Assembly: GCA_019426215.1 (NCBI GenBank)
Contig: WHWC01000148.1
Location: 1 to 64,000, forward strand
Source: Buddleja alternifolia
Lineage: Eukaryota; Streptophyta; Magnoliopsida; Lamiales; Scrophulariaceae
Direction: 5' to 3'
DNA: 64,000 bases
Below, in pieces: positions 1 through 64,000 of this stretch. The first letter of the stretch is position 1. The number at the start of each line of letters is the position of its first letter. A program made the translations under genes and the position numbers. The notes under the pieces were generated by a model that worked only from the letters and a program-made list of their open reading frames with translations, ran no database searches and had not been told where the DNA came from.

Positions 1-2186
1 CGCTTGCCAAGTTTGTCAGATTTCTTCTTATCTGCTCTAGCGGCGAGATACTTCTCAAATCGATCAAGTCGCTTTCATAGTCATCTGGCCAAAGTCTTGC
101 CAAGTATTCACGAGATTAATCTTCTATCCACGAGTTAATCGGATTCGGACGCTCAGCGACAATCAGTCCTTTTCTTTTCCAAAGTTTAAGTGGATTAGGA
201 AAGAGAGCATTCTGAGGAGAGTTGACGACTTTTGGAATGGGCCCGAGTACCCATCTTGTTGAGATCCTCTCATCGGGGTTTTCAGCCAGTTGCCATGTGG
301 GGATTTTGATACAATTTTGTTTGGCCGAAGAAGATAGGAAGAATCATCAGAGCGACCATTGAAATTAAAACGTGCTTGGTCAAAATCTGTTCTGTTGATC
401 GCTGGTCTTCGAATATATTCCAAGCAAGATGAAGACGCTCTAGCGTGTAAAGATCAAGGTTTGCAAGTCTTTCGAAAAATTAAATTTGTTGTGTTGGAGA
501 GGCGAGGGTTGAGGAAAGTATCCTGAAAAGTTATCTCTGATTCAACTAAGGTCTTGGTGTCACGTTCTCTAGCGGCATAATAAATTCAACTTCGGCAGTA
601 TATCCTGGGGAAAGAAATTGATAACACGAGGCAGGAGGAGATCCGGTGGGACTAGGAACAATGGCAATTGCTTCTGTTGGGATAAGGGCCACTTCTATCG
701 ACCGCTCAGCATACAGAGTTGCTTCACTGACTGGAGATGTTTCAACGTCAAGAGGATTTGAGCTACTCTTAACTATGTCCACAACAGTTGCCAAATCACA
801 TCTACTTTAATAGGAACTTCTGAAGGTGGAGGTGCATCAACGTATGGTGGCATTTTGAGCTGATACAAGCAAGCGTTTTAGAAAAGCAAGCAAAATTTCT
901 ACCAAGTAGAAATCACAATAAAAGGACTACAACACTTACCCTGAGGATAAAATACGTTGCTCTACACAAAGTACTTACCCTGAAGAGCTTTGACTTTTCA
1001 AAGTAGAGTAGCAGGCTCTGGTCGGGAATAAGAGAACATTCAGAAACGGAAGAAGGAAGGAGCGCAAGGCAAACTTACTTGAGCTTCAAGCGCTGGCTCG
1101 GAGGGACGCTAGGGGATCTCCTCGCGTGGGAACGCTTGCGTGCTAAAGGCACTTCTTCTTCTCTTCAGCCTCTTCTTCTTCCGAAAGAAAAAAAAACGCT
1201 GGAGGGAAAGAGGGTGATTTGGGATAGGAGAGGAAGACTTTGTTTCTTCTTTGGCTTCAGCTTCTTCTTCTGCTTCTTGCAGGCTTGGCTGGCTCAGCGA
1301 CCTTAACAGCGATCTTACGTTTTGGTCGCTTAACCACCACTGTTTTTCCGATGAAGATGATGAAGATGGAGTCACTTGTTCTTCATCATCACTAAGAATT
1401 CCTTCCCCAAGGAGTTGCTCATGCTATTCCTTGGGGACGCTGCACCGCCTCGTCGCCTAGGTTTGAGCAGCTCACCGATCATCTTTTTCCCATAAAATTT
1501 AAGCGCTGGGACCTTCTTTCCAGCAGTGTGATGAAACCGCTAGCGCTTAAAATACGACTTAACACAATCCCATAGGGCTTGGATTCACCGACTCAGCCAT
1601 CGCTACTTTGAAACGATTGTTGAAAACGTTAAGTAAAGCGACCAATTATATTTCAGCTTGGTCAGAATTGCTACCATCATTTGTATTGAACATTGGAGAT
1701 TTATCGAAGCTTCCCTTCCTGCATTCGATCATCTTTGAGCATATGTCCGCCAGAATGACATAGTCACCCTTCATGTCATTCTTTTTGAAGTTAGGTTCGT
1801 AGGCAGCTCAATGTCTTCTTTCTTGATCAGTGCCGACCTTGGTAGCATCACCGAGAGTAAGTTTTCAACTTCTCCACCATCGTTGGCAGATGGAGTAAAG
1901 ACGATAGAGGTGAGGCAATCTCGGAGAAAGGGAAAGTCCAATGGAGTTTTCATCGAGTTTTTTTTTGCATTCTTGAAGAAAAAATTTTTCTCCTCATAAA
2001 TGCTTGAATGGGAAGTTATCATGTCGCGCAAACCAGATTCTTGGACCAAGGGAAGAACAGTCCTCAGAGGGAAGTTCTGGTTGTCATGAAGATAGTCCCA
2101 GTTAACAAGAAATCCGACGTTACAGTGATTGGTTTCTGGGTTTTGGAAGATTTTTCGGTAGCAGGTTTTGAAGATTTGGGTGCCAT
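1..2186 (-). pseudogene. Degenerate ORF downstream of Sirevirus pol (env-like position)
   Basis: A decayed coding region on the minus strand. The best start is an ATG at 2186 giving a peptide that opens MAPKSSKPATEKSSKTQKPI. After a frameshift near 2090 the frame continues through 2049-1771, and after another near 1790 through a stretch with in-frame TAA/TAG stops near 1650-1540. A Ser-rich then Glu/Lys-rich segment lies at 1375-1109, and further open pieces at 794-546 and 423-163. The frame seems to run off the left edge (RFEKYLAARADKKK at about 60-10). I do not recognise the family. Because it follows the Sirevirus polymerase on the same strand, it sits where SIRE-type copia elements carry an env-like or extra ORF; that assignment is inference. 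A captured host gene is the main alternative. Confidence 0.5.
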
Positions 2187-2994
2187 TGATGAACTGAAAA
2201 AGCTTCGGTTGAGGAGAGAAAAGAGAGTCTTTTTGCCTTAGAGAGAGGAACTTTACAGTATGAATATTTGGAAGTGATAAAATTTTACTGTTGTAAAGAT
2301 TGCAAAGGGCTTAAATAGGAGGGGAAAAAGTAACTCCTCAACTATTAGATGATTGACACGTGTACAAAATTAATTTTGAAAATAACAAAAATTAAATCTG
2401 AGCTGTTTAGACATAAAGACGGATGTCAAAAAGTGCGATAAAATAGGGTAACAGCTGTGAATTATAAAAGTTTGAAGTCCGCAGTTACTTTTTCAAAATG
2501 TTTGAATAATTTTGAATTTTTCAGCGTGAAGTACATGCGCCTGATAGTACACTGACACGTACTCAGACAGGTGCAGTTACTGAACCGCCTAATTTTTAGA
2601 TAGGAATCATTAACCGGTTTCGATTTGATAGGTACTTTGAGGTAGTATTTGGGCGTTTTCAATCTCATCTTTGGACTTATCCACACGCTACCTTTTTAGC
2701 GCTGAAAACTATGCATGATTTTCAGAGAAAGTTACTTAGTGTTAAAGTGGGGATCATTTAACGCTGAAGTCCTTTTGATAAAGGTCAATCGCTTTTATCT
2801 TTAAGAGACATTTTTATTTTATTAGAGATTGATTTTGTCATGCATGAGAGATAAACGCTAGTGATCAATGCATAAAAATTTCAAAGTCATTTTTGATCAC
2901 AATCGCTCACAGATTGGAATAAGTACAATTTAAAGTTCCCCTAAAATTGATAACTCATTTCAATTTTGAAAAACGCTTTTAGACAAAAAATTAA
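2187..2994 (-). other. Sirevirus sequence between pol and the downstream ORF
   Basis: AT-rich sequence with no credible coding frame. It is continuous with 17449-17472 once the TIR element is removed, so it is the region after the Sirevirus polymerase stop. Apart from the TATA-like box at 2311-2318 and the TTAA target at 2991-2994, I see no defined feature. Confidence 0.5.
2311..2318 (-). promoter_or_regulatory. TATA-like box upstream of the degenerate ORF
   Basis: On the minus strand the sequence reads CTATTTAA, about 125 bases before the ATG at 2186, followed by a pyrimidine-rich leader. This is typical spacing for a plant TATA box plus a short 5' UTR. It suggests the ORF had its own promoter rather than relying on the LTR, but a single AT-rich match is weak evidence. 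Confidence 0.3.
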
Positions 2995-3085
2995 GGGAAA
3001 ATTGCATAACATACCTCTGTGAAACATGAAATCTGCACGAAACCCACCTGTGTTTAAAAAATAGCCTAATATACCCTTTGTTATC
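2995..3085 (+). repeat. Left terminal inverted repeat
   Basis: This is about 91 bases matching the reverse complement of 17353-17444 with only a few substitutions and one small indel. The shared block ends at GTTATC, after which the two sides diverge. Confidence 0.8.
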
Positions 3086-3952
3086 TTGCAGTTTGCACAC
3101 TCTCCCTTTCCGTTAATTTGACTAACAGTGTTAGTTTTTTGTGTTGTATTAACGTTATACCCCTAATGTTAATAAATATTATTTATTCTCATTTAATCTA
3201 ATCCTTTGGATCATTGTTCTTAACCATGGATCAAACAAATAAAGAAAATTACATAAAATTATGAAAAAAAATCATCAAAACATCACAATTAATTACAAAA
3301 ATTTCTGAAAAATAAAGAAAATTACATAAAATCCAGGAAAAAATTCTGAACAAAATTTGAAAAATTTAGGAAAATTCTGAAATACCACCAATAATCTTAA
3401 GTCAATAATCCCAATTTTTTTTTCCTGTAAAATCTTCTTCTTCTTCTTCGAATTGCGAAAAAAATTCAGATTTTTTTTACAAATTTCGCATTATGTTGTC
3501 GAGATCTTGCTTCATTTCTGTTGAATCTCTACGAATTTGAGTGATTGAACTTGAATTCCGAAGAGTGATTTCCGTGCTGGAATCATATCGATTTGACGAT
3601 GTAATTAAGATATCTGAACTAATTTCATCCGCGAATTCAAGAGATGCGAATCATAGTATGATCAGATCCCATTGAAGGCCAATTACACGGAGATTCATGG
3701 CAAATCACAAGAAAGGGAGCTCGATTAGGAATTTCGATGCCTAAGCTCTTCAACTAAAGACGGATTGCCCATGACGTTGAGGTATTTATGGTTGGCGTTT
3801 GGGGGTTTGAAATTGAGCCTTCCGATCAAGAAAGAGGTGGCTCAAATTGATGTTGGATAAGTTCATGGAGATGGCTGGGTGTTCATGGCGAAGAGAAGAA
3901 ACAAAGGTGGGGAAAAGAAAAAGGAAAATAGGAAAAAAGAAAAAAATATAAT
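3086..3952. other. Interior of the TIR element, left part
   Basis: AT-rich DNA without an open frame of note. It holds a TTC-rich tract near 3428-3450 and ends at the ATAAT target duplication of the nested retrotransposon (3948-3952). A captured gene fragment cannot be excluded around 3480-3900, where base composition is more even, but I recognise no protein in it. Confidence 0.4.
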
Positions 3953-5616
3953 TGACACGCTAAAAGCTAACGTGCTATGATAGCAAGTGCACTAGACGTG
4001 TGTAGTAATAAGTGGACAAAAAGTCCGGGTTGTCGAACCACAAGGACTTGAATTCTAGTTAATGATTTTCGATAAAAGATAAGACAATTAAAGTAAAGTG
4101 CAAGAAAAAGATTAAACAAACGAAGAACCAAAGAGAAACGTACTATAGATTTAATCTCACGTATGATAAAATGACTAAGGCACATGCTACAACCGAATCT
4201 ACTCGTCAATATATATGAGCTACTCTTCGAATTATTAGACTCCTATTGCTTTGGTGGAAACTCCTAAATTAACTATTACCCGATGTCTCGGCACATAATA
4301 ATCCTATGATTAATTGACGGTTCTCTAAATATGTCTATCCGAGAATCTAATCAAAAATCACGCATTAACGTTCTAGAGCTTCCCCGAACGAATCCGGCTA
4401 ACAACACCCGGGAATCTTTACCTATTTCTAGGGCAATCCCTCATTTGTTTCGGATGATGTGTTAATTCTCTTGCACCCTAATCTATTTTCTCTCGAACAA
4501 CTAGATTAGGCAAGATAGCAAGCATATGGTGATCAAACACATGATTGGAATAAAAGCATAGAATTAACACACAAAGCAATAGGAGAATTAATACAAAGAG
4601 CAACTTCACATATATTGATTCATAAATTTGGCCTTCACATGGCCTTAGTTCTACAATATTAGCCTCTCATCAAAGCCTTAAGAAAATCTAATACAAACAT
4701 ATACATACTCATGGAAATAAACATGTAAATGCAAATAATTAAAACTCCCTCAATTGATTGATGATGGATCTTTGCTCTTGATCTTCAATCCTTAGCTCCT
4801 CTCTCTTTGTTCCCCTCCAAAAGTGATGAAGAAATGGTGATGAATGATGATGAGTGAAAAGTGATGGCCAAAATGCCTCTCTCTCTCTCCCTCCAAGATG
4901 TCTCGGTCAATTGTGCTCCAAAATCCTTAAGAAGACCACCACCAATCAGCTCCTCATGTGTGTCCCCCCCTAGTGTGTCCTCCACTACTCTTAAAGTGAG
5001 TAGTATAAAATTCCCTAAAGTAGATCTAGTAAGAAACATACTTATGACATCCCTCTCATACATGTGATGACCTCTTGGCTTTAAATGTTCCATTCCCCCA
5101 TCAAATGATGATCTTTTGGCTGAAAGGAATCAAATCTCGGATGTGGCCACGCCTAGGCGCGGGATTATGGCGCTCGGGCGCCGTCAACAGAATGTTGGAG
5201 TATTTGCCTCTGTCTGGCGCAGTAATTGTATTTCCTTCATAACTCTCTCCACAAAACTCCGATTTGGATGATTCAAGTCCTCATTTGAAGCTAACACATA
5301 GTTCTACAACTTTGTAGAAGGAAACTTCATCCAATTCGGTCTCTAAACATACGGAAATAGCGCTCGAACGTGGAAAGTGGTGTAGATACGGCGCCCGGGC
5401 GTGGGCAAGATGGCGCCTAGGCGTAGGGGTGCATAGCAATTTGGCCTAAACTTGTTTTATACGTCATTTTTCATCCCGTTCTTTGATTGTATCCATTTAA
5501 GACCTGAAATCACTTAATGCACGAATTAAACGCACATGTGGCAAGAATCAAGCGATAAATGAACCTAAGACATAAACGCAAAGGGGCTTAAAAACACGTA
5601 AAAATGCCTCTTATCA
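3953..5616 (-). repeat. Element A 3' LTR
   Basis: This 1.66-kb LTR reads TGATAAG...GTGTCA on the minus strand. It is nearly identical to 15301-16973; the differences seen are scattered substitutions and short homopolymer changes. It contains two clusters of the GC-rich palindromic motif at 5150-5182 and 5390-5423. Confidence 0.93.
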
Positions 5617-7241
5617 ACACCCCCACACTTATCAATTGATCGTCCTCGAGCAATAAGAGTTTTAAGATAAGGAAACATCATCAATCAAAGAGAGAAACAA
5701 AAAGAAAACTACCTAACTCACTTTCGTGGAGTAAACGGTTGCATTTAGCGAATGCAACAAGCCTTTGAACCTTTTAGTTACCTCAAAGGACGAGTTATAG
5801 TCTCGTGAGGGTTTGCAGACGATATACCCACAAAATCGAAAGATTTTCAACCCCGATCACTCAACGTAAATTACAATGATTAATAGCACACAATGGTATG
5901 AATTCATCTGTTTAAGCTCATATTACAAATATATACACATCACACATTTGCTCATGTTACGCCTTAACATTGAAAAGATCATCCTAAGGGTGTAGTGTAA
6001 TAAATCTCAAGTATTATAGTCAAGTGGCATTCTTACCACTTTTCAAACATTAACCCCATATTTATCAACTTTTGATTATTCACATGGTACGAGAATTGAA
6101 TACAACTTCATAGCCACTTAAAAATTCATCACTTCATTCCACTTTCGGATTTATCTTATGCACTTTCAACTCGAAACATTAGAGGCTAGACCATGTGCAA
6201 TGTTTGATCCTCTTAGGCTTTCTATGACACCCGTGTAACGAGCTTTAGGCCAATAACTCCTAAACCAGATGGCTTTAGGGTATCAAATGTGGAGACATTC
6301 CTAAGGGCTTAATCGCTCGAGTGTCAAAGGCCACAAAATCAAACTAGGTCCTTATTCACTTAACACTTGCATTGGCTTGAGCTTAGCTCAAATTAGCAAA
6401 ATAGTACAGTATTCTAGGCATGGTGCTCTTCGCCCCCAGTATCTATTAAGCCTGACTTTTTCAGTCATACCAATGTTCAACCTCTTTTTATTATTATTAA
6501 GCACACGAAGTTAACGTTCTCAACTCATAACACATGTGAAAATTCTAAGTTGATATTTCCGGGATCAAGCCTTTAAGTGTTTCAAAATGATTGCCCACTC
6601 AACTCCTCTACCTTCGATTTAGGTGCATATGTGAATCATCTTAAGGTTAATCTAGTCTAGTTAGGATCCCATAAGCAAGAACGATGTGTATAGCCATTAA
6701 AAACCAAATTGATAGAGAAAACATACCATGTATTCAAATTAACCATACTCAATGCCTCAAGTGAAGGGTTGAAATTCTATCCAAAAAAAAAAAATTAAAA
6801 TTGCACACATTTCACATGTAGAGGTACAGCACCCCCCAAACTTGGACCGAAATATGTAAAACATGAATCAACATGACTATAATGGATCTAGTATACCCCC
6901 CACACTTATCATGAACATTGTCCCCAATGTTTGAAAAAGAGAAGGGCAAAGTACACGTCACCATAGGGAAGCTGAAAAGCAAACCCGAGTCCACTTAAGG
7001 CAATCAAGTCCACGGATGGCAATCACTGTGTCGATCACTACATAGGTAAACAAATGCTAGCCATACAGAGCATCAAACATTGGATAGAATAGAATAAAAC
7101 AAAACGAGACAAACAAAAATGAGAAACATGCATGGAAAGAAAACATCAAGCATCCAAACATAAAACATAAAATATCCAACATCCCAACAAAAGATATCCA
7201 AAAACAAAAAGAAACATGCATGGAAATAAAATAAGATAAGC
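5617..7241 (-). other. 3' noncoding region of element A with G-rich tracts
   Basis: No coding frame of note. On the minus strand a short hairpin ACATTG-GGGA-CAATGT at about 6930-6915 is followed 13 bases later by GGGGGG (6901-6896), and a second G6 tract lies at 6837-6832. The tract next to the 3' LTR (5625-5617, GTGTGGGGGTG) is the probable polypurine primer. The hairpin plus G tract also occurs in element B. Confidence 0.6.
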
Positions 7242-8545
7242 CTAATCGGTGCCAAAACGGTCAATGTAATCCTCATCCTCTCCGCCGAGATCATCCAAAT
7301 CAATCAACGGGCTACCCTCATCATTATGAGCCTCATCATCACCTCCTTGAGGAACGAGAGCACCTGACTCGTGCATATCTGCGGGCTGCTGAGGCGGGGG
7401 GTGCGGGTAAGGTGGAGGAGCAGAATAATCAAACGGCCCCCAACCGACAAACGCATCATGCTCTACAAAAAGCTGACGGAAATAAGCACAAGTGTCGGAC
7501 ATGACCACCCTCATCTCATCTCGCAACTCATCCCTCAATTCATCCTTTAATTGTCTAATGGCGGCGGCATCCATAGGTGGAAACTGTGGGGAGCTAGTAG
7601 ACCGGGATGAAGACGGGCGAGGCCTCTTGGAAGTAGCTGGTGGTGGAGGAGCCTGGGAGTCGTCATCTACCACGGTGAGATAAGAACCAGGAAGCTCAGT
7701 ACGCTCCAAAGGAAATGTGGGAACCTTAGCCGCCTTGCATAAAGCTGTGATCAGTGACGGGAGAATGATGGGAATCTTCCGAGTGGGACCTTCTCCCTTT
7801 TGCTTAGCCAATTCTTTGTTAATCAACGGCCCTAACTCATTCTTCAACTTCCTAAAGTGGTCCGTCAAAGACTTGTGGATTACCCGGGCAAAGTCCACAG
7901 CTTTCTTGGACATAATAGCGTAGATGAGGGTGGCCCGTTCCTTGTTTGCCTCTGATCGATTGGTACTCGGTATTAAATTGAATCGGATGAAGTCGAGCCA
8001 GAAAGCAGCCTCGGGTAATAGAGCCCTACGGGGGACATGAGCTTCTCCGGGTACCCATTCCCACCCTTCTCGGCCAATAACCCGCAAAATATCCGACAGG
8101 CTAACTCGGAGGCGCCCTGCATTGTAAAGAGTGGTGAACTCGCATGTCTGAGGGGTCGGGGTGCCTATGCTCTCCCTAATCTGTCTCAACTCATAATTGA
8201 CATGTTTGCCCCGGACCAAAAGGGTAGTCCCCAGCCATCCTCGTGTCTCAATCTCATCATAAACCCCGGAGCTGAAGAATTCCAGGACCCAAGGAAGATG
8301 AATGGCCTCGGGCTTTTGACAGAAAAACTGTAAGCGATGAAACTGTATCAATTCGTGCACAGAGGGCTGTCCCCGGGTGGTTAAATAGTGCTCCTTAATA
8401 AGGGTGCGGGGGTGCTCAAACTCTGACACATAATTTGGACTTGGGGGTTTTCAAAACGGGTATTATCGGGAGTCTCGGGCTCATTAGAGGAACCCTCACC
8501 CACTTTTTTCTTACCCTTGGACGGTCTGTTGGTAGTTCTCGTCAT
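7242..8545 (-). CDS. Third ORF of element A (env-like position, one frameshift)
   Basis: A protein of about 430 residues between integrase and the 3' LTR, the place where Athila elements carry an env-like or extra ORF. The likely start is ATG 8545 (MTRTTNRPSKGKKKVGEG). A one-base change in the G run at 8443-8447 shifts the frame, after which a long open frame runs to 7242. That main part resembles, from memory, the putative plant transposon protein domain found in such ORFs (HLPWVLEFFSSGVYDE, RRALLPEAAFWLDFIRFNLI). The C-terminal third is Pro/Ser-rich, then a short charged helix (LKDELRDELRDEMRVV), then an acidic tail (DLDDLGGEDEDYIDRFG). I see no signal peptide or membrane segment, so a true envelope function is not supported. 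Confidence 0.75.
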
Positions 8546-9159
8546 TTGCAACAACAATGATCAACTTCTCAACTACTCAAATCAACCCAAATGCAACCAA
8601 CCAAATACAACAATCGTCAACGCCCAACAACACACCAAAATCAGAGAGCAACCCACAATCTAGCAACAATCCACGGATTTACCGATTCCTCAATTCTTTA
8701 AGCAATAATCCACAATTTAATCAACAAAATAGCATCCAATTTCAACACAACAACCCACAAATTGATAACAATAGATTATCCAATTCAACAACAACAACCC
8801 TCAATTTTTTGATTACGATCCACAAATTCAATAGAATCCTAAAAAAAAAATTCAATCCACAATCGGACAAGCCCCAAATAATCCTCAAAATATAATGTAA
8901 GGCACCTACTCGTCGTCTATGAATCGGAAATGGAAGAAGGGTAAAGCCAAAACTCACTTTTTCCCCAAAATTTTCGCACCGAGTTGGATGTGAAGGAGGG
9001 GTCACTGTGCAGCGAGTGATGTTGATGGAAAGTGGCGGTGAAACACGGTGGAGAATGGCCGGAAATGGTGAGAGTGTCGCCGGAAATCGCTTGGGAGAGG
9101 AGTTGTGAAGAGTTTGTGAAGAATTTTGACCGTTTGACCCACAAATTTGTTTAATTCAG
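8546..9159 (-). other. Noncoding spacer upstream of ORF3, element A
   Basis: Low-complexity sequence rich in CAA/AAC on the plus strand (8557-8890), followed by mixed sequence. I see no convincing gene. It is the leader of the third ORF if that ORF is expressed from a spliced or internal transcript. Confidence 0.5.
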
Positions 9160-9430
9160 AAACGGGCGCCTAGGCGCGCGTGTTTGGGCGCCTAGGCGCG
9201 CGACACAGCGTACCTGGAATTTTTTACTTGTAATGCCCGCGCCTAGGCGGGCGTTGTTTCGGCGCTTGGGCGCCCCTTTCAGAATCGGGCGCCTAGGCGC
9301 CTGTTTTCTCGGCGCTTGGGCGCCCCTTTCAGAATCGGGCGCCTAGGCGCCTGTTTTCTCGGCGCTTGGGCGCCCCTTTCAGAATCGGGCGCCTAGGCGC
9401 CTGTTTTCTCGGCGCTTGGGCGCCCCTTTC
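9160..9430. repeat. GC-rich minisatellite with palindromic units, element A
   Basis: A 50-bp unit beginning GGCGCTTGGGCGCCCCTTTC repeats about 3.4 times from 9261 to 9430 (starts at 9261, 9311, 9361, 9411). Each full unit contains GGCGCCTAGGCGCC or a one-base variant. Upstream, 9160-9260 has two more copies in a less regular setting. It lies between pol and ORF3. Confidence 0.93.
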
Positions 9431-9574
9431 GGAAATATTTTGTAAAGAATTTCATTTCCTGTTTCAAAAGGGAAGAGACAAAACACTTAAAACACAAACT
9501 AACAAAGATGTAAGACTAGAAAATAAAGCAACAAACGGGATAATAAGGGAAAAAGAAAAGGAAACGGAAAGAAA

Positions 9575-9622
9575 ACATGGGTTGCCTCCCAAGAAGCGCT
9601 AGTTTAGAGTCATTAGCTCGAC
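9575..9622 (-). promoter_or_regulatory. Conserved post-pol noncoding motif, element A
   Basis: Starting about 14 bases past the pol stop, the minus strand carries GTCGAGCTAATGACTCTAAA, then GCGCTTCTTGGGAGGCAACC, then a T-rich tract. Closely similar blocks follow the coding regions of element B (20797-20841) and element C (61219-61262). Function is unknown; splice or packaging signals are possibilities. Confidence 0.75.
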
Positions 9623-9635
9623 TGAAAGCGAAGAA

Positions 9636-12600
9636 TCACGAAGGGTCCGCGAGGATGAAGGACTCTTTGTCTCTTGGTCCATCCATCCCTAAGTAAGGTT
9701 TTAGACGTTGAGCGTTGACCAAGAAAGTATGTCCTTTATCTGTTGTAAGCTCAACGGCGCCGGATGGATAGACCTGGGAAATCAAAAATGGGCCCGACCA
9801 TCGAGACTTAAGCTTCCCGGGGAAGAGTCGGAGTCGAGAGTTGTATAGCAACACCCGCTCTCCCTTGTGGAATTCCCGGGGGAGAATATGTTTGTCATGC
9901 CACATTTTGGTCCGCTCCTTATAGAGTTTTGCGTTCTCATAGGCAAGATGACGCCATTCTTCGAGCTCGTTGAGTTGTAGCAAACGTTGTGTACCTACAC
10001 TTTGAGAGTCAAAATTTAGAAACTTAATGGCCCAATAAGCACGATGCTCGAGTTCAACGGGCAAGTGACATGTTTTGCCAAAAACAAGACGATACGGGGA
10101 CATGCCAATTGGGGTTTTATAGGCGGTCCGATAAGCCCAAAGAGCATCATCCAATTTAAGGGACCAATCCTTTCTTGATGCGTTGACAGTTTTTTCTAAA
10201 ATACGCTTAATCTCCCTATTCGAGACCTCCACTTGGCCACTAGTTTGTGGGTGGTATGGGGTCGAAATTTTATGCTTCACCCCGTACTTGGTCAATAAAA
10301 GTTCAAACTGCCTGTTGCAGAAGTGGGTGCCCCCGTCACTAATGATGGCTCGGGGAGTTCCAAATCGAGTAAAAATATGCTTCTTCAGAAAACGAGTGAC
10401 AACCCGAGCATCATTAGTAGGCAAGGCCACGGCTTCCACCCATTTGGAGACATAGTCTACCGCAACAAGGATATATTTATTTGAACAAGAACTGGGGAAA
10501 GGGCCCATGAAATCCACACCCCATACATCAAACAACTCACACTCTAACATGCTATTTAAGGGCGTTTCATGATGTTTAGAGATGTTCCCCATTCGTTGAC
10601 AGCGATCACAAGATTTGACATAATGATGTGCATCTTTAACAAGAGTAGGCCAGAAGAAACCTGATTGGAGGATCTTAGCTACCGTTTTGGAAGGCCCAAA
10701 ATGGCCACCTACCGCCATATCATGACAATGAGATAGGATAGCATGCACGTCCGTTTCGGGTATGCAACGTCGAATTAAACCATCTGCACAAACTTTGAAT
10801 AAAAAGGGTTCGTCCCAAAGATATTGCTTTACATCAGATAGAAATTTCTTCTTTTGATGAAAAGTGATATCCGGGGGAAGACGGCCCGTAACAATGTAAT
10901 TGGCAAAGTTAGCATACCAAGGTGAAATTTTTTCAGAAATAGCAAGGAGGTGTTCATCTGGGAATTCCTCACGAATTGGTGTCTCATCTAACGGATCATT
11001 CACTAGCTCTAATCGTGAGAGGTGGTCGGCTACTACATTTTCGGTGCCTTTCTTGTCTTTTATCTCTAAATCAAATTCTTGGAGTAACAAAATCCACCTA
11101 AGAAGTCTTGGTTTAGCATCTTTCTTGGCAAGCAAATATTTTAAAGCCGAATGATCGGTGTAAACTATCACTTTGTTTAGCACGAGGTAAGAGTGGAATT
11201 TATCGAATGCAAAGACTATGGCGAGTAATTCTTTTTCCGTGGTGGCATAATTCAATTGTGCATCGTTAAGAGTTTTACTAGCATAGTAAATGGTTCGAAA
11301 TACCTTTTCCTTCCTTTGGCCAAGGACCGCTCCAACCGCGGTGTCACTCGCATCACACATCAATTCGAATGGTAAGCTCCAATCGGGGGATGACATGATA
11401 GGGGCGGAAACTAAGCGTTCCTTCAAATCAAGAAAGGCCTGCATACAAGAAGAATTGAAATCAAAAGGTGCATCTTTAACAAGCAAATTAGACAACGGTT
11501 TCGCAATTTTAGAGAAATTCAAGATGAATCGCCTATAGAAACCAGCATGCCCGAGGAAACTCCTAACAGCTTTTACCGATGTGGGCGGGGGAAGTTTTTC
11601 AATGACCTCAATCTTGGCTTGGTCCACTTCGATCCCTTTTTGAGAGATCTTGTGGCCAAGTACAATCCCCTCCCGGACCATTAAATGGCATTTTTCCCAA
11701 TTCAAAACAAGGTTGGTTTCTTCACAACGTTTAAGCACAACATTTAGATGAGCAAGACAGATATCAAAAGTTGTTCCGAAAACAGAAAAGTCATCCATAA
11801 AAATTTCAAGGAAATCTTCAACCATATCATGAAAAATAGCCATCATGCATCTTTGAAAAGTGGCCGGGGCATTACACAAGCCAAATGGCATCCTTCTATA
11901 AGCAAATGTGCCATAAGGACAAGTGAAAGTGGTTTTCTCTTGGTCCTCAGGATCTATGGCAATTTGATTATAGCCGGAGTAACCATCTAGAAAACAATAG
12001 AAATCATGCCCGGCTAATCGTTCAAGCATTTGGTCAATAAAGGGGAGGGGGAAATGATCCTTACGTGTGGCATCATTCAACTTACGGTAATCTATACATA
12101 CACGCCACCCACTAATTATACGAGTTGGGATAAGCTCATTATTCGCATTCTCAATTACCGTTATCCCCCCTTTCTTAGGCACCACTTGGGTAGGGCTCAC
12201 CCACGCACTATCAGAAATAGGATAGATTATACCTGAGTCGAGCAGTTTAATCACTTCCTTCTTTACTACCTCTTGGATTTGTGGGTTTGATCTCCTTTGG
12301 GGTTGGCGTGTAGGCTTGGTGGAGTCCTCCATAAGTATTTTGTGCATACATATCGCTGGACTAATGCCTTTGATGTCCGCAAGTTTCCACCCAAAAGCCC
12401 GTTTGTGAGATCTCAACACCGTCATTAATTGCTCTTCTTGTGATCCTGAAAGAGATGAGGAAATGATCAATGGGAGTGTTTCGTCGTCGTTCAAGTACAC
12501 ATATTTAAGGTGGGAGGGGAGGGGTTTGAGTTCGAGAGAGGGGGGTTCTTCAATAGATGGGCGAGGTGATCCTGACAATGATCTATCAACTTTGATGAAT

Positions 12601-13550
12601 CCTCCCGAATGAGAGGAAGATTTGTACTCCAAGCTTAGAACCTTTTCCACTAGATCATCTTTCTCCGAGTCCACTTGCATGGATTTCATAAGATTCTGTT
12701 CGAGAGAATTTTCAATTGTATTGTCCTGTAAATACTCAACAATCAAATGGTCAAATGTATCAATTCGATAACACGAGTCATGATCAATAGGATGTTTAAG
12801 GACTTTGTAAACATCAAAGGTAACTTTGTCATCGCCCACATTCAAGGTAAGCTTACCATTAGCAATGTCAATTACCGCCTTACCCGTGGCTAGGAATGGT
12901 CTCCCTAGGATTAATGGTACCTCCACATCTTCTTCCATGTCGAGTACTACGAAATCAACGGGAAAATAAAACTTGTCGACTTGGACAATAACGTCTTCGA
13001 TTATCCCCTTGGGCCTCTTGATCGATCGGTCGGCTAGTTGAAGGCTCATTGAGGTCGGCTTGGGATTTCCAAGGCCTAGCTTTTTAAACAGTGAGTATGG
13101 AAGAAGATTGATGCTGGCCCCCGAGTCACATAACACCTTCTTGAATGATAGGGATCCAATTGTGCATGGGATTGTGAGACTCCCGGGATCTTGGAGCTTA
13201 GTTGGCAATTTATTGAGTAATACGGCGGAGCATTCTTCCGTGAGGCACACCGTCTCATTCTCTTCCCACTTCTGCTTGTTGGAGAGTATGTCCTTGAAGA
13301 ACTTCACATAATTCGGCATTTGGAGAATGGCGTCAATAAACGGAATATTAATTCTCACTTCCCGAAGGATTGCCAAAATTCGAAGAAAGCTCGGATCCAT
13401 CTCCTTTTTCTTCTTTTTGTGAGCATTTGGGAAGGGGAGACGAACTTCGATAGGGGGAGAAAGCGTTGGGTTAGACGGATGAAAACCCACAGAAACAGTA
13501 GGCGGCGCCTGGGCGCGTATATCGGCGCCTAGGCGCCGATCTGTTGGCGC
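9636..13550 (-). CDS. pol: pol of element A: PR-RT-RNaseH-integrase
   Basis: This encodes the replication and integration enzymes. The frame is open for more than 1,280 codons and is in phase with gag across one TAG; the first internal ATG for separate initiation would be at about 13400. Numbered from 13490, the aspartic protease motif DSGAS is at residues 122-126. RT follows at about 420-600 with FMDD at 564-567 in place of the more usual YxDD. RNase H carries D713, E753, D779 and D822. Integrase has an HHCC finger ([14 protein letters not shown] at 961-964) and a DDE triad at D993, D1052 and E1088. The C-terminal part reads [15 protein letters not shown], typical of Athila. No internal stop or frameshift was seen, so the enzyme could be functional if expressed. 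Confidence 0.94.
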
Positions 13551-13770
13551 CTAGGCGCCGATCTCTGGGCGCTCGGGCGCGGGATGCAGAACATATGCAT
13601 CTGGCAGGTTTGTGGGTGGCGCCTGGGCGCGTATATTGGCGCCTAGGCGCGTATCTGTAGGCGCTTGGGCGTGCAGGTCGGGGCGCTCGGGCGCGGGAAA
13701 CAGAGAATTTTGTCCAGAACAGGGTAGATCAGGCGCCTGGGCGTGCATGTCGGGGCGCTCGGGCGCGGAT
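13502..13770. repeat. Cluster of GC-rich palindromes at the gag-pol junction, element A
   Basis: At least ten copies or variants of a palindromic unit lie here, with exact GGCGCCTAGGCGCC at 13524-13537 and 13546-13559. Variants are GCGCCTGGGCGC and GCGCTCGGGCGC. In the gag frame they encode APERP and AQAP units; the last gag copy carries the TAG that ends gag. The same unit recurs in the LTRs and in 9160-9430. Confidence 0.9.
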
Positions 13771-15136
13771 GTACTGGCAGTGTCATTCTCCAATTGTTTG
13801 CCACTTCTCAAGGCTATGGCATTGCATTGGGCCTTCGGGTTCTTTTCCGTGTCGCTTGGGAGAGTCCCCGGGGCTCTACCGTTAACCGCATTAGAAAGTT
13901 GCCCTACTTGTGTTCGTAAATCCTTCATCTCCATACACATATCCTTTATCATACTCCGAAGTTCGTTGAAAGATGTATCGGACTTTTTCATGTGAGCATC
14001 TAGTTTCTCATCGATTGTGGGAGGTCGCATTTGCACTTGACCTTGACCTTGTCCATTGAAATTGCCTTGCCTCGGGGTGGGTTATTGAAGGGTGGTCGTG
14101 GAGCTTGATAGATCCCCGGTTGATAGATCCCCGGTTGTGCGTTCTGTGCGGGGTTGGGCCTTTTTGGAAAATTCTCGGGTATATGAAAGTTCACCCGAGG
14201 TTTATTTTGATTCCCCACATAATTAACATTTCCAACCTCCGGTTCCAAGACTACTACTTCCTCAATACAAGCAACCTTTTTAGAGGATGAGGCCTCTTCA
14301 TCGTCGGGGTAAAGCTCGTCTTCTCGGGCCAACTGTTCGACTTTGTCCCATACACTTTGACAGTCTAACCCAAGGAGATCTCCTCCCGCACCCGCGTTGA
14401 GTCTATGCCGAATACGTGACCTAACCCCATCATAGAAATGGAGTACTTGTTCATTCAACCCAAAATTATGATCGGGACATTTACGGAGCATGCCCTTATA
14501 TCTAGCCCAAGCCTCGGCTAAAGATTCATTGCTCCTTTGCCTAAACCCTTTTATATTACTCCGTAGCTCATTGATTTTTGAGGGTGGAAAGAATTTATTT
14601 AAAAAGGCATCGACCAACTCACTCCATGTTGTAATAGATTGTGGAGGTAAGGATTTGTACCATGTTGTCGCCCTATCCTTCAATGAGAAATGGAAGACTC
14701 TTAGACGAATCGCATCAAGATCACGTGGGTGATATTGAATGGTCACAAGAGCCTCATCTATGGTTTCCAAATGAGCGTGTGGTGATTCGTGCTGTTCTCC
14801 ATAGAAAGGATCTCCTTGCACCATATTAAAAATGTGAGCCGGAATGTGGTAGTTTGGTGTGAAGAAATTAGGTACGACTACGGGCCCCGGAATGGCATGG
14901 ACCCTAGGTGGTAAGCTACCCCGAACCGACGGGAGTTGTGGAGGAGGTACCGCTTGCATGGCTTGTAGAACACCTTGTAACCACTCCCTAGTTTCCGGTG
15001 AGTTCATGTCCGGCAAATTTCCATTTGGGTTTTGGTTGAGATTATTGGCCATTTCTCTTGCTCGCCTACTAGTCCTAAGAACTCGTTCAATTTCGGGCTC
15101 CAACTCGTATAGAGGCTTGTTTGAGGAGCGGGTCAT
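13551..15136 (-). CDS. gag: gag of element A (one frameshift)
   Basis: This encodes the capsid/nucleocapsid polyprotein of an Athila-like element. I chose the ATG at 15136 (MTRSSNKPLYELEPEIERVL), since it matches the start of the gag in element C. The retrotransposon gag domain covers roughly residues 95-260 and contains AIRLRVFHFSLKDRATTWYK and FLNKFFPPSKINELR. The frame is broken near 14074-14077, where a run of four C on the coding strand appears to lack one base; coding resumes in another frame from about 14075 to 13551. That second part has an IDEKLDAHMKKSDTSFNELR coiled segment, then a Pro-rich tail with APERPD-HAQAP units encoded by the palindromic motif. No CCHC zinc knuckle is visible. 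It stops at an amber codon and is in frame with pol. Confidence 0.88.
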
Positions 15137-15276
15137 GCACCTCAAGAACCTAACAATTAAATACAAGAACAAAATTAGACTAATCACGAAAAAAAAAGAA
15201 AATCAAGAAATAAACGAAAACTAAGAATTATAAAAAATGTAAACGAAAATAAAAAAAAAAAACTAAAATAAACAAG

Positions 15277-15294
15277 TCCCCGGCAACGGCGCCA
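15277..15294 (-). other. Primer binding site, tRNA-Asp type, element A
   Basis: The minus strand reads TGGCGCCGTTGCCGGGGA, which would pair with the 3' end of plant tRNA-Asp. It is separated from the LTR by the six-base spacer AGTTTT, the same spacer seen in elements B and C. Confidence 0.92.
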
Positions 15295-15300
15295 AAAACT

Positions 15301-16973
15301 TGACACGCTAAAAGATAACGTGCTATAATAGCAAGTGCACTAGACGTGTGTAGTAATAAGTGGACAAAAAGTCCGGGTTGTCGAATCACAAGGACTTGAA
15401 TTCTAGTTAATGATTTTCGATAAAAGATAAGACAATTAAAGTAAAGTGCAAGAAAAAGATTAAACAAACGAAGAACCAAAGAGAAACGTACTATAGATTT
15501 AATCTCACGTATGATAAAATGACTAAGGCACATGCTACAACCGAATCTACTCGTCAATATATATGAGCTACTCTTCGAATTATTAGACTCCTATTGCTTT
15601 GGTGGAAACTCCTAAATTAACTATTACCCGATGTCTCGGCACATAATAATCCTATGATTAATTGACGGTTCTCTAAATATGTCTATCCGAGAATCTAATC
15701 AAAAATCACGCATTAACGTTCTAGAGCTTCCCCGAATGAATCCGGCTAACAACACCCGGGAATCTTTACCTATTTCTAGGGCAATCCCTCATTTATTTCG
15801 GATGATGTGTTAATTCTCTTGCACCCTAATCTATTTTCTCTCGAACAACTAGATTAGGCAAGATAGCAAGCATATGGTGATCAAACACATGATTGGAATA
15901 AAAGCATAGAATTAACACACAAAGCAATAGGAGAATTAATACAAAGAGCAACTTCACATATATTGATTCATAAATTTGGCCTTCACATGGCCTTAGTTCT
16001 ACAATATTAGCCTCTCATCAAAGCCTTAAGAAAATCTAATACAAACATATACATACTCATGGAAATAAACATGTAAATGCAAATAATTAAAACTCTATCA
16101 ATTGATTGATGATGGATCTTTGCTCTCTTGATCTTCAATCCTTAGCTCCTCTCTCTTTGTTCCCCTCCAAAAGTGATGAAGAAATGGTGATGAATGATGA
16201 TGAGTGAAAAGTGATGGCCAAAATGCCTCTCTCTCTCTCTCTCCTCCAAGATGTCTCGGTCAATTGTGCTCCAAAATCCTTAAGAAGACCACCACCAATC
16301 AGCTCCTCATGTGTGCCCCCCCCCCCTAGTGTGTCCTCCACTACTCTTAAAGTGAGTAGTATAAAATTCCCTAAAGTAGATCTATTAAGAAACATACTTA
16401 TGACATCCCTCTCATACATGTGATGACCTCTTGGCTTTAAATGTTCCATTCCCCCATCAAATGATGATCTTTTGGCTGAAGGAATCAAATCTCGGATGTG
16501 GCCACGCCTAGGCGCGGGAATTATGGCGCTCAGGCGCCGTCAGCAGAATGTTGGGAGTATTTGCCTCTGTCTGGCGCAGTAATTGTATTTCCTTCATAAC
16601 TCTCTCCACAAAACTCCGATTTGGATGATTCAAGTCCTCATTTGAAGCTAACACATAGTTCTACAACTTTGTAGAAGGAAACTTCATCCAATTCGGTCTC
16701 TAAATATACGGAAATAGCGCTCGAACGTGGAAAGTGGTGTAGATACGGCGCCCGGGCGTGGGCAAGATGGCGCCTAGGCGTAGGGGTGCATAGCAAGTTG
16801 GCCTAAACTTGTTTTATACGTCATTTTTCATCCCGTTCTTTGATTGTATCCATTTAAGACCTGAAATCACTTAATGCACGAATTAAACGCACATGTGGCA
16901 AGAATCAAGCGATAAATGAACCTAAGACATACACGCAAAGGGGCTTAAAAACACGTAAAAATGCCTCTTATCA
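15301..16973 (-). repeat. Element A 5' LTR
   Basis: This 1.67-kb LTR drives leftward transcription. It carries the palindromic motif at 16505-16538 and 16747-16780. TATA-like candidates on the minus strand lie downstream of these, TTTAAA near 16437-16442 and TTTATACTA near 16358-16366; neither is certain. The LTR ends at 15301, six bases before the PBS. Confidence 0.92.
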
Positions 16974-17207
16974 ACACCTCCACACTTATCAATTGATCGT
17001 CCTCGAGCAATAAGAGTTTTAAGATAAGGAAACATCATCAATCAAAGAGAGAAACAAAAAGAAAACTACCTAACTCACTTTCGTGGAGTAAACGGTTGCA
17101 TTTAGCGAATGCAACAAGCCTTTGAACCTTTTAGTTACCTCAAAGGACGAGTTATAGTCTCGTGAGGGTTTGCAGACGATATACCCACGTAAAAATGCCT
17201 CTTATCA
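16974..17207 (-). repeat. Extra copy of element A 3' internal end plus LTR tip
   Basis: Between the full 5' LTR and the target duplication lie about 215 bases that duplicate the internal sequence next to the 3' LTR (5617-5831, including the G-rich tract), then about 20 bases of LTR terminus. The junction near 17187-17190 shows the microhomology CAC shared by the LTR and the internal region. It lies inside the ATAAT duplication, so it belongs to the inserted DNA or arose within it. Confidence 0.85.
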
Positions 17208-17212
17208 ATAAT

Positions 17213-17352
17213 GAAAAAAGGGGTATTTTAGTCAATTTTCATCCATTTTAACCTGTAAAAAACCCTAAAATACATCCCACTTCGCACAAATCGCGAGTGA
17301 ATGCTACCTTCCGTTAGTTTCTAATGGATAGGGGTTTTCGTGCAGGGTTTTC
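17213..17352. other. Interior of the TIR element, right part
   Basis: About 140 bases between the ATAAT duplication of element A and the right inverted repeat. It is AT-rich with no coding frame, and joins directly to 3952 when element A is removed. Confidence 0.6.
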
Positions 17353-17444
17353 GATAACAGAGGGGTATATTAGGCTATTTTTTTAACACAGGTGGGTTTC
17401 GTGCATATTTCATATTTCACAGGGGTATGTTATGCAATTTTCCC
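17353..17444 (-). repeat. Right terminal inverted repeat
   Basis: Mirror copy of 2995-3085, ending in CAATTTTCCC before the TTAA target at 17445-17448. Confidence 0.8.
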
Positions 17445-17472
17445 TTAAGTGAATTCCCCCTAAATTATATAC

Positions 17473-18086
17473 CTATAAAATGTGATGCTTTATGATTTTA
17501 GCGTTTAAATCGATCATACCTAATTCACTTCTCAAAGTGAGAAAACGTTGTTCGTTGAGCGCTTTGGTGATGATATCTGCCAGTTGTTTGTCAGTACCAA
17601 TGAAATGCAAGGAGATATCTTTCTTTTGAACATGGTCACGCAAGAAATGGTATCGGATGTCAATGTGTTTAGTTCTAGAATGAAGAACTGGGTTTTGGGT
17701 CATAGCTAAAGCGCTTTGGTTATCACAATGGATTAGGGTGGGACCTAAGATTGTTCCATAATCTCTAAGTTGTTGCCTCATCCAAAGGATTTGTGCACAA
17801 CAGCTTCCAACGGCTACATATTCTGCTTCAGCGGTAGAAGTCGCTATGGATTGTTGTTTCTTACTATGCCACGAAATCAATCTATCACCTAGAAATTGAC
17901 GTGTACCACTAGTACTTTTTCTATCTATTTTGCATTATTGCAAAATCTGCATCAGAATAACTAATTAGTTCAAAAGGAGAGTCCCTTGGATACCACAAGC
18001 CCACATTTTGTGTGCCTTTTAGGTATTTAAGGATTCTCTTGGTAGCATTTAAGTGTGATTCTCTAGGGTCAGCTTGAAAGCTTGCA
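17473..18086 (-). pseudogene. pol: Sirevirus pol, RNase H part
   Basis: Continuation of the RT/RNase H frame after element B: FQADPRESHLNATKRILKYL and ISYSDADFAI lead into the RNase H end (STAEAEYVAVGSCCAQILWM, RTKHIDIRYHFLRDHV). One short break occurs near 17935-17880. The stop at 17473 is about 25 bases from the TIR element. The TGCA shared at the two insertion edges is the target duplication of element B. Confidence 0.85.
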
Positions 18087-18477
18087 TGATAAGTTCACAT
18101 TTTACAGCATTTTATGCCCCATTTTAATACGATTTGATCGTTACTTTGATCACTTTTTATCCCTCATAATGCTTTGATTGGTATAGATTTTTTTTTGTAG
18201 AATACAAGTTAATTTACGCATGAAAGATGAGAAAGGAGATTCAAATTGAGCTTGAAATTGAAGAAAGAAACAAAATGAGATAGTTGACCAAAGATTTTAC
18301 ATAATGCTCATATAAAAACGCGATTTTCGTCCCTTTTCCAGCCGACTCAGACTAAGGTTTCTTCTTCACTATTGTAGACCGTTGTCTTAGCTTCACGTAG
18401 CAATTTGAATCACCTCAATCCGACATCGGTAGAGAAAGTTATGCATATTTTACCAAAACTGTACGGAGCAGCAGGGG

Positions 18478-18564
18478 AACGCCGCGGCGTTCATCACCAA
18501 CGCCGCGGCGTTCGGAGGCAGAATGTTGATCACCGCGGCGTTCAACCATCAACGCCACGGCGTT
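18478..18564. repeat. Palindrome cluster in element B 5' LTR
   Basis: AACGCCGCGGCGTT is exact at 18478-18491 and 18499-18512. Truncated or one-base variants lie at 18529-18542 and 18551-18564. The cluster ends about 20 bases upstream of the TATA box. The same four units are in the 3' LTR at 22884-22970. Confidence 0.92.
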
Positions 18565-18582
18565 AAAAGCGGCGAACTTGGC

Positions 18583-18592
18583 CTATAAATAG
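18583..18592 (+). promoter_or_regulatory. TATA box of element B 5' LTR
   Basis: CTATAAATAG, just after the palindrome cluster; a strong match to the plant TATA consensus. The matching segment is deleted from the 3' LTR. Confidence 0.75.
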
Positions 18593-19485
18593 ACCATCAG
18601 GTCATTTGGACGAAAAGATGCCCAAAACACACCCTAGACTCCTTACATATCAGCCACCACCCAAGGAAGCTTGAAGGGGATCATCATCCTCATCCTCATC
18701 ATCCTAATCATCATCAATTTCATCATCAAAGCTTGGATTCACACTTTGTAATAGGGAGTAATTCAACTCTTTCTCTTTGATTAGTTATCAACTATGTCTT
18801 ATAGAATTGTTGAATCATTTGTTATTGTAAGTATGAGCTAAGCATTTTTTTGATTGGGTTATGTGAATGCTTTGTGAAGTTTTGTGTTTAATGAATCATT
18901 AATTTCCGGATTTATTACATTCTTGTTACATGTTTGATTTTGTGCTTAATCAATCATCATAACGTAACAATTGACTAGAGATAGAATCGATTGCGTTGTG
19001 TGGCTTTTTGTGATAAGATGACCCGATTGAATGTAGGATCTTCGTAAACAAGGAATTCCTTTGATGCATGTTAGTTAATTCAATCTTCACTATAGAGATA
19101 TAGGAAGTTGTTAACTAGTATAGGCTTGTTATTTCAAGAGATTGAATAATAAATACATTAGGGGGTTTCGCCATAACAAGAACGTTCTAAGAATCCGAAT
19201 AATTGAGAGTTCATGAACATAGAATAGAACATAGTAGGATCATAACCCAATCACCTCTTTCCATTCGATTTATTATCTTGTTTATCACATAGTTGTCTTT
19301 GATTATTTTCATAGTATAACCAACCATCATCTTTTAATTTGATTTAGCTTAGAGTTAGATAATATAGCAATTACGAGCATTGAATCCAATTGTCCCTGTG
19401 GAGACGATACACCCCGGGCAAAATAGTCCACTTTATTAGTTTGCACGACCTAGTATACTTGCTAGGATTTCGCGTGTCAAGTTTT

Positions 19486-19503
19486 TGGCGCCGTTGCCGG
19501 GGA
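19486..19503 (+). other. Primer binding site, tRNA-Asp type, element B
   Basis: TGGCGCCGTTGCCGGGGA, six bases (AGTTTT) after the LTR end; identical in sequence and spacing to element A. Confidence 0.92.
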
Positions 19504-19658
19504 CAATTGCGTTATTTGATATTGTAATTCACTTATCTTTTCTAAGACTAAGTTGCTGTTTTTCAAGTTGCAGTTTTTGTTTTTTTATTAAGTTGCTGTT
19601 ATTTTTTTTTTAGTTGTTGTTTTGTTATGTTTATTTTTTATTTTTTATTCTTGAATAG

Positions 19659-20784
19659 ATGAGCATCAATGACTTTTATTGGTCAAAACAAGGATGGGAT
19701 GAAGGTGCCGAATACGGGAGTCGAGTGCAAGATTTATGTTCGTGGTGTGGAGACGCTCATCCTAGCGATTATTGTCAACACGGATGGAGAAGTCAGCAAG
19801 ACTTGCCATTGAGTTATTATGTTATGAGAGATCACAAGCATACCTGCAACAAGATAGGTCCCCTTTCTAATGCTAGGAGAATTTGAATCGGATAACTTTC
19901 AGAACCATGGGGATTATCAGCAAAAATGTGATAGGGACCCAAGTTTTGAGGAGTTGATGATCCAATGGATGAAGTCGAACGATGAGCGGATGAAGTCGAA
20001 CGATGAGCGGTCTCAAAATCTCGAAGCATCTATAATGGAATTGCAAACACAACTCAACCAACTTTCCAACTTATTGGCAGAGAGATCATCAGACACTTCT
20101 CAGAGTGGCACAGAGGAGAATGATGAGGTATCTGATACAGAAGTTGAACAAGTTGTTGATTCGACACCACATTGTCTACAACCCATTGCTACACCAGCAC
20201 TGCCTTCAGAATCTATGTGTGGTGAAGTAGATACAACATCACTGGAGCACCTTCAATTCAGCATAGGGATCCCAAAATCCACTCCATCAAATGACCAAGA
20301 AAAAGCATTAGAAATATTCAAGAACCCAACGCCACCTACCATCATATCTCTTGATTTCTTAAAAATGTGCATCAATAACCAGAGAGCTAGAGTGGTGGAG
20401 GTTGAAGACAAAGTTTACAACTTTAGTGGCCCGTTCGAGGCATACACTAAGAACCCAAGTGATACTACGGTTGAGAATGAGGAGATCCGAAGATATACAA
20501 GTCACTGGGATATATCACCACTAAAGTTGTCAGAATCAAGTCTCAGGGAGTTAGGCCTGGCCACATACTTATTAAAACCATCAATGGAAAACTCCCCATC
20601 TTTAAAATTCACTTTTAGTTATTTACAATTTTATTACATTTTTATAAAAGTGAATCTGAGCTCATATCTTAGTTTTTCAGGATTTGTGAATGTGATGGGA
20701 AATGAGAAGCCTTTACGCAATTGGAAAAAGTACAAAAAGGCTCATCTGTACAAAGTTGGCATTGCTCCTTATGATCTACCATGA
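19659..20784 (+). pseudogene. gag-like region of element B
   Basis: Two overlapping frames. The first (19659-19886) contains a CCHC-like knuckle, CSWCGDAHPSDYC, with spacing CX2CX3HX4C, similar to the tail of Athila gag. The second (19870-20784, 304 residues) begins with a coiled region holding a duplicated MKSNDER unit from a 21-bp tandem repeat, then LEASIMELQTQLNQLSNLLAER, which resembles the GQLAN-type helix near the end of Athila gag. The remaining ~200 residues match nothing I recognise. The capsid domain seen in A and C is missing. A frameshift between the two parts is likely. Residues from about 250 look like translated AT-rich noncoding sequence before a last block (GNEKPLRNWKKYKKAHLYKV). 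Confidence 0.55.
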
Positions 20785-20796
20785 GCAGTGCAAAGG

Positions 20797-20841
20797 AGTC
20801 GAGCTACCGACTTTAAACAAGCGCTTCGTGGGAGGCAAGCC
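20797..20841 (+). promoter_or_regulatory. Conserved post-coding motif, element B
   Basis: GTCGAGCTACCGACTTTAAA followed by CAAGCGCTTCGTGGGAGGCA, then a T-rich tract. It aligns with 9622-9575 (minus) in element A and 61219-61262 in element C, although the coding parts of B differ. Confidence 0.75.
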
Positions 20842-22494
20842 ACGTTTTACATGCTTTCTTTTATTTTCGTTATTTTTTTTTGTTTTGTTTCTTTTGTTTT
20901 AAGTGTTCTAAGTTGTTTTGATGATGCTTTTTGTCTCTTCTTGTTTTTCTAACTTCACAGCTGGCTAGGCATTATTGTCAGACTCTTCGCCTTGTTGCTC
21001 TTTCGCTTTTTGGACATCACTTAGCTTCAAACATCAGGGACGTCTTTCCTTCCTTTACTTTACATTTGTATGTTCGCTCATTGCGGACAATGTGCTAGAT
21101 TAGTTGGGGGGTGGGGTAGACGTCCTAATTTTATTGTGATGTGGTGATATGGTGTAACTTGTACTCATTTGTTAAGTTTCATGCTTGATTTTGGATTAGA
21201 AAACTGTGATAGTCAATGATTTCATATTCATGATTTGTTATACTTTTGCTTGGAGCATGATTCGTTTGAGTATCTCTACTTCATCTAAGATGAAATCATT
21301 TGTCGTATTTTATATGTGAAAGCCTTTTTAGCTATGCTTATGTGAATTGTTGAGGATTTAAAGCATTGAGATTTCAACTTTGTCAACTTTGAAGTGTGTG
21401 TTGAGTGTGCGAAGTCATGAAATGATTTAGGCCATCTTTCATTTTCTTTAACCTTACAATTGGCCTTCACGATATTACATAATCTCTAGACCTTATTTTG
21501 AGCCGTATTGATAAGAATGGAGTGTGTTTAGCACACTAAAAACCACCATTCGATTTTCTTTCGCAAGCCACACCAACCACCCTTTAACCTAAAAGAAAGA
21601 AAAACAAAGTCTATTTCCAAGTAAGAGAGCATATAACTTCATATCATTTGGCTTTAATTTGGGTTTATGCTTTGTTTTGGGTGTCGAATCTCATGGATTA
21701 ATGGGTTAAAAGGTGTGTTTGTTCTTGATGATTTTGAGAAATTTTGAGGTCTTGAGTTTATGTGAAATAAAGAGAGGAAAATAAAATGTTGTAAGTTGGC
21801 TAAAGAGTCGAGAGATTGGAAGTTACCGAAAAATATATTATGTGAGCTCTCTCTCGACTTGGCTACGAACTGAGCTTCAATGTGATTTATTTGGTTTGGG
21901 AATCATTTTTCCACCCCTAGCATCAAAAGAAACAAGTTTTGGGGTTATGAGTTCAAGGGAAAAAGAAATCAAAAAGCTATAAGTGGCGAGATGTGGAGAT
22001 TTATTCGGTTGATAAGTGAGTCTTTAGCTCAATGATATTGAGTTGTATTCTTTCTTGAGTTTAGTCACTTTATCCACATATTCCCGTCCAAGCCATTACC
22101 TAACCTTACGTTACAAGCCAAAAAGACCTTTTGATCTTGACTTTCACATTTCATGCACACCGATAGGTTAACAAAGTTTTGAAGTGTTTTAATGTTTTTA
22201 TTATCTAATAAGTTTGAATAATCTTGTTTAAAGTGTGCTCTTGGCATAAAAATGGATATGGAGTTCATGATTTTGAGATGGAATCGAAGATGTTTTGGAG
22301 GCTTTCAAATTGTTAAGTGTTCTAGGTAAAGTATAGCTTGTCATAATCAATTTCGAGGGTTTAATTCTTGTATGTGCTTGATTTTTGAGACATGAAACAT
22401 TTCAAGATCCCAAACTAAGTTGTAAAATCTGAACTTATGAACACTTGTTCGCCATTTATTGATCGAGACGACCATAGCCTAGTTGGGGGGTAGT
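20842..22494 (+). other. 3' noncoding region of element B
   Basis: AT-rich with no coding frame. A hairpin CATTG-CGGA-CAATG at 21079-21092 is followed 12-13 bases later by GGGGGGTGGGG (21106-21116), the same layout as in element A. The tract AGTTGGGGGGTAGT at 22481-22494 abuts the 3' LTR and is the probable polypurine primer. Confidence 0.6.
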
Positions 22495-23664
22495 TGATAA
22501 GTTCACATTTTACAACATTTTATGCCCCATTTTAATATGATTTGATCGTTACTTTGATCACTTTTTATCCCTCATAATGCTTTGATTGGTATAGATTTTG
22601 TTTTGTAGAATACAAGTTGATTTACGCATGAAAGATGGAAAGGAGATCCAAATTGAGCTTGAAATTGAAGAAAGAAACAAAATGAGATAGTTGACGAAAG
22701 ATTTTACATAATGCTCATATAGAAACGCAATTTTCGTCCCTTTTCCAGCCGAATCAGACTAAGGTTTCTTCTTCACTATTGTAGACCGTTGTCTTAGATT
22801 CGCGTAGCAATTTGAATCACCTCAATCCGACATTGGTAGAGAAAGTTATGCGTATTTTACCAAAACTGTACGGAGCAGCAGGGAACGCCGCGGCGTTCAT
22901 CACCAACGCCGCGGCGTTCGGAGGCAGAATGTTGATCACCGCGGCGTTCAACCATCAACGCCACGGCGTTCAAAGCGGCGGACTTGTTACATGTTTAATT
23001 TCCGGATTTATTACATTCTTGTTACATGTTTGATTTTGTGCTTAATGCTTGCATATGCTTGATCACCATGTGTTTGATAAAATGCTTTGTCTTGAGACCG
23101 AGAGGAGATAGATAAAGGGAGATCGAAAAATCAATCATCATAAATGCAGGATGACCCGATTGTTACACAACGCAACGAATGCTTTTTGTGATTAGATAAC
23201 CCGATTGAATTTAGGATCTTCGTAAACAAGGAATTCCTTTGAACCTAAATGCATGTTAGTTAATTCAATCTTCACTATAGAGATATAGGAAGTTGTTAAC
23301 TAGTATAGGCTTGCTATTTCAAGAGATTGAATAATAAATACATTAGGGGGTTTCGCCATAACAAGAACGTTCTAAGAATCCGGATAATTGAGAGTTCATG
23401 AACATAGAATAGAACATAGTAGGATCATAACCCAATCACCTCTGTCTATTCGATTTATTATCTTGTTTATCACATAGTTGTCTTTGATTATTTTCATAGT
23501 ATAATCAACCATCATCTTATAATTTGATTTAGCTTAGAGTTAGATAATATAGCAATTACGAGTATTAAATCCAATTATCCCTGTGGAGACGATACACCCC
23601 GGGCAAAATAGTCCACTTTATTACTTTGCACGACCTAGTATACTTGCTAGGATTTCGCGTGTCA
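22495..23664 (+). repeat. Element B 3' LTR
   Basis: 1.17 kb. Compared with the 5' LTR it lacks about 330 bases after the palindromes (TATA box and the start of R/U5) and has about 100 bases near 23046-23150 that the 5' LTR lacks. The palindromes are kept at 22884-22970. Confidence 0.88.
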
Positions 23665-26321
23665 ATGCACACATGCATACCGAAAACATAATATCAGGTC
23701 TACTAGCGATAAGATAAAGAAGTGATCCAATGATACCTCTATAGTTAGTGATATCAATTTTCTTCCCACTTTCATCTTTATCTAACTTAAGCGTTTGGCT
23801 CGTTGGAATTTTTGAAGATGATGCAGTTTTCATACCAAATTTCTTAATCATATCACGTGTATATTTAGCTTGGTTAATACATATTCCATTAGGGAGTTGT
23901 TTAACTTGTAGTCCTAAGAAGAAAGTTAATTCACCCATCATGCTCATTTCAAATTGATCTTGCATCATTTTCGAAAATTTCTCACACAATCGCTTATTAG
24001 TCGAACCAAATATAATATCATCAACATAGATTTGGACTAAGAGAATATCTTCATTATGGGTAACTTTAAATAACGTTGTGTCGATGCTGCCTTTTGAAAA
24101 GCCTTTACCTACAAGAAAGATAGAGAGAGTGTCATACCATGATCTTGGTGCTTGTTTAAGGCCAGAGAGTGCCTTATCCAATTTGTAGACCATACTTTTC
24201 CCATGGTTGTTGATGAATCCTAGTGGTTGTTCTACATAAACTTCTTCTTGGAGTTTACCATTCAGGAATGCACTCTTCACGTCCATTTGATACACTGTGA
24301 ACTTGTTGAATGCGACAAACGCTAGGAACATACGAATCGCTTCAAGACGGGCTACTGGGGCATACGTCTCATCAAAATCAATACCCTCTTCTTGGCAATA
24401 ACCCTGAGCGACTAATCTGGCTTTGTTTCTTACTACAATGCCATCTTCATCCATCTTGTTCCTAAACACCCATCTAGTTCCAATAACTCCTTGGTGAGTT
24501 GGTCTTGGTACTAGCGTCCAAACCTGGCTTCTCTCAAATTGGTTAAGCTCTTCTTGCATTGCTTCTACCCAACTTGAATCACTGAGCACTTCATCACTTT
24601 CTTTGGTTACATTTGAGATAGGAAGCTTGCGAACATGGCCTCATTGATTGTTGCGGACCCGTTCAAACAGGTGCTTCAATATCTCCAATCACTTGCTTTG
24701 GTGGATGGTCTCTAAGCCATTTACGATCTGGTTGGAAAGGATTGAGAGACTCTTGATCATCAATCGCTAGACACTCATTTGTCTTTTGCGCAGACGCTAC
24801 ATTATTCACAGTTCCAATTTGCTCTTGATGATCATTCTCTTCATGATCATCAGCATTTCTAACAATATCACCATTTGTAACCTCACGAGTAACCTTAGGA
24901 TTGGGCACAAAGATCTCACTATCCTCATCATCATCACTATCATCACCAAGAATGATTTGTGACGCTTGTTGGGCAAGATCTTCAATTTCTACATCATCAG
25001 GATTAACCTTACTCGGTTCTTGGTTAGCATCATCAAACATAACATGAATGGATTCTTCAACCTTCGATTTGATCTTATTTAGGATGCGAAAACTCTTTCC
25101 ATTTTTGGCATAGCCTAGAAAGATTCCCTCACCCATTTTAGGATCAAATGTCCTTAGACTTTGGGATCCATTGTTACGAATGAAACATTTTGAACCAAAT
25201 ACATGAAAATACGAAACGTTAGGCTTACGTCCCTTCCACAACTCATATGGAGTCTTTTCATATTACTTGTTGATCATACACCGGTTCTGAGTGTAGCAAG
25301 TGGTATTGATAGCTTCGACCCAAAACCTTTAAGGCAGCTTGGACTCTGCTAATATCGTCCTAGCGGCTTCTTTAAGTGTTCTGTTCCATCGCTCGGCAAC
25401 TCCATTCTGTTGAGGTGTTCTAGGTGTAGAATACTCATGAAGTATTCCAAAATCTGTACAAAACTTCTCAATGAATTGGTTAGTAAATTCAGTTCCTCTA
25501 TCGCTTCTAATCTTCGTCACCTTTAAATCTTTTGAGGTTTGTAATTGACGAATTAGCGCTGTGAGCTTGACACTAGATTCATCTTTGGTTGCTAGAAATT
25601 CTACCCATGTATAGCGAGAGAAATCATCAACTATTACTAGCGAATACTTTTTACCACTAACACTCATGATTTGAATAGGACCAAACAAATCTAAATGCAA
25701 CAGTTCAAGAATTCTATAAGTAGATAGGCATGGTTTCCTTTTAAAAGATGATTTAACTTGTTTACCCATTTCACATGCATCACATAAGTGAGTTTTCTGA
25801 AAGGAATCCTTAGGTAATCCCTCTACTAGATTTAGTGATATTAACTGAGAGATTGCTTTAAAGTTGAGGTGATTTATTTTTCTATGCCATAACCAACCCA
25901 ATTCATTTTGACTCTTACCAACAAAGCATGTGGGGTTGTTATCAATTGTAGAATCCCAATCTACCAAATACACATTGTTTGTGCTTTTTCCTCTTAATTT
26001 AATAGACTTAGTCTTAGAGTCGTTAACATAGCAGTAGTCACTTGAGAATTTAACTTCAAAGCCTTTATCACAAAATTGACTTATGCTTAACAAATTGTGC
26101 TTAAGACCCTCAACATAATATACATCACTAATCATGATGTTCCCCCTATGCATGATACCTATACCTTTGGTTTTACCTTTGGAGTTATCACCAAATACAA
26201 CTTGAAGACTGTTGGTTACATGATAGTTGATTAAGAGATCCCTTGAGCCAGTCATGTGCCTTGACGACCCACTATCAAAGTACCAAACTGAGATATCGGT
26301 GTTGGCTCTAGGTACCTGCAT
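23665..26321 (-). pseudogene. pol: Sirevirus pol, PR-INT-RT part (broken)
   Basis: The upstream part of a copia polymerase gene. At 26321-25329 are the protease motif WYFDSGSSRHMTG, the pre-integrase finger (HRKINHLNF, CDACEMGK) and the integrase core (LDLFGP, IRSDRGTEF, GVAERWNRTL). Stops and a frameshift separate this from 25241-24663, which has the end of integrase and an acidic linker. RT follows at 24589-23665 with [20 protein letters not shown] and the catalytic IYVDDIIFG. The RT frame is cut at SVCMCA by element B and resumes at 18086. Confidence 0.88.
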
Positions 26322-26334
26322 TTAAAGGGTGGTT

Positions 26335-28539
26335 CTAATTCTTCTTAGGTACCCATGTTGTTTTGGGTCCTTCAACATTAGTGACTTTGGTTTGAATTAA
26401 AACTTTTGGAACACATATTTGCCTTGTCTTCATTACAGGAAGATTGGCCTTCTTGGGTTTCGATTTGTGTTGTGTGTGCTTCTTAGGTGTATAGTAATAC
26501 CCTCGATTATAATAGTAATCATAGTCATAATCATAATCATAATCATCATAGTATCGATAATATGATCTAGATCTTTGAGGATATTGACGTTGGTATTTCC
26601 TTGGCACTGGCTTAGGAGTTGCTTTTGGCGATTGACGCTTAGCGTTTGATTCACTTGTAGATGGTTTATCCTTAGCCTTTTGAGTGTTTGGATGAACCTT
26701 CTTCTGTGAATCATTCACTTTTGTCTTCTCCTTGTTTCCTGAGTTGGTATTGACCTTCTCATTTGGCCTCTTACCATTGTCCTTGGGCTCATTCAGCGTT
26801 TGAGTGTTTGAACTCTTCTCAACAAAGAATACACCTTTTCCTTTGTTGGTTGCCATAACCTTAGATATTTCTTATTTTTGATCAAATTTATCACAACCTA
26901 AACCGGTCTTTTCACCAAAAATTCTAGTTACCGTAGTCACATTATCTAGGTTTCTGGACGCTTTGGATAATGTTGAGACAAGCTGCTCTGATTTGGAAAG
27001 TCTAGCGATCAATTCAGCTTCTCTCTTGACTATATATAAATCTCACCTTTTAATTGAGTAATTTCACTCTCAAGCGATTGATTCTTCTCAATGCATTGTT
27101 GTTGAACTTGCTACTCTGCCTTGAGCGTCATTTTATCACTTGTGAGCGCTGAAATGATGTCAAAGTGATTTTGATATAATTTGGTGGTATCTTGACAATC
27201 TTTATAATATTCATTTACTTTGTCAAGTAATTCATCATAAGAAAGAGGATGAGATAATTCATTGTTTACCTTAGATACCGAGTTATCAGATGCTTCTTCA
27301 TTTCTTGCCATAAGACAGATTAACGCTGAGTCGCTTGTTGGCTCATCATCACTACTTTCATCTGATGATTCTAAATCCTCTTCAGGTGCGGAGAATGGTT
27401 CAGATTCCATTCGCAAACCTTGTTAGCGAAGGTTGCCCCTGAATTGGTTTCTATCTGCAGTCTTGCCTTGTAGGCTTAAACACATTTGGATAAGGGCAAT
27501 TTACTGGTAGTGCCCTGGTTTCCTGCAGTTATAACAAAGGTTAGTTTTTATTTTCTGTTCAGTTGATAACCTTTTGGAAACTACTGGCGCTGAGAGATTC
27601 TGAGTAGGAGTCGAAGGAGCTTGGTATGGAACTGGCACTACTGGTTGAGGTGCAAAATACACTGGCGCTTGATACTAAGGCGCTGGTGCAGGGGGAGGGG
27701 TTTGAAATGAAGTTTGTCCAATAGGGTTTCTCTTTTCATATCTTAGAAATTTCTTAACCAATAAATCCATCTCTTTTTCCTCATTGGATTCCGTTGATTT
27801 CACCTCACTAATCGCTTTACCCTTGCTTTTGGTAGTAGTGATTAACGCTCCTGATTCAGTAGCTGAAGTCGATGTGTCGCTGACTTCACCTAATTCGAAC
27901 TCAAATGCCTTTACTCTGAAAACACATGTTCTGGAGTTAGAGTTTCCAATGTCTGTGATTCTCTCATGGCAACCGTCTTAATCAAATACTTGCTTGGAAG
28001 ACTTCTGAATATCTTGTTGACCATTTTCTTGTCAGTGAACTCCTTGTATAGTGACACTAACTCTGTAATGAGAAAGTGAACCTTGCGTCCAATTGTTCTA
28101 GCATCTCGTTGGGCTACATTTTGAAATGCTCAAGTCTTTGCATGGCTATGGAGAGTTTGTTCTCCTTCATCTGTGCTAACCCTTCACACACGATAGCCAA
28201 CTTATCCCATATCTCTTTGGAAGTCTTACATTGATTGATCTTGTTGAACAATGCATCATTGTCTCCTAATGTTGAGTAGAGTGCACTTCGTCCAACATTA
28301 TCTAGATTCGCTCTTTTCTGATCATCTGGCGTCCATTCTAACTTGGGATTCTCGACATAACCATTTGGAGTAGCTTCAGTCGCTCCAGGGGCTCGAGTTA
28401 TAACTTTCATGATCTGAATGGGGCCATTTGTAATTACATCACACATTTCATTATCGCAAGAGCATAAATAAGCGAATGCTCTAAGTTTCCAAGAATCATA
28501 GTTTGATTCAACCAACTTAGGCATTTTGTTAAAAGCCAT
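26335..28539 (-). pseudogene. gag: Sirevirus gag, broken
   Basis: The ATG at 28539 opens a 141-residue N-terminal gag domain (WKLRAFAYLCSCDNEMCDVI and WDKLAIVCEGLAQMKENKLS) that stops at 28114. Several stops and frameshifts follow. A zinc knuckle CYNCRKPGHY is readable at about 27545-27510. Open pieces at 27416-27111 (SSDESSDDEPTSD then a coiled segment) and 26856-26335 (Lys/Pro-rich, with a Tyr/Asp run YYRYYDDYDYDYDYDYYY encoded by a GAT/TAT repeat at about 26560-26505) complete the gag. The family gag is normally one long frame, so this copy is inactive. Confidence 0.8.
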
Positions 28540-28637
28540 AATGACAAGTTTAAGAAAAAAAATAAAGCGACTAGGTTTAGAAAAGTGGATCTAAACAAGC
28601 AGTTACGCTTGGAAACACTTAGGTTTCTACTTCAACC

Positions 28638-28649
28638 GCTCTGATACCA
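28638..28649 (-). other. Primer binding site, tRNA-Met type, Sirevirus
   Basis: TGGTATCAGAGC on the minus strand, complementary to the 3' end of plant initiator tRNA-Met. It is immediately downstream of the 5' LTR. Confidence 0.85.
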
Positions 28650-28654
28650 CTTCA

Positions 28655-30145
28655 TGGTCCCAAGCGGCATACAAAAGGGTCTAGAAAGGGGGGGATTTGA
28701 ATAGACCCTGAAGTCTTTTTTGACTTCAAAAATTTCGTATCACTTTTAAATGTTTGAACGCTTAGAGAGCTGAACTCTTGGGTCAGGCGCTACAATAAAG
28801 ATAACTTAGGCTTAGTGATTTTAGAAATTTACCAAAGTAGGGTAATGCTTAGATCGCTTAATCAGGGTTAGCACAGCGAAAATGATTTTTAAAGCTTTAG
28901 CGTTCGTTTTGGTCAAATAGTCGCTTAACTGTTTTTCTTATCTTTTCAGGATAAATGATAAAATATAAGGTTAGATAATAAAACAGTAAATGACAGTAAA
29001 TAACACAAGAATTTGTAAGGTTCATTGGGTGATGTAATCCCTGCTACGTCCTTCTTCTCCTTGAACACTTGGAGGAATTCCACTAAGTTGATAATCGAAG
29101 GATCACACAGAGGCTTCTAAAAAATAAAGGAGGGGATGATGATCTTGGGATCCTTGATCACACAGAATTCAGCACCAATGAAGATCTTCACCAACAAGCT
29201 TCTATCACTCAGAAATACTGCTTGTAGAGTCAACAACTTCTTCACACAGACAGAGGATGTTGAGGGTTTTGGTCACGGGTTTGTTTGATTTTAGAAAGTT
29301 CAAACAACTTAGGATATCTCAATAATAGTGTAAGGTTCTTCTTTGAAGATGCTTGAGATATCTATGACTGTCTGGAATGTATGTAAAAAGCTTGGAAGAA
29401 TTTTGGCTATAGAGTTTCAAAGCTTTTTCTTGAGAGAGAATTTTAGCAAAGTTTTGACTTTCTTGTGCATGTACCTCTTTTAGGGTTTGCTGGGGTTGAG
29501 GTATTTATAGGCATTTTCTTGGGATTTGTCCGTTGGACACATGTAGGAGCGTGCCTCTCACGCGCGAGTAAGTCATACCTTTTCTCTGACATTCCAAAAT
29601 CCTGCTGCACTGATTTGATGTGGCAGGTTTGAACTCTGAAATTCTGATAGTCTAAGGCAATAGGTAGCTTGCTCCGTATACAATCTGTCTTTGTCACATT
29701 TAATGCTCTTATCAAGTATTTAATGCATTTGAATTTATTTCCCGTTGGAAATAAATGTTTGTTAAATGATTGGATTTAAGTCCTTAGTGACTTCGAAATT
29801 TATTTCAGGTGAATCTGATCTACTTGATCGCTTGATTCATGAACCCTGAAACAGTCCATAACGATTGGTAGTCGCTTAAGACAAAATCTTCATCTTCATT
29901 TATCTTCAGACGCTGATCTTCAACTTCATCTCTAATAGACTCACCTAGAATTCTATTAGCGATTCGGTATCTAATACTTAGTCCAAATTCTACAAAGATA
30001 AAAATTACAAGCTTAATATAATAACAACCTTTTTCGAACGCTTATACATTTGTTCTATGAAAATATAAACTTACATTCTTTTTGGGGTCTAATATAAAAT
30101 CCTATCTTGTCATCATCAAAACATCCAACATGAAATTTCCTAACA
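28655..30145 (-). repeat. Sirevirus 5' LTR
   Basis: Starts TGTTAGGAAATTTC at 30145 and ends with CTTGGGACCA at about 28655. It abuts element D sequence on the right (GGTATTTACG from 30146). The inner boundary is judged from the PBS, with a five-base spacer, and may be off by a few bases. No partner LTR is in the window, so age cannot be judged. Confidence 0.75.
29502..29510 (-). promoter_or_regulatory. TATA box in Sirevirus LTR
   Basis: CTATAAATA on the minus strand, well inside the LTR and about 640-650 bases from the U3 start, in a suitable place for the LTR promoter. Confidence 0.6.
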
Positions 30146-31080
30146 GGTATTTACGATTGGAAGGTTGTGGAATGATCCATTCATTGGTATTTCATTTGGG
30201 CTACGAAATGGGTCACGTAACTGGCTAAGTGTTACCCACTTCCTTTGGTTTCCTCTCATTGCCAAATGAAATGAACCTAAAGAGTCGCGCTAAAGAATTA
30301 ATGAAGAAAATTGAAAAGGATTTTCTATTTTATTTTTTGCGAGATTTAATTTATTGGAAAAGTTAAATAATTAATTACTTATTGGATAAGATAATTAATT
30401 AAATAGATAAGATGAATTATTAATTAATTTCTTGGAGAAATATATTAATGAATTAATTTATCTAATTAAATTTATTATTTAATTAATTAATTTATTTATT
30501 CGATAAAATAAATTATTAATTGAATAAAGTCTTAATTAAACAAAACAAAAGAAATTTTGGGCCCCATATGGGGCATCCAAGAGGACGCCCATTAGGTCAA
30601 AGATGGATGATCAAAGTGGTCTCTTTTGTTATCTTGGTCAATAAGTTATTGAGGTATAAAAGACTTTTCTTGACTTTAACGTAGACATAACTTTGTATCA
30701 ACTCTCAAAATAATATAAGAAAAAAATATATCCTCCCCCTCTATACATGCTAGCCGTCGCCCCCTATAGAGAAAGAAGTGGGTTCTTTTCATCATCAATT
30801 CGTGCGTGATTATTTAGAGACAACGTGATTCGTTGTTTGGATTAATTCTCAAATAGCTTCAAGACTTGAAGAATACGAGGATTGAAGAATTCAAGAAGTT
30901 CAACAATTTGAAGAGTTGAAGAAGAATTGGATTCTCCTACCACCTCGCTTCAATGGGTAAGTTGATTTATTCATTAAAGCGTTTTTGATTGAATTATGCG
31001 ATTAGAGAAACACTTTGGGTTTTTGTTAAAATCTTGAAATCCTTCCACTGCGTTTCTGAGTTTTTTTGCGAAACCCAACA
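30146..31080 (+). repeat. Element D 5' LTR, 3' portion
   Basis: Matches 37918-38831 of the 3' LTR, from GGTATTTACGATTGG to GAAACCCAACA. A TATA box, TATAAAA, lies at 30655-30661 (38399-38405 in the other LTR). Confidence 0.9.
30655..30661 (+). promoter_or_regulatory. TATA box of element D LTR
   Basis: TATAAAA in a GGTATAAAAGAC context, conserved in both LTR copies. Confidence 0.65.
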
Positions 31081-31081
31081 G

Positions 31082-31093
31082 TGGTATCAGAGC
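31082..31093 (+). other. Primer binding site, tRNA-Met type, element D
   Basis: TGGTATCAGAGC, one base after the LTR end. Confidence 0.9.
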
Positions 31094-31309
31094 CGATCTC
31101 TGATTTGCATATTTGATCTTGTTTACTTGATTTAAGATATGCATGTTATGTGTTTTTGAAGCATGTTTGTATGTTTTCTTAACTCTGCATTTTTATGGTT
31201 TTTGCCTAGATTTTTTTGATTTTTTAGTTATTGTAAATATGAGAATATTTGGTAATATTGAAAAATCGAAAAACCCGAGGAAAAACGGGGCTCGAAAAGC
31301 CTCGAGAAT

Positions 31310-31344
31310 CTGCGCGCTTGTGCACGCGCGCACTGTGCGCGCAG
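31310..31344 (+). other. GC-rich hairpin in element D leader
   Basis: CTGCGCGC (31310-31317) pairs with GCGCGCAG (31337-31344). The loop holds the palindrome GTGCAC (31320-31325). It is a sharp GC island in an AT-rich leader, about 230 bases after the PBS. Elements E and F have GC-rich hairpins in the same place. Confidence 0.65.
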
Positions 31345-32838
31345 TAGGCACACATGGCCTGGCCACCTACACACGGCCCTTCGGGTCGTGTGCTCAGCCC
31401 GACGGGTCGTGTGTTTCGACACCCGATTCGTTGATTTGGGTCGGGGATCCGGGTCGGTTAATGGGTTGTGTGTTGGGTCGAAATTGAAGTTTGGATTTGG
31501 GTAAATGTAATTATTCGGGTGGGTCAAAAGGATGATGACCCGATATAATTTAATTAAGCCCAACAAGAAATTTAATCAATCTCGACTTATTAATTAGTTT
31601 GGGCTTAATTTAAATAATTCCAAATGGGCCCAATGGATGGGTGATTTGGACTTTAATTAAAAATAGCCCAATAGAAATTAATAAAGTGTGCATGTTTTTC
31701 CGAATTAATTAATTTGAGTCCAATTGAATTAAATCCAAGTAGACCAAAAGGATAGTAACTTGGGTTTGACGAAATCGAGCCCAATAAGATTAATTGGAAT
31801 AAAATATTTAATTAGATTTAATTAATTATTTTTCTTAGAGATTAATAATTAATTTATGGATTAAATATTATTATTTTTTCTCGACTTGGAAATTACTTAA
31901 TTTTTGAATAAGGAATATAAATTATTTTTCTTAGAGATTAATAATTAATCCTTTGATCAAATAAATGTATTTTCAATTAATGATGGTATTAAATCATAAT
32001 AAAATAGAATTCCATATTTTATGTATTCTTTTAATAGGAATAATATTATTTTGATTAAAGGTAGATATACCTAATTTTTAATTTCGTATATCTAAGTCAT
32101 CTAGTTGCACTAGAATGATTTTAATTGAAATATCGAATGTATAAAAGGTTGGGAATTTTATAAAGGACTTTTTAGTTGGACTAAAATTTTAATAATCAAC
32201 ATAAGTGATTTAATATTGCGAGCATGTATTAAATGTTGCGAGCATGTATTAAATATTGCGAGAATGTCTTATGTGATTGTCACACCGATCGTGGACTTAG
32301 GTTTATTTGTTTTACCTTTATATTTTATGGGTTATCAAATTTGAGGTTATTTATTATATTCTTAGAAATAATGCATGAGTTGTTTTAGGAATTGAAATAG
32401 AATAGTTCAAAATTGATAAAGTCAAAAGGCCCATGAATGTTTAATAGGTTTTAATTTATGCCTTTTGTGATGGTCCATTGGCTCGGGCCCTCTAGTAAAA
32501 GTCCATGATCGAGTGATGGATTTATTTATTTAAATTCCATGATTATTTATATTGAAAGGAATGATTATTAGTAGTATTTTTATGCATGATCAATATAGAA
32601 TAAAATCGCTATAAAAATGGAATAATGTGCAAAGTGAGACCAAAACCTTTTGACGAATCAAAATTCTCCCAAATAAATAATACAGAGTTAGTAAAGGATG
32701 TTTGACATTCTCTCCCTCCACTAAGCTTTCTAAAATTAAAATGACTATAAATGTGCAATGCTTCCCAGTTATGGGGGTTATGCATTTAGAAATAATTTGA
32801 ATTTTTTTTAAGTGCATGGAATGCCTTAATCGAAGCAT

Positions 32839-33061
32839 ATTTCACCCCAGAAACCTGTTCGGTTGCAAGGTGAAATTCAAATGTTAGATTATAGGAGTTA
32901 GTGGGAATGAACTTGGGTAGTTCACGAGCTTAGAAACCTGTTCGGTTGCGGCTTGGTGAACTATGGGGAAAGGCATTGAAATGTTTATTGGATAAATTGA
33001 TATTAGATATCACTTCAGTAATTAATGGGCCAGAAACAGGTTAGGTTGCAACCCATTTAAT
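32839..33061 (+). repeat. Three-hairpin array in element D leader
   Basis: Hairpin 1 pairs ATTTCACC (32839-32846) with GGTGAAAT (32869-32876). Hairpin 2 pairs TAGTTCAC (32918-32925) with GTGAACTA (32956-32963). Hairpin 3 pairs ATGGG (33025-33029) with CCCAT (33052-33056), extended by TTA/TAA. All enclose a loop of the form AGAAAC(C)TGTTCGGTTGC or AGAAACAGGTTAGGTTGC. Elements E and F have the same three units with different but still paired stems. Confidence 0.8.
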
Positions 33062-33261
33062 TAATTGAGGACCTCAATACCCACTGTGGAATCGATGCTA
33101 ATGATGATTCCCGATTTTCACATGGGACTGTGGGATTCGAAAAATGCAGAGGGAGCCAAGATTAATTTTAAGTCCTTAATTTTTCTTGGTTAAGTCAAAA
33201 CAAGTAATCTAATTAATTTGGTTTATTTCTGCAGTTATTTTCTTGTTTATCTCTCTCAAAT

Positions 33262-36200
33262 CTGACAATCCCACTTTCAATTCTGCTCGAAAAGAATACT
33301 CTTACTGGACCCAACTATGTGGACTGGCTTAGAAATTTGAGGATTGTCCACAATATGGAATCTCTGGGATACGTCTTGGAGGCTGATATCCCGGCGGCTC
33401 CTGCTAGAACACGTGCCAACGAGGAAGAGGTCCAAGCCCATGATAAATGGGTTAAGGACGACCTCCGGGTGAGAGGATACACGTTGGGATCTATGACCAA
33501 TGATCTTCAAAGGTCACATGATAAGATGCCCACTGCAAGAGCTATCCTAGCTCACCTGGTAGAGCTCTATGGTGAGCACAGTCGAACTGCTCGATATGAG
33601 ATATCAAAAGAGCTCTTCGGAGCCAAGATAAAAGAAAGTGGGAAGGCTGGTGATCATGTCCTCAAAATGATTTTGAGGATTGAGAAATTGGAAGCTCACG
33701 AATTCACCATGAACATCATCCTTCAAACTGACTTAATCTTGTAGTCTTTTCCTGATTCCTTCTTCTAATTTGTAGTTAACTTTAACTGCAATGATATAGA
33801 GTGCAATTTAGCTGGGCTAATGAACAAGTTGGTTACTGCACAATCTCAAATAAAACCAAAGGGAAAGGAAACTGCCTTGGTCATTTCTTCTGGACCTAAA
33901 AAGTCTAAGTTTAAGAAGAAAAAGAACAAGAAGCAGTCTGGCAAGCTTGGAGCTGAAGGGGGTGTCCAAAAGGGTAAGGGAAAGGCTCAAGGGTTTTATA
34001 AGAGCAAAGGGCCTAAGAAAATGGGTAGATGTCTCGAGTGCGGTGAGCTTGGCCACTGGAAGAGGAATTGTCCCAAATTAGGCAAAGGCGCAAAAGGTAT
34101 AGAACTCTTTGTTTTTGAAACTAACTGTTCTATGATTGTCTTTTCTACTTCGTGGATTCTGGACTCAGGGGCTAGTGTCCATGTTTGTTGTTGGATCAAG
34201 ATTTGCAGAAAAGTAGAAGGCTGGGCCGAGAAGAAGTGATGATCAAAGTAGGCAGCGGGGAAAGCGTTGCAGCTACTAGGATTAGATCTACTTCTCTTTA
34301 TTTGAATTCTGGACATTTATTATTATTGAATGATGTTTTAGTTTTTTCCAAGGGGCTTAAGAACATTTTATCTATTCCCATCTTAGTTAAGATTGGGTAT
34401 ACATTTCGTTTTTCTAAGTTAAATTGCAACATTTATTATAGAAATAAATTGGTTGTCAATGCTTCTTTAGTTAATGGTTTGTATTATTTAAATGTCCTTA
34501 TTTCATCTGTTGTGAATGTTGTAACTCATAAATGTGGTAGGCAAGAAGCTAACCTAAGGCTCAAGTGGCATCTTAGACTAGGCCATGCCGGAGAGCGCAA
34601 GATACACAAAATGGAAAAGGATGAGCTTTTAAGCTCACTGGAGTCGGATCCCTATCCAACATGTGAATCATGTCTCTTAGGCAAGATGGCTAGATCACCC
34701 TTCACCGAGACTTTTGAAAGAGCTACTCAAGTCTTAGGGTTAGTGCATACCGACGTTTGCGGACCATTTGGAGAAATGGCTCGTAGGGGTTTCTACTACT
34801 TCATCACTTTCACAGACGAACATTCAAGATATGGTCTAGTGTATCTGATGAAGCAAAAGTCTGAATCCTTTGAAAGGTTCAAAGAGTTTAAAGCCTTAGT
34901 AGAAAATCAAACTGGGCAAAATATAAAAAATCTACGATCGGATCGTGGAGGAGAATATATGAGTGCCGAGTTTGATGAATTCCTTAGACAACAAGGAATA
35001 ATGTTACAACTAACACCGCCAGCAACCCCTCAACTAAATGGAGTAGTCGAGCGAAGGAACCGAACTTTGTTGGACATGGTTCATTCCATGCTTAGTTACA
35101 CTGATTTACCCATTTCGTTGTGGGGACACGCGCTCCTTACTGCTGCTTATATATTGAACAGGTGTCCCTCCAAATCCATTCCTAAGACTCTGCATGATAT
35201 GTGGAATAATAGGAAACCAAGTCTTAATCATATTAAGATTTGAGGATGTCCTGCTTATGTCAAGAAGATTAAAGTGGAGAAATTGGAGGCAAGATCCCTC
35301 ATGGGACGTTTCATTGGCTATCATGAAGATTCCATGGGATTCTTCTTTTACGTACATGATGATCAGAGAATCATCATGGCCCTACAAGCTCACTTCCTTG
35401 AAGATGAGTTCATCTTGGAAGGGGGATAAAGGTAGGAAAATTGTTCTAGAAGAACAAAATGAAACTCCCTCAGAGACGTCTGTCCAAGAACCAAGGCTTG
35501 AACCAATAATAGCACAACCACCATGAAGATCTGGTAGAATACCACATGAACCTGAGAGGTATGGGTATCTACTGCAGGGGGAGCCAGAGCTTCACACTTT
35601 AGTACAAGAAGGTCATGAAGATGATCCTTGTACCTATGATCATGCGATGGTGGATGTCGACGCTTCAAGATGGCGAGAAGCTATGGAAACAGAGATGGAC
35701 TCTATGCAATCGAACCAAGTCTGGACTTTGGTAGATCGTCCTGAAGGTATCAAACTTATAGGATGTAAGTGGATCTACAAAAGAAAGATAGGTTGTGATG
35801 GCAAGATTGACACCTTTAAAGCCAAGCTCATAGCGAAAGGGTATAGTCAAATAGAAGGAATTGATCGCCCGTGGCCATGATAAAGTCCATCCGAATACTG
35901 TTATCCATAGCTGCATACTTAGATCATGAGATATGGCAAATGGATGTCAAAACAGCTTTCCTGAATGGATTCCTCGAGGAGGATATCTATATGGAACAGC
36001 CAAAGGGTTTTGTATTCGAGACCAATATTCATAAAGTATATAAACTTGAGAGGTCCATATATGGTCTCAAGCATGCATGTAGAAGCTGGAATCTTCGTTT
36101 TGATGAAGTAGTAAAGGGATATGGCTACATCAAGAATGAAGATGAACCCTGTGTCTACAAGAAGGCTAGTGGAAGCAAACTCTCGTTCTTAGTACTATAT

Positions 36201-37085
36201 GTGGATGACATTCTACTTATAGGAAATGACGTAGGAATGCTCACCACAGTCAGGAAATGACATTCTAGGAATTCGTATCTACAGAGATAGAACGAATAGA
36301 ATGATAGGTCTCTCCCAAGCCCTTTACTTAGAAAAGGTCCTAAAAAGGTTTAGGATGGAAAATTCACTGAAAGGGTTTCTTCCCATGAGGCATGGTGTAC
36401 ACTTATCCAAGTCTATGTGTCCTCAAAGTGAGGAAGATAGACAGGAGATGAGTAATGTACCCTATGCTTCTACAGTTGGTAACCTGATGTATGCAATGCT
36501 ATGTACTATACCCGACTTTGCCTATGCTGTGAGCGTGGTGAGTCGATTTCAGGCAAACCCGGGAAAGGAACATTGGATAGTTGTGAAAAATATCCTAAAG
36601 TATCTCAAAAGAACTAAGGATATGATTCTCATCTATCGAGGTGGAGACCTGAAGATGGAAGTTTATTCTGAGTTAGACTTTTAGTCTGATGTTGATGACT
36701 AAAAATCCACTTCAGTGTTTGTTTTTACTCTCAATGGTGGAGCGGTGTCTTGGAAAAGTTGCAAGCAAAGCACAACCTTTGATTCCACCACTGAAGCTGA
36801 GTATGTGGCAGCCTCAGAGGCAGCCAAAGAAGTTGTTTAGATGAGAAAGTTTCTTGAAGAACTTGAATCGGTCCCTAGTGCTAAGCGAGGTCTCATAATA
36901 AGTCCAAACACATTGAGAGAAGATTTCACATCATCAGAGAAATCATTGGCAGAGGAGAGATAGCAGTGCAGAAAATAGCCTAAGTTGACAATGTAGCTGA
37001 CCCGTTCACCAAACCAGTACCTCAGGCTGTTTTGGACCGACACCTGGAAAGGATGGGTATAAGATACCAAAATGAGTGGCATTGA
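33262..37085 (+). pseudogene. gag-pol of element D, broken
   Basis: A copia polyprotein in many pieces. The start codon appears lost (CTG at 33262 where F has ATG). gag (33262-34130) has a stop at 33742 and a CCHC knuckle CLECGELGHWKRNC. Protease (WILDSGASVHVC) lies at about 34155-34190. A frameshift leads into 34185-35243 with the pre-integrase finger and integrase ([29 protein letters not shown]). RT is scattered over 35647-36684 with VLYVDDILLIGND; the RNase H end at 36700-37085 is interrupted by stops. It cannot make a functional enzyme. Confidence 0.88.
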
Positions 37086-37100
37086 GTGCAAGTGGGAGAT

Positions 37101-38831
37101 TGTTAGGATTATACCCTCAGATGCCATAGAGGATAGAATGAGTAGGGCATCTATCTTATATTGAACTTAATTATTATTAATAAAAGGCACTATTTAGTTT
37201 TTCACTTAATTCTTATCTGCATCCATAAGTTCTGTAAGACATTTTGTCGGTGTTTTCAGTGCGACCTCTCTACTTCCTATGGGATAAGAAGAATGACACT
37301 AGAGAGATCGACCTTGATTACTTAAACTAGTTCTCAAGTAAAATGAAGTCTTTAATGAGCAAGTAAAGACTTCGAATACTTGTGCAATTTTAGCTTTGAC
37401 TTGGGATTGCCATTTGAACACCATGTGATGGTGAGAGCTTAAGATTGTAGGCACATCAGTGAAACTGACATGCTCGAACACGACTCACATCGGTTCTGTC
37501 ACATGGGTTTTCACTCTGTGACTGTCAATGACAAAACTGATTATGCTGAACCTTTGACCTGAAGTATTAGGCTGAAGATGCACTTGTGACGTCAAGTATT
37601 TCACTATAGTAGTTAGACCCAATTCACCCTTTGGTGGGGTCGACCTCGAAATGCGGACGTGATGGGCAAGTGGTAGTCTTAGCAGATGTCTAATATGAGA
37701 TTTGTTCTCTCATAAGTGAATGATAATGTACCTTATGTAATTATAGATAAATAGAGATCAAAGTCTTTGGCCAAAGCAAAAGAGACGATTGTGCTAGGCA
37801 CTTAATCGATCTCAATGATCTCGTATTATTATAATTTATACATATGGTCAAGTCTAGTGAGTTTGACATAACCGTGACTCTCACTTGACCGGGGAATGTG
37901 AACAAAGGGTTTATACATATACGGTATTTACGATTGGAAGGTTGTGGAATGATCCATTTATTCGTATTTCATTTGAGCTACGAAGTGGGCCACGCGACTG
38001 GCTAGGTGTTACCCACTTTCTTTGGTTTCCTCTCATTGCCAAATGAAACGAACCTAAAGAGTCGCGCTAAAGAATTGATGAAGAAAATTGAAGAGGATTT
38101 TCTATTTTTTTTTTTGAGAGATTTAATTTATTGGATAAGTTAAATAATTAATTACTTATTGGATAAGATAATTAATTAAATGGATAAGATTAATTGTTTA
38201 ATTAATTTCTTGGAGAAATATAATATGAATTAATTTATCTAATTAATTTTATTATTTAATTTATTTATTTATTTATTGGATAAAGAATTAATTAAACAAA
38301 ACAAAAGAAATTCCGGGCCCCATATGGGGCGTCCTCTTAGTCAAAGATGGATGATCAAAGTGGTCTCTTTTGTTGTCTTGGTAAATAAGTCATTAAGGTA
38401 TAAAAGACTTCTCTTGACTTTAACCTACACATAACTTTGTATCAACTCTCAAAATAATAGAAAAAGAAAAATATCCTTCCCCTCTATACATGCTAGCCGT
38501 CGCCCCCTATAGAGAAAGAAGTGGGTTTTTTTCATCATCAATTCGTGCGTGATTATTTAGAGACAACGTGATTCGTTGTTTGGATTAATTTTCAAGAAGC
38601 TTCAGGAAATCAAGACTTGAAGCATACGAGGATTGAAGAATTCAAGAAGTTCATCAATTCGAAGAGTTGAAGAAGAATTGGATTCTCCTACCACCTCGCA
38701 TCAACGGGTAAGTTGATTTATTCATTAAAGCATTTTTGATTCAATTATGCGATTAGAGAAACACTTTGGATTTTTGTTAAAATTTTGAAATTCTTCCGCT
38801 GCGTTTATGAGTTTTTTCGCGAAACCCAACA
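37101..38831 (+). repeat. Element D 3' LTR
   Basis: TGTTAGGATTATACC...GAAACCCAACA, 1.73 kb. It is preceded by the purine-rich AAGTGGGAGAT, the probable polypurine tract, and followed by E LTR sequence at 38832. Confidence 0.92.
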
Positions 38832-39708
38832 ACATCATTGAAGAGCTTATACGCATATTGTAATTGTAACTTAGAGGTTCGTGATGACGTATTAATCTCG
38901 TACTTGATTGGGTTTTGGTATAGTTTCACGGGAATGACTTGGTGATAACTATATCCTTAGAATCCTCCCAATGCCAATCAAGACGAGCCTAGAGAGTCGC
39001 GCTATATAAAGATGATAAAATAAAGGAGTTTTACTTTATAAAGGGTATTTTTGGTAATTTCACTTAGAGTGGAAATTATTAATGGGATATGTTGATTATA
39101 ATAAATATATATTTAATTATTGAAATTAAATATCTTTATTCAATCAATATTAATAGTATTATTAATTTAGAATAATAAAGTACTATTAATTAAAAGAGCT
39201 TAGTATTTAATTAATTGCCAATTGGATTGGACTTGGATTATTAATTAAATACTTAACACTGGGCTTAGAATTGGATGAAGACCAGTAACCCTATCCCATA
39301 AGGCCTAATCGGCCGCCCCCTCCTTGTTAGTCAAATGAGTGACTTTTATTCAAACACTAGGTGCTTAACTGAAATCTAACCTAAGTCATAATTTTCATCT
39401 TAGAGAGTGAAAAGAAGTGAAACACAAAATTCCTTTCTGCCTCCCCATAAACCCTAGCCGTCCAACCTTGTCTGAGGTAGAGGAGGTCGTGCTTTAAGAA
39501 CGAAGATCATCTTTTGCGTGTCAATCTAGAGGGAGGAACGATTCATTGCTTCTCAAAGCTAGGTTTAAGGATTTCTTCAAAAGGTAATTGGATTACTCTT
39601 TGTCTTGTTAAATTTGATTTATGTGTTCATAAAAATATCAAAAACATGAATTGAGTCTTGACTTTGTGAATCGAGAAAAAATTTTATCCGCTGGTTCGAT
39701 TCACAACA
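38832..39708 (+). repeat. Element E 5' LTR, 3' portion
   Basis: Matches 46570-46601 plus 48127-48977 of the 3' LTR, from CATTGAAGAGCTTATACGC to GATTCACAACA. Confidence 0.88.
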
Positions 39709-39709
39709 G

Positions 39710-39721
39710 TGGTATCAGAGC
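39710..39721 (+). other. Primer binding site, tRNA-Met type, element E
   Basis: TGGTATCAGAGC, one base after the LTR end. Confidence 0.9.
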
Positions 39722-41837
39722 CAATTTCATAGCTTTGATATTTTTTCCATGCGTTCATATGTTTGTATTATTTGATGAATATAAATATATGATTATATGT
39801 TTGTAATATTTGATGAATAGGAATATATGATTTTATATTTTTTCGTATTTTATGAAAAACATAAAAATTGGGGGTTATGATTTATTGATATGCATATTTC
39901 TACAATTGAGTTTTGATGATTAAAATTGCACGATTGGAAAAGACGAGACGGAGCCATGGTGGCACCGCCGAAAATCAGCCGCCGAGCAGCGCATGGTGCG
40001 CTGCCCGGCGGCCGGGCTGCACAACGCGGCCTGGATGCACCGTGCAACACGGCCTGGCCGCGTCACACAGCGTGGCCTGGCCTCATAGGTGCATGACACC
40101 GTGCAGTGTGTGTGTGTGGCGGTGCATGACGCTGCCAGCTAGGGCAATGCCGTGCGTCGGGCTTAGCCCGACGTGTAATTTTATTTTTTGTCGGGCCAGG
40201 CCCCGACCTTCGAAAATTAATCCTATATGTTTAAAATTAATTTTTTAAATTGAGGCTTGGCCTGTTTAGTCCGTTGGAGTATTTTGAACCCAATGGATAA
40301 TTTTGAAAATAAAATTGGCTCAAACCCAATTAGCATTTTTAAAATTCTATTGTGGATTAATTTTTAAAATTAAAATCCCCATAAAGTCTTTTTCAATTTT
40401 TTAAAATTGGATTTTAATTGATATTAAATTAGATTTAATTTTGATTAGTTTATTTAAAAAATTGGATTTTTCTAAGGCCAAAATTGGATTTTTTAGCCAC
40501 TTAAAAATAATCATCAAATTTAATCCTTGGTATTTAAATTGGATTTAAGTGACTAAATAAAGCTTATTGGGCTTGCTTTATTTTATGGATTAAATTAAAT
40601 TGGATTCGCCCAAATAAGATAAATTGGATTTATTTATATGTTTTTAGAAATCTTAGAGTTAAATTTAGCTTTTAAATTATTTCACCCATGTTGGGCTTTA
40701 TTTGATAAATTCCACTTTGATTGGATTAAAGTAAATGTTTGGGCTTCGCCTATTAACATTAAAATTGAAATAAATTGGATTTATTTTTGAAGAATAATTA
40801 AACTAGATTTAATTATATATTAAATAATATTTAATAATAATCACATATGTATTTAATTTGATTATGTACTCCTTTTAATTTTATGTGATGGTGACACCTC
40901 GTTGGGCTTAGGGTTGATTTCTTTTTATTACCTGTGTTGTATTGAGCGGGAGTTTGAGGCCCCCCGGTTTGTTCTTTATTTTTATTAAAACAATTGTATA
41001 GGCATGTACCAATGTAATAAAAATATTAGATTGGTCCAATGAAGAGTGAAGTCGGTGGCAAGCTTGGAGCAAAGTCAAGAAGCTCTTTTGTAATAGATTA
41101 GATCCCCTCCCCGATTGAATTGTTGGCTCGAGACAATCTAGATTAAAGCCCATACGTGTGTGTATTGTTAGAATTTGCTAGGTGTTTTTCTTATGCATTT
41201 CCTTAAAATATAATAACTGTTAACAAGTTTTTAATTCTCCCTAATCCAATGATACTAAGTAAGTAAAGAGTATTTGATATCCTGGCTCTCCATCAATCTT
41301 TAGAATGAGATGACTGCATCTTATATATGGCATCGTCCCGGTATTAGGAGGTCATATATAAAGAAAATATGCTTAATCTTCTTTAGTGCATTTGATGCCT
41401 TCAGTTGAAGCGAATTTCGCCCTATATACCGAAAAAGGTTGCAAGGCGAGATTAAATTGTTAGACTGATGAGAGTTGATGGGAATTGACTTAGATGAATC
41501 ACCACCTATATATCAAAAAAGGTTGCGGTTAAGTGATTCATGAGCCAAAGGGATTGAATCGGTAATTGGATTGACTGGCACTAGGCGCCACCTCAAGTTC
41601 TAGATGGGCCATATATCGAAAAAGGTTGTAACCCATCTAGACATTGAGGACCTTAATCACTCGCTATGAAACTAATCCAACGAGATTTTCGATTATTGCA
41701 GTGGGAGTACAATAATTGAGAAAAATAGTGGGAGACAAGTAATTATACAAGTCCTTAAAAATTACTTGTTTTAACAATATAAAGCATCTAATTGAATAAT
41801 CTTGGTATTTTTTGCAGTTTGATAATTACTCTCTAAA
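39722..41837 (+). other. Untranslated leader of element E
   Basis: No convincing gene. It contains a GC-rich island (39950-40170) with two adjacent hairpins, GCAGCGCA (39986-39993)/TGCGCTGC (39997-40004) and GCCCGG (40003-40008)/CCGGGC (40012-40017), which share two bases and so may be alternative. A long AT-rich stretch follows, then the three-hairpin array at 41413-41641. Confidence 0.65.
41413..41641 (+). repeat. Three-hairpin array in element E leader
   Basis: Hairpin 1 pairs AATTTCGCC (41413-41421) with GGCGAGATT (41445-41453; one G-U). Hairpin 2 pairs ATGAATCAC (41494-41502) with GTGATTCAT (41533-41541). Hairpin 3 pairs TCTAGATGGG (41599-41608) with CCCATCTAGA (41632-41641). The loops share GAAAAAGGTTGC or close variants. 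Confidence 0.82.
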
Positions 41838-44800
41838 ATGGTTAACCCAGTCACAATACTGCTTGAGAAAAATGTCCTCACTGGAAATAATTTCATTGAC
41901 TGGAAAAGAAAACTAAGGATAGTCCTTAGTCTCGAGGCCTAAGAATATGTGCTCGATGAAGAGAAGCCTCCAGTCCCAGATACTAAAAACTTTGATGATC
42001 GTCTTGCCTATCAAAATTGGGTTAAGGATGACTTCAAAGTTAGAGGTTACATACTGGGTTCGATGAGCAATGATCTGCAATGTTCTCATGAAAAGATCAA
42101 AATGTCTGGGGAGATCTTGCTGCACTTGAGGGAACTCTATGGAGAACACAGCCGGACTGCTCGATATGATATATCGAAAGCACTCTTTGGAGATAGAATG
42201 AAAGAAGGAGAGAAGGTTGGGGATCACATCCTCAAAATGATCCCTATGATTGAGAGACTCGAAGACTTTGATTTCACCAGGGACTTCCACCTTCAAACCG
42301 ACATCATTCTCCAGTTGCTCCCAAAATCATTTTCGCAATTCATTGTGAATTTCAACATGAATGACATTGAATGTACACTAGCTTGGCTAATGAACAAATT
42401 GATCAATGCTCAATCATAGTTGGAGCCGAAGATGAAAGAAACTGCTCTAGTCATTTCTACTGATTCTAAGAGAAGTCAGAAAAAGAAAAGAGGTAAGAAG
42501 CAGATAGGAGTCTCCAAATCATTAACCAATGATAAGGCTAAAAAGGTCAAAAAGTTCAAGGGTAGGACCCCAAAGAAAATGGACATCTGCCTCCATTGCA
42601 AGGAGCTAGGCCACTGGAAGCGCGATCATCTTAAGCTGAAAGCTGAAAAAGCAGGTATAATACTTTACGTTTTTTAAACTAATTGTTATATGACTATATT
42701 TTCTACTTCGTAGATTCTAGATTCGGGAGCTAGTGCTCACATTTGTGTTTTAAACTAGGATTCGAAAATAACTAGGAAGCTGGGAGAAAGAGAAGTGATG
42801 ATCAATGTGGGAAGCGGGCACAGTGTCGCGACTACACATGTTGGAAGCACTTCTATTACATTAATGTTTGAACATTCTAGTTTTTTAGATAATTGCCTCG
42901 TTTTGCCCAATGGTCTTCAGAACATTGTTTCTATTCCTATATTGGTCAAGAAAGGATACTTGTTTACTTTTGATGACAATGGTTGTGATATTTATTTTGG
43001 AAATAAAAACGTGGGCTCAACGTCTTTAGTTAATGGATTGTATTATATTATATTAATGTTCAAAACCAATGCATGGTTAACACTATGACTAGGAAGTGTA
43101 GTATGAATGGAACAAACCAAAGACTTATGTGGCATCTTAGACTTAGACATGCCGGTGAATTGGAGAAACGAGGGCTTATCGGCCCACTTGGATCTGATCT
43201 ATATCCAACCTGTGAATCCTGTCTAAAAGGTAAAATGACTAGGTCACCCTTCACCAGACATTTTGAAAGATCCAAGGAAATTTTGGGTTTAGTTCATACA
43301 GACGTATGTGGGCCTTCAAGAATGAGGCCTATGGAGGTTTTCAATACTTTATTACATTCACTGACGATCATACTAGGTATGGACTCATGTACTTAATGAA
43401 ACATAAGCCTGAACCCCTTGAATGGTTCAAGGAGTTCAAGTCTATGACTGAAAAACAAACCGGGCACAATATTAAGGCACTACGATCAGATTGTGGTGGC
43501 GAATACATGAGTGCTGAGTTTGATGAGTTCTTAAAAGAACACGACATAGTGTTACAACTTACTCCTCCAGCAACCCCACAATTAAATGGAGTAGCTGAAC
43601 GCAGAAATCGTACCCTATTGGATATGATGAGATCTATGCTTAGCTACACCGATTTGCCTATTTCCTTGTGGGGGCATGCATTTCTTACAGCTGTAAATAT
43701 ATTGAATAAGTGTCCCTCGAAATCTGTTCCCAAAACACCATATGAGTTGTGGTGTGGAAGGAAACCTAATCTTAAGTACATAAGAATATGGGGTTGCCCG
43801 ACATATGTTAAGAAGACTATGGTAGAGAAACTAGAGGAAAGATCCCTTAAGGGTCGATTCATAGGTTTTCCCACTGACTCCGTGGGGTACCTATTTTGCC
43901 TACCAAATGATCATCGGATAATCATGGCTTTGCACGCATTCTTTCTCGAAGACTAGTTCATTAGAGAAGGAGGTGCAGGTAGGAAGATCGTTCTATTAGA
44001 ATAACAAAATGAATCCCTTTTGGAGACACTAATTCAAGTACAAAGAACTGAACCTAAAACTCAAAAGACAAAACCGTCGCTGCGATACTCTAGAAGAGTA
44101 TCTCGACCACCTGAGAGATATGGTTACCTTCACGAACAACAATATTTGTTAGCTGTGGCAAATGGAAGCCAAGGAGATGATCCCTCTAGCTACGAGCAAG
44201 CAACGACTGATATTGATTTCGCAAAATGGCTACATGCCATGAAAGCAAAGATGGATTCGGTGTATTTAAACCAAGTCTGGACTCTTACTGACTCCCTGAG
44301 GGTGTACGGACGATAGGGTGCAAATGGATTTATAAGAGAAAGATTTGTCCGAATGGCAAGGTAGACACCTATAAGGCCAGACTTGTCGCAAAAGTTTATA
44401 GTCAAAAGGAGGGCATTGACTATGAGGAAACCTTTTCGCTCGTAGCAATGATCAAGTCCATTTGAATCCTACTCGCCATTGCAACGAACCAAAATTATGA
44501 AATATGGCAAATGGATGTCAAAATCGCATTTTTAAATGGATACCTCGAGGAGGACATTTATATGCAACGGAGAAGTTTTATATCAGATGCAGATTCTCAT
44601 AAGGTTTGCAAGCTAAATAAGTCCATTTATGGACTTAAGCATGCGTCTCGCAGCTAGAATCAAGGGTGCAATCTAGAAGCAAAATCTTATGGATTCATTA
44701 AGAATGAAGATGAACCGTGTGTCTATAAATTGTCCAGTGGGAGCAAGTTGACATTCCTAGTGTTGTATGTAGATGACATACTACTAATGGGGAATGACAT

Positions 44801-45747
44801 AGACTTATTGACATTAGTCAAAGCATGGCTTTCAAGCACATTCTCCATGAAAGACTTAGGACAAGCAACCTACATTCTTGGAATTCGCATCTACCAGGAT
44901 AGAGCGAATAGGATGTTAGGTCTCTCTCGAGCACTCTACCTAGAGAAAGTCCTTAAGAGATATGAAATGAGTAACTCTAAGGGACGACTTCTACCCATGG
45001 GACATGGAATACATCTCTCTAAATCTATGAGTCTGAAATTAGATGAGGACAGAATCAAGATGAGTAAAATCCCATATACATCAGCAGTGAGAAGTCTCAT
45101 GTATCCAAGGTTATGCACGTGACCTGACATGGCCTACGCTGTGAGTGTAGTTAGTTGGTTTCAAGCTAGCCTGGGTGTGCAGCATTGGATAACTGTGAAG
45201 ACTATCCTTAAGTATCTTAGGAGAACAAAGGATATGCTTCTAATAAATGAGAGTGAAGAAATGAGAGTAGATGGATATTCTAACTCAGACTTTCAGACTG
45301 ATGTGGATAATCGAAAATCTAGTTCTGGGTTTATATTCACTCTAAATGGTGGATCAGTGTCTTGAAAAAGTTCCAAGCAAAGTGAAACTGCGAACTCCAC
45401 ATGTGAGGCAGAATATATTCCTGCCTCTGAGGCAGCTAACGAAGCTGTTTGGATAAGAAAGTTCATGGCTAAACTTCAAGTGGTTCCTAGCATGGAAATG
45501 TCATTGCCACTATGGTGTGACAACAATGGAGTAATAGAACTGGCTAAAGAACCAAGGTCTCACAAAAAATCTAAACACATAGAGAGAAGGTATCACATAA
45601 TTCGAGAAATTGTTGGAAAAGGTGACATCACCATGCAGAAAGTAGCCTCAACAGAAAATGTAGTCGACCCACTCACTAAGCCTCTATCATCGGCTAGAGA
45701 AACATGTTGAGAAGATGGGACTCAAATACAATAGCAATTAGCATTGA
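41838..45747 (+). pseudogene. gag-pol of element E, broken
   Basis: Starts at ATG 41838 (MVNPVTILLEKNVLTG). gag carries stops at about 41940 and 42418, and its zinc knuckle has lost the last cysteine (CLHCKELGHWKRDH). The protease (ILDSGASAHIC) is at about 42715-42745. The pre-integrase finger and integrase follow with frameshifts (43073-43956: [17 protein letters not shown] with a Cys where Arg is usual, [11 protein letters not shown]). RT is at 44220-45360 with VLYVDDILLMGND, and RNase H runs from 45363 (KHIERRYHIIREIVGKGD) to the end. Multiple breaks make it inactive. Confidence 0.87.
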
Positions 45748-46601
45748 GTGTAAGTGGGAGATTGTTAGGTGTTATGCCCTCTATGCCATTGAGGAATTAG
45801 ATTTGATTAGGCATTTTATTTATGTTGTATAAACATTATTGATCATTAATAAAAGGCATTGAGTTTGTTCTTATAAATCTAATTGTGGCATTGAATATAT
45901 TGAGCAAATAGGTCCTTAAGATCAAGGTGTACTCACCACTACTTATTTGATAAGTAGAAACACTGGTGGGGTTAAGTGCTTGATTTTATAAACATGATTC
46001 GCGAGTTAAAGAATCTAAATTAGGCATTTAGATTCAACACGTATGACACTTGCTTTGACAAGAAAGTGCTAGTCTTACACTGATTGGATAGTGGGAGCTG
46101 GTGTCATGAATATGATTAACAGAGTTGACATATTCGAACGTGACTCGTTGTAATCCTATCACATAGGTTTTTACTCGGTGACTGTCAATGATAAGGATTA
46201 CCTGTTACGATTGTATGAGTGAGCTTTAGACCTGAGGAGTCCTTGACATTGTGCTCGTACCATTGAATAAGTTATTAGAGTAGTTAGACCCAATCACCCG
46301 TTGGTGGGGTCAACCTCGAAGTACAATTCAATTGGTACATTTGACAATGTGAAGTGCACCGCCAATAAGAAATTCACCGTCTTGAAAGTAAACGAGAAGC
46401 GACCTGTGCGTCATAGGTATTGTGAAATTAAAGTCTTTGCCCAAAGCAATTATAACTGACTTGTATTGGATACAAATGGTAGTTTGGTAATTTCACATTA
46501 GTATAATTATATAGTACATTATCAAGTTGTATAAGGTTGACATTCCATGACTCTTACTTGATCGGGTTGCTTCATTGAAGAGCTTATACGCATATGGTAA
46601 T

Positions 46602-48126
46602 TGAGAGGTTATGAATTCACGTGTTTTATAGCCTCATATTCATGTTATTTACATTGGTTTATGCATGATTTATACCACATATGTGTTTAATTTGTGTGCT
46701 TATTGAGTAAAGGTAGACAATCATTGTAATCGAGAAAAACTTGACGGAAATGCAGAATTTCAGAATATTTAGTGTCCGAATTTGAATACATATCCTTCTA
46801 CAAAGTTGTAGATCTCTATCGTTTCTTCATGCGACAACTTGAATCACCGAAATCAAAGTTCTGTAGAAGAAGTTATGAAGGAAAGAAGATTGCTGCTCAG
46901 ACAGAAGAAGTAATAGAACAGCACGCTCGACCGTGAAGAAGATGACGTCCGTACGTTGACTTGGTCAACGTTTGAACAGGAGATACCTGGCGTTCGGATG
47001 TGCTGAAGGCGAGAAAAGTCAGATTTTAAGTGCAAATTATGCACGAACGTTAGGAAGCTCAACGTTCGAACGTCGGCGTCGGGAGTAGCCGTTTTGGAAA
47101 TTTCCAATTCTAATTCAAAGAGGATTCTTCCACCCATTGGTTATAAATACTAGATCAGTTCTCTAGGGCTATACACACGAAATAACATGAAATTCGCATA
47201 GAATAGAGCCCTATTAGGGTTTAGATTTAGTTTTTTCATATTCATGTAGATCTACACAAACCCTTGAAGGTGAAGAAATCAAAAGCATGGAAGGGATGAA
47301 GATCGAAGTTCAACCATCAAATTTAATAGAGAGTTTTCTTAGATTAGATTTATATTTGTCTATGAATTAGATTCTTTCTTTGTTTTTCTATCTTTTATAT
47401 TTGTTGATGAATTATATTCTTCGAACTAAGGCCATGTTTAGGCTAATTTATGAGATTTGAGTTATAAATTGCGTTTTTCATATTAATTTTTTTGTTGCTT
47501 TATATTTTAATCTTGTTCTTAATGCTTTGTATGATTAGCTACCATATATAAGATTTTATGCTTAAATTATCTATCCGGGAGAAAGTAATTTAAGGTGCAA
47601 AAAGGATTAATAACATCTTCTAAGTTCATTGTACAACGCTGGGTGTTGTTTACTGGGTTTATTTTGAGGGATAAATCTGAATAAATTTGAGAAAAATTCT
47701 AGTGTCTAATGCATGGAGTAGAGATTGCTACACCCAATCTAGTATAGGTTATCATGAGAGAGGGATTTGCGTGATAATAATCTTAAAAAAATTTCCACCT
47801 TAGCAACATTAGTCAAATAATATGAAAACGTGATTTTAACAAGAATTGATTAATTTTTGCCAACACATGTGTCTTAGTTGCTCTCTTCCATTTCTATCTT
47901 GATTTTGACATCTTGTTTCTTGTATCTTGCTTCCATAATATTTTAGTTAATTCTTGTTTTAGTTATTTTTATTACTTTTAAAATCCTTAAGTCTTTATTT
48001 TCTTTAAGTTCTTACTTGCTTTAATTTCTCGTAAAAATCTTCGACATCTTGGACTTAATTGTCCACTTTATTACTACACACGAGCAGCCTTCTTGCTGTA
48101 AAAACACGTAGAGTTCTACCATGTCA
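46602..48126 (+). mobile_element. Solo LTR of Athila-like family C
   Basis: TGAGAGG...CATGTCA flanked on both sides by GTAAT (46597-46601 and 48127-48131), so it is a complete LTR left by recombination. It resembles the 5' LTR of element C (57353-58646) over its length. It has AACGTTCGAACGT at 47061-47073, variants near 46966, and a TATA box TATAAATA at 47142-47149. Confidence 0.88.
47142..47149 (+). promoter_or_regulatory. TATA box in family C solo LTR
   Basis: TATAAATA, about 70 bases after the nearest palindromic unit. Confidence 0.65.
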
Positions 48127-48977
48127 GTAATTGTAACTTAAAGGTTCATGATGACGTATTCATCTTGAACTTGATTGGGTTTCGGTATAGCTTCACGGGA
48201 ATTGCTTGGTGATAACTATATCCTTGGAATCCTCCCAATGCCAATCAAGATGAGCCTAGAGAGTCGCGCTATATAAAGATGATAAAATAAAGGAGTTTTA
48301 CTTCATAAAGGGTATTTTGGTAATTTCACTTAGAGTAAAAATTATTAATGGGATATGTTGATTATAATAAATATATATTTAATTATTGGAATTAAATATG
48401 TTTATTCAATCAATATTAATGGTATTATTAATTTAGAATTAATACGATACTATTAATTAAAAGAGCTTAGTATTTAATTAATTGCCAATTGGATTGGATT
48501 TGGATTATTAATTAAATACTTAATATTGGACTTAGAATTGGATGAAGCCTAGTAACCCTATCCCATAGGGCCTAATCGGGCGCCCCCCTCCTTGTTAGTC
48601 AAAGGAGTGATTTTTATTCAAACACTAGGTGCTTAACTGAAATCTAACCTAAGTCATAATTTTCATCTTAGAGAGTGAAAAGAAGTGAAACACAAAAAAC
48701 CTTTCTCCCTCACCATAAACCCTAGCCGTCCAACCCCGTCTGAGGTAGAGGAGGTCGAGCTTCAAGAAACGAAGATCATCTTTTGCGTCTCGATCTAGAG
48801 AAAGAAACGATTCGTTGCTTCTCAAAGCTAGGCTTAAGGATTTCGTCAAAAGGCAATTGGATTACTCTTTGTGTTGTTAAATTCGATTTATGTGTTCATA
48901 AAACTATCAAAAGCATGAATTGAATCCAGGATTTGTGAATTGAGAAATTTTTTTATCCGCTGGTCCGATTCACAACA

Positions 48978-49158
48978 ATTCGAAGGTCGAGGGAGGGGTT
49001 GTATGGAGAGTAGGGCTCTATGTGGATATTATTTTAGGATTTTTTTGATAAAGTATTGGAAAATATACCTCATATCATCCAGTCTCGCCTTTTTTGAGTC
49101 AGGAAGTGACGTTAAATTTCATAGCTGAGAAATGTAATTGGTCATTTAAGGTTCTTTA
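48978..49158. other. Flank to the right of element E
   Basis: A 180-base stretch that matches nothing else in the window. I see no gene. It may be older DNA into which E and the adjacent LTR fragment inserted. Confidence 0.4.
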
Positions 49159-50033
49159 TGTTGGCGTCTAGTTAAACATGCGCAGCGGAAGAACGTGGTC
49201 CTGAATGCCACTTTATACATCGTTTGTGATGTTTTGATATTTTATTTCAAATTCTTTTGTTAATCTAATTAATGAAAACTAATTAAAATCATACCTTTGA
49301 TATATGAACGAAAAACCCTTGTTCTTGTGAACGACAAATCCTCCAAGATCCCTCATCTCTAGATTGACACGCGAAACAGTCGGAAATCCTCTTCTCCTCC
49401 TCCTTAATGGTGGCTAGGTGGTGGTGGAGAGAATTTTCTTTCTCTTTGTATGTTATGTGAGGCAGAAAAGTTTCTCGGAGTATTTCATGTATTCTTTTAC
49501 CGCTAAAGTTAAGAAGAATAATTCCCATCCTCTCTAGGTATTGAAGTTGGAGGATATTTATAATCATCTACCAGACCATAGAAGTCTGTGCTCAAAGATC
49601 TGTCCCAGTGGGTCAAGTCTAACCTAGCTAACTTGGTCCGATATCAATAAAAAACTCACTGCCCGACATTAATGTTCGAACATGCCCTTGGCTAACATTC
49701 GAACGTGACTCTAAGCAACGATCAAACGTGGAGCCCTTTGTTATTAAATGACAAAGCTCCATACATGAAGTGATTTCCTTGTTACTTCTTACAGCGTGAC
49801 TCTCTAGGTTCGTCTCGATTGAAAATGGGAGAATACCAAAATATGTGGGTGACACCTAGCCAGCCCTGTGGCCCCACATCATCGCCCAATCAAGTACAAA
49901 ATGAATAAATCATATGAACCTCTCGGTTATACTCTCCATACACGTATAGACCCTTCACTGAAGTATCCCTATCGAGTGATAGGCATGGAAGCTGTCAAAC
50001 TAACATTACTCGATATTATGCTATCAATCATAG
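49159..50033 (-). repeat. Truncated copia-type LTR, minus orientation
   Basis: Starts with TGTTGGCG, the mirror of an LTR 3' end, followed by GCGCAGCGGAAG as in the ends of D. It runs through LTR-like sequence (CTCTAGGTTCGTCTCG, GACACCTAGCCAG). It breaks off next to another LTR end at 50034. It carries palindrome-like sequence TAATGTTCGAACATG and AACATTCGAACGTG at 49668-49709, otherwise typical of Athila-like family C. Confidence 0.6.
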
Positions 50034-51415
50034 TGTTGGGAATTATTCGAATAAAACGCAGTGGAAAGTAAGTTCTAAAATTCCCAAAGCCTGAATCATC
50101 TCTAATCCTCGTGTTTAATTGTGTATAGAAAAATTACCGTTCTTGCGTATGTTGATTTCTGAACGTGATCCTTTTTCTCTAACGCCGAATTTGCCAACGT
50201 CTCTAATTCGTCACGCCGGAATCAAAAACGGAAAACTCCTCCTTTCTTCCTTGTCAAAGACGGCTAGAGAGAGAGAGAGAGAGGTGGGAGACTTTTTCTT
50301 GGAGAGAAAGTTATATAAGTTGCCTTGTGTTATTTTTCACCTTGTGATATATTTATATCATTATGAAACAATAACCCTAGCACGCAAGAGCCCTATTTGG
50401 GCGTCTATTTGGCCGCCCCTTAGTGGGCTCAGAAGCCTTCGGGCTTTCGTCTTGCTTGCTAAATAATTAATCGGATAATTTATTTATCCAATAAATAAAT
50501 TGATAATCTAATTAATTCAATTCCTAATTAATTTATAATTCAATTTCTCCAAGAAATTAATTAACTCATTAATTTATTTAATTAATTAAATTATCCAATA
50601 ATTAATTAATTAATTACGGCATCCAATGCCGTGAATTTCTCTCAAATCTTTTTCCCATGTTTTTCCTTTTGTACTTCCTTTAAGCGCGACTCTTTAGGTT
50701 CGTCTCAAAAGGCAATTGGGAGGAATCCAAAGGGGTGTGAGTGACACCTAGCCAGTCTCGTGGCTCACATCGTAACCCAATTGAGAACGAATGAATAGGA
50801 TCATTCCAAACCTTTACGCCGTGAATACTGTACGTGTATAAACCTTTTATTCTTATATCCCAGTCAAGTAAGAGTCATGGTTTAAAGTCAAACTCATATA
50901 ACTTGACCATATGCCTAAGCTCATAATAAGTCGAGGTATTTAAATGCTTTGGCCAAAGACTTTCATCCTCACTTATTCATGATCGCATAGGATATTTTAC
51001 TCATTCACTTATGAGAGAATAAATTCCATATTGCAAATCGGTTAACAATGTTACTTGCCCATCAAGTCGCACTTCGAGGTCGATTCCACCAACAGGTGAT
51101 TTGAATCTAACTACTCTAATGACAGACTTGATGTCACAAGTACATCTTCAAATCGATTTCTCAGGTCAGAGGTTCACACGTACCTATCACTACTTATCAA
51201 TTTCATCATTGACTGTCAATGAGTGAATACCCATGTGATGAGCTGATGCGAGCCGTGTTCGAACATATCAGTCCAACTGACATGTCTATGATATAAGTTC
51301 CCACTATCATTTCCATAGTGTACGACTGGCACTTTCTCTGTCGAAACTTACATCATACAAGCCTTTATTCACTATTGATGCCCAATCAATATTTCTTAGA
51401 CTTGCGAACCCTTTT
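50034..51415 (-). repeat. Copia LTR fragment fused to truncated integrase
   Basis: Begins TGTTGGGAATTATTCG and aligns with the D/E/F LTRs from about 50690 on (CGACTCTTTAGGTTCGTCTC, CACCTAGCCAG, CCAGTCAAGTAAGAGTCATG). The LTR start (TGTTAGG) is missing; at about 51415 the sequence jumps directly into integrase of element F. Its left part differs from F's own LTR, so it may be from a related element. Confidence 0.6.
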
Positions 51416-53282
51416 AGATATATAAGCAGCAGTAAGGAGCGCATGTCCCCACAACGAAATGGGTAAATCAGTGTAACTAAGCATGGAACGAACCATGTCC
51501 AACAGTGTTCAGTTCCTCCGCTCATCTACTCCATTTAGTTGAGGAGTAGCTGGTGGTGTTAGTTGTAACATTATTCCTTGTTCTCTAAGGAATTCATCAA
51601 ACTCGGCACTCATATATTCTCCTCCACGATCTGAACGTAGAGTTTTTATATTTTGCCCAGTTGAATTTTCTACTAAAGCTTTGAATTCCTTAAACCTTTC
51701 AAAGGATTCAGACTTTTGCTTCATCAGATACACTAGACCATATCTTGAATGATCGTCTGTGAAAGTGATGAAGTAGTAGAAGCCTCCATGAGCCATTTCT
51801 CTAAATGGCCCGCAAACATCGGTATGCACTAATCCTAAGACTTGAGTAGCTCTTCAAAAAGTTCCGGTGAAGGGAGAACTAGCCATTTTGCCTAAGAGAC
51901 ATGATTCACATGTAGGATAGGGATCCGACCCTAGTGAGCTTAAAAGCCATATTTTTCCATTTTGTGGATCTTGTGGTCTCCAGCATGGCCTAGTCTAAGA
52001 TGCCCCTTGAGTCTTAAGTTATCTTCTTGCCTACCATGTTTATGTGTTACAACACAATAATACAAACCATTAACTAAAGATGCATTGCCAACTATTTTAT
52101 TTCCATAGCAAATGTCGCAATTTAATTTAGAAAAATGGAATGTATAACCAATGTTAACTAATATAGGGATGGAAACAATGTTCTTAAGCCCCTTGGGCAA
52201 AACTAAAACATTATTTAAAAATAATGAATGTCCAGAATTCAAAATCAAAGAAGTAAATCCAATCCCAGTAGCCGCGACGCTTTCCCCGCTGCCTACTTTG
52301 ATCAACACTTTTTCTCGGCCCAAATTTCTACTTTTATCTAGATTCTGATCCAAAAAACATACATGAGCACTAGCCCCTTCGTCCAGAGTCCATGAAGTAG
52401 AAAAAACATTCATAGAACAATTAGTTTCAAAAACGAAGAGTTCCATACCTTTTGCGCCTTTGCCTAGTTTAGGATAGTTCTTCTTCCAGTGGCCAAGCTC
52501 ACTACACTCGAGACATCTATCTGTCTCCTTAGACGCTTTGCTTTATAAAATCATTGAGCCTTTCCATTACCCTTTTAAACACCCCCTTTTGCTCCTAGCT
52601 CGCCAGCCTGCTTCTTGTTGTTCTTCTTCTTGGACTTAGACTTTTTAGGTCCAGAAGAGAGGACCAAGGCAATTTCCTTTCCCTTTGGTTTCATTTGAGA
52701 TTGTGCAGTAACCAATTTGTTCATTAGCCCTGCTAAATTGCACTCTATCTCATTGCAGTTAAAGTTAACCACAAATTGGGAGAAGGAATCAGGAAGAGAC
52801 TGCAAGATTAAGTCAGTTTGAAGGGTGGCGTTCATGGTGAAGTCGAGAGCTTCTAATTTCTCAATCCTCGATATCATTTTGAGGACATGATCACCAACCT
52901 TCTCACTTTCTTTCGTCTTGGCTCCAAAGAGCTCTTTTGATATCTCATTTCATCTAATTCGACTGTGCTCACCATAGAGCTCTACCAGGTGAACTAGGAT
53001 AGCTCTTGCAGTGGGCATCTTATCGTGTGACCTTTGAAGTTCATTGGTCATAGATCCCAGCATGTATCCTCTCACCCGGATGTCGTCCTGGACCCGTTTT
53101 TCATGGGTTTGGACCTCTTCCTCACTAGCACGTGTTCTAGCTAGAGCCGCCGGGATATCAGCCTCCTAGACGTATCCCAGAGATTTCATATTGAGGACAA
53201 TCCTCAAATTTCAAGTCCAGTCCACATAATTGGGTCCAGTAAGGGTATTTTTTTCGAGCAGAACTGAAAGTGGATTTGTCAT
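51416..53282 (-). pseudogene. gag to integrase of element F, truncated and broken
   Basis: The ATG at 53282 starts gag (MTNPLSVLLEKNTLTGPNYV). Stops occur within the first 30 codons and near 52940. 52877-52575 carries the gag middle and the Lys-rich segment. Around 52560-52450 the zinc knuckle is out of frame. 52446-51940 holds the protease region, where the usual DSGAS reads DEGAS (WTLDEGASAHVC). 51829-51509 is the integrase core (HTDVCGPF, LRSDRGGEY, GVDERRN with Asp replacing Ala before Glu). Coding ends near 51415 at the LTR fusion. Confidence 0.85.
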
Positions 53283-55398
53283 ATTTGAGAGAGATAAACG
53301 AGAAAATAACTGCGGAAATAAACCAGATTAATTAGATTACTTGTAATTGACTTAACCAAGAAAAATTAAGGACTTTAAAATATATCTTGGCTCCCACTGC
53401 ATTTTTCGAATCCCATGAAGAAAATCAGGAATCATCATTGGCATCGATTCCACAGTGGGTATTCAGGTCCTCAATTAATTAGATGGGTTGCAACCTAACC
53501 AATTTCTAGCCCATTAATTATTTCAAGTGATGCCTAACATCAATTTATCTAATAAATGTTTCAATACCTTTCCCCATAATTCATCAAGCCGCAACCTAAC
53601 CGATTTCTAAGCTCGCGAACTACCCGAGTTCATTCCCACTAACTCCTTTAATCTAACATTTGAATTTCACCTTGCAACCTACCAGTTTTTGGGGTGAAAT
53701 ATGCTTCGACTAAGGCATTTTCATGCACTTAATAAAATTTCAAATTATTTTCAAATGCATAACCCCCATAACTGGGAAGCATTACACATTTGTAGTAATC
53801 TTAATATTAATAAGCTTACTGGAGGGCGAGGATGTCCAACATCCTTTACTAACTCGGTATTATTTATTTGAGAGAATTTAAATTGTCTAATGTTTGGTCT
53901 CACTTTGCACATTAATCAATTTATATAGCGCAATTATCATATATCGAACATGCATAATTTATACTACTAATAAACATGCCTATCAATATAAATATTCATG
54001 GAATTAAATAAATAAAACCATCACACTCGATTATGGACTTTTACTAGAGGGCCCGAGCCAATGGGCCTTCACAAAAAGGTAAAAAACGAAAACCTATCTA
54101 ATATTCATGGGCTTCTTGTCTCCACCAATCTTGAACTATTATATTACAATACTTTAAAACAACCTTTACATTATTTCTAAGAAAGCAATAAATAGCCTCA
54201 ATTTCGGCTTTACAACCCATAAAAGAAAGGTAAATCGAATAAAATCTAAGTCCATGATCAGTGTTTCCATCACATAAGACATGCTCGCAATATTTAATAA
54301 ATGCTCGGAATATTAAAACACTTATGTTGATTATTTAAAATTTTAGTCCCACTAAAAAGTCCTTTATAAAATTCCTAATTTATATACAGTCTTTATTTCA
54401 ATTAAAATCAATCTAGTCCTACTAGATGACTTAGATATACAAAATTATAAATTAAGTATATCTACCTTTAATTAAAATAATATTAGTCCAACTAAAGTGA
54501 ATACAAAAAAAAATGGAATCTTATTTTATTATGATTTAAAGCCATCATTAATTGGAAAAACTTTTATTTGATTAAAGAATTAATTATTAATCATCCAAGA
54601 AAAATAATTTATATTTCATTGTCATATATCTAAGTAATTTCCAAGTTGAGGAAAAGTTAATAATATTTAATCCATAAATTAATTATAAATCTCCAAGAAA
54701 AATAATTAATTATTCTAATTAAATATTTTTATTCCATTTAATCTTATTGGGCTCAATTTCATCAAACCCAAGTCACCATCATTTTGGTCCACTTGGATTT
54801 AATTTAATTGGGCCCAAAATTAATAAATTAGAAAAACATGCAAGCGTTATTAATTTCTATTAGGCTAGTTTTAATTCATGTCCAAATCACCAAACCATTG
54901 GCCCATTTGGAATTAATTAAATTAAGCCCAAACCAATTAATAAGTCGAAATCAAGTAATTTCCCAAGTGGGTTTAATTTGAATTATTCCGGGTCATCATC
55001 CTTTTGACTCACCCGTATAATTAAATTTACCCAAAACCTAAATACCAATTTGACCCAAATTCACAACCCATTTTCAGACCTGGATCCAAGACCCGGTTCA
55101 GCGGGTCGTGTGTTCGACAGCCGTGCGTGCTGTGCACACAACACTACGTGTGCGTGCCCAGCACGCGGGCAGCCCTATGTGCGCAATCTTCGGGGCTTTT
55201 GAGCCCCGTTTTTCCTCGTTTCTTGATTTTTTCTCATATCATAAAATTACCCAGATTTATAATAAACATAAAAAATCAAAATCTAGGCTAAAACCATAAA
55301 AACGCAGATTTAAGAACGCATAAACGCATGCTTCAAAAACACATAATATGCATATAAAAAATCACATTAAACTTCATCAAATAAGCAAATCAGAGATT
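53283..55398 (-). other. Untranslated leader of element F
   Basis: Equivalent to the D leader. It contains a GC-rich region (about 55085-55200) in which CGTGCTG pairs with CAGCACG around a GTGCAC palindrome, and the three-hairpin array at 53483-53700. Confidence 0.6.
53483..53700 (-). repeat. Three-hairpin array in element F leader
   Basis: In plus coordinates: hairpin 1 ATTTCACC (53664-53671)/GGTGAAAT (53693-53700); hairpin 2 a weaker stem between about 53578-53590 and 53610-53622, with G-U pairs; hairpin 3 ATGGG (53483-53487)/CCCAT (53510-53514) with an AT extension. On the minus strand the hairpin 2 and 3 loops carry GGTTAGGTTGC and the hairpin 1 loop GGTAGGTTGC. Confidence 0.72.
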
Positions 55399-55399
55399 G

Positions 55400-55411
55400 G
55401 CTTTGATACCA
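55400..55411 (-). other. Primer binding site, element F
   Basis: TGGTATCAAAGC on the minus strand, one base from the LTR; one mismatch to the TGGTATCAGAGC of D and E. Confidence 0.85.
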
Positions 55412-55412
55412 C

Positions 55413-57174
55413 TGTTGGGTTTCGCAAAACATAAATTGCGGAACAAAAGTTTTTGAATATAAATCCCTAAGTGAATTCTCGATTTGCATAATTGAATCGA
55501 TTAACCGCTAAAATGAATAATTACTTACCCGTTGAAGCGAAGTGGTTGGAGACTTAATTCTACCTTCAAAAATTTGAGACTTGTAGGCTTGAATTTTTCA
55601 AGAACATGTGCAATCCAATCTTCACGAATCCTTGAAACATTTCTTGAATTCTTGATCCAAACAACGAACGTACGTTGCCTCTAAATAATCACGCGGATTG
55701 ACTAAACAAAAAATCCCTTCTTTTACTCTTGGTGGCCGACGACTAGTGTTCTAAGGGAGAGGGTGGAGTTTCTTTCTAGGAGAGTTGTGATATTACTTGT
55801 GTCTCATCTAGGCTAAAGAGTCCTTTTATTATCACTTGACTTATTGACCAAGACAAACAAAAGAGTCCTCATTGGGCATCCAAGTAGACGCCCAACTTAA
55901 CCCTAGGAGGCGTCCAAATGGACCCCCCCCCACCTAGCCTGACCCTTCTTTTGTTTTAATTAATTATCTATTTAATAATTCATTATATCTAATAAATAAA
56001 TTAATTAATTAAATAACAAAATTAATTAGATAAATTAATTCTTTAATTTATTTCCTCCAGAAATTAATTAATAATCAATCTTATCTTTATAATTTATCAT
56101 CTCATCCAGTGAGTAATTAATTAATTATTTAATTTATCCCATAAATTAAATCTCCCAAAAGAAAAGAAAATCCTTTCATTTTTCTTTATCAATCCTTTAG
56201 CGCGACTCTTCAGGTTCATTTCGTTTGACAATGAGAGGAATCTAAAGGAAGTGGGTAACACCTAGCTAGTCACGTGGCCCACTTCGTAGCCCAAATAAAA
56301 TCGAATGATTGGATCATTCCACAACCTTCCAATCATAAATACCGTATAAGTATATACTCTTTGTTCACGTGCCCCAGTCAAGTGAGAGTCATGGTTATGT
56401 CAAACTCACTGGACTTGACCATATGTACTAATGATAATACTATGAGATCTTTGAGCTCGATTTAGTGCCTCGCATAATCGTCTCTTTTGTTTTGGCCAAA
56501 GACTTTGATCTCTATTATCTAAATCGCATATGATACTTTCTCATTCACTTATGAGAGAACAAATCTCATATTAGTCATCAGCTACAACTACCACTTGCCC
56601 ACCAAGTCGCATTTTGAGGTCGACCCCACCAACGGGTGAATTGGGTCTAACTACTCTAGTGACTGACCTGAAATCACAAGTGTATCTCCAGCCTGATACT
56701 TGAGGTCAAAGGTTCACTTATACCTATTACGCATAATCAGTTCTGTCATTGACAGTCACAGAGTGAAAACCCATCTGACAGAACCGACGCGAGTCGTGTT
56801 CAAGCATATCAGTTCCACTCATGTGCCTACAGTATTAAGGTCCCACCATCACATGGTGTTCAACTGGCACTCCCATGTCAAAGCTCAGATTGTACAAGTG
56901 TTCTAAATCTTTATTTGTCTATTAAAGACTTCATATTAGCGAACGAGTTTAAGTAATCAAGATCAATCTCTCTAGTGCCAATATTCCTCTCCCATATGAA
57001 GTAGAGAGATTGCACTGAAAACATGGAAAAAATATTTTACACTACTTATAGATGCAGATAAGATTTAAGTGAAAACTAAATAATGCCTTTTTAAAAAAAT
57101 AATAAATAAGTTTATTACAAGAAAGATTCCCTATCATTCTATCCTCTATGGTATCTGAGGGCATAACCCTAACA
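55413..57174 (-). repeat. Element F 5' LTR
   Basis: TGTTAGGGTTATGCC...CGAAACCCAACA on the minus strand, 1.76 kb, similar to the D LTRs. Confidence 0.88.
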
Positions 57175-57352
57175 TTTGTTACACCTTGAAACAAAAGGAA
57201 TCATTTCATAAGATCTCACCTTCAAGATGAAGGAATTCTTTTACGAAAGAACGGGGATAGTAATGGAAATTGGAAACTCAGTAAACATAAACACCACTGG
57301 CAGTTAAAGTGAATGAATAGTAAACCTATAAACCTATGAACACCACTTCCAT
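57175..57352. other. Spacer between elements F and C
   Basis: 178 bases with no gene or repeat that I can identify. Confidence 0.4.
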
Positions 57353-58646
57353 TGATAGAGTCGAGAATTACGTGTTTTATAGTCCTTTAGTTGTATGATT
57401 TTCATAGAATTAAATATGATTTTATACCATATATGCGTGAAATATGTCTATTTTGAGTATCCAGGTATAAATCATTGCATTGGAGACAACAAGGATGAAA
57501 ACAGCAGAAAGATGGAATTTCAGAACAGAAAGTTGAAGAGTTGAATGTTCGAACGTGGAACATCTGGACGTTCGAAAGTTGAGAGAGTTTATGCCCGAAG
57601 GTTGGAAGCTGTTACACATGGACGCCAGGGATATTAACGTTCGAATGTTGAAGTTGGCAGAACAGTTTTGGAAATTTTCAAATTCTACACTTACACGGAC
57701 TCTTCTCAAACCACGCCTACAAATATAAAGTGATGCAGTAGAGTTAGAGAGCAGCGTTTTTTAGAGTCATCTCCATAAATATTCCGTCTTTTTCATAGAG
57801 AGTTAGACTAGGGTTTTATCCTTTGTAATTCTCCATAGAAGTAAAGAAGCTTGAAGGAAGAAGAATATCTACACAGTTATAGGGAGTTTTTGTTCTTTGT
57901 TTCTTACTTTTATGAATATTTTAGTTGTTTTTCACATCATTATGAGTAGCTAAATTTGTAGACTAAGGTTATTCTTAGGCCGAATTATGATTTTTGAGTT
58001 ATAAAACTATTTCTCATATGAATGATTTATATTGCTTTGTGTTATAATCTTGTTCTCAATGCTTAGTGTGTCTTGCCAACATATTTAAGATCTAATGCTT
58101 AATTTATCTTTTCGGGAGAAAGTAGATTTAAGGTGCAAGAGGGATTCATAACATCTTATAAGTTAGTTGATGTTACGGATAGCTACATACTGCGGATGCT
58201 TTTAGCTGAGTTTATTTGGAGGGATAAATATGAATAAATTTGGCAGAAATTCTAGTGTTTTATGCATGCAGTAGAGATTGCTACAACCAATCTAGTGTAG
58301 GTTATCATGAGCGAGGGATCCGCGTGATAATAATATTAAGGAGTTTTCCACCTTATCAATATTTATTTGAAATACGAGAATACTGATATAATGAGAATTG
58401 ATTAGTTTGTGTTGACACATGTGTCTTAGTTATTTTTATTCATTGGTTTTCATATACTTTTAATTATTGTTTTTAATAGTTTATGATTTATTTTTCTTTA
58501 AGTTTACACTTGCTTGAGTTAATTTACTATTTTCGCTATAAGACAAATCTCTGTGGGTTCGACATCCCGGACTTAATTGTCCACTCTATTACTACACACG
58601 ATCAGTCCTTTTGCTGTTAAATACACGATTGGGTTTTCGTGCATCA
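57353..58646 (+). repeat. Element C 5' LTR
   Basis: TGATAGAG...GTGCATCA, 1.29 kb, related to the solo LTR 46602-48126. Palindromic units at 57544-57556 (AATGTTCGAACGT), 57568-57580 (GACGTTCGAAAGT) and 57634-57649 (TTAACGTTCGAATGTT). A TATA-like AATATAAAG is at 57722-57730. Confidence 0.85.
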
Positions 58647-58652
58647 AGTTTT

Positions 58653-58670
58653 TGGCACCGTTGCCGGGGA
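58653..58670 (+). other. Primer binding site, tRNA-Asp type, element C
   Basis: TGGCACCGTTGCCGGGGA, one mismatch to the A and B sites, after the same six-base AGTTTT spacer. Confidence 0.88.
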
Positions 58671-58771
58671 TTTGTCTATTTTAGCATAGCTATTTTAATT
58701 CAAGATTTTCTTGTTTTTAGTTGAAATTCTATCTTTGTTTTACCTTTACGTTTGATATCTTATTCAGGTTT

Positions 58772-61204
58772 ATGACCTGATCTCGTGACGGAGATCTTGA
58801 GGAATTTGATCCAGAAATCGAACGAACGATCCGAGTAAATCAACGAAGACGAGCCATGGCAGCCAAATTTCCAGACATGAATCTTTTGTAAAATCGTGAA
58901 TGGCTCCAAAATATTTTACAAGCAATGCAGCCAGCAGCACCGGCTCAGTTATCATCTGTTCGTGGCAGTCAACCACCTAGGGCATACACTTTACCTGGTC
59001 CTGTTGTCATACCACCTTTTCACTCACCAAAATTTTACATTCCAGCACATCTTTTTGTTATGGCACAAAATGACCCTTTTTATGGAGAAAACAATGAGTC
59101 ACCACATGATCACTTGGAAAACTTTAAAAATGTTTTGTTAACCATGCAATTTAATCCCAGAGACATAGATGCTATTCGACTTAGGTTGTTTCACTTCACA
59201 CTCAAAGATAAAGCCACTTCTTGGTATAAGTCCTTACCCTCACAGTCAATCACCACTTGGGGAGAGCTCGTTGAAGAATTTTTAAATAAATTTTTCCCAC
59301 CTTCAAGAATCAATGAGCTTTGTAGTAACATTAAAGGGTTTAGGCAAAGAAAGACTGAGTCGTTAGCAAATGGGTGGGATAGGTGTAAAGGAATGATTAG
59401 GAAGTGTCCGGACCATAATTTTACTCAAGATGAATTGGTACAACACTTTTACAATGGAGTAAGGTCTGGGATTAGACACAGACTCAATGATGGAGCTGGG
59501 GGCGACTTGTTGGGTCTTGATAATAAATATGTCTGGGAGAAAATAGAAAAATTAGCTTGGGAGGATGAGTTATACCCCGAGAAGGAAGATGAGATCACAC
59601 TTACACCAAAGAGGGTGGCAGCAGTTAAAGAGGTTGGAGAATGAGTTGAGCCAGAGACCACTATAGAGGTCAACTATGTGAATCAACAAAAACCTCAAGT
59701 TATTTTAGGAAGAGCTGAGAATTTCCCTCGAAAGCCAAATAATCCACCATATGGAAATCCGGGAGCATACCAAGCACCTCGACCACCATTTCAGTCCAAC
59801 AATAACTAACAACAAGTGCAATTTCAGCAGCAAGGTCAAGGAAGACCTATAAACATTGATGATAGGCTCGATGCACACATTCGCAAGTTGGATGAATCTT
59901 TTAAAGAACTCCACTTGATGCTAAAAGATGTCGTTACGGGAATGAAGGAGATGCAACATCACATAGGGCAACTTTCGAATAGCCTTTCAGGGAGAAACAC
60001 GGGTACATTACTGAGTGATACTGAGAAAAACCCGAAGGAGCAGTGCTTCGCAGTAACACTCAGAAGTGGGAAGGAAGTGAAGAACACATATAGGACGCCC
60101 GAACGTGAATTTTGTAACGTTTGAATGTCCTATGATATTCCAGAGGCAGTGGATGTCCCGCTTCAGACATCCGAACGTGAAGGAGTTAACGTTCGAACGT
60201 TGAATCCTCAACGTCCGAACGTGGACCCCTCTAACGTTCGAACGTCCAAGGTAGTGAATCAGGTTGTAAGTCTACTGTTACTAACCCCCCTCCCCCTGTT
60301 GAAGTATGTTTTCCTTTCTCCTTAGCTTAGAAGATTAAAAATAATGAACATGATAAGAGTTTCCTTCACATTCTTGAGAGTTTGAGAAGTGCGTATTAAC
60401 ATTCCTGTTGTAGATGCTATTTTGCAGATGCTAAACTTCGCGAAAATTTTCAAGGTAATACTATCAGACAAACAGAAGTGGAAAGAAGGGGGTATTGTCT
60501 GCCTAACAGAAGCATGTTCGGCAGTTATGATGAAAAATATGCCAAAAAAATATAAGGATCCGGGTAATCTATCCATTCCATGCACTATTGGGGATATGAA
60601 GTTCGACAGAGTTCTTTATGATTCCGGGGCCGGGATCAATTTGATGCCTTATGCACTCTTTAAGAAGTTGGGCCTTGGAGAGAAAAAAACCACTACTATG
60701 CGGTTGCAGCTCGCGGATAAATCTGTCAAGAATCCTATTGGGGTGATCGAAGATGTCGTAGTTAAAGTCGACAAGTTCTACTTTCCAGTCGACTTTGTGC
60801 TTCTTGAAATGGAGAAAGATTCTGATGTCCCACTAATCCTACAAAGACCATTCCTAGCCACAGGTAAACCCACGCTAGACTTGGTGCATGGTAAGCTTAC
60901 ATTGAATATAGGGGATAAGAAGGTAACTCTGAATGCTTATAGAAGTTTTAAGCATGAATTTCCTGAGAATACTTGTTCTATACTAGATGCTTTTGATCCT
61001 TTTGAGGATGAAGTTTTGCAGGAACATTCGTCTGATGACCTGAGCAGTCAAAGAATTGAAGAAGATACGAGTGCTAACAAGGTTGCAAACCTCGATTCGA
61101 TGGACCAAGTGGCTGTCACTACATCCACGAAATTGCAACATGGTGAACCAAATGATGGGAGATTGGACAAATATTTTAGTCCACTCCATGATCCAGTGAC
61201 TTAG
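58772..61204 (+). pseudogene. gag-protease of element C, nonsense-interrupted
   Basis: One reading frame from ATG 58772 to the TAG at 61202-61204, with several in-frame stops (about 58778, 58889, 59642, 59807, 60122, 60323, 60383) but no frameshift that I can see. gag parallels element A (DPEIERTI, SSVRGSQPPRAYTLPGPVV, AIRLRLFHFTLKDKATSWYK). The tail (IDDRLDAHIRKLDESFKELH, GQLSNSLSGRNTGTLLSDTE) leads into a segment rich in NVRT-type units encoded by the palindromes. The protease (LYDSGAGINLMPYALFKKLG, with DSGAG where A has DSGAS) is uninterrupted from about 60389. Several stops are at codons where C to T change fits the A sequence. Confidence 0.85.
60098..60246 (+). repeat. Palindrome cluster at the gag-protease junction, element C
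   Basis: Exact AACGTTCGAACGTT at 60188-60201, AACGTTCGAACGT at 60233-60245, and variants CCGAACGTGAA (about 60100), AACGTTTGAATG (60117-60128), CCGAACGTGAA (about 60171) and AACGTCCGAACGTGG (60210-60224). In frame the exact units read NVRT. The location matches the palindrome cluster of element A. Confidence 0.9.
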
Positions 61205-61218
61205 GCCGACTTTGCAAA

Positions 61219-61262
61219 GTCAAGCTAATGACTTTAAAGAAAGGCTTCTCGGGAGGCAACCC
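61219..61262 (+). promoter_or_regulatory. Conserved post-coding motif, element C
   Basis: GTCAAGCTAATGACTTTAAA, then GAAAGGCTTCTCGGGAGGCA ACCC, then a T-rich tract. It begins 14 bases after the coding stop, as in element A. Confidence 0.75.
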
Positions 61263-61395
61263 GAGCTGTTTTTTATTATTTTTTTGTCTTATTTTAGCTT
61301 TGTTTTGTTTTGCTTTGTTTATTTTTGATTTTTGTGCAGAAAAGAGGTAGAATATGGAAGAAATCTTCAGACAGCACTCCCGAACGTGAGGAGCT

Positions 61396-61666
61396 TGTTG
61401 TGATATGTCTTAAAGTCCTAGGCTCAAATTATGTAGCAAGCCCATTATCAAAAGGGCCAGTTCTGAACGCGGTACGGTACACGTGTATTTTAGGGAAAAA
61501 TCAGGGGCTAGGTTTTAGTTCAGTACTTTTGACATTCATTGTAATTTGTACCTCTTTCATCAATAGTAAAATACTCTCTCCTCTCCCGTGGATGTAGGCA
61601 ATTGCCGAACCACGTAAATTCTTGTGTCTTTAATTTTATGCTCTTATTTCGTGAATTGGCATAACA
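61396..61666 (+). repeat. 5' LTR of the Tork/Tnt1-like copia
   Basis: TGTTGTGATATG...GGCATAACA, 271 bases; short, as is usual in this lineage. The start is inferred from the TG dinucleotide and the break in element C sequence; the 3' LTR is not available to confirm it. Confidence 0.65.
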
Positions 61667-61669
61667 ATC

Positions 61670-61683
61670 TGGTATCTAGAGCC
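61670..61683 (+). other. Primer binding site, tRNA-Met type, Tork-like copia
   Basis: TGGTATCTAGAGCC, three bases after the LTR end. One extra T relative to the TGGTATCAGAGCC seen in the other copia elements. Confidence 0.8.
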
Positions 61684-61730
61684 TGATTAAATAATCGTTT
61701 TTCTGCAATTTTTCGATTATTTTTCCTGGG

Positions 61731-63938
61731 ATGGCTTCAGTCAAACACGAAATCGAGAAGCTTGATCGCAAAACCCGTTTTCCGTTGTGGAAGACGAGGA
61801 TGATGGCAATTCTGACACAGATGGATTTAGAGGAAGCTCTATTGGGAAAAGATAAGATGTCCGCAGATCTGAAGGATGAACAGAAAAAGAAAATGAATAG
61901 GAAAGCTGTCTCGCAGATTCAGTTGCATCTATCAAACGAAATTCTACAGGATGTACTGAACGAAGATGACGCTGCCTGTCTATGGAGTCGATTGGAGGAG
62001 ATCTGTATGAAGAAGAATCTCACAAATAAACTGCGTTTGAAGCAGCAGTTATTTGCCTGCAAGTTAAACGAGGGGACATCGATACAGGCTCATATCGATA
62101 TGTTTAAGACGATCGTCACAGATCTGGAAAACCTTGAGGTGAAGTATGATGATGAGGATCTGGCTTTGTTGTTGCTGTGTTCGTTACCCTCAGTTTATTC
62201 CAATTTTCGGGATACAATTCTATATGGTAGAGATACCATTAAGTTGAAGGATGTTCAAGAAGCCTTGTTGAGCAAGTACTCCATTGATGGCGAAATCACA
62301 TCAACTGTATCCGAAAATCAGGGTGAGGGGTTGTTTCTTAGGGGTAGGCCGAAGGATAAGGCTACCCAAGACAACAAGCAGAGGTTTCGTTCAAAATCGA
62401 AAGGAAACCTTTACTGTCGTTACTGTAAGAAGACCAATCATGTGAAAGCTGATTGCTGGAAGCTTAAAAAGAAATTGGAAAACCAGCAGAAAAATAAGCC
62501 CGGAGAAGCTAATGCTAATACTGTAGAGGAAGATAGTGATGGAGGTGTTCTTTGGGTCAGTTCTGATGGTCCAAAATCAGATGGAGATTGGATTATGGAT
62601 TCGGCTTGTTCTTTTCATATGTGCCCAAATAGGGATTGGTTCTATACATACGAACCTGTTAATGGAGTTGTTCTCATGGGTAATGATGCAGCTTGCAAAG
62701 TTGTTGGAAAAGGAGCAGTTAGGATTAAAATACATGATGGTGTAATCAGGACCTTATCAGATGTGAGACACGTTCCGGATTTAAAGAAAAATCTTATATC
62801 CATGGGCACTCTCGATGCTCTTGGATATAAGTATACTGGCTCAGACGGTGTTTTAAAGGTTTCGAGAGGGGCTCTTGTCGTCATGAAAGGACAGAGACTT
62901 GGTGGCAGTTTATATGTTCTGCAGGGAACTACTGTTTCAGGTGGAGCTGCAGTTTCTACAACCTCTATGTCTGATTCTGAGGTGACGAAACTGTGGCATA
63001 TGCGCTTAGGTCATATGAGTGAGCGTGGACTCACGATTTTGAGCAAGCGAGGCTTGCTTTGTGGACAGAGAACTAGCAATGTGGATTTTTGTGAGCACTG
63101 TATTTTTGGGAAGCATAAGCGAACCAGTTTTGGTAAAGGTGTTCATCGAACCAAAGGAACATTGGATTATATCCATTCTGATCTTTGGGGTCCATCACGA
63201 GTTGCATCTAAAGCAGGTGCTAGGTACATGCTGATTTTAGTTGATGATTATTCGAGGAAAGTTTGGACCTTCTTTCTGAAGCAGAAAAGTGATGTCTTTG
63301 ACACTTTCAAGCAGTGGAAGACTATGATTGAGAAGCAGACGGGAAAACAGATTAAGCGTCTTCGCACTGACAATGGATTGGAATTTTGTAATACTGAATT
63401 CGAGAACTTCTGCAAGAAAGAAGGAATTGTGAGGCATCATACAGTTGTTGCAACACCTCAGCAGAATGGTGTAGCAGAACGTATGAACAGAACATTGATA
63501 GAGAAAGCTCGTTGTATGATCTCTAATTCAGGATTATCTAGAGATTTTTGGGCAGAAGCAGTTGCCACAGCATGTTTCCTGGTGAATCGTTCTCCATCCA
63601 CATCCATTGAGCTTAAAACTCCTGAAGAGGTATGGTCTGGAAATTCACCTGACTATTCTAATATTAAAATATTTGGTTGTCCTGCATATGTACATGTTAA
63701 TGAGGGAAAACTAGAACCTAGGTCTAAAAAGTGCATATTTCTTGGTTACACTTCGGGTGTTAAGGGATTTAGGGTCTGGTGTCCTAAAACATGTAGAATA
63801 ATTACGAGCAGAAATGTTATTTTTGATGAGTCTGCCTTGATAAGTCCGGGAAAGGACAATGTAGTTGATAATGATGCAGGTTTTGAAGAATCACATGAGA
63901 AGGTGGAGCTGGAGGTTCCAATTACACCTCTCTTGTAG
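61731..63938 (+). CDS. gag-protease-integrase of Tork/Tnt1-like copia
   Basis: 735 codons open from ATG 61731, 64 bases after the LTR. It encodes capsid, protease and integrase for a copia element. The UBN2-type gag domain is at residues 15-190 (FPLWKTRMMAILTQMDLEEA). The CCHC knuckle has C229, C232, H237 and C242 (CRYCKKTNHVKADC). Protease WIMDSACSFHMC has Asp290 but DSA instead of the usual DSG. The pre-integrase finger has H423, H428, C454 and C457. The integrase triad is D484, D547 and E583, followed by the FGCPAYVHV region. The TAG at 63936-63938 is followed by CAG and the same frame stays open to the edge, so this is either a CAG to TAG mutation or a partial stop before RT. Confidence 0.9.
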   Translation: MASVKHEIEKLDRKTRFPLWKTRMMAILTQMDLEEALLGKDKMSADLKDEQKKKMNRKAVSQIQLHLSNEILQDVLNEDDAACLWSRLEEICMKKNLTNKLRLKQQLFACKLNEGTSIQAHIDMFKTIVTDLENLEVKYDDEDLALLLLCSLPSVYSNFRDTILYGRDTIKLKDVQEALLSKYSIDGEITSTVSENQGEGLFLRGRPKDKATQDNKQRFRSKSKGNLYCRYCKKTNHVKADCWKLKKKLENQQKNKPGEANANTVEEDSDGGVLWVSSDGPKSDGDWIMDSACSFHMCPNRDWFYTYEPVNGVVLMGNDAACKVVGKGAVRIKIHDGVIRTLSDVRHVPDLKKNLISMGTLDALGYKYTGSDGVLKVSRGALVVMKGQRLGGSLYVLQGTTVSGGAAVSTTSMSDSEVTKLWHMRLGHMSERGLTILSKRGLLCGQRTSNVDFCEHCIFGKHKRTSFGKGVHRTKGTLDYIHSDLWGPSRVASKAGARYMLILVDDYSRKVWTFFLKQKSDVFDTFKQWKTMIEKQTGKQIKRLRTDNGLEFCNTEFENFCKKEGIVRHHTVVATPQQNGVAERMNRTLIEKARCMISNSGLSRDFWAEAVATACFLVNRSPSTSIELKTPEEVWSGNSPDYSNIKIFGCPAYVHVNEGKLEPRSKKCIFLGYTSGVKGFRVWCPKTCRIITSRNVIFDESALISPGKDNVVDNDAGFEESHEKVELEVPITPLL

Positions 63939-64000
63939 CAGATTTCCACTCAAGAAACTCATTCTATTGCGAAAGATAGACCGAGGACGCAAATTAGGCT

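Follow-up and report, generated by a model that had tools for sequence, protein, structure and literature searches.

What is the meaning of three families of LTR retrotransposon that each carry clusters of their own 14-bp palindrome in matching places? The DNA that raises this question (the window: 64,000 nt of Buddleja alternifolia, contig WHWC01000148.1, positions 1-64,000, forward strand) contains elements A, B, and C. Element A, on the minus strand, has a 5′ LTR at 15301..17188 (delimited by self-BLAST, pair alignment, and the primer-binding site at 15277-15295), a 98.6% similar 3′ LTR at about 3953-5831, and between them gag (14000..15202; PF03732), pol (9636..13550; protease, RT, RNase H, and integrase by Pfam), and ORF3 (7242..8450; PF20167, Transposase_32, with a KRPRP basic run). 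This order, with PR-RT-RH-IN between gag and an additional 3′ ORF, is the Athila layout within Ty3/gypsy. A TTGGCGCCGTTGCCGGGGA-type primer-binding site after the LTR, which we take to be a mark of Athila, is exact in A and in B (19485-19503) and has 1 mismatch in C (58652-58670); domain order, primer-binding site type, and pol and ORF3 homology all point to the Athila lineage. Residues 1-260 of A pol gave 2534 matches; of the 120 listed, those that carry a name are from plants. Element B (18087..23665, plus strand) is of Athila type and apparently non-autonomous, neither pol nor ORF3 being detected in it; gag and protease were the only domains found in C.

All three palindromes of the original prediction lie where it placed them, and clusters are present at the A and C gag-pol junctions, between pol and ORF3 in A, and in the A, B, C, and solo LTRs. 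Element A (motif GGCGCCTAGGCGCC, all on the minus strand) holds 29 units of score at least 12 in four clusters, and its arrays follow one another at about 3.0-4.3 kb intervals, judging from coordinates, in the order LTR, gag-pol, pol-ORF3, LTR. Specifically, i) in the 5′ LTR, AGCGCTCGAACGTG, GGCGCCCGGGCGTG, and GGCGCCTAGGCGTA lie upstream (16716..16782) and CACGCCTAGGCGCG and GGCGCTCAGGCGCC downstream (16503..16538) of a motif-free conserved block (16566..16715) common to A and the solo LTR, and the same two clusters recur in the 3′ LTR (5148..5425); ii) the gag-pol junction cluster (13504..13767) consists of 10 units in 114-bp modules; and iii) the cluster between pol and ORF3 (9165..9424) has 9 units of score 13-14 and, at 9238, one imperfect unit, with part of the cluster arranged in 50-bp modules. 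Element B carries four units per LTR on the plus strand (AACGCCGCGGCGTT twice, ATCACCGCGGCGTT, and AACGCCACGGCGTT), at 18478..18564 in the 5′ LTR and, identical over 87 bp, at 22884..22970 in the 3′ LTR. The C clusters, also on the plus strand, lie in the 5′ LTR (57544..57649) and at the gag-pol junction (60094..60246), with a related cluster in the solo LTR (46944..47074) and a further decayed one (49671..49730) of three units 23 bp apart. The motif type is the same in the LTR and internal clusters of one family. Because the gag-pol units occupy all three reading frames in both A and C, they are not a peptide repeat; one A gag-pol unit contains a stop, and readthrough there was weighed as an idea but not retained.

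The three motifs had been thought to share no obvious sequence, but comparison reveals that all fit RRCGYY-N2-RRCGYY with a core of CGYNNNNRCG, so that each unit pairs two CpG hexamers as a dyad, with its CpGs 8 bp apart (CpG-6 bp-CpG). Such palindromic units occur far beyond chance and genome-wide. In the window there are 23 perfect 14-bp palindromes (mean 6.2, maximum 13 in 40 block-wise dinucleotide shuffles), and 20 exact matches to RRCGYY-N2-RRCGYY (RRCGYYNNRRCGYY; mean 0.175, maximum 1 in the same shuffles), every one inside the named clusters; in the 853.6-Mb genome the latter pattern has 25,718 matches versus 2,796 for its reversed control, whereas the version with a 3-bp spacer has 4,554 versus 3,544. 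Exact A sites number 3,142, and a further type (D; TCACGC-N4-GCGTGA), also covered by the core, is found at 99 places versus 1 for its control. Perfection of the palindrome, in contrast, is not general: mean matched pairs, worked out by hand from counts, are ~6.6 of 7 in B, which has the cleanest dyads, 5.8 in the A pol-ORF3 cluster, 5.4 in C (with a single perfect C palindrome in the window), 5.0 in the A LTR, and 4.9 at A gag-pol, where ~4.25 would be expected from purine/pyrimidine class alone. Neighboring units are 20-23 bp apart in 89 of 163 pairs with spacings up to 60 bp.

Copies of the A, B, and C LTRs were retrieved through motif-free flanks, not through the motif, and units were called at no more than 3 mismatches (4 gave a false unit near the TATA box in B); because those examined were the best-scoring 40 of 766-2,148 candidates, they are young and related. 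Placement and family specificity hold throughout (A 20/20, B 20/20, C 30/30), and no copy examined lacked units or carried them at random positions. The A LTR has 2-3 units upstream and 1-2 units downstream of the conserved block in all 20 fetched copies; B has 2-5 units per copy, with precisely 19 bp between the end of the last unit and TATAAATA in 19 of 20, the twentieth lacking TATAAATA; and C, window copy included, has at least one unit at no more than 3 mismatches in 30/30 and at least two in 28/30. Both internal A clusters are kept in 7/7 copies with homologous internal DNA, with 5-12 units each between pol and ORF3 (13 of the 20 offsets lack A internal DNA, and one of these, L255, has 4 units of its own), and the C gag-pol cluster is kept in 4/4 copies with flank homology. 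Other elements' gag-pol linkers (59 cut from the 120 listed of 2534 pol matches, 57 with letters) are charged and, by eye, have no such unit repeats; the linker arrays therefore seem to be a peculiarity of these families.

The LTR slot is fixed, after a conserved block and, in B, C, and one D locus, ahead of a TATA box. A position just upstream of the TATA box, as originally predicted, describes B well, but TATAAA lies 74 bp downstream of the last unit in C and 67 bp in the solo LTR; A does have LTR units in the equivalent part, but as two clusters flanking the 150-bp block, with no clear TATA box seen by eye just downstream. A motif-blind census of 60 LTRs, anchored in the conserved block (16566..16715) and typed by visual inspection and by BLAST against a single reference locus for each type, found CpG-dyad arrays in 36, a CpG-free array (type E) in 17, no array (type F) in 6, and 1 unclassified; the CpG dyad is thus dispensable for the lineage and not essential to the slot.

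We propose, with a probability of roughly 0.55, that these arrays act in Athila-lineage elements as cis-regulatory modules with fast turnover, serving a dimeric, CpG-reading, and probably host transcription factor. The LTR array would recruit this factor and so drive LTR transcription; the common spacing of 20-23 bp, roughly two turns of the helix, would place the bound dimers on the same side of the DNA; arrays in the gag-pol linker and the pol-ORF3 spacer would provide additional places to bind, as has been suggested for Sirevirus env; and families would shift their motif by duplication, loss, and homogenization of whole units within the slot. The sequence, place, spacing, and whole-unit turnover of the arrays are established, as is the conservation of C units against variable spacers; from these we infer protein binding, the host origin of the protein, and an effect on transcription. 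The dyad and its common 20-23 bp phasing fit a dimer-binding site, and the shared architecture, the specificity for an N2 spacer, and the motif-blind recovery of arrays in the same slot all favor a cis-regulatory role. We count against it the array-less and CpG-free LTRs, the lack of a clear TATA box after the array in A, and three observations described below, namely the CpG decay in C, the greater variability of the C cluster as a whole than of its flanks, and the A LTR pair; the gag-pol coding linker, too, is no obvious promoter position. By homogenizing the units, tandem duplication makes them look more conserved than they are, and it produces fixed spacings as well.

The arrangement, of which the original prediction knew no description, has a close precedent in another superfamily, the only one to stand out among the titles and abstracts listed: the RM boxes of Sireviruses (Bousios et al. 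2010, PMC2829016), described there as Sirevirus-specific among Ty1/copia elements, are family-specific CpG dyad motifs that occur 8 or more times in an element, clustered in the LTR ahead of its TATA box and again upstream of env, and that of Usier is also 14 bp long (GTCGGACGTCCGAC). Multiple identical polypurine tracts are another Sirevirus trait. Like RM boxes, the Athila dyads are family-specific and many (29 units in A, 4 per LTR in B), and in A have an extra cluster before an env-like gene (7/7 other copies). The position of the LTR cluster relative to the TATA box is less uniform, at 19 bp in B, 74 bp in C, and 67 bp in the solo LTR, and is not clear in A. Unlike Sireviruses, A has Ty3/gypsy domain order; the core is CGYNNNNRCG rather than the CGG-CCG of Sireviruses other than Tnd-1; and A and C have a gag-pol cluster, of which the Sirevirus motif table has none. 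The similar layout in Athila, with a simple grammar of CpG-6 bp-CpG across families, often with about 22-bp phasing, suggests a common need for a CpG-reading dimer in two superfamilies. Retand (PMC11963269) resembles A as a Ty3/gypsy element in which arrays specific to the family separate pol from the 3′ LTR and which has an extra, possibly DNA-binding ORF, but belongs to a different lineage, and the available text does not describe its arrays as CpG dyads. Insertion of LTR elements at palindromes has been reported (PMC6911290); the 4 papers that contain one of five motif strings do not deal with retrotransposons.

The reader might instead be encoded by the element, ORF3 or another protein binding its own family's units to counter silencing while motif and protein co-evolve, which we consider unlikely. 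The model is VANC of VANDAL DNA transposons (PMC5735166), an element-encoded binder of short, family-specific, mainly noncoding motifs. Those targets share with ours dense family-specific arrays and rapid tandem gain and loss (2-5 units in B, 5-12 in A pol-ORF3), and whole-unit turnover is described for them; they differ in not being dyads and in belonging to DNA transposons, and their binding by the element's own protein removes DNA methylation. A's own motif recurs every 3.0-4.3 kb or so along the element; A ORF3 has its KRPRP run, and 98 of its 103 scored genome matches, counting the window's own, have no internal stop; and nuclear localization is predicted for a sunflower Athila ORF partly similar to PF20167 (PMC11728184). 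On the other hand, a Pfam search of A ORF3 found PF20167 only and no known DNA-binding domain, a single-sequence fold was useless (pLDDT 37.7), and one architecture for three motif types speaks for one class of reader; that the cleanest dyads belong to B, in which ORF3 was not detected, makes a binder restricted to its own element slightly less likely. Protein searches with ORF3 and with a linker piece gave 5634 and 2 candidates, respectively, none scored. The boldest version, a long shot, is that the ORF3 of each Athila family is a nuclear reader of its own CpG-dyad motif every 3-4 kb, keeping the element open to transcription and changing together with the motif, while non-autonomous relatives, B among them, depend on it; if true, ORF3 would be the LTR-retrotransposon counterpart of VANC anti-silencing. 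Given 3,142 exact A sites and an ORF3 stop-free in nearly all matches, the choice between host and element as reader is directly testable.

Rather improbable is a function in RNA, in which adjacent self-complementary units would form transcript hairpins as a source of siRNA or for packaging or translation control. Seven of 10 cluster segments do fold better than shuffles (z below -3, down to -8.3), and overlap between Sirevirus palindrome clusters and small RNAs has been reported (Bousios 2016, cited in PMC10760457); but a clear folding excess is missing from three segments, the two from the A 5′ LTR (z 0.2 and 0.6) and one from A gag-pol (z -1.2), repeats of any palindrome would fold in this way as a by-product, and hairpins require neither helical phasing nor CpG retention. 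Rfam at gathering thresholds had no match across the window.

The preferred cis-regulatory reading must also be weighed against functionless tandem duplication of a CpG-rich patch, the alternative named in the original prediction. Duplication of whole units is clearly at work, array size changing in whole units (2-5 in B, 5-12 in A pol-ORF3, and the 114-bp and 50-bp modules of A), and 6 of 60 LTRs have no array; in the A LTR pair, clusters are not depleted of changes (1/102 versus 14/1,776 elsewhere). As the whole explanation, however, neutral duplication is quite improbable: units stay in the same slot in several families, LTR and internal clusters share a motif type, and the spacer is specific (N2 versus N3). 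Moreover, non-CpG divergence among C copies is 0.068 in units versus 0.179 in inter-unit spacers (Mann-Whitney p 2e-4, with unit borders set after looking at the data); the C cluster as a whole, which counts against the cis-regulatory reading, is more variable than its flanks (0.135 versus 0.063, part of the flank being chosen by match). A B relative, 76-84% alike in most pieces alignable elsewhere, retains six units in the same slot, three of them perfect AACGCCGCGGCGTT and the other three imperfect, arranged as three pairs 22 bp apart. In favor of the cis-regulatory reading, the B LTR pair has 0 substitutions in 87 cluster bases versus 15 in 402 outside (chance 0.037).

Least probable is a host silencing target, with CpG dyads 8 bp apart as favored substrates or reader sites of the methylation machinery: CpG density is high (15/111 columns in the C cluster versus 9/497 in flanks) and the CpG-CpG distance fixed, but selection on the elements would remove such sites, yet units are kept and re-amplified, and CpG decay among C copies is equal inside and outside the cluster (0.197 versus 0.195), giving no sign of a protected CpG island. 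Viral contigs, in which a search with pol found no relative, yielded 67 candidate loci through the A palindrome and 62 through the LTR anchor.

Judged from their sequences, elements A, B, and C are all Athila-type, because the same primer-binding site comes after each LTR (exact in A and B, with one mismatch in C). Element A (minus strand) encodes gag (PF03732), protease-RT-RNase H-integrase, and an extra 3′ reading frame, ORF3, with PF20167; element C (plus strand) yielded gag and protease; and in element B (plus strand) we looked for pol and ORF3 and detected neither. The primer-binding sites at 15277-15295 and 19485-19503 start with TTGGCGCC, the hexamer of the A half-site, possibly by chance.

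The three palindromes occur in the window at all the positions claimed for them. The original prediction saw no obvious shared sequence among them; the families instead have a common grammar of two CpG hexamers, GGCGCC-TA-GGCGCC in A, AACGCC-GC-GGCGTT in B, and AACGTT-CG-AACGTT in C, with CGYNNNNRCG constant in these units and in those of a further LTR type, D. This follows from the distribution of the dyad pattern RRCGYYNNRRCGYY, all 20 of whose matches in the 64 kb lie inside the named clusters (mean 0.175 and maximum 1 in 40 block shuffles), and from the 55 windows found when one class mismatch is allowed, 44 in the ten cluster intervals (about 2 kb in total) and 11 outside. Perfect palindromy, also claimed, is pronounced in B, the units of the A LTR and of the A gag-pol cluster showing it to a lesser degree, and the A LTR also holds mixed forms such as AGCGCTCGAACGTG. 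A decayed C-type cluster at 49671-49730, beyond those previously listed, has three units at 23 bp spacing.

Other copies of A, B, and C, picked through motif-free flanks in the same genome, which its element types mark as a plant's (853.6 Mb in 429 contigs, the source of all our genome counts and copies), keep their units at the expected places; the fetched copies are the best-scoring candidates, and therefore young. For C (flank 57300-57540, best 40 of 766 candidates scored), one or more C units with at most 3 mismatches occur within the next 75-129 bp at all 30 loci, the window's copy included, and two or more at 28 of them. For B (flank 18087-18470, best 40 of 2,148 scored), each of the 20 copies fetched carries 2-5 units, and 19 bp separate the end of the last unit from TATAAATA in 19 of them. 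For A (block 16566-16715, best 40 of 1,644 scored), units lie on both sides of the block in 20/20 fetched. Internal clusters of A were looked up at the expected offsets from 20 LTRs: the 7 offsets that held A internal DNA all show 5-10 units at the gag-pol junction and 5-12 between pol and ORF3, and the other 13, devoid of A internal homology, have 0-1 units at the gag-pol offset. Clear flank homology was found at 4 of 20 C gag-pol offsets, all four with 3-6 units matching at 12 or more of 14 positions; one further locus, L260, has 4 units there without flank homology.

Genome-wide, RRCGYYNNRRCGYY occurs at 25,718 places (2,796 for the reversed control), the same dyad with a 3-base spacer, the single alternative counted, at 4,554 (3,544), and GGCGCCTAGGCGCC at 3,142 (0). 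Among the first 50 RRCGYYNNRRCGYY places listed, a small sample from the start of one contig, 27 differ from the A (4), B (7), or C (16) palindrome at no more than two positions and the other 23 at more, with no further large dyad class apparent. A motif-blind census used TCTACAAAGTTGTAGA, inside the conserved block of the A LTR, as anchor (2,489 places, 4 for the reversed control) and sampled 60 LTRs, the first 40 anchor places on that contig and 20 of the next 60, with types assigned by eye and blast: 28 have A-type arrays, 7 C-type (including AACGTACGGACGTT forms), 1 type D (CTCACGCACAAGCGTGAG, TTCACGCACATGCGTGAA), 17 type E, and 6 type F, with 1 unclassified. Type E (L302, L323, and 15 other loci) carries in the same LTR slot a CpG-free array of repeated AGAATGGTAGNTCACATTCT-like dyads, AGAATG-N8-CATTCT in tandem, and all 17 retain one or more A-type units upstream, mostly decayed; type F (L283, L289, L290, L311, L312, and L331) has no array in the slot, and its flanks somewhat resemble C-type LTRs. 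Type D grades into type A (TCACGCCTAGGCGTGA), and its TCACGC-N4-GCGTGA occurs at 99 genome places (1 for the control). Measured against shuffles, dyads are clearly in excess in C (z above 4 at 3/5 loci) and in D, and modestly so in E (z 1.3-4.0) and in F (z 1.4-2.4, from one non-array dyad); downstream of the block, where the A units are imperfect, just 2 of 15 A loci show an excess. The census types therefore indicate that the LTR slot is common to the families and the dyad varies by family, the CpG dyad being the commoner, though not the sole, version.

Tandem duplication had been offered as a refuting explanation, and it holds in part: whole units are gained and lost in B, and in A as 114-bp and 50-bp modules. 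Against duplication alone, C units vary less than their spacers (non-CpG differences of 0.068 versus 0.179, with unit borders set post hoc), within a cluster region whose own rate is about double that of its flanks (0.135 versus 0.063). The B LTR pair has 0 substitutions in 87 cluster bases versus 15 in 402 outside (chance 0.037); in the A pair the two rates do not differ in this way (1 of 102 versus 14 of 1,776). In a B relative whose other alignable pieces are mostly 76-84% alike, the same slot holds three perfect and three imperfect B dyads, in pairs at 22 bp spacing. Sequence comparison thus points to both selection and duplication in unit evolution. CpG decay in C copies is equal inside and outside the cluster (0.197 and 0.195), so the copies examined are not protected; dense CpG, we infer, must be kept or renewed in an active lineage.

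Among neighboring units up to 60 bp apart, 89 of 163 spacings fall at 20-23 bp, or roughly two turns of the helix, which favors a DNA-level role; additional peaks lie at 27, 31, 50, and 52, and tandem copying of one module would also produce fixed spacings. A role at the RNA level would draw on folding of the units, which is strong in 7/10 cluster segments but absent from the A LTR segments. A peptide repeat is unlikely, because the units occupy all three reading frames in the gag-pol linkers of A and C and, by eye, no comparable repeats appear in 59 other Athila-type linkers extracted by script. The A gag-pol unit at 13546-13559 introduces an in-frame stop in the window's copy.

Most likely, the arrays are putative binding arrays at which a dimeric CpG-reading protein would act on the LTR promoter, the internal clusters perhaps serving as additional binding platforms within the element. 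ORF3 may be the reader; in A it has a basic KRPRP run and is stop-free in 98/103 scored genome matches. The RM boxes of Ty1/copia Sireviruses (PMC2829016) are family-specific, CpG-rich dyads upstream of the TATA box and the env gene, a layout like that of the Athila arrays except that, by eye, no clear TATA box follows the LTR array in A; the Athila arrays differ from the boxes described there in superfamily, in core, and in having a gag-pol site, and therefore fall outside that set. The target motifs of VANC, the anti-silencing protein of VANDAL DNA transposons, resemble the Athila units in turnover and in spread along the element (PMC5735166).

Downstream of element C, a copia-type gag-integrase frame of 747 aa (61695-63938) is still open. 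Copia-type sequences at 31438-35154 and 55094-51418 are 86% alike in inverted orientation, and CpG-dense patches adjoining copia-type elements (31275-31424, 39922-40071, and 55068-55217) contain imperfect GC-rich inverted repeats but no RRCGYY dyads.
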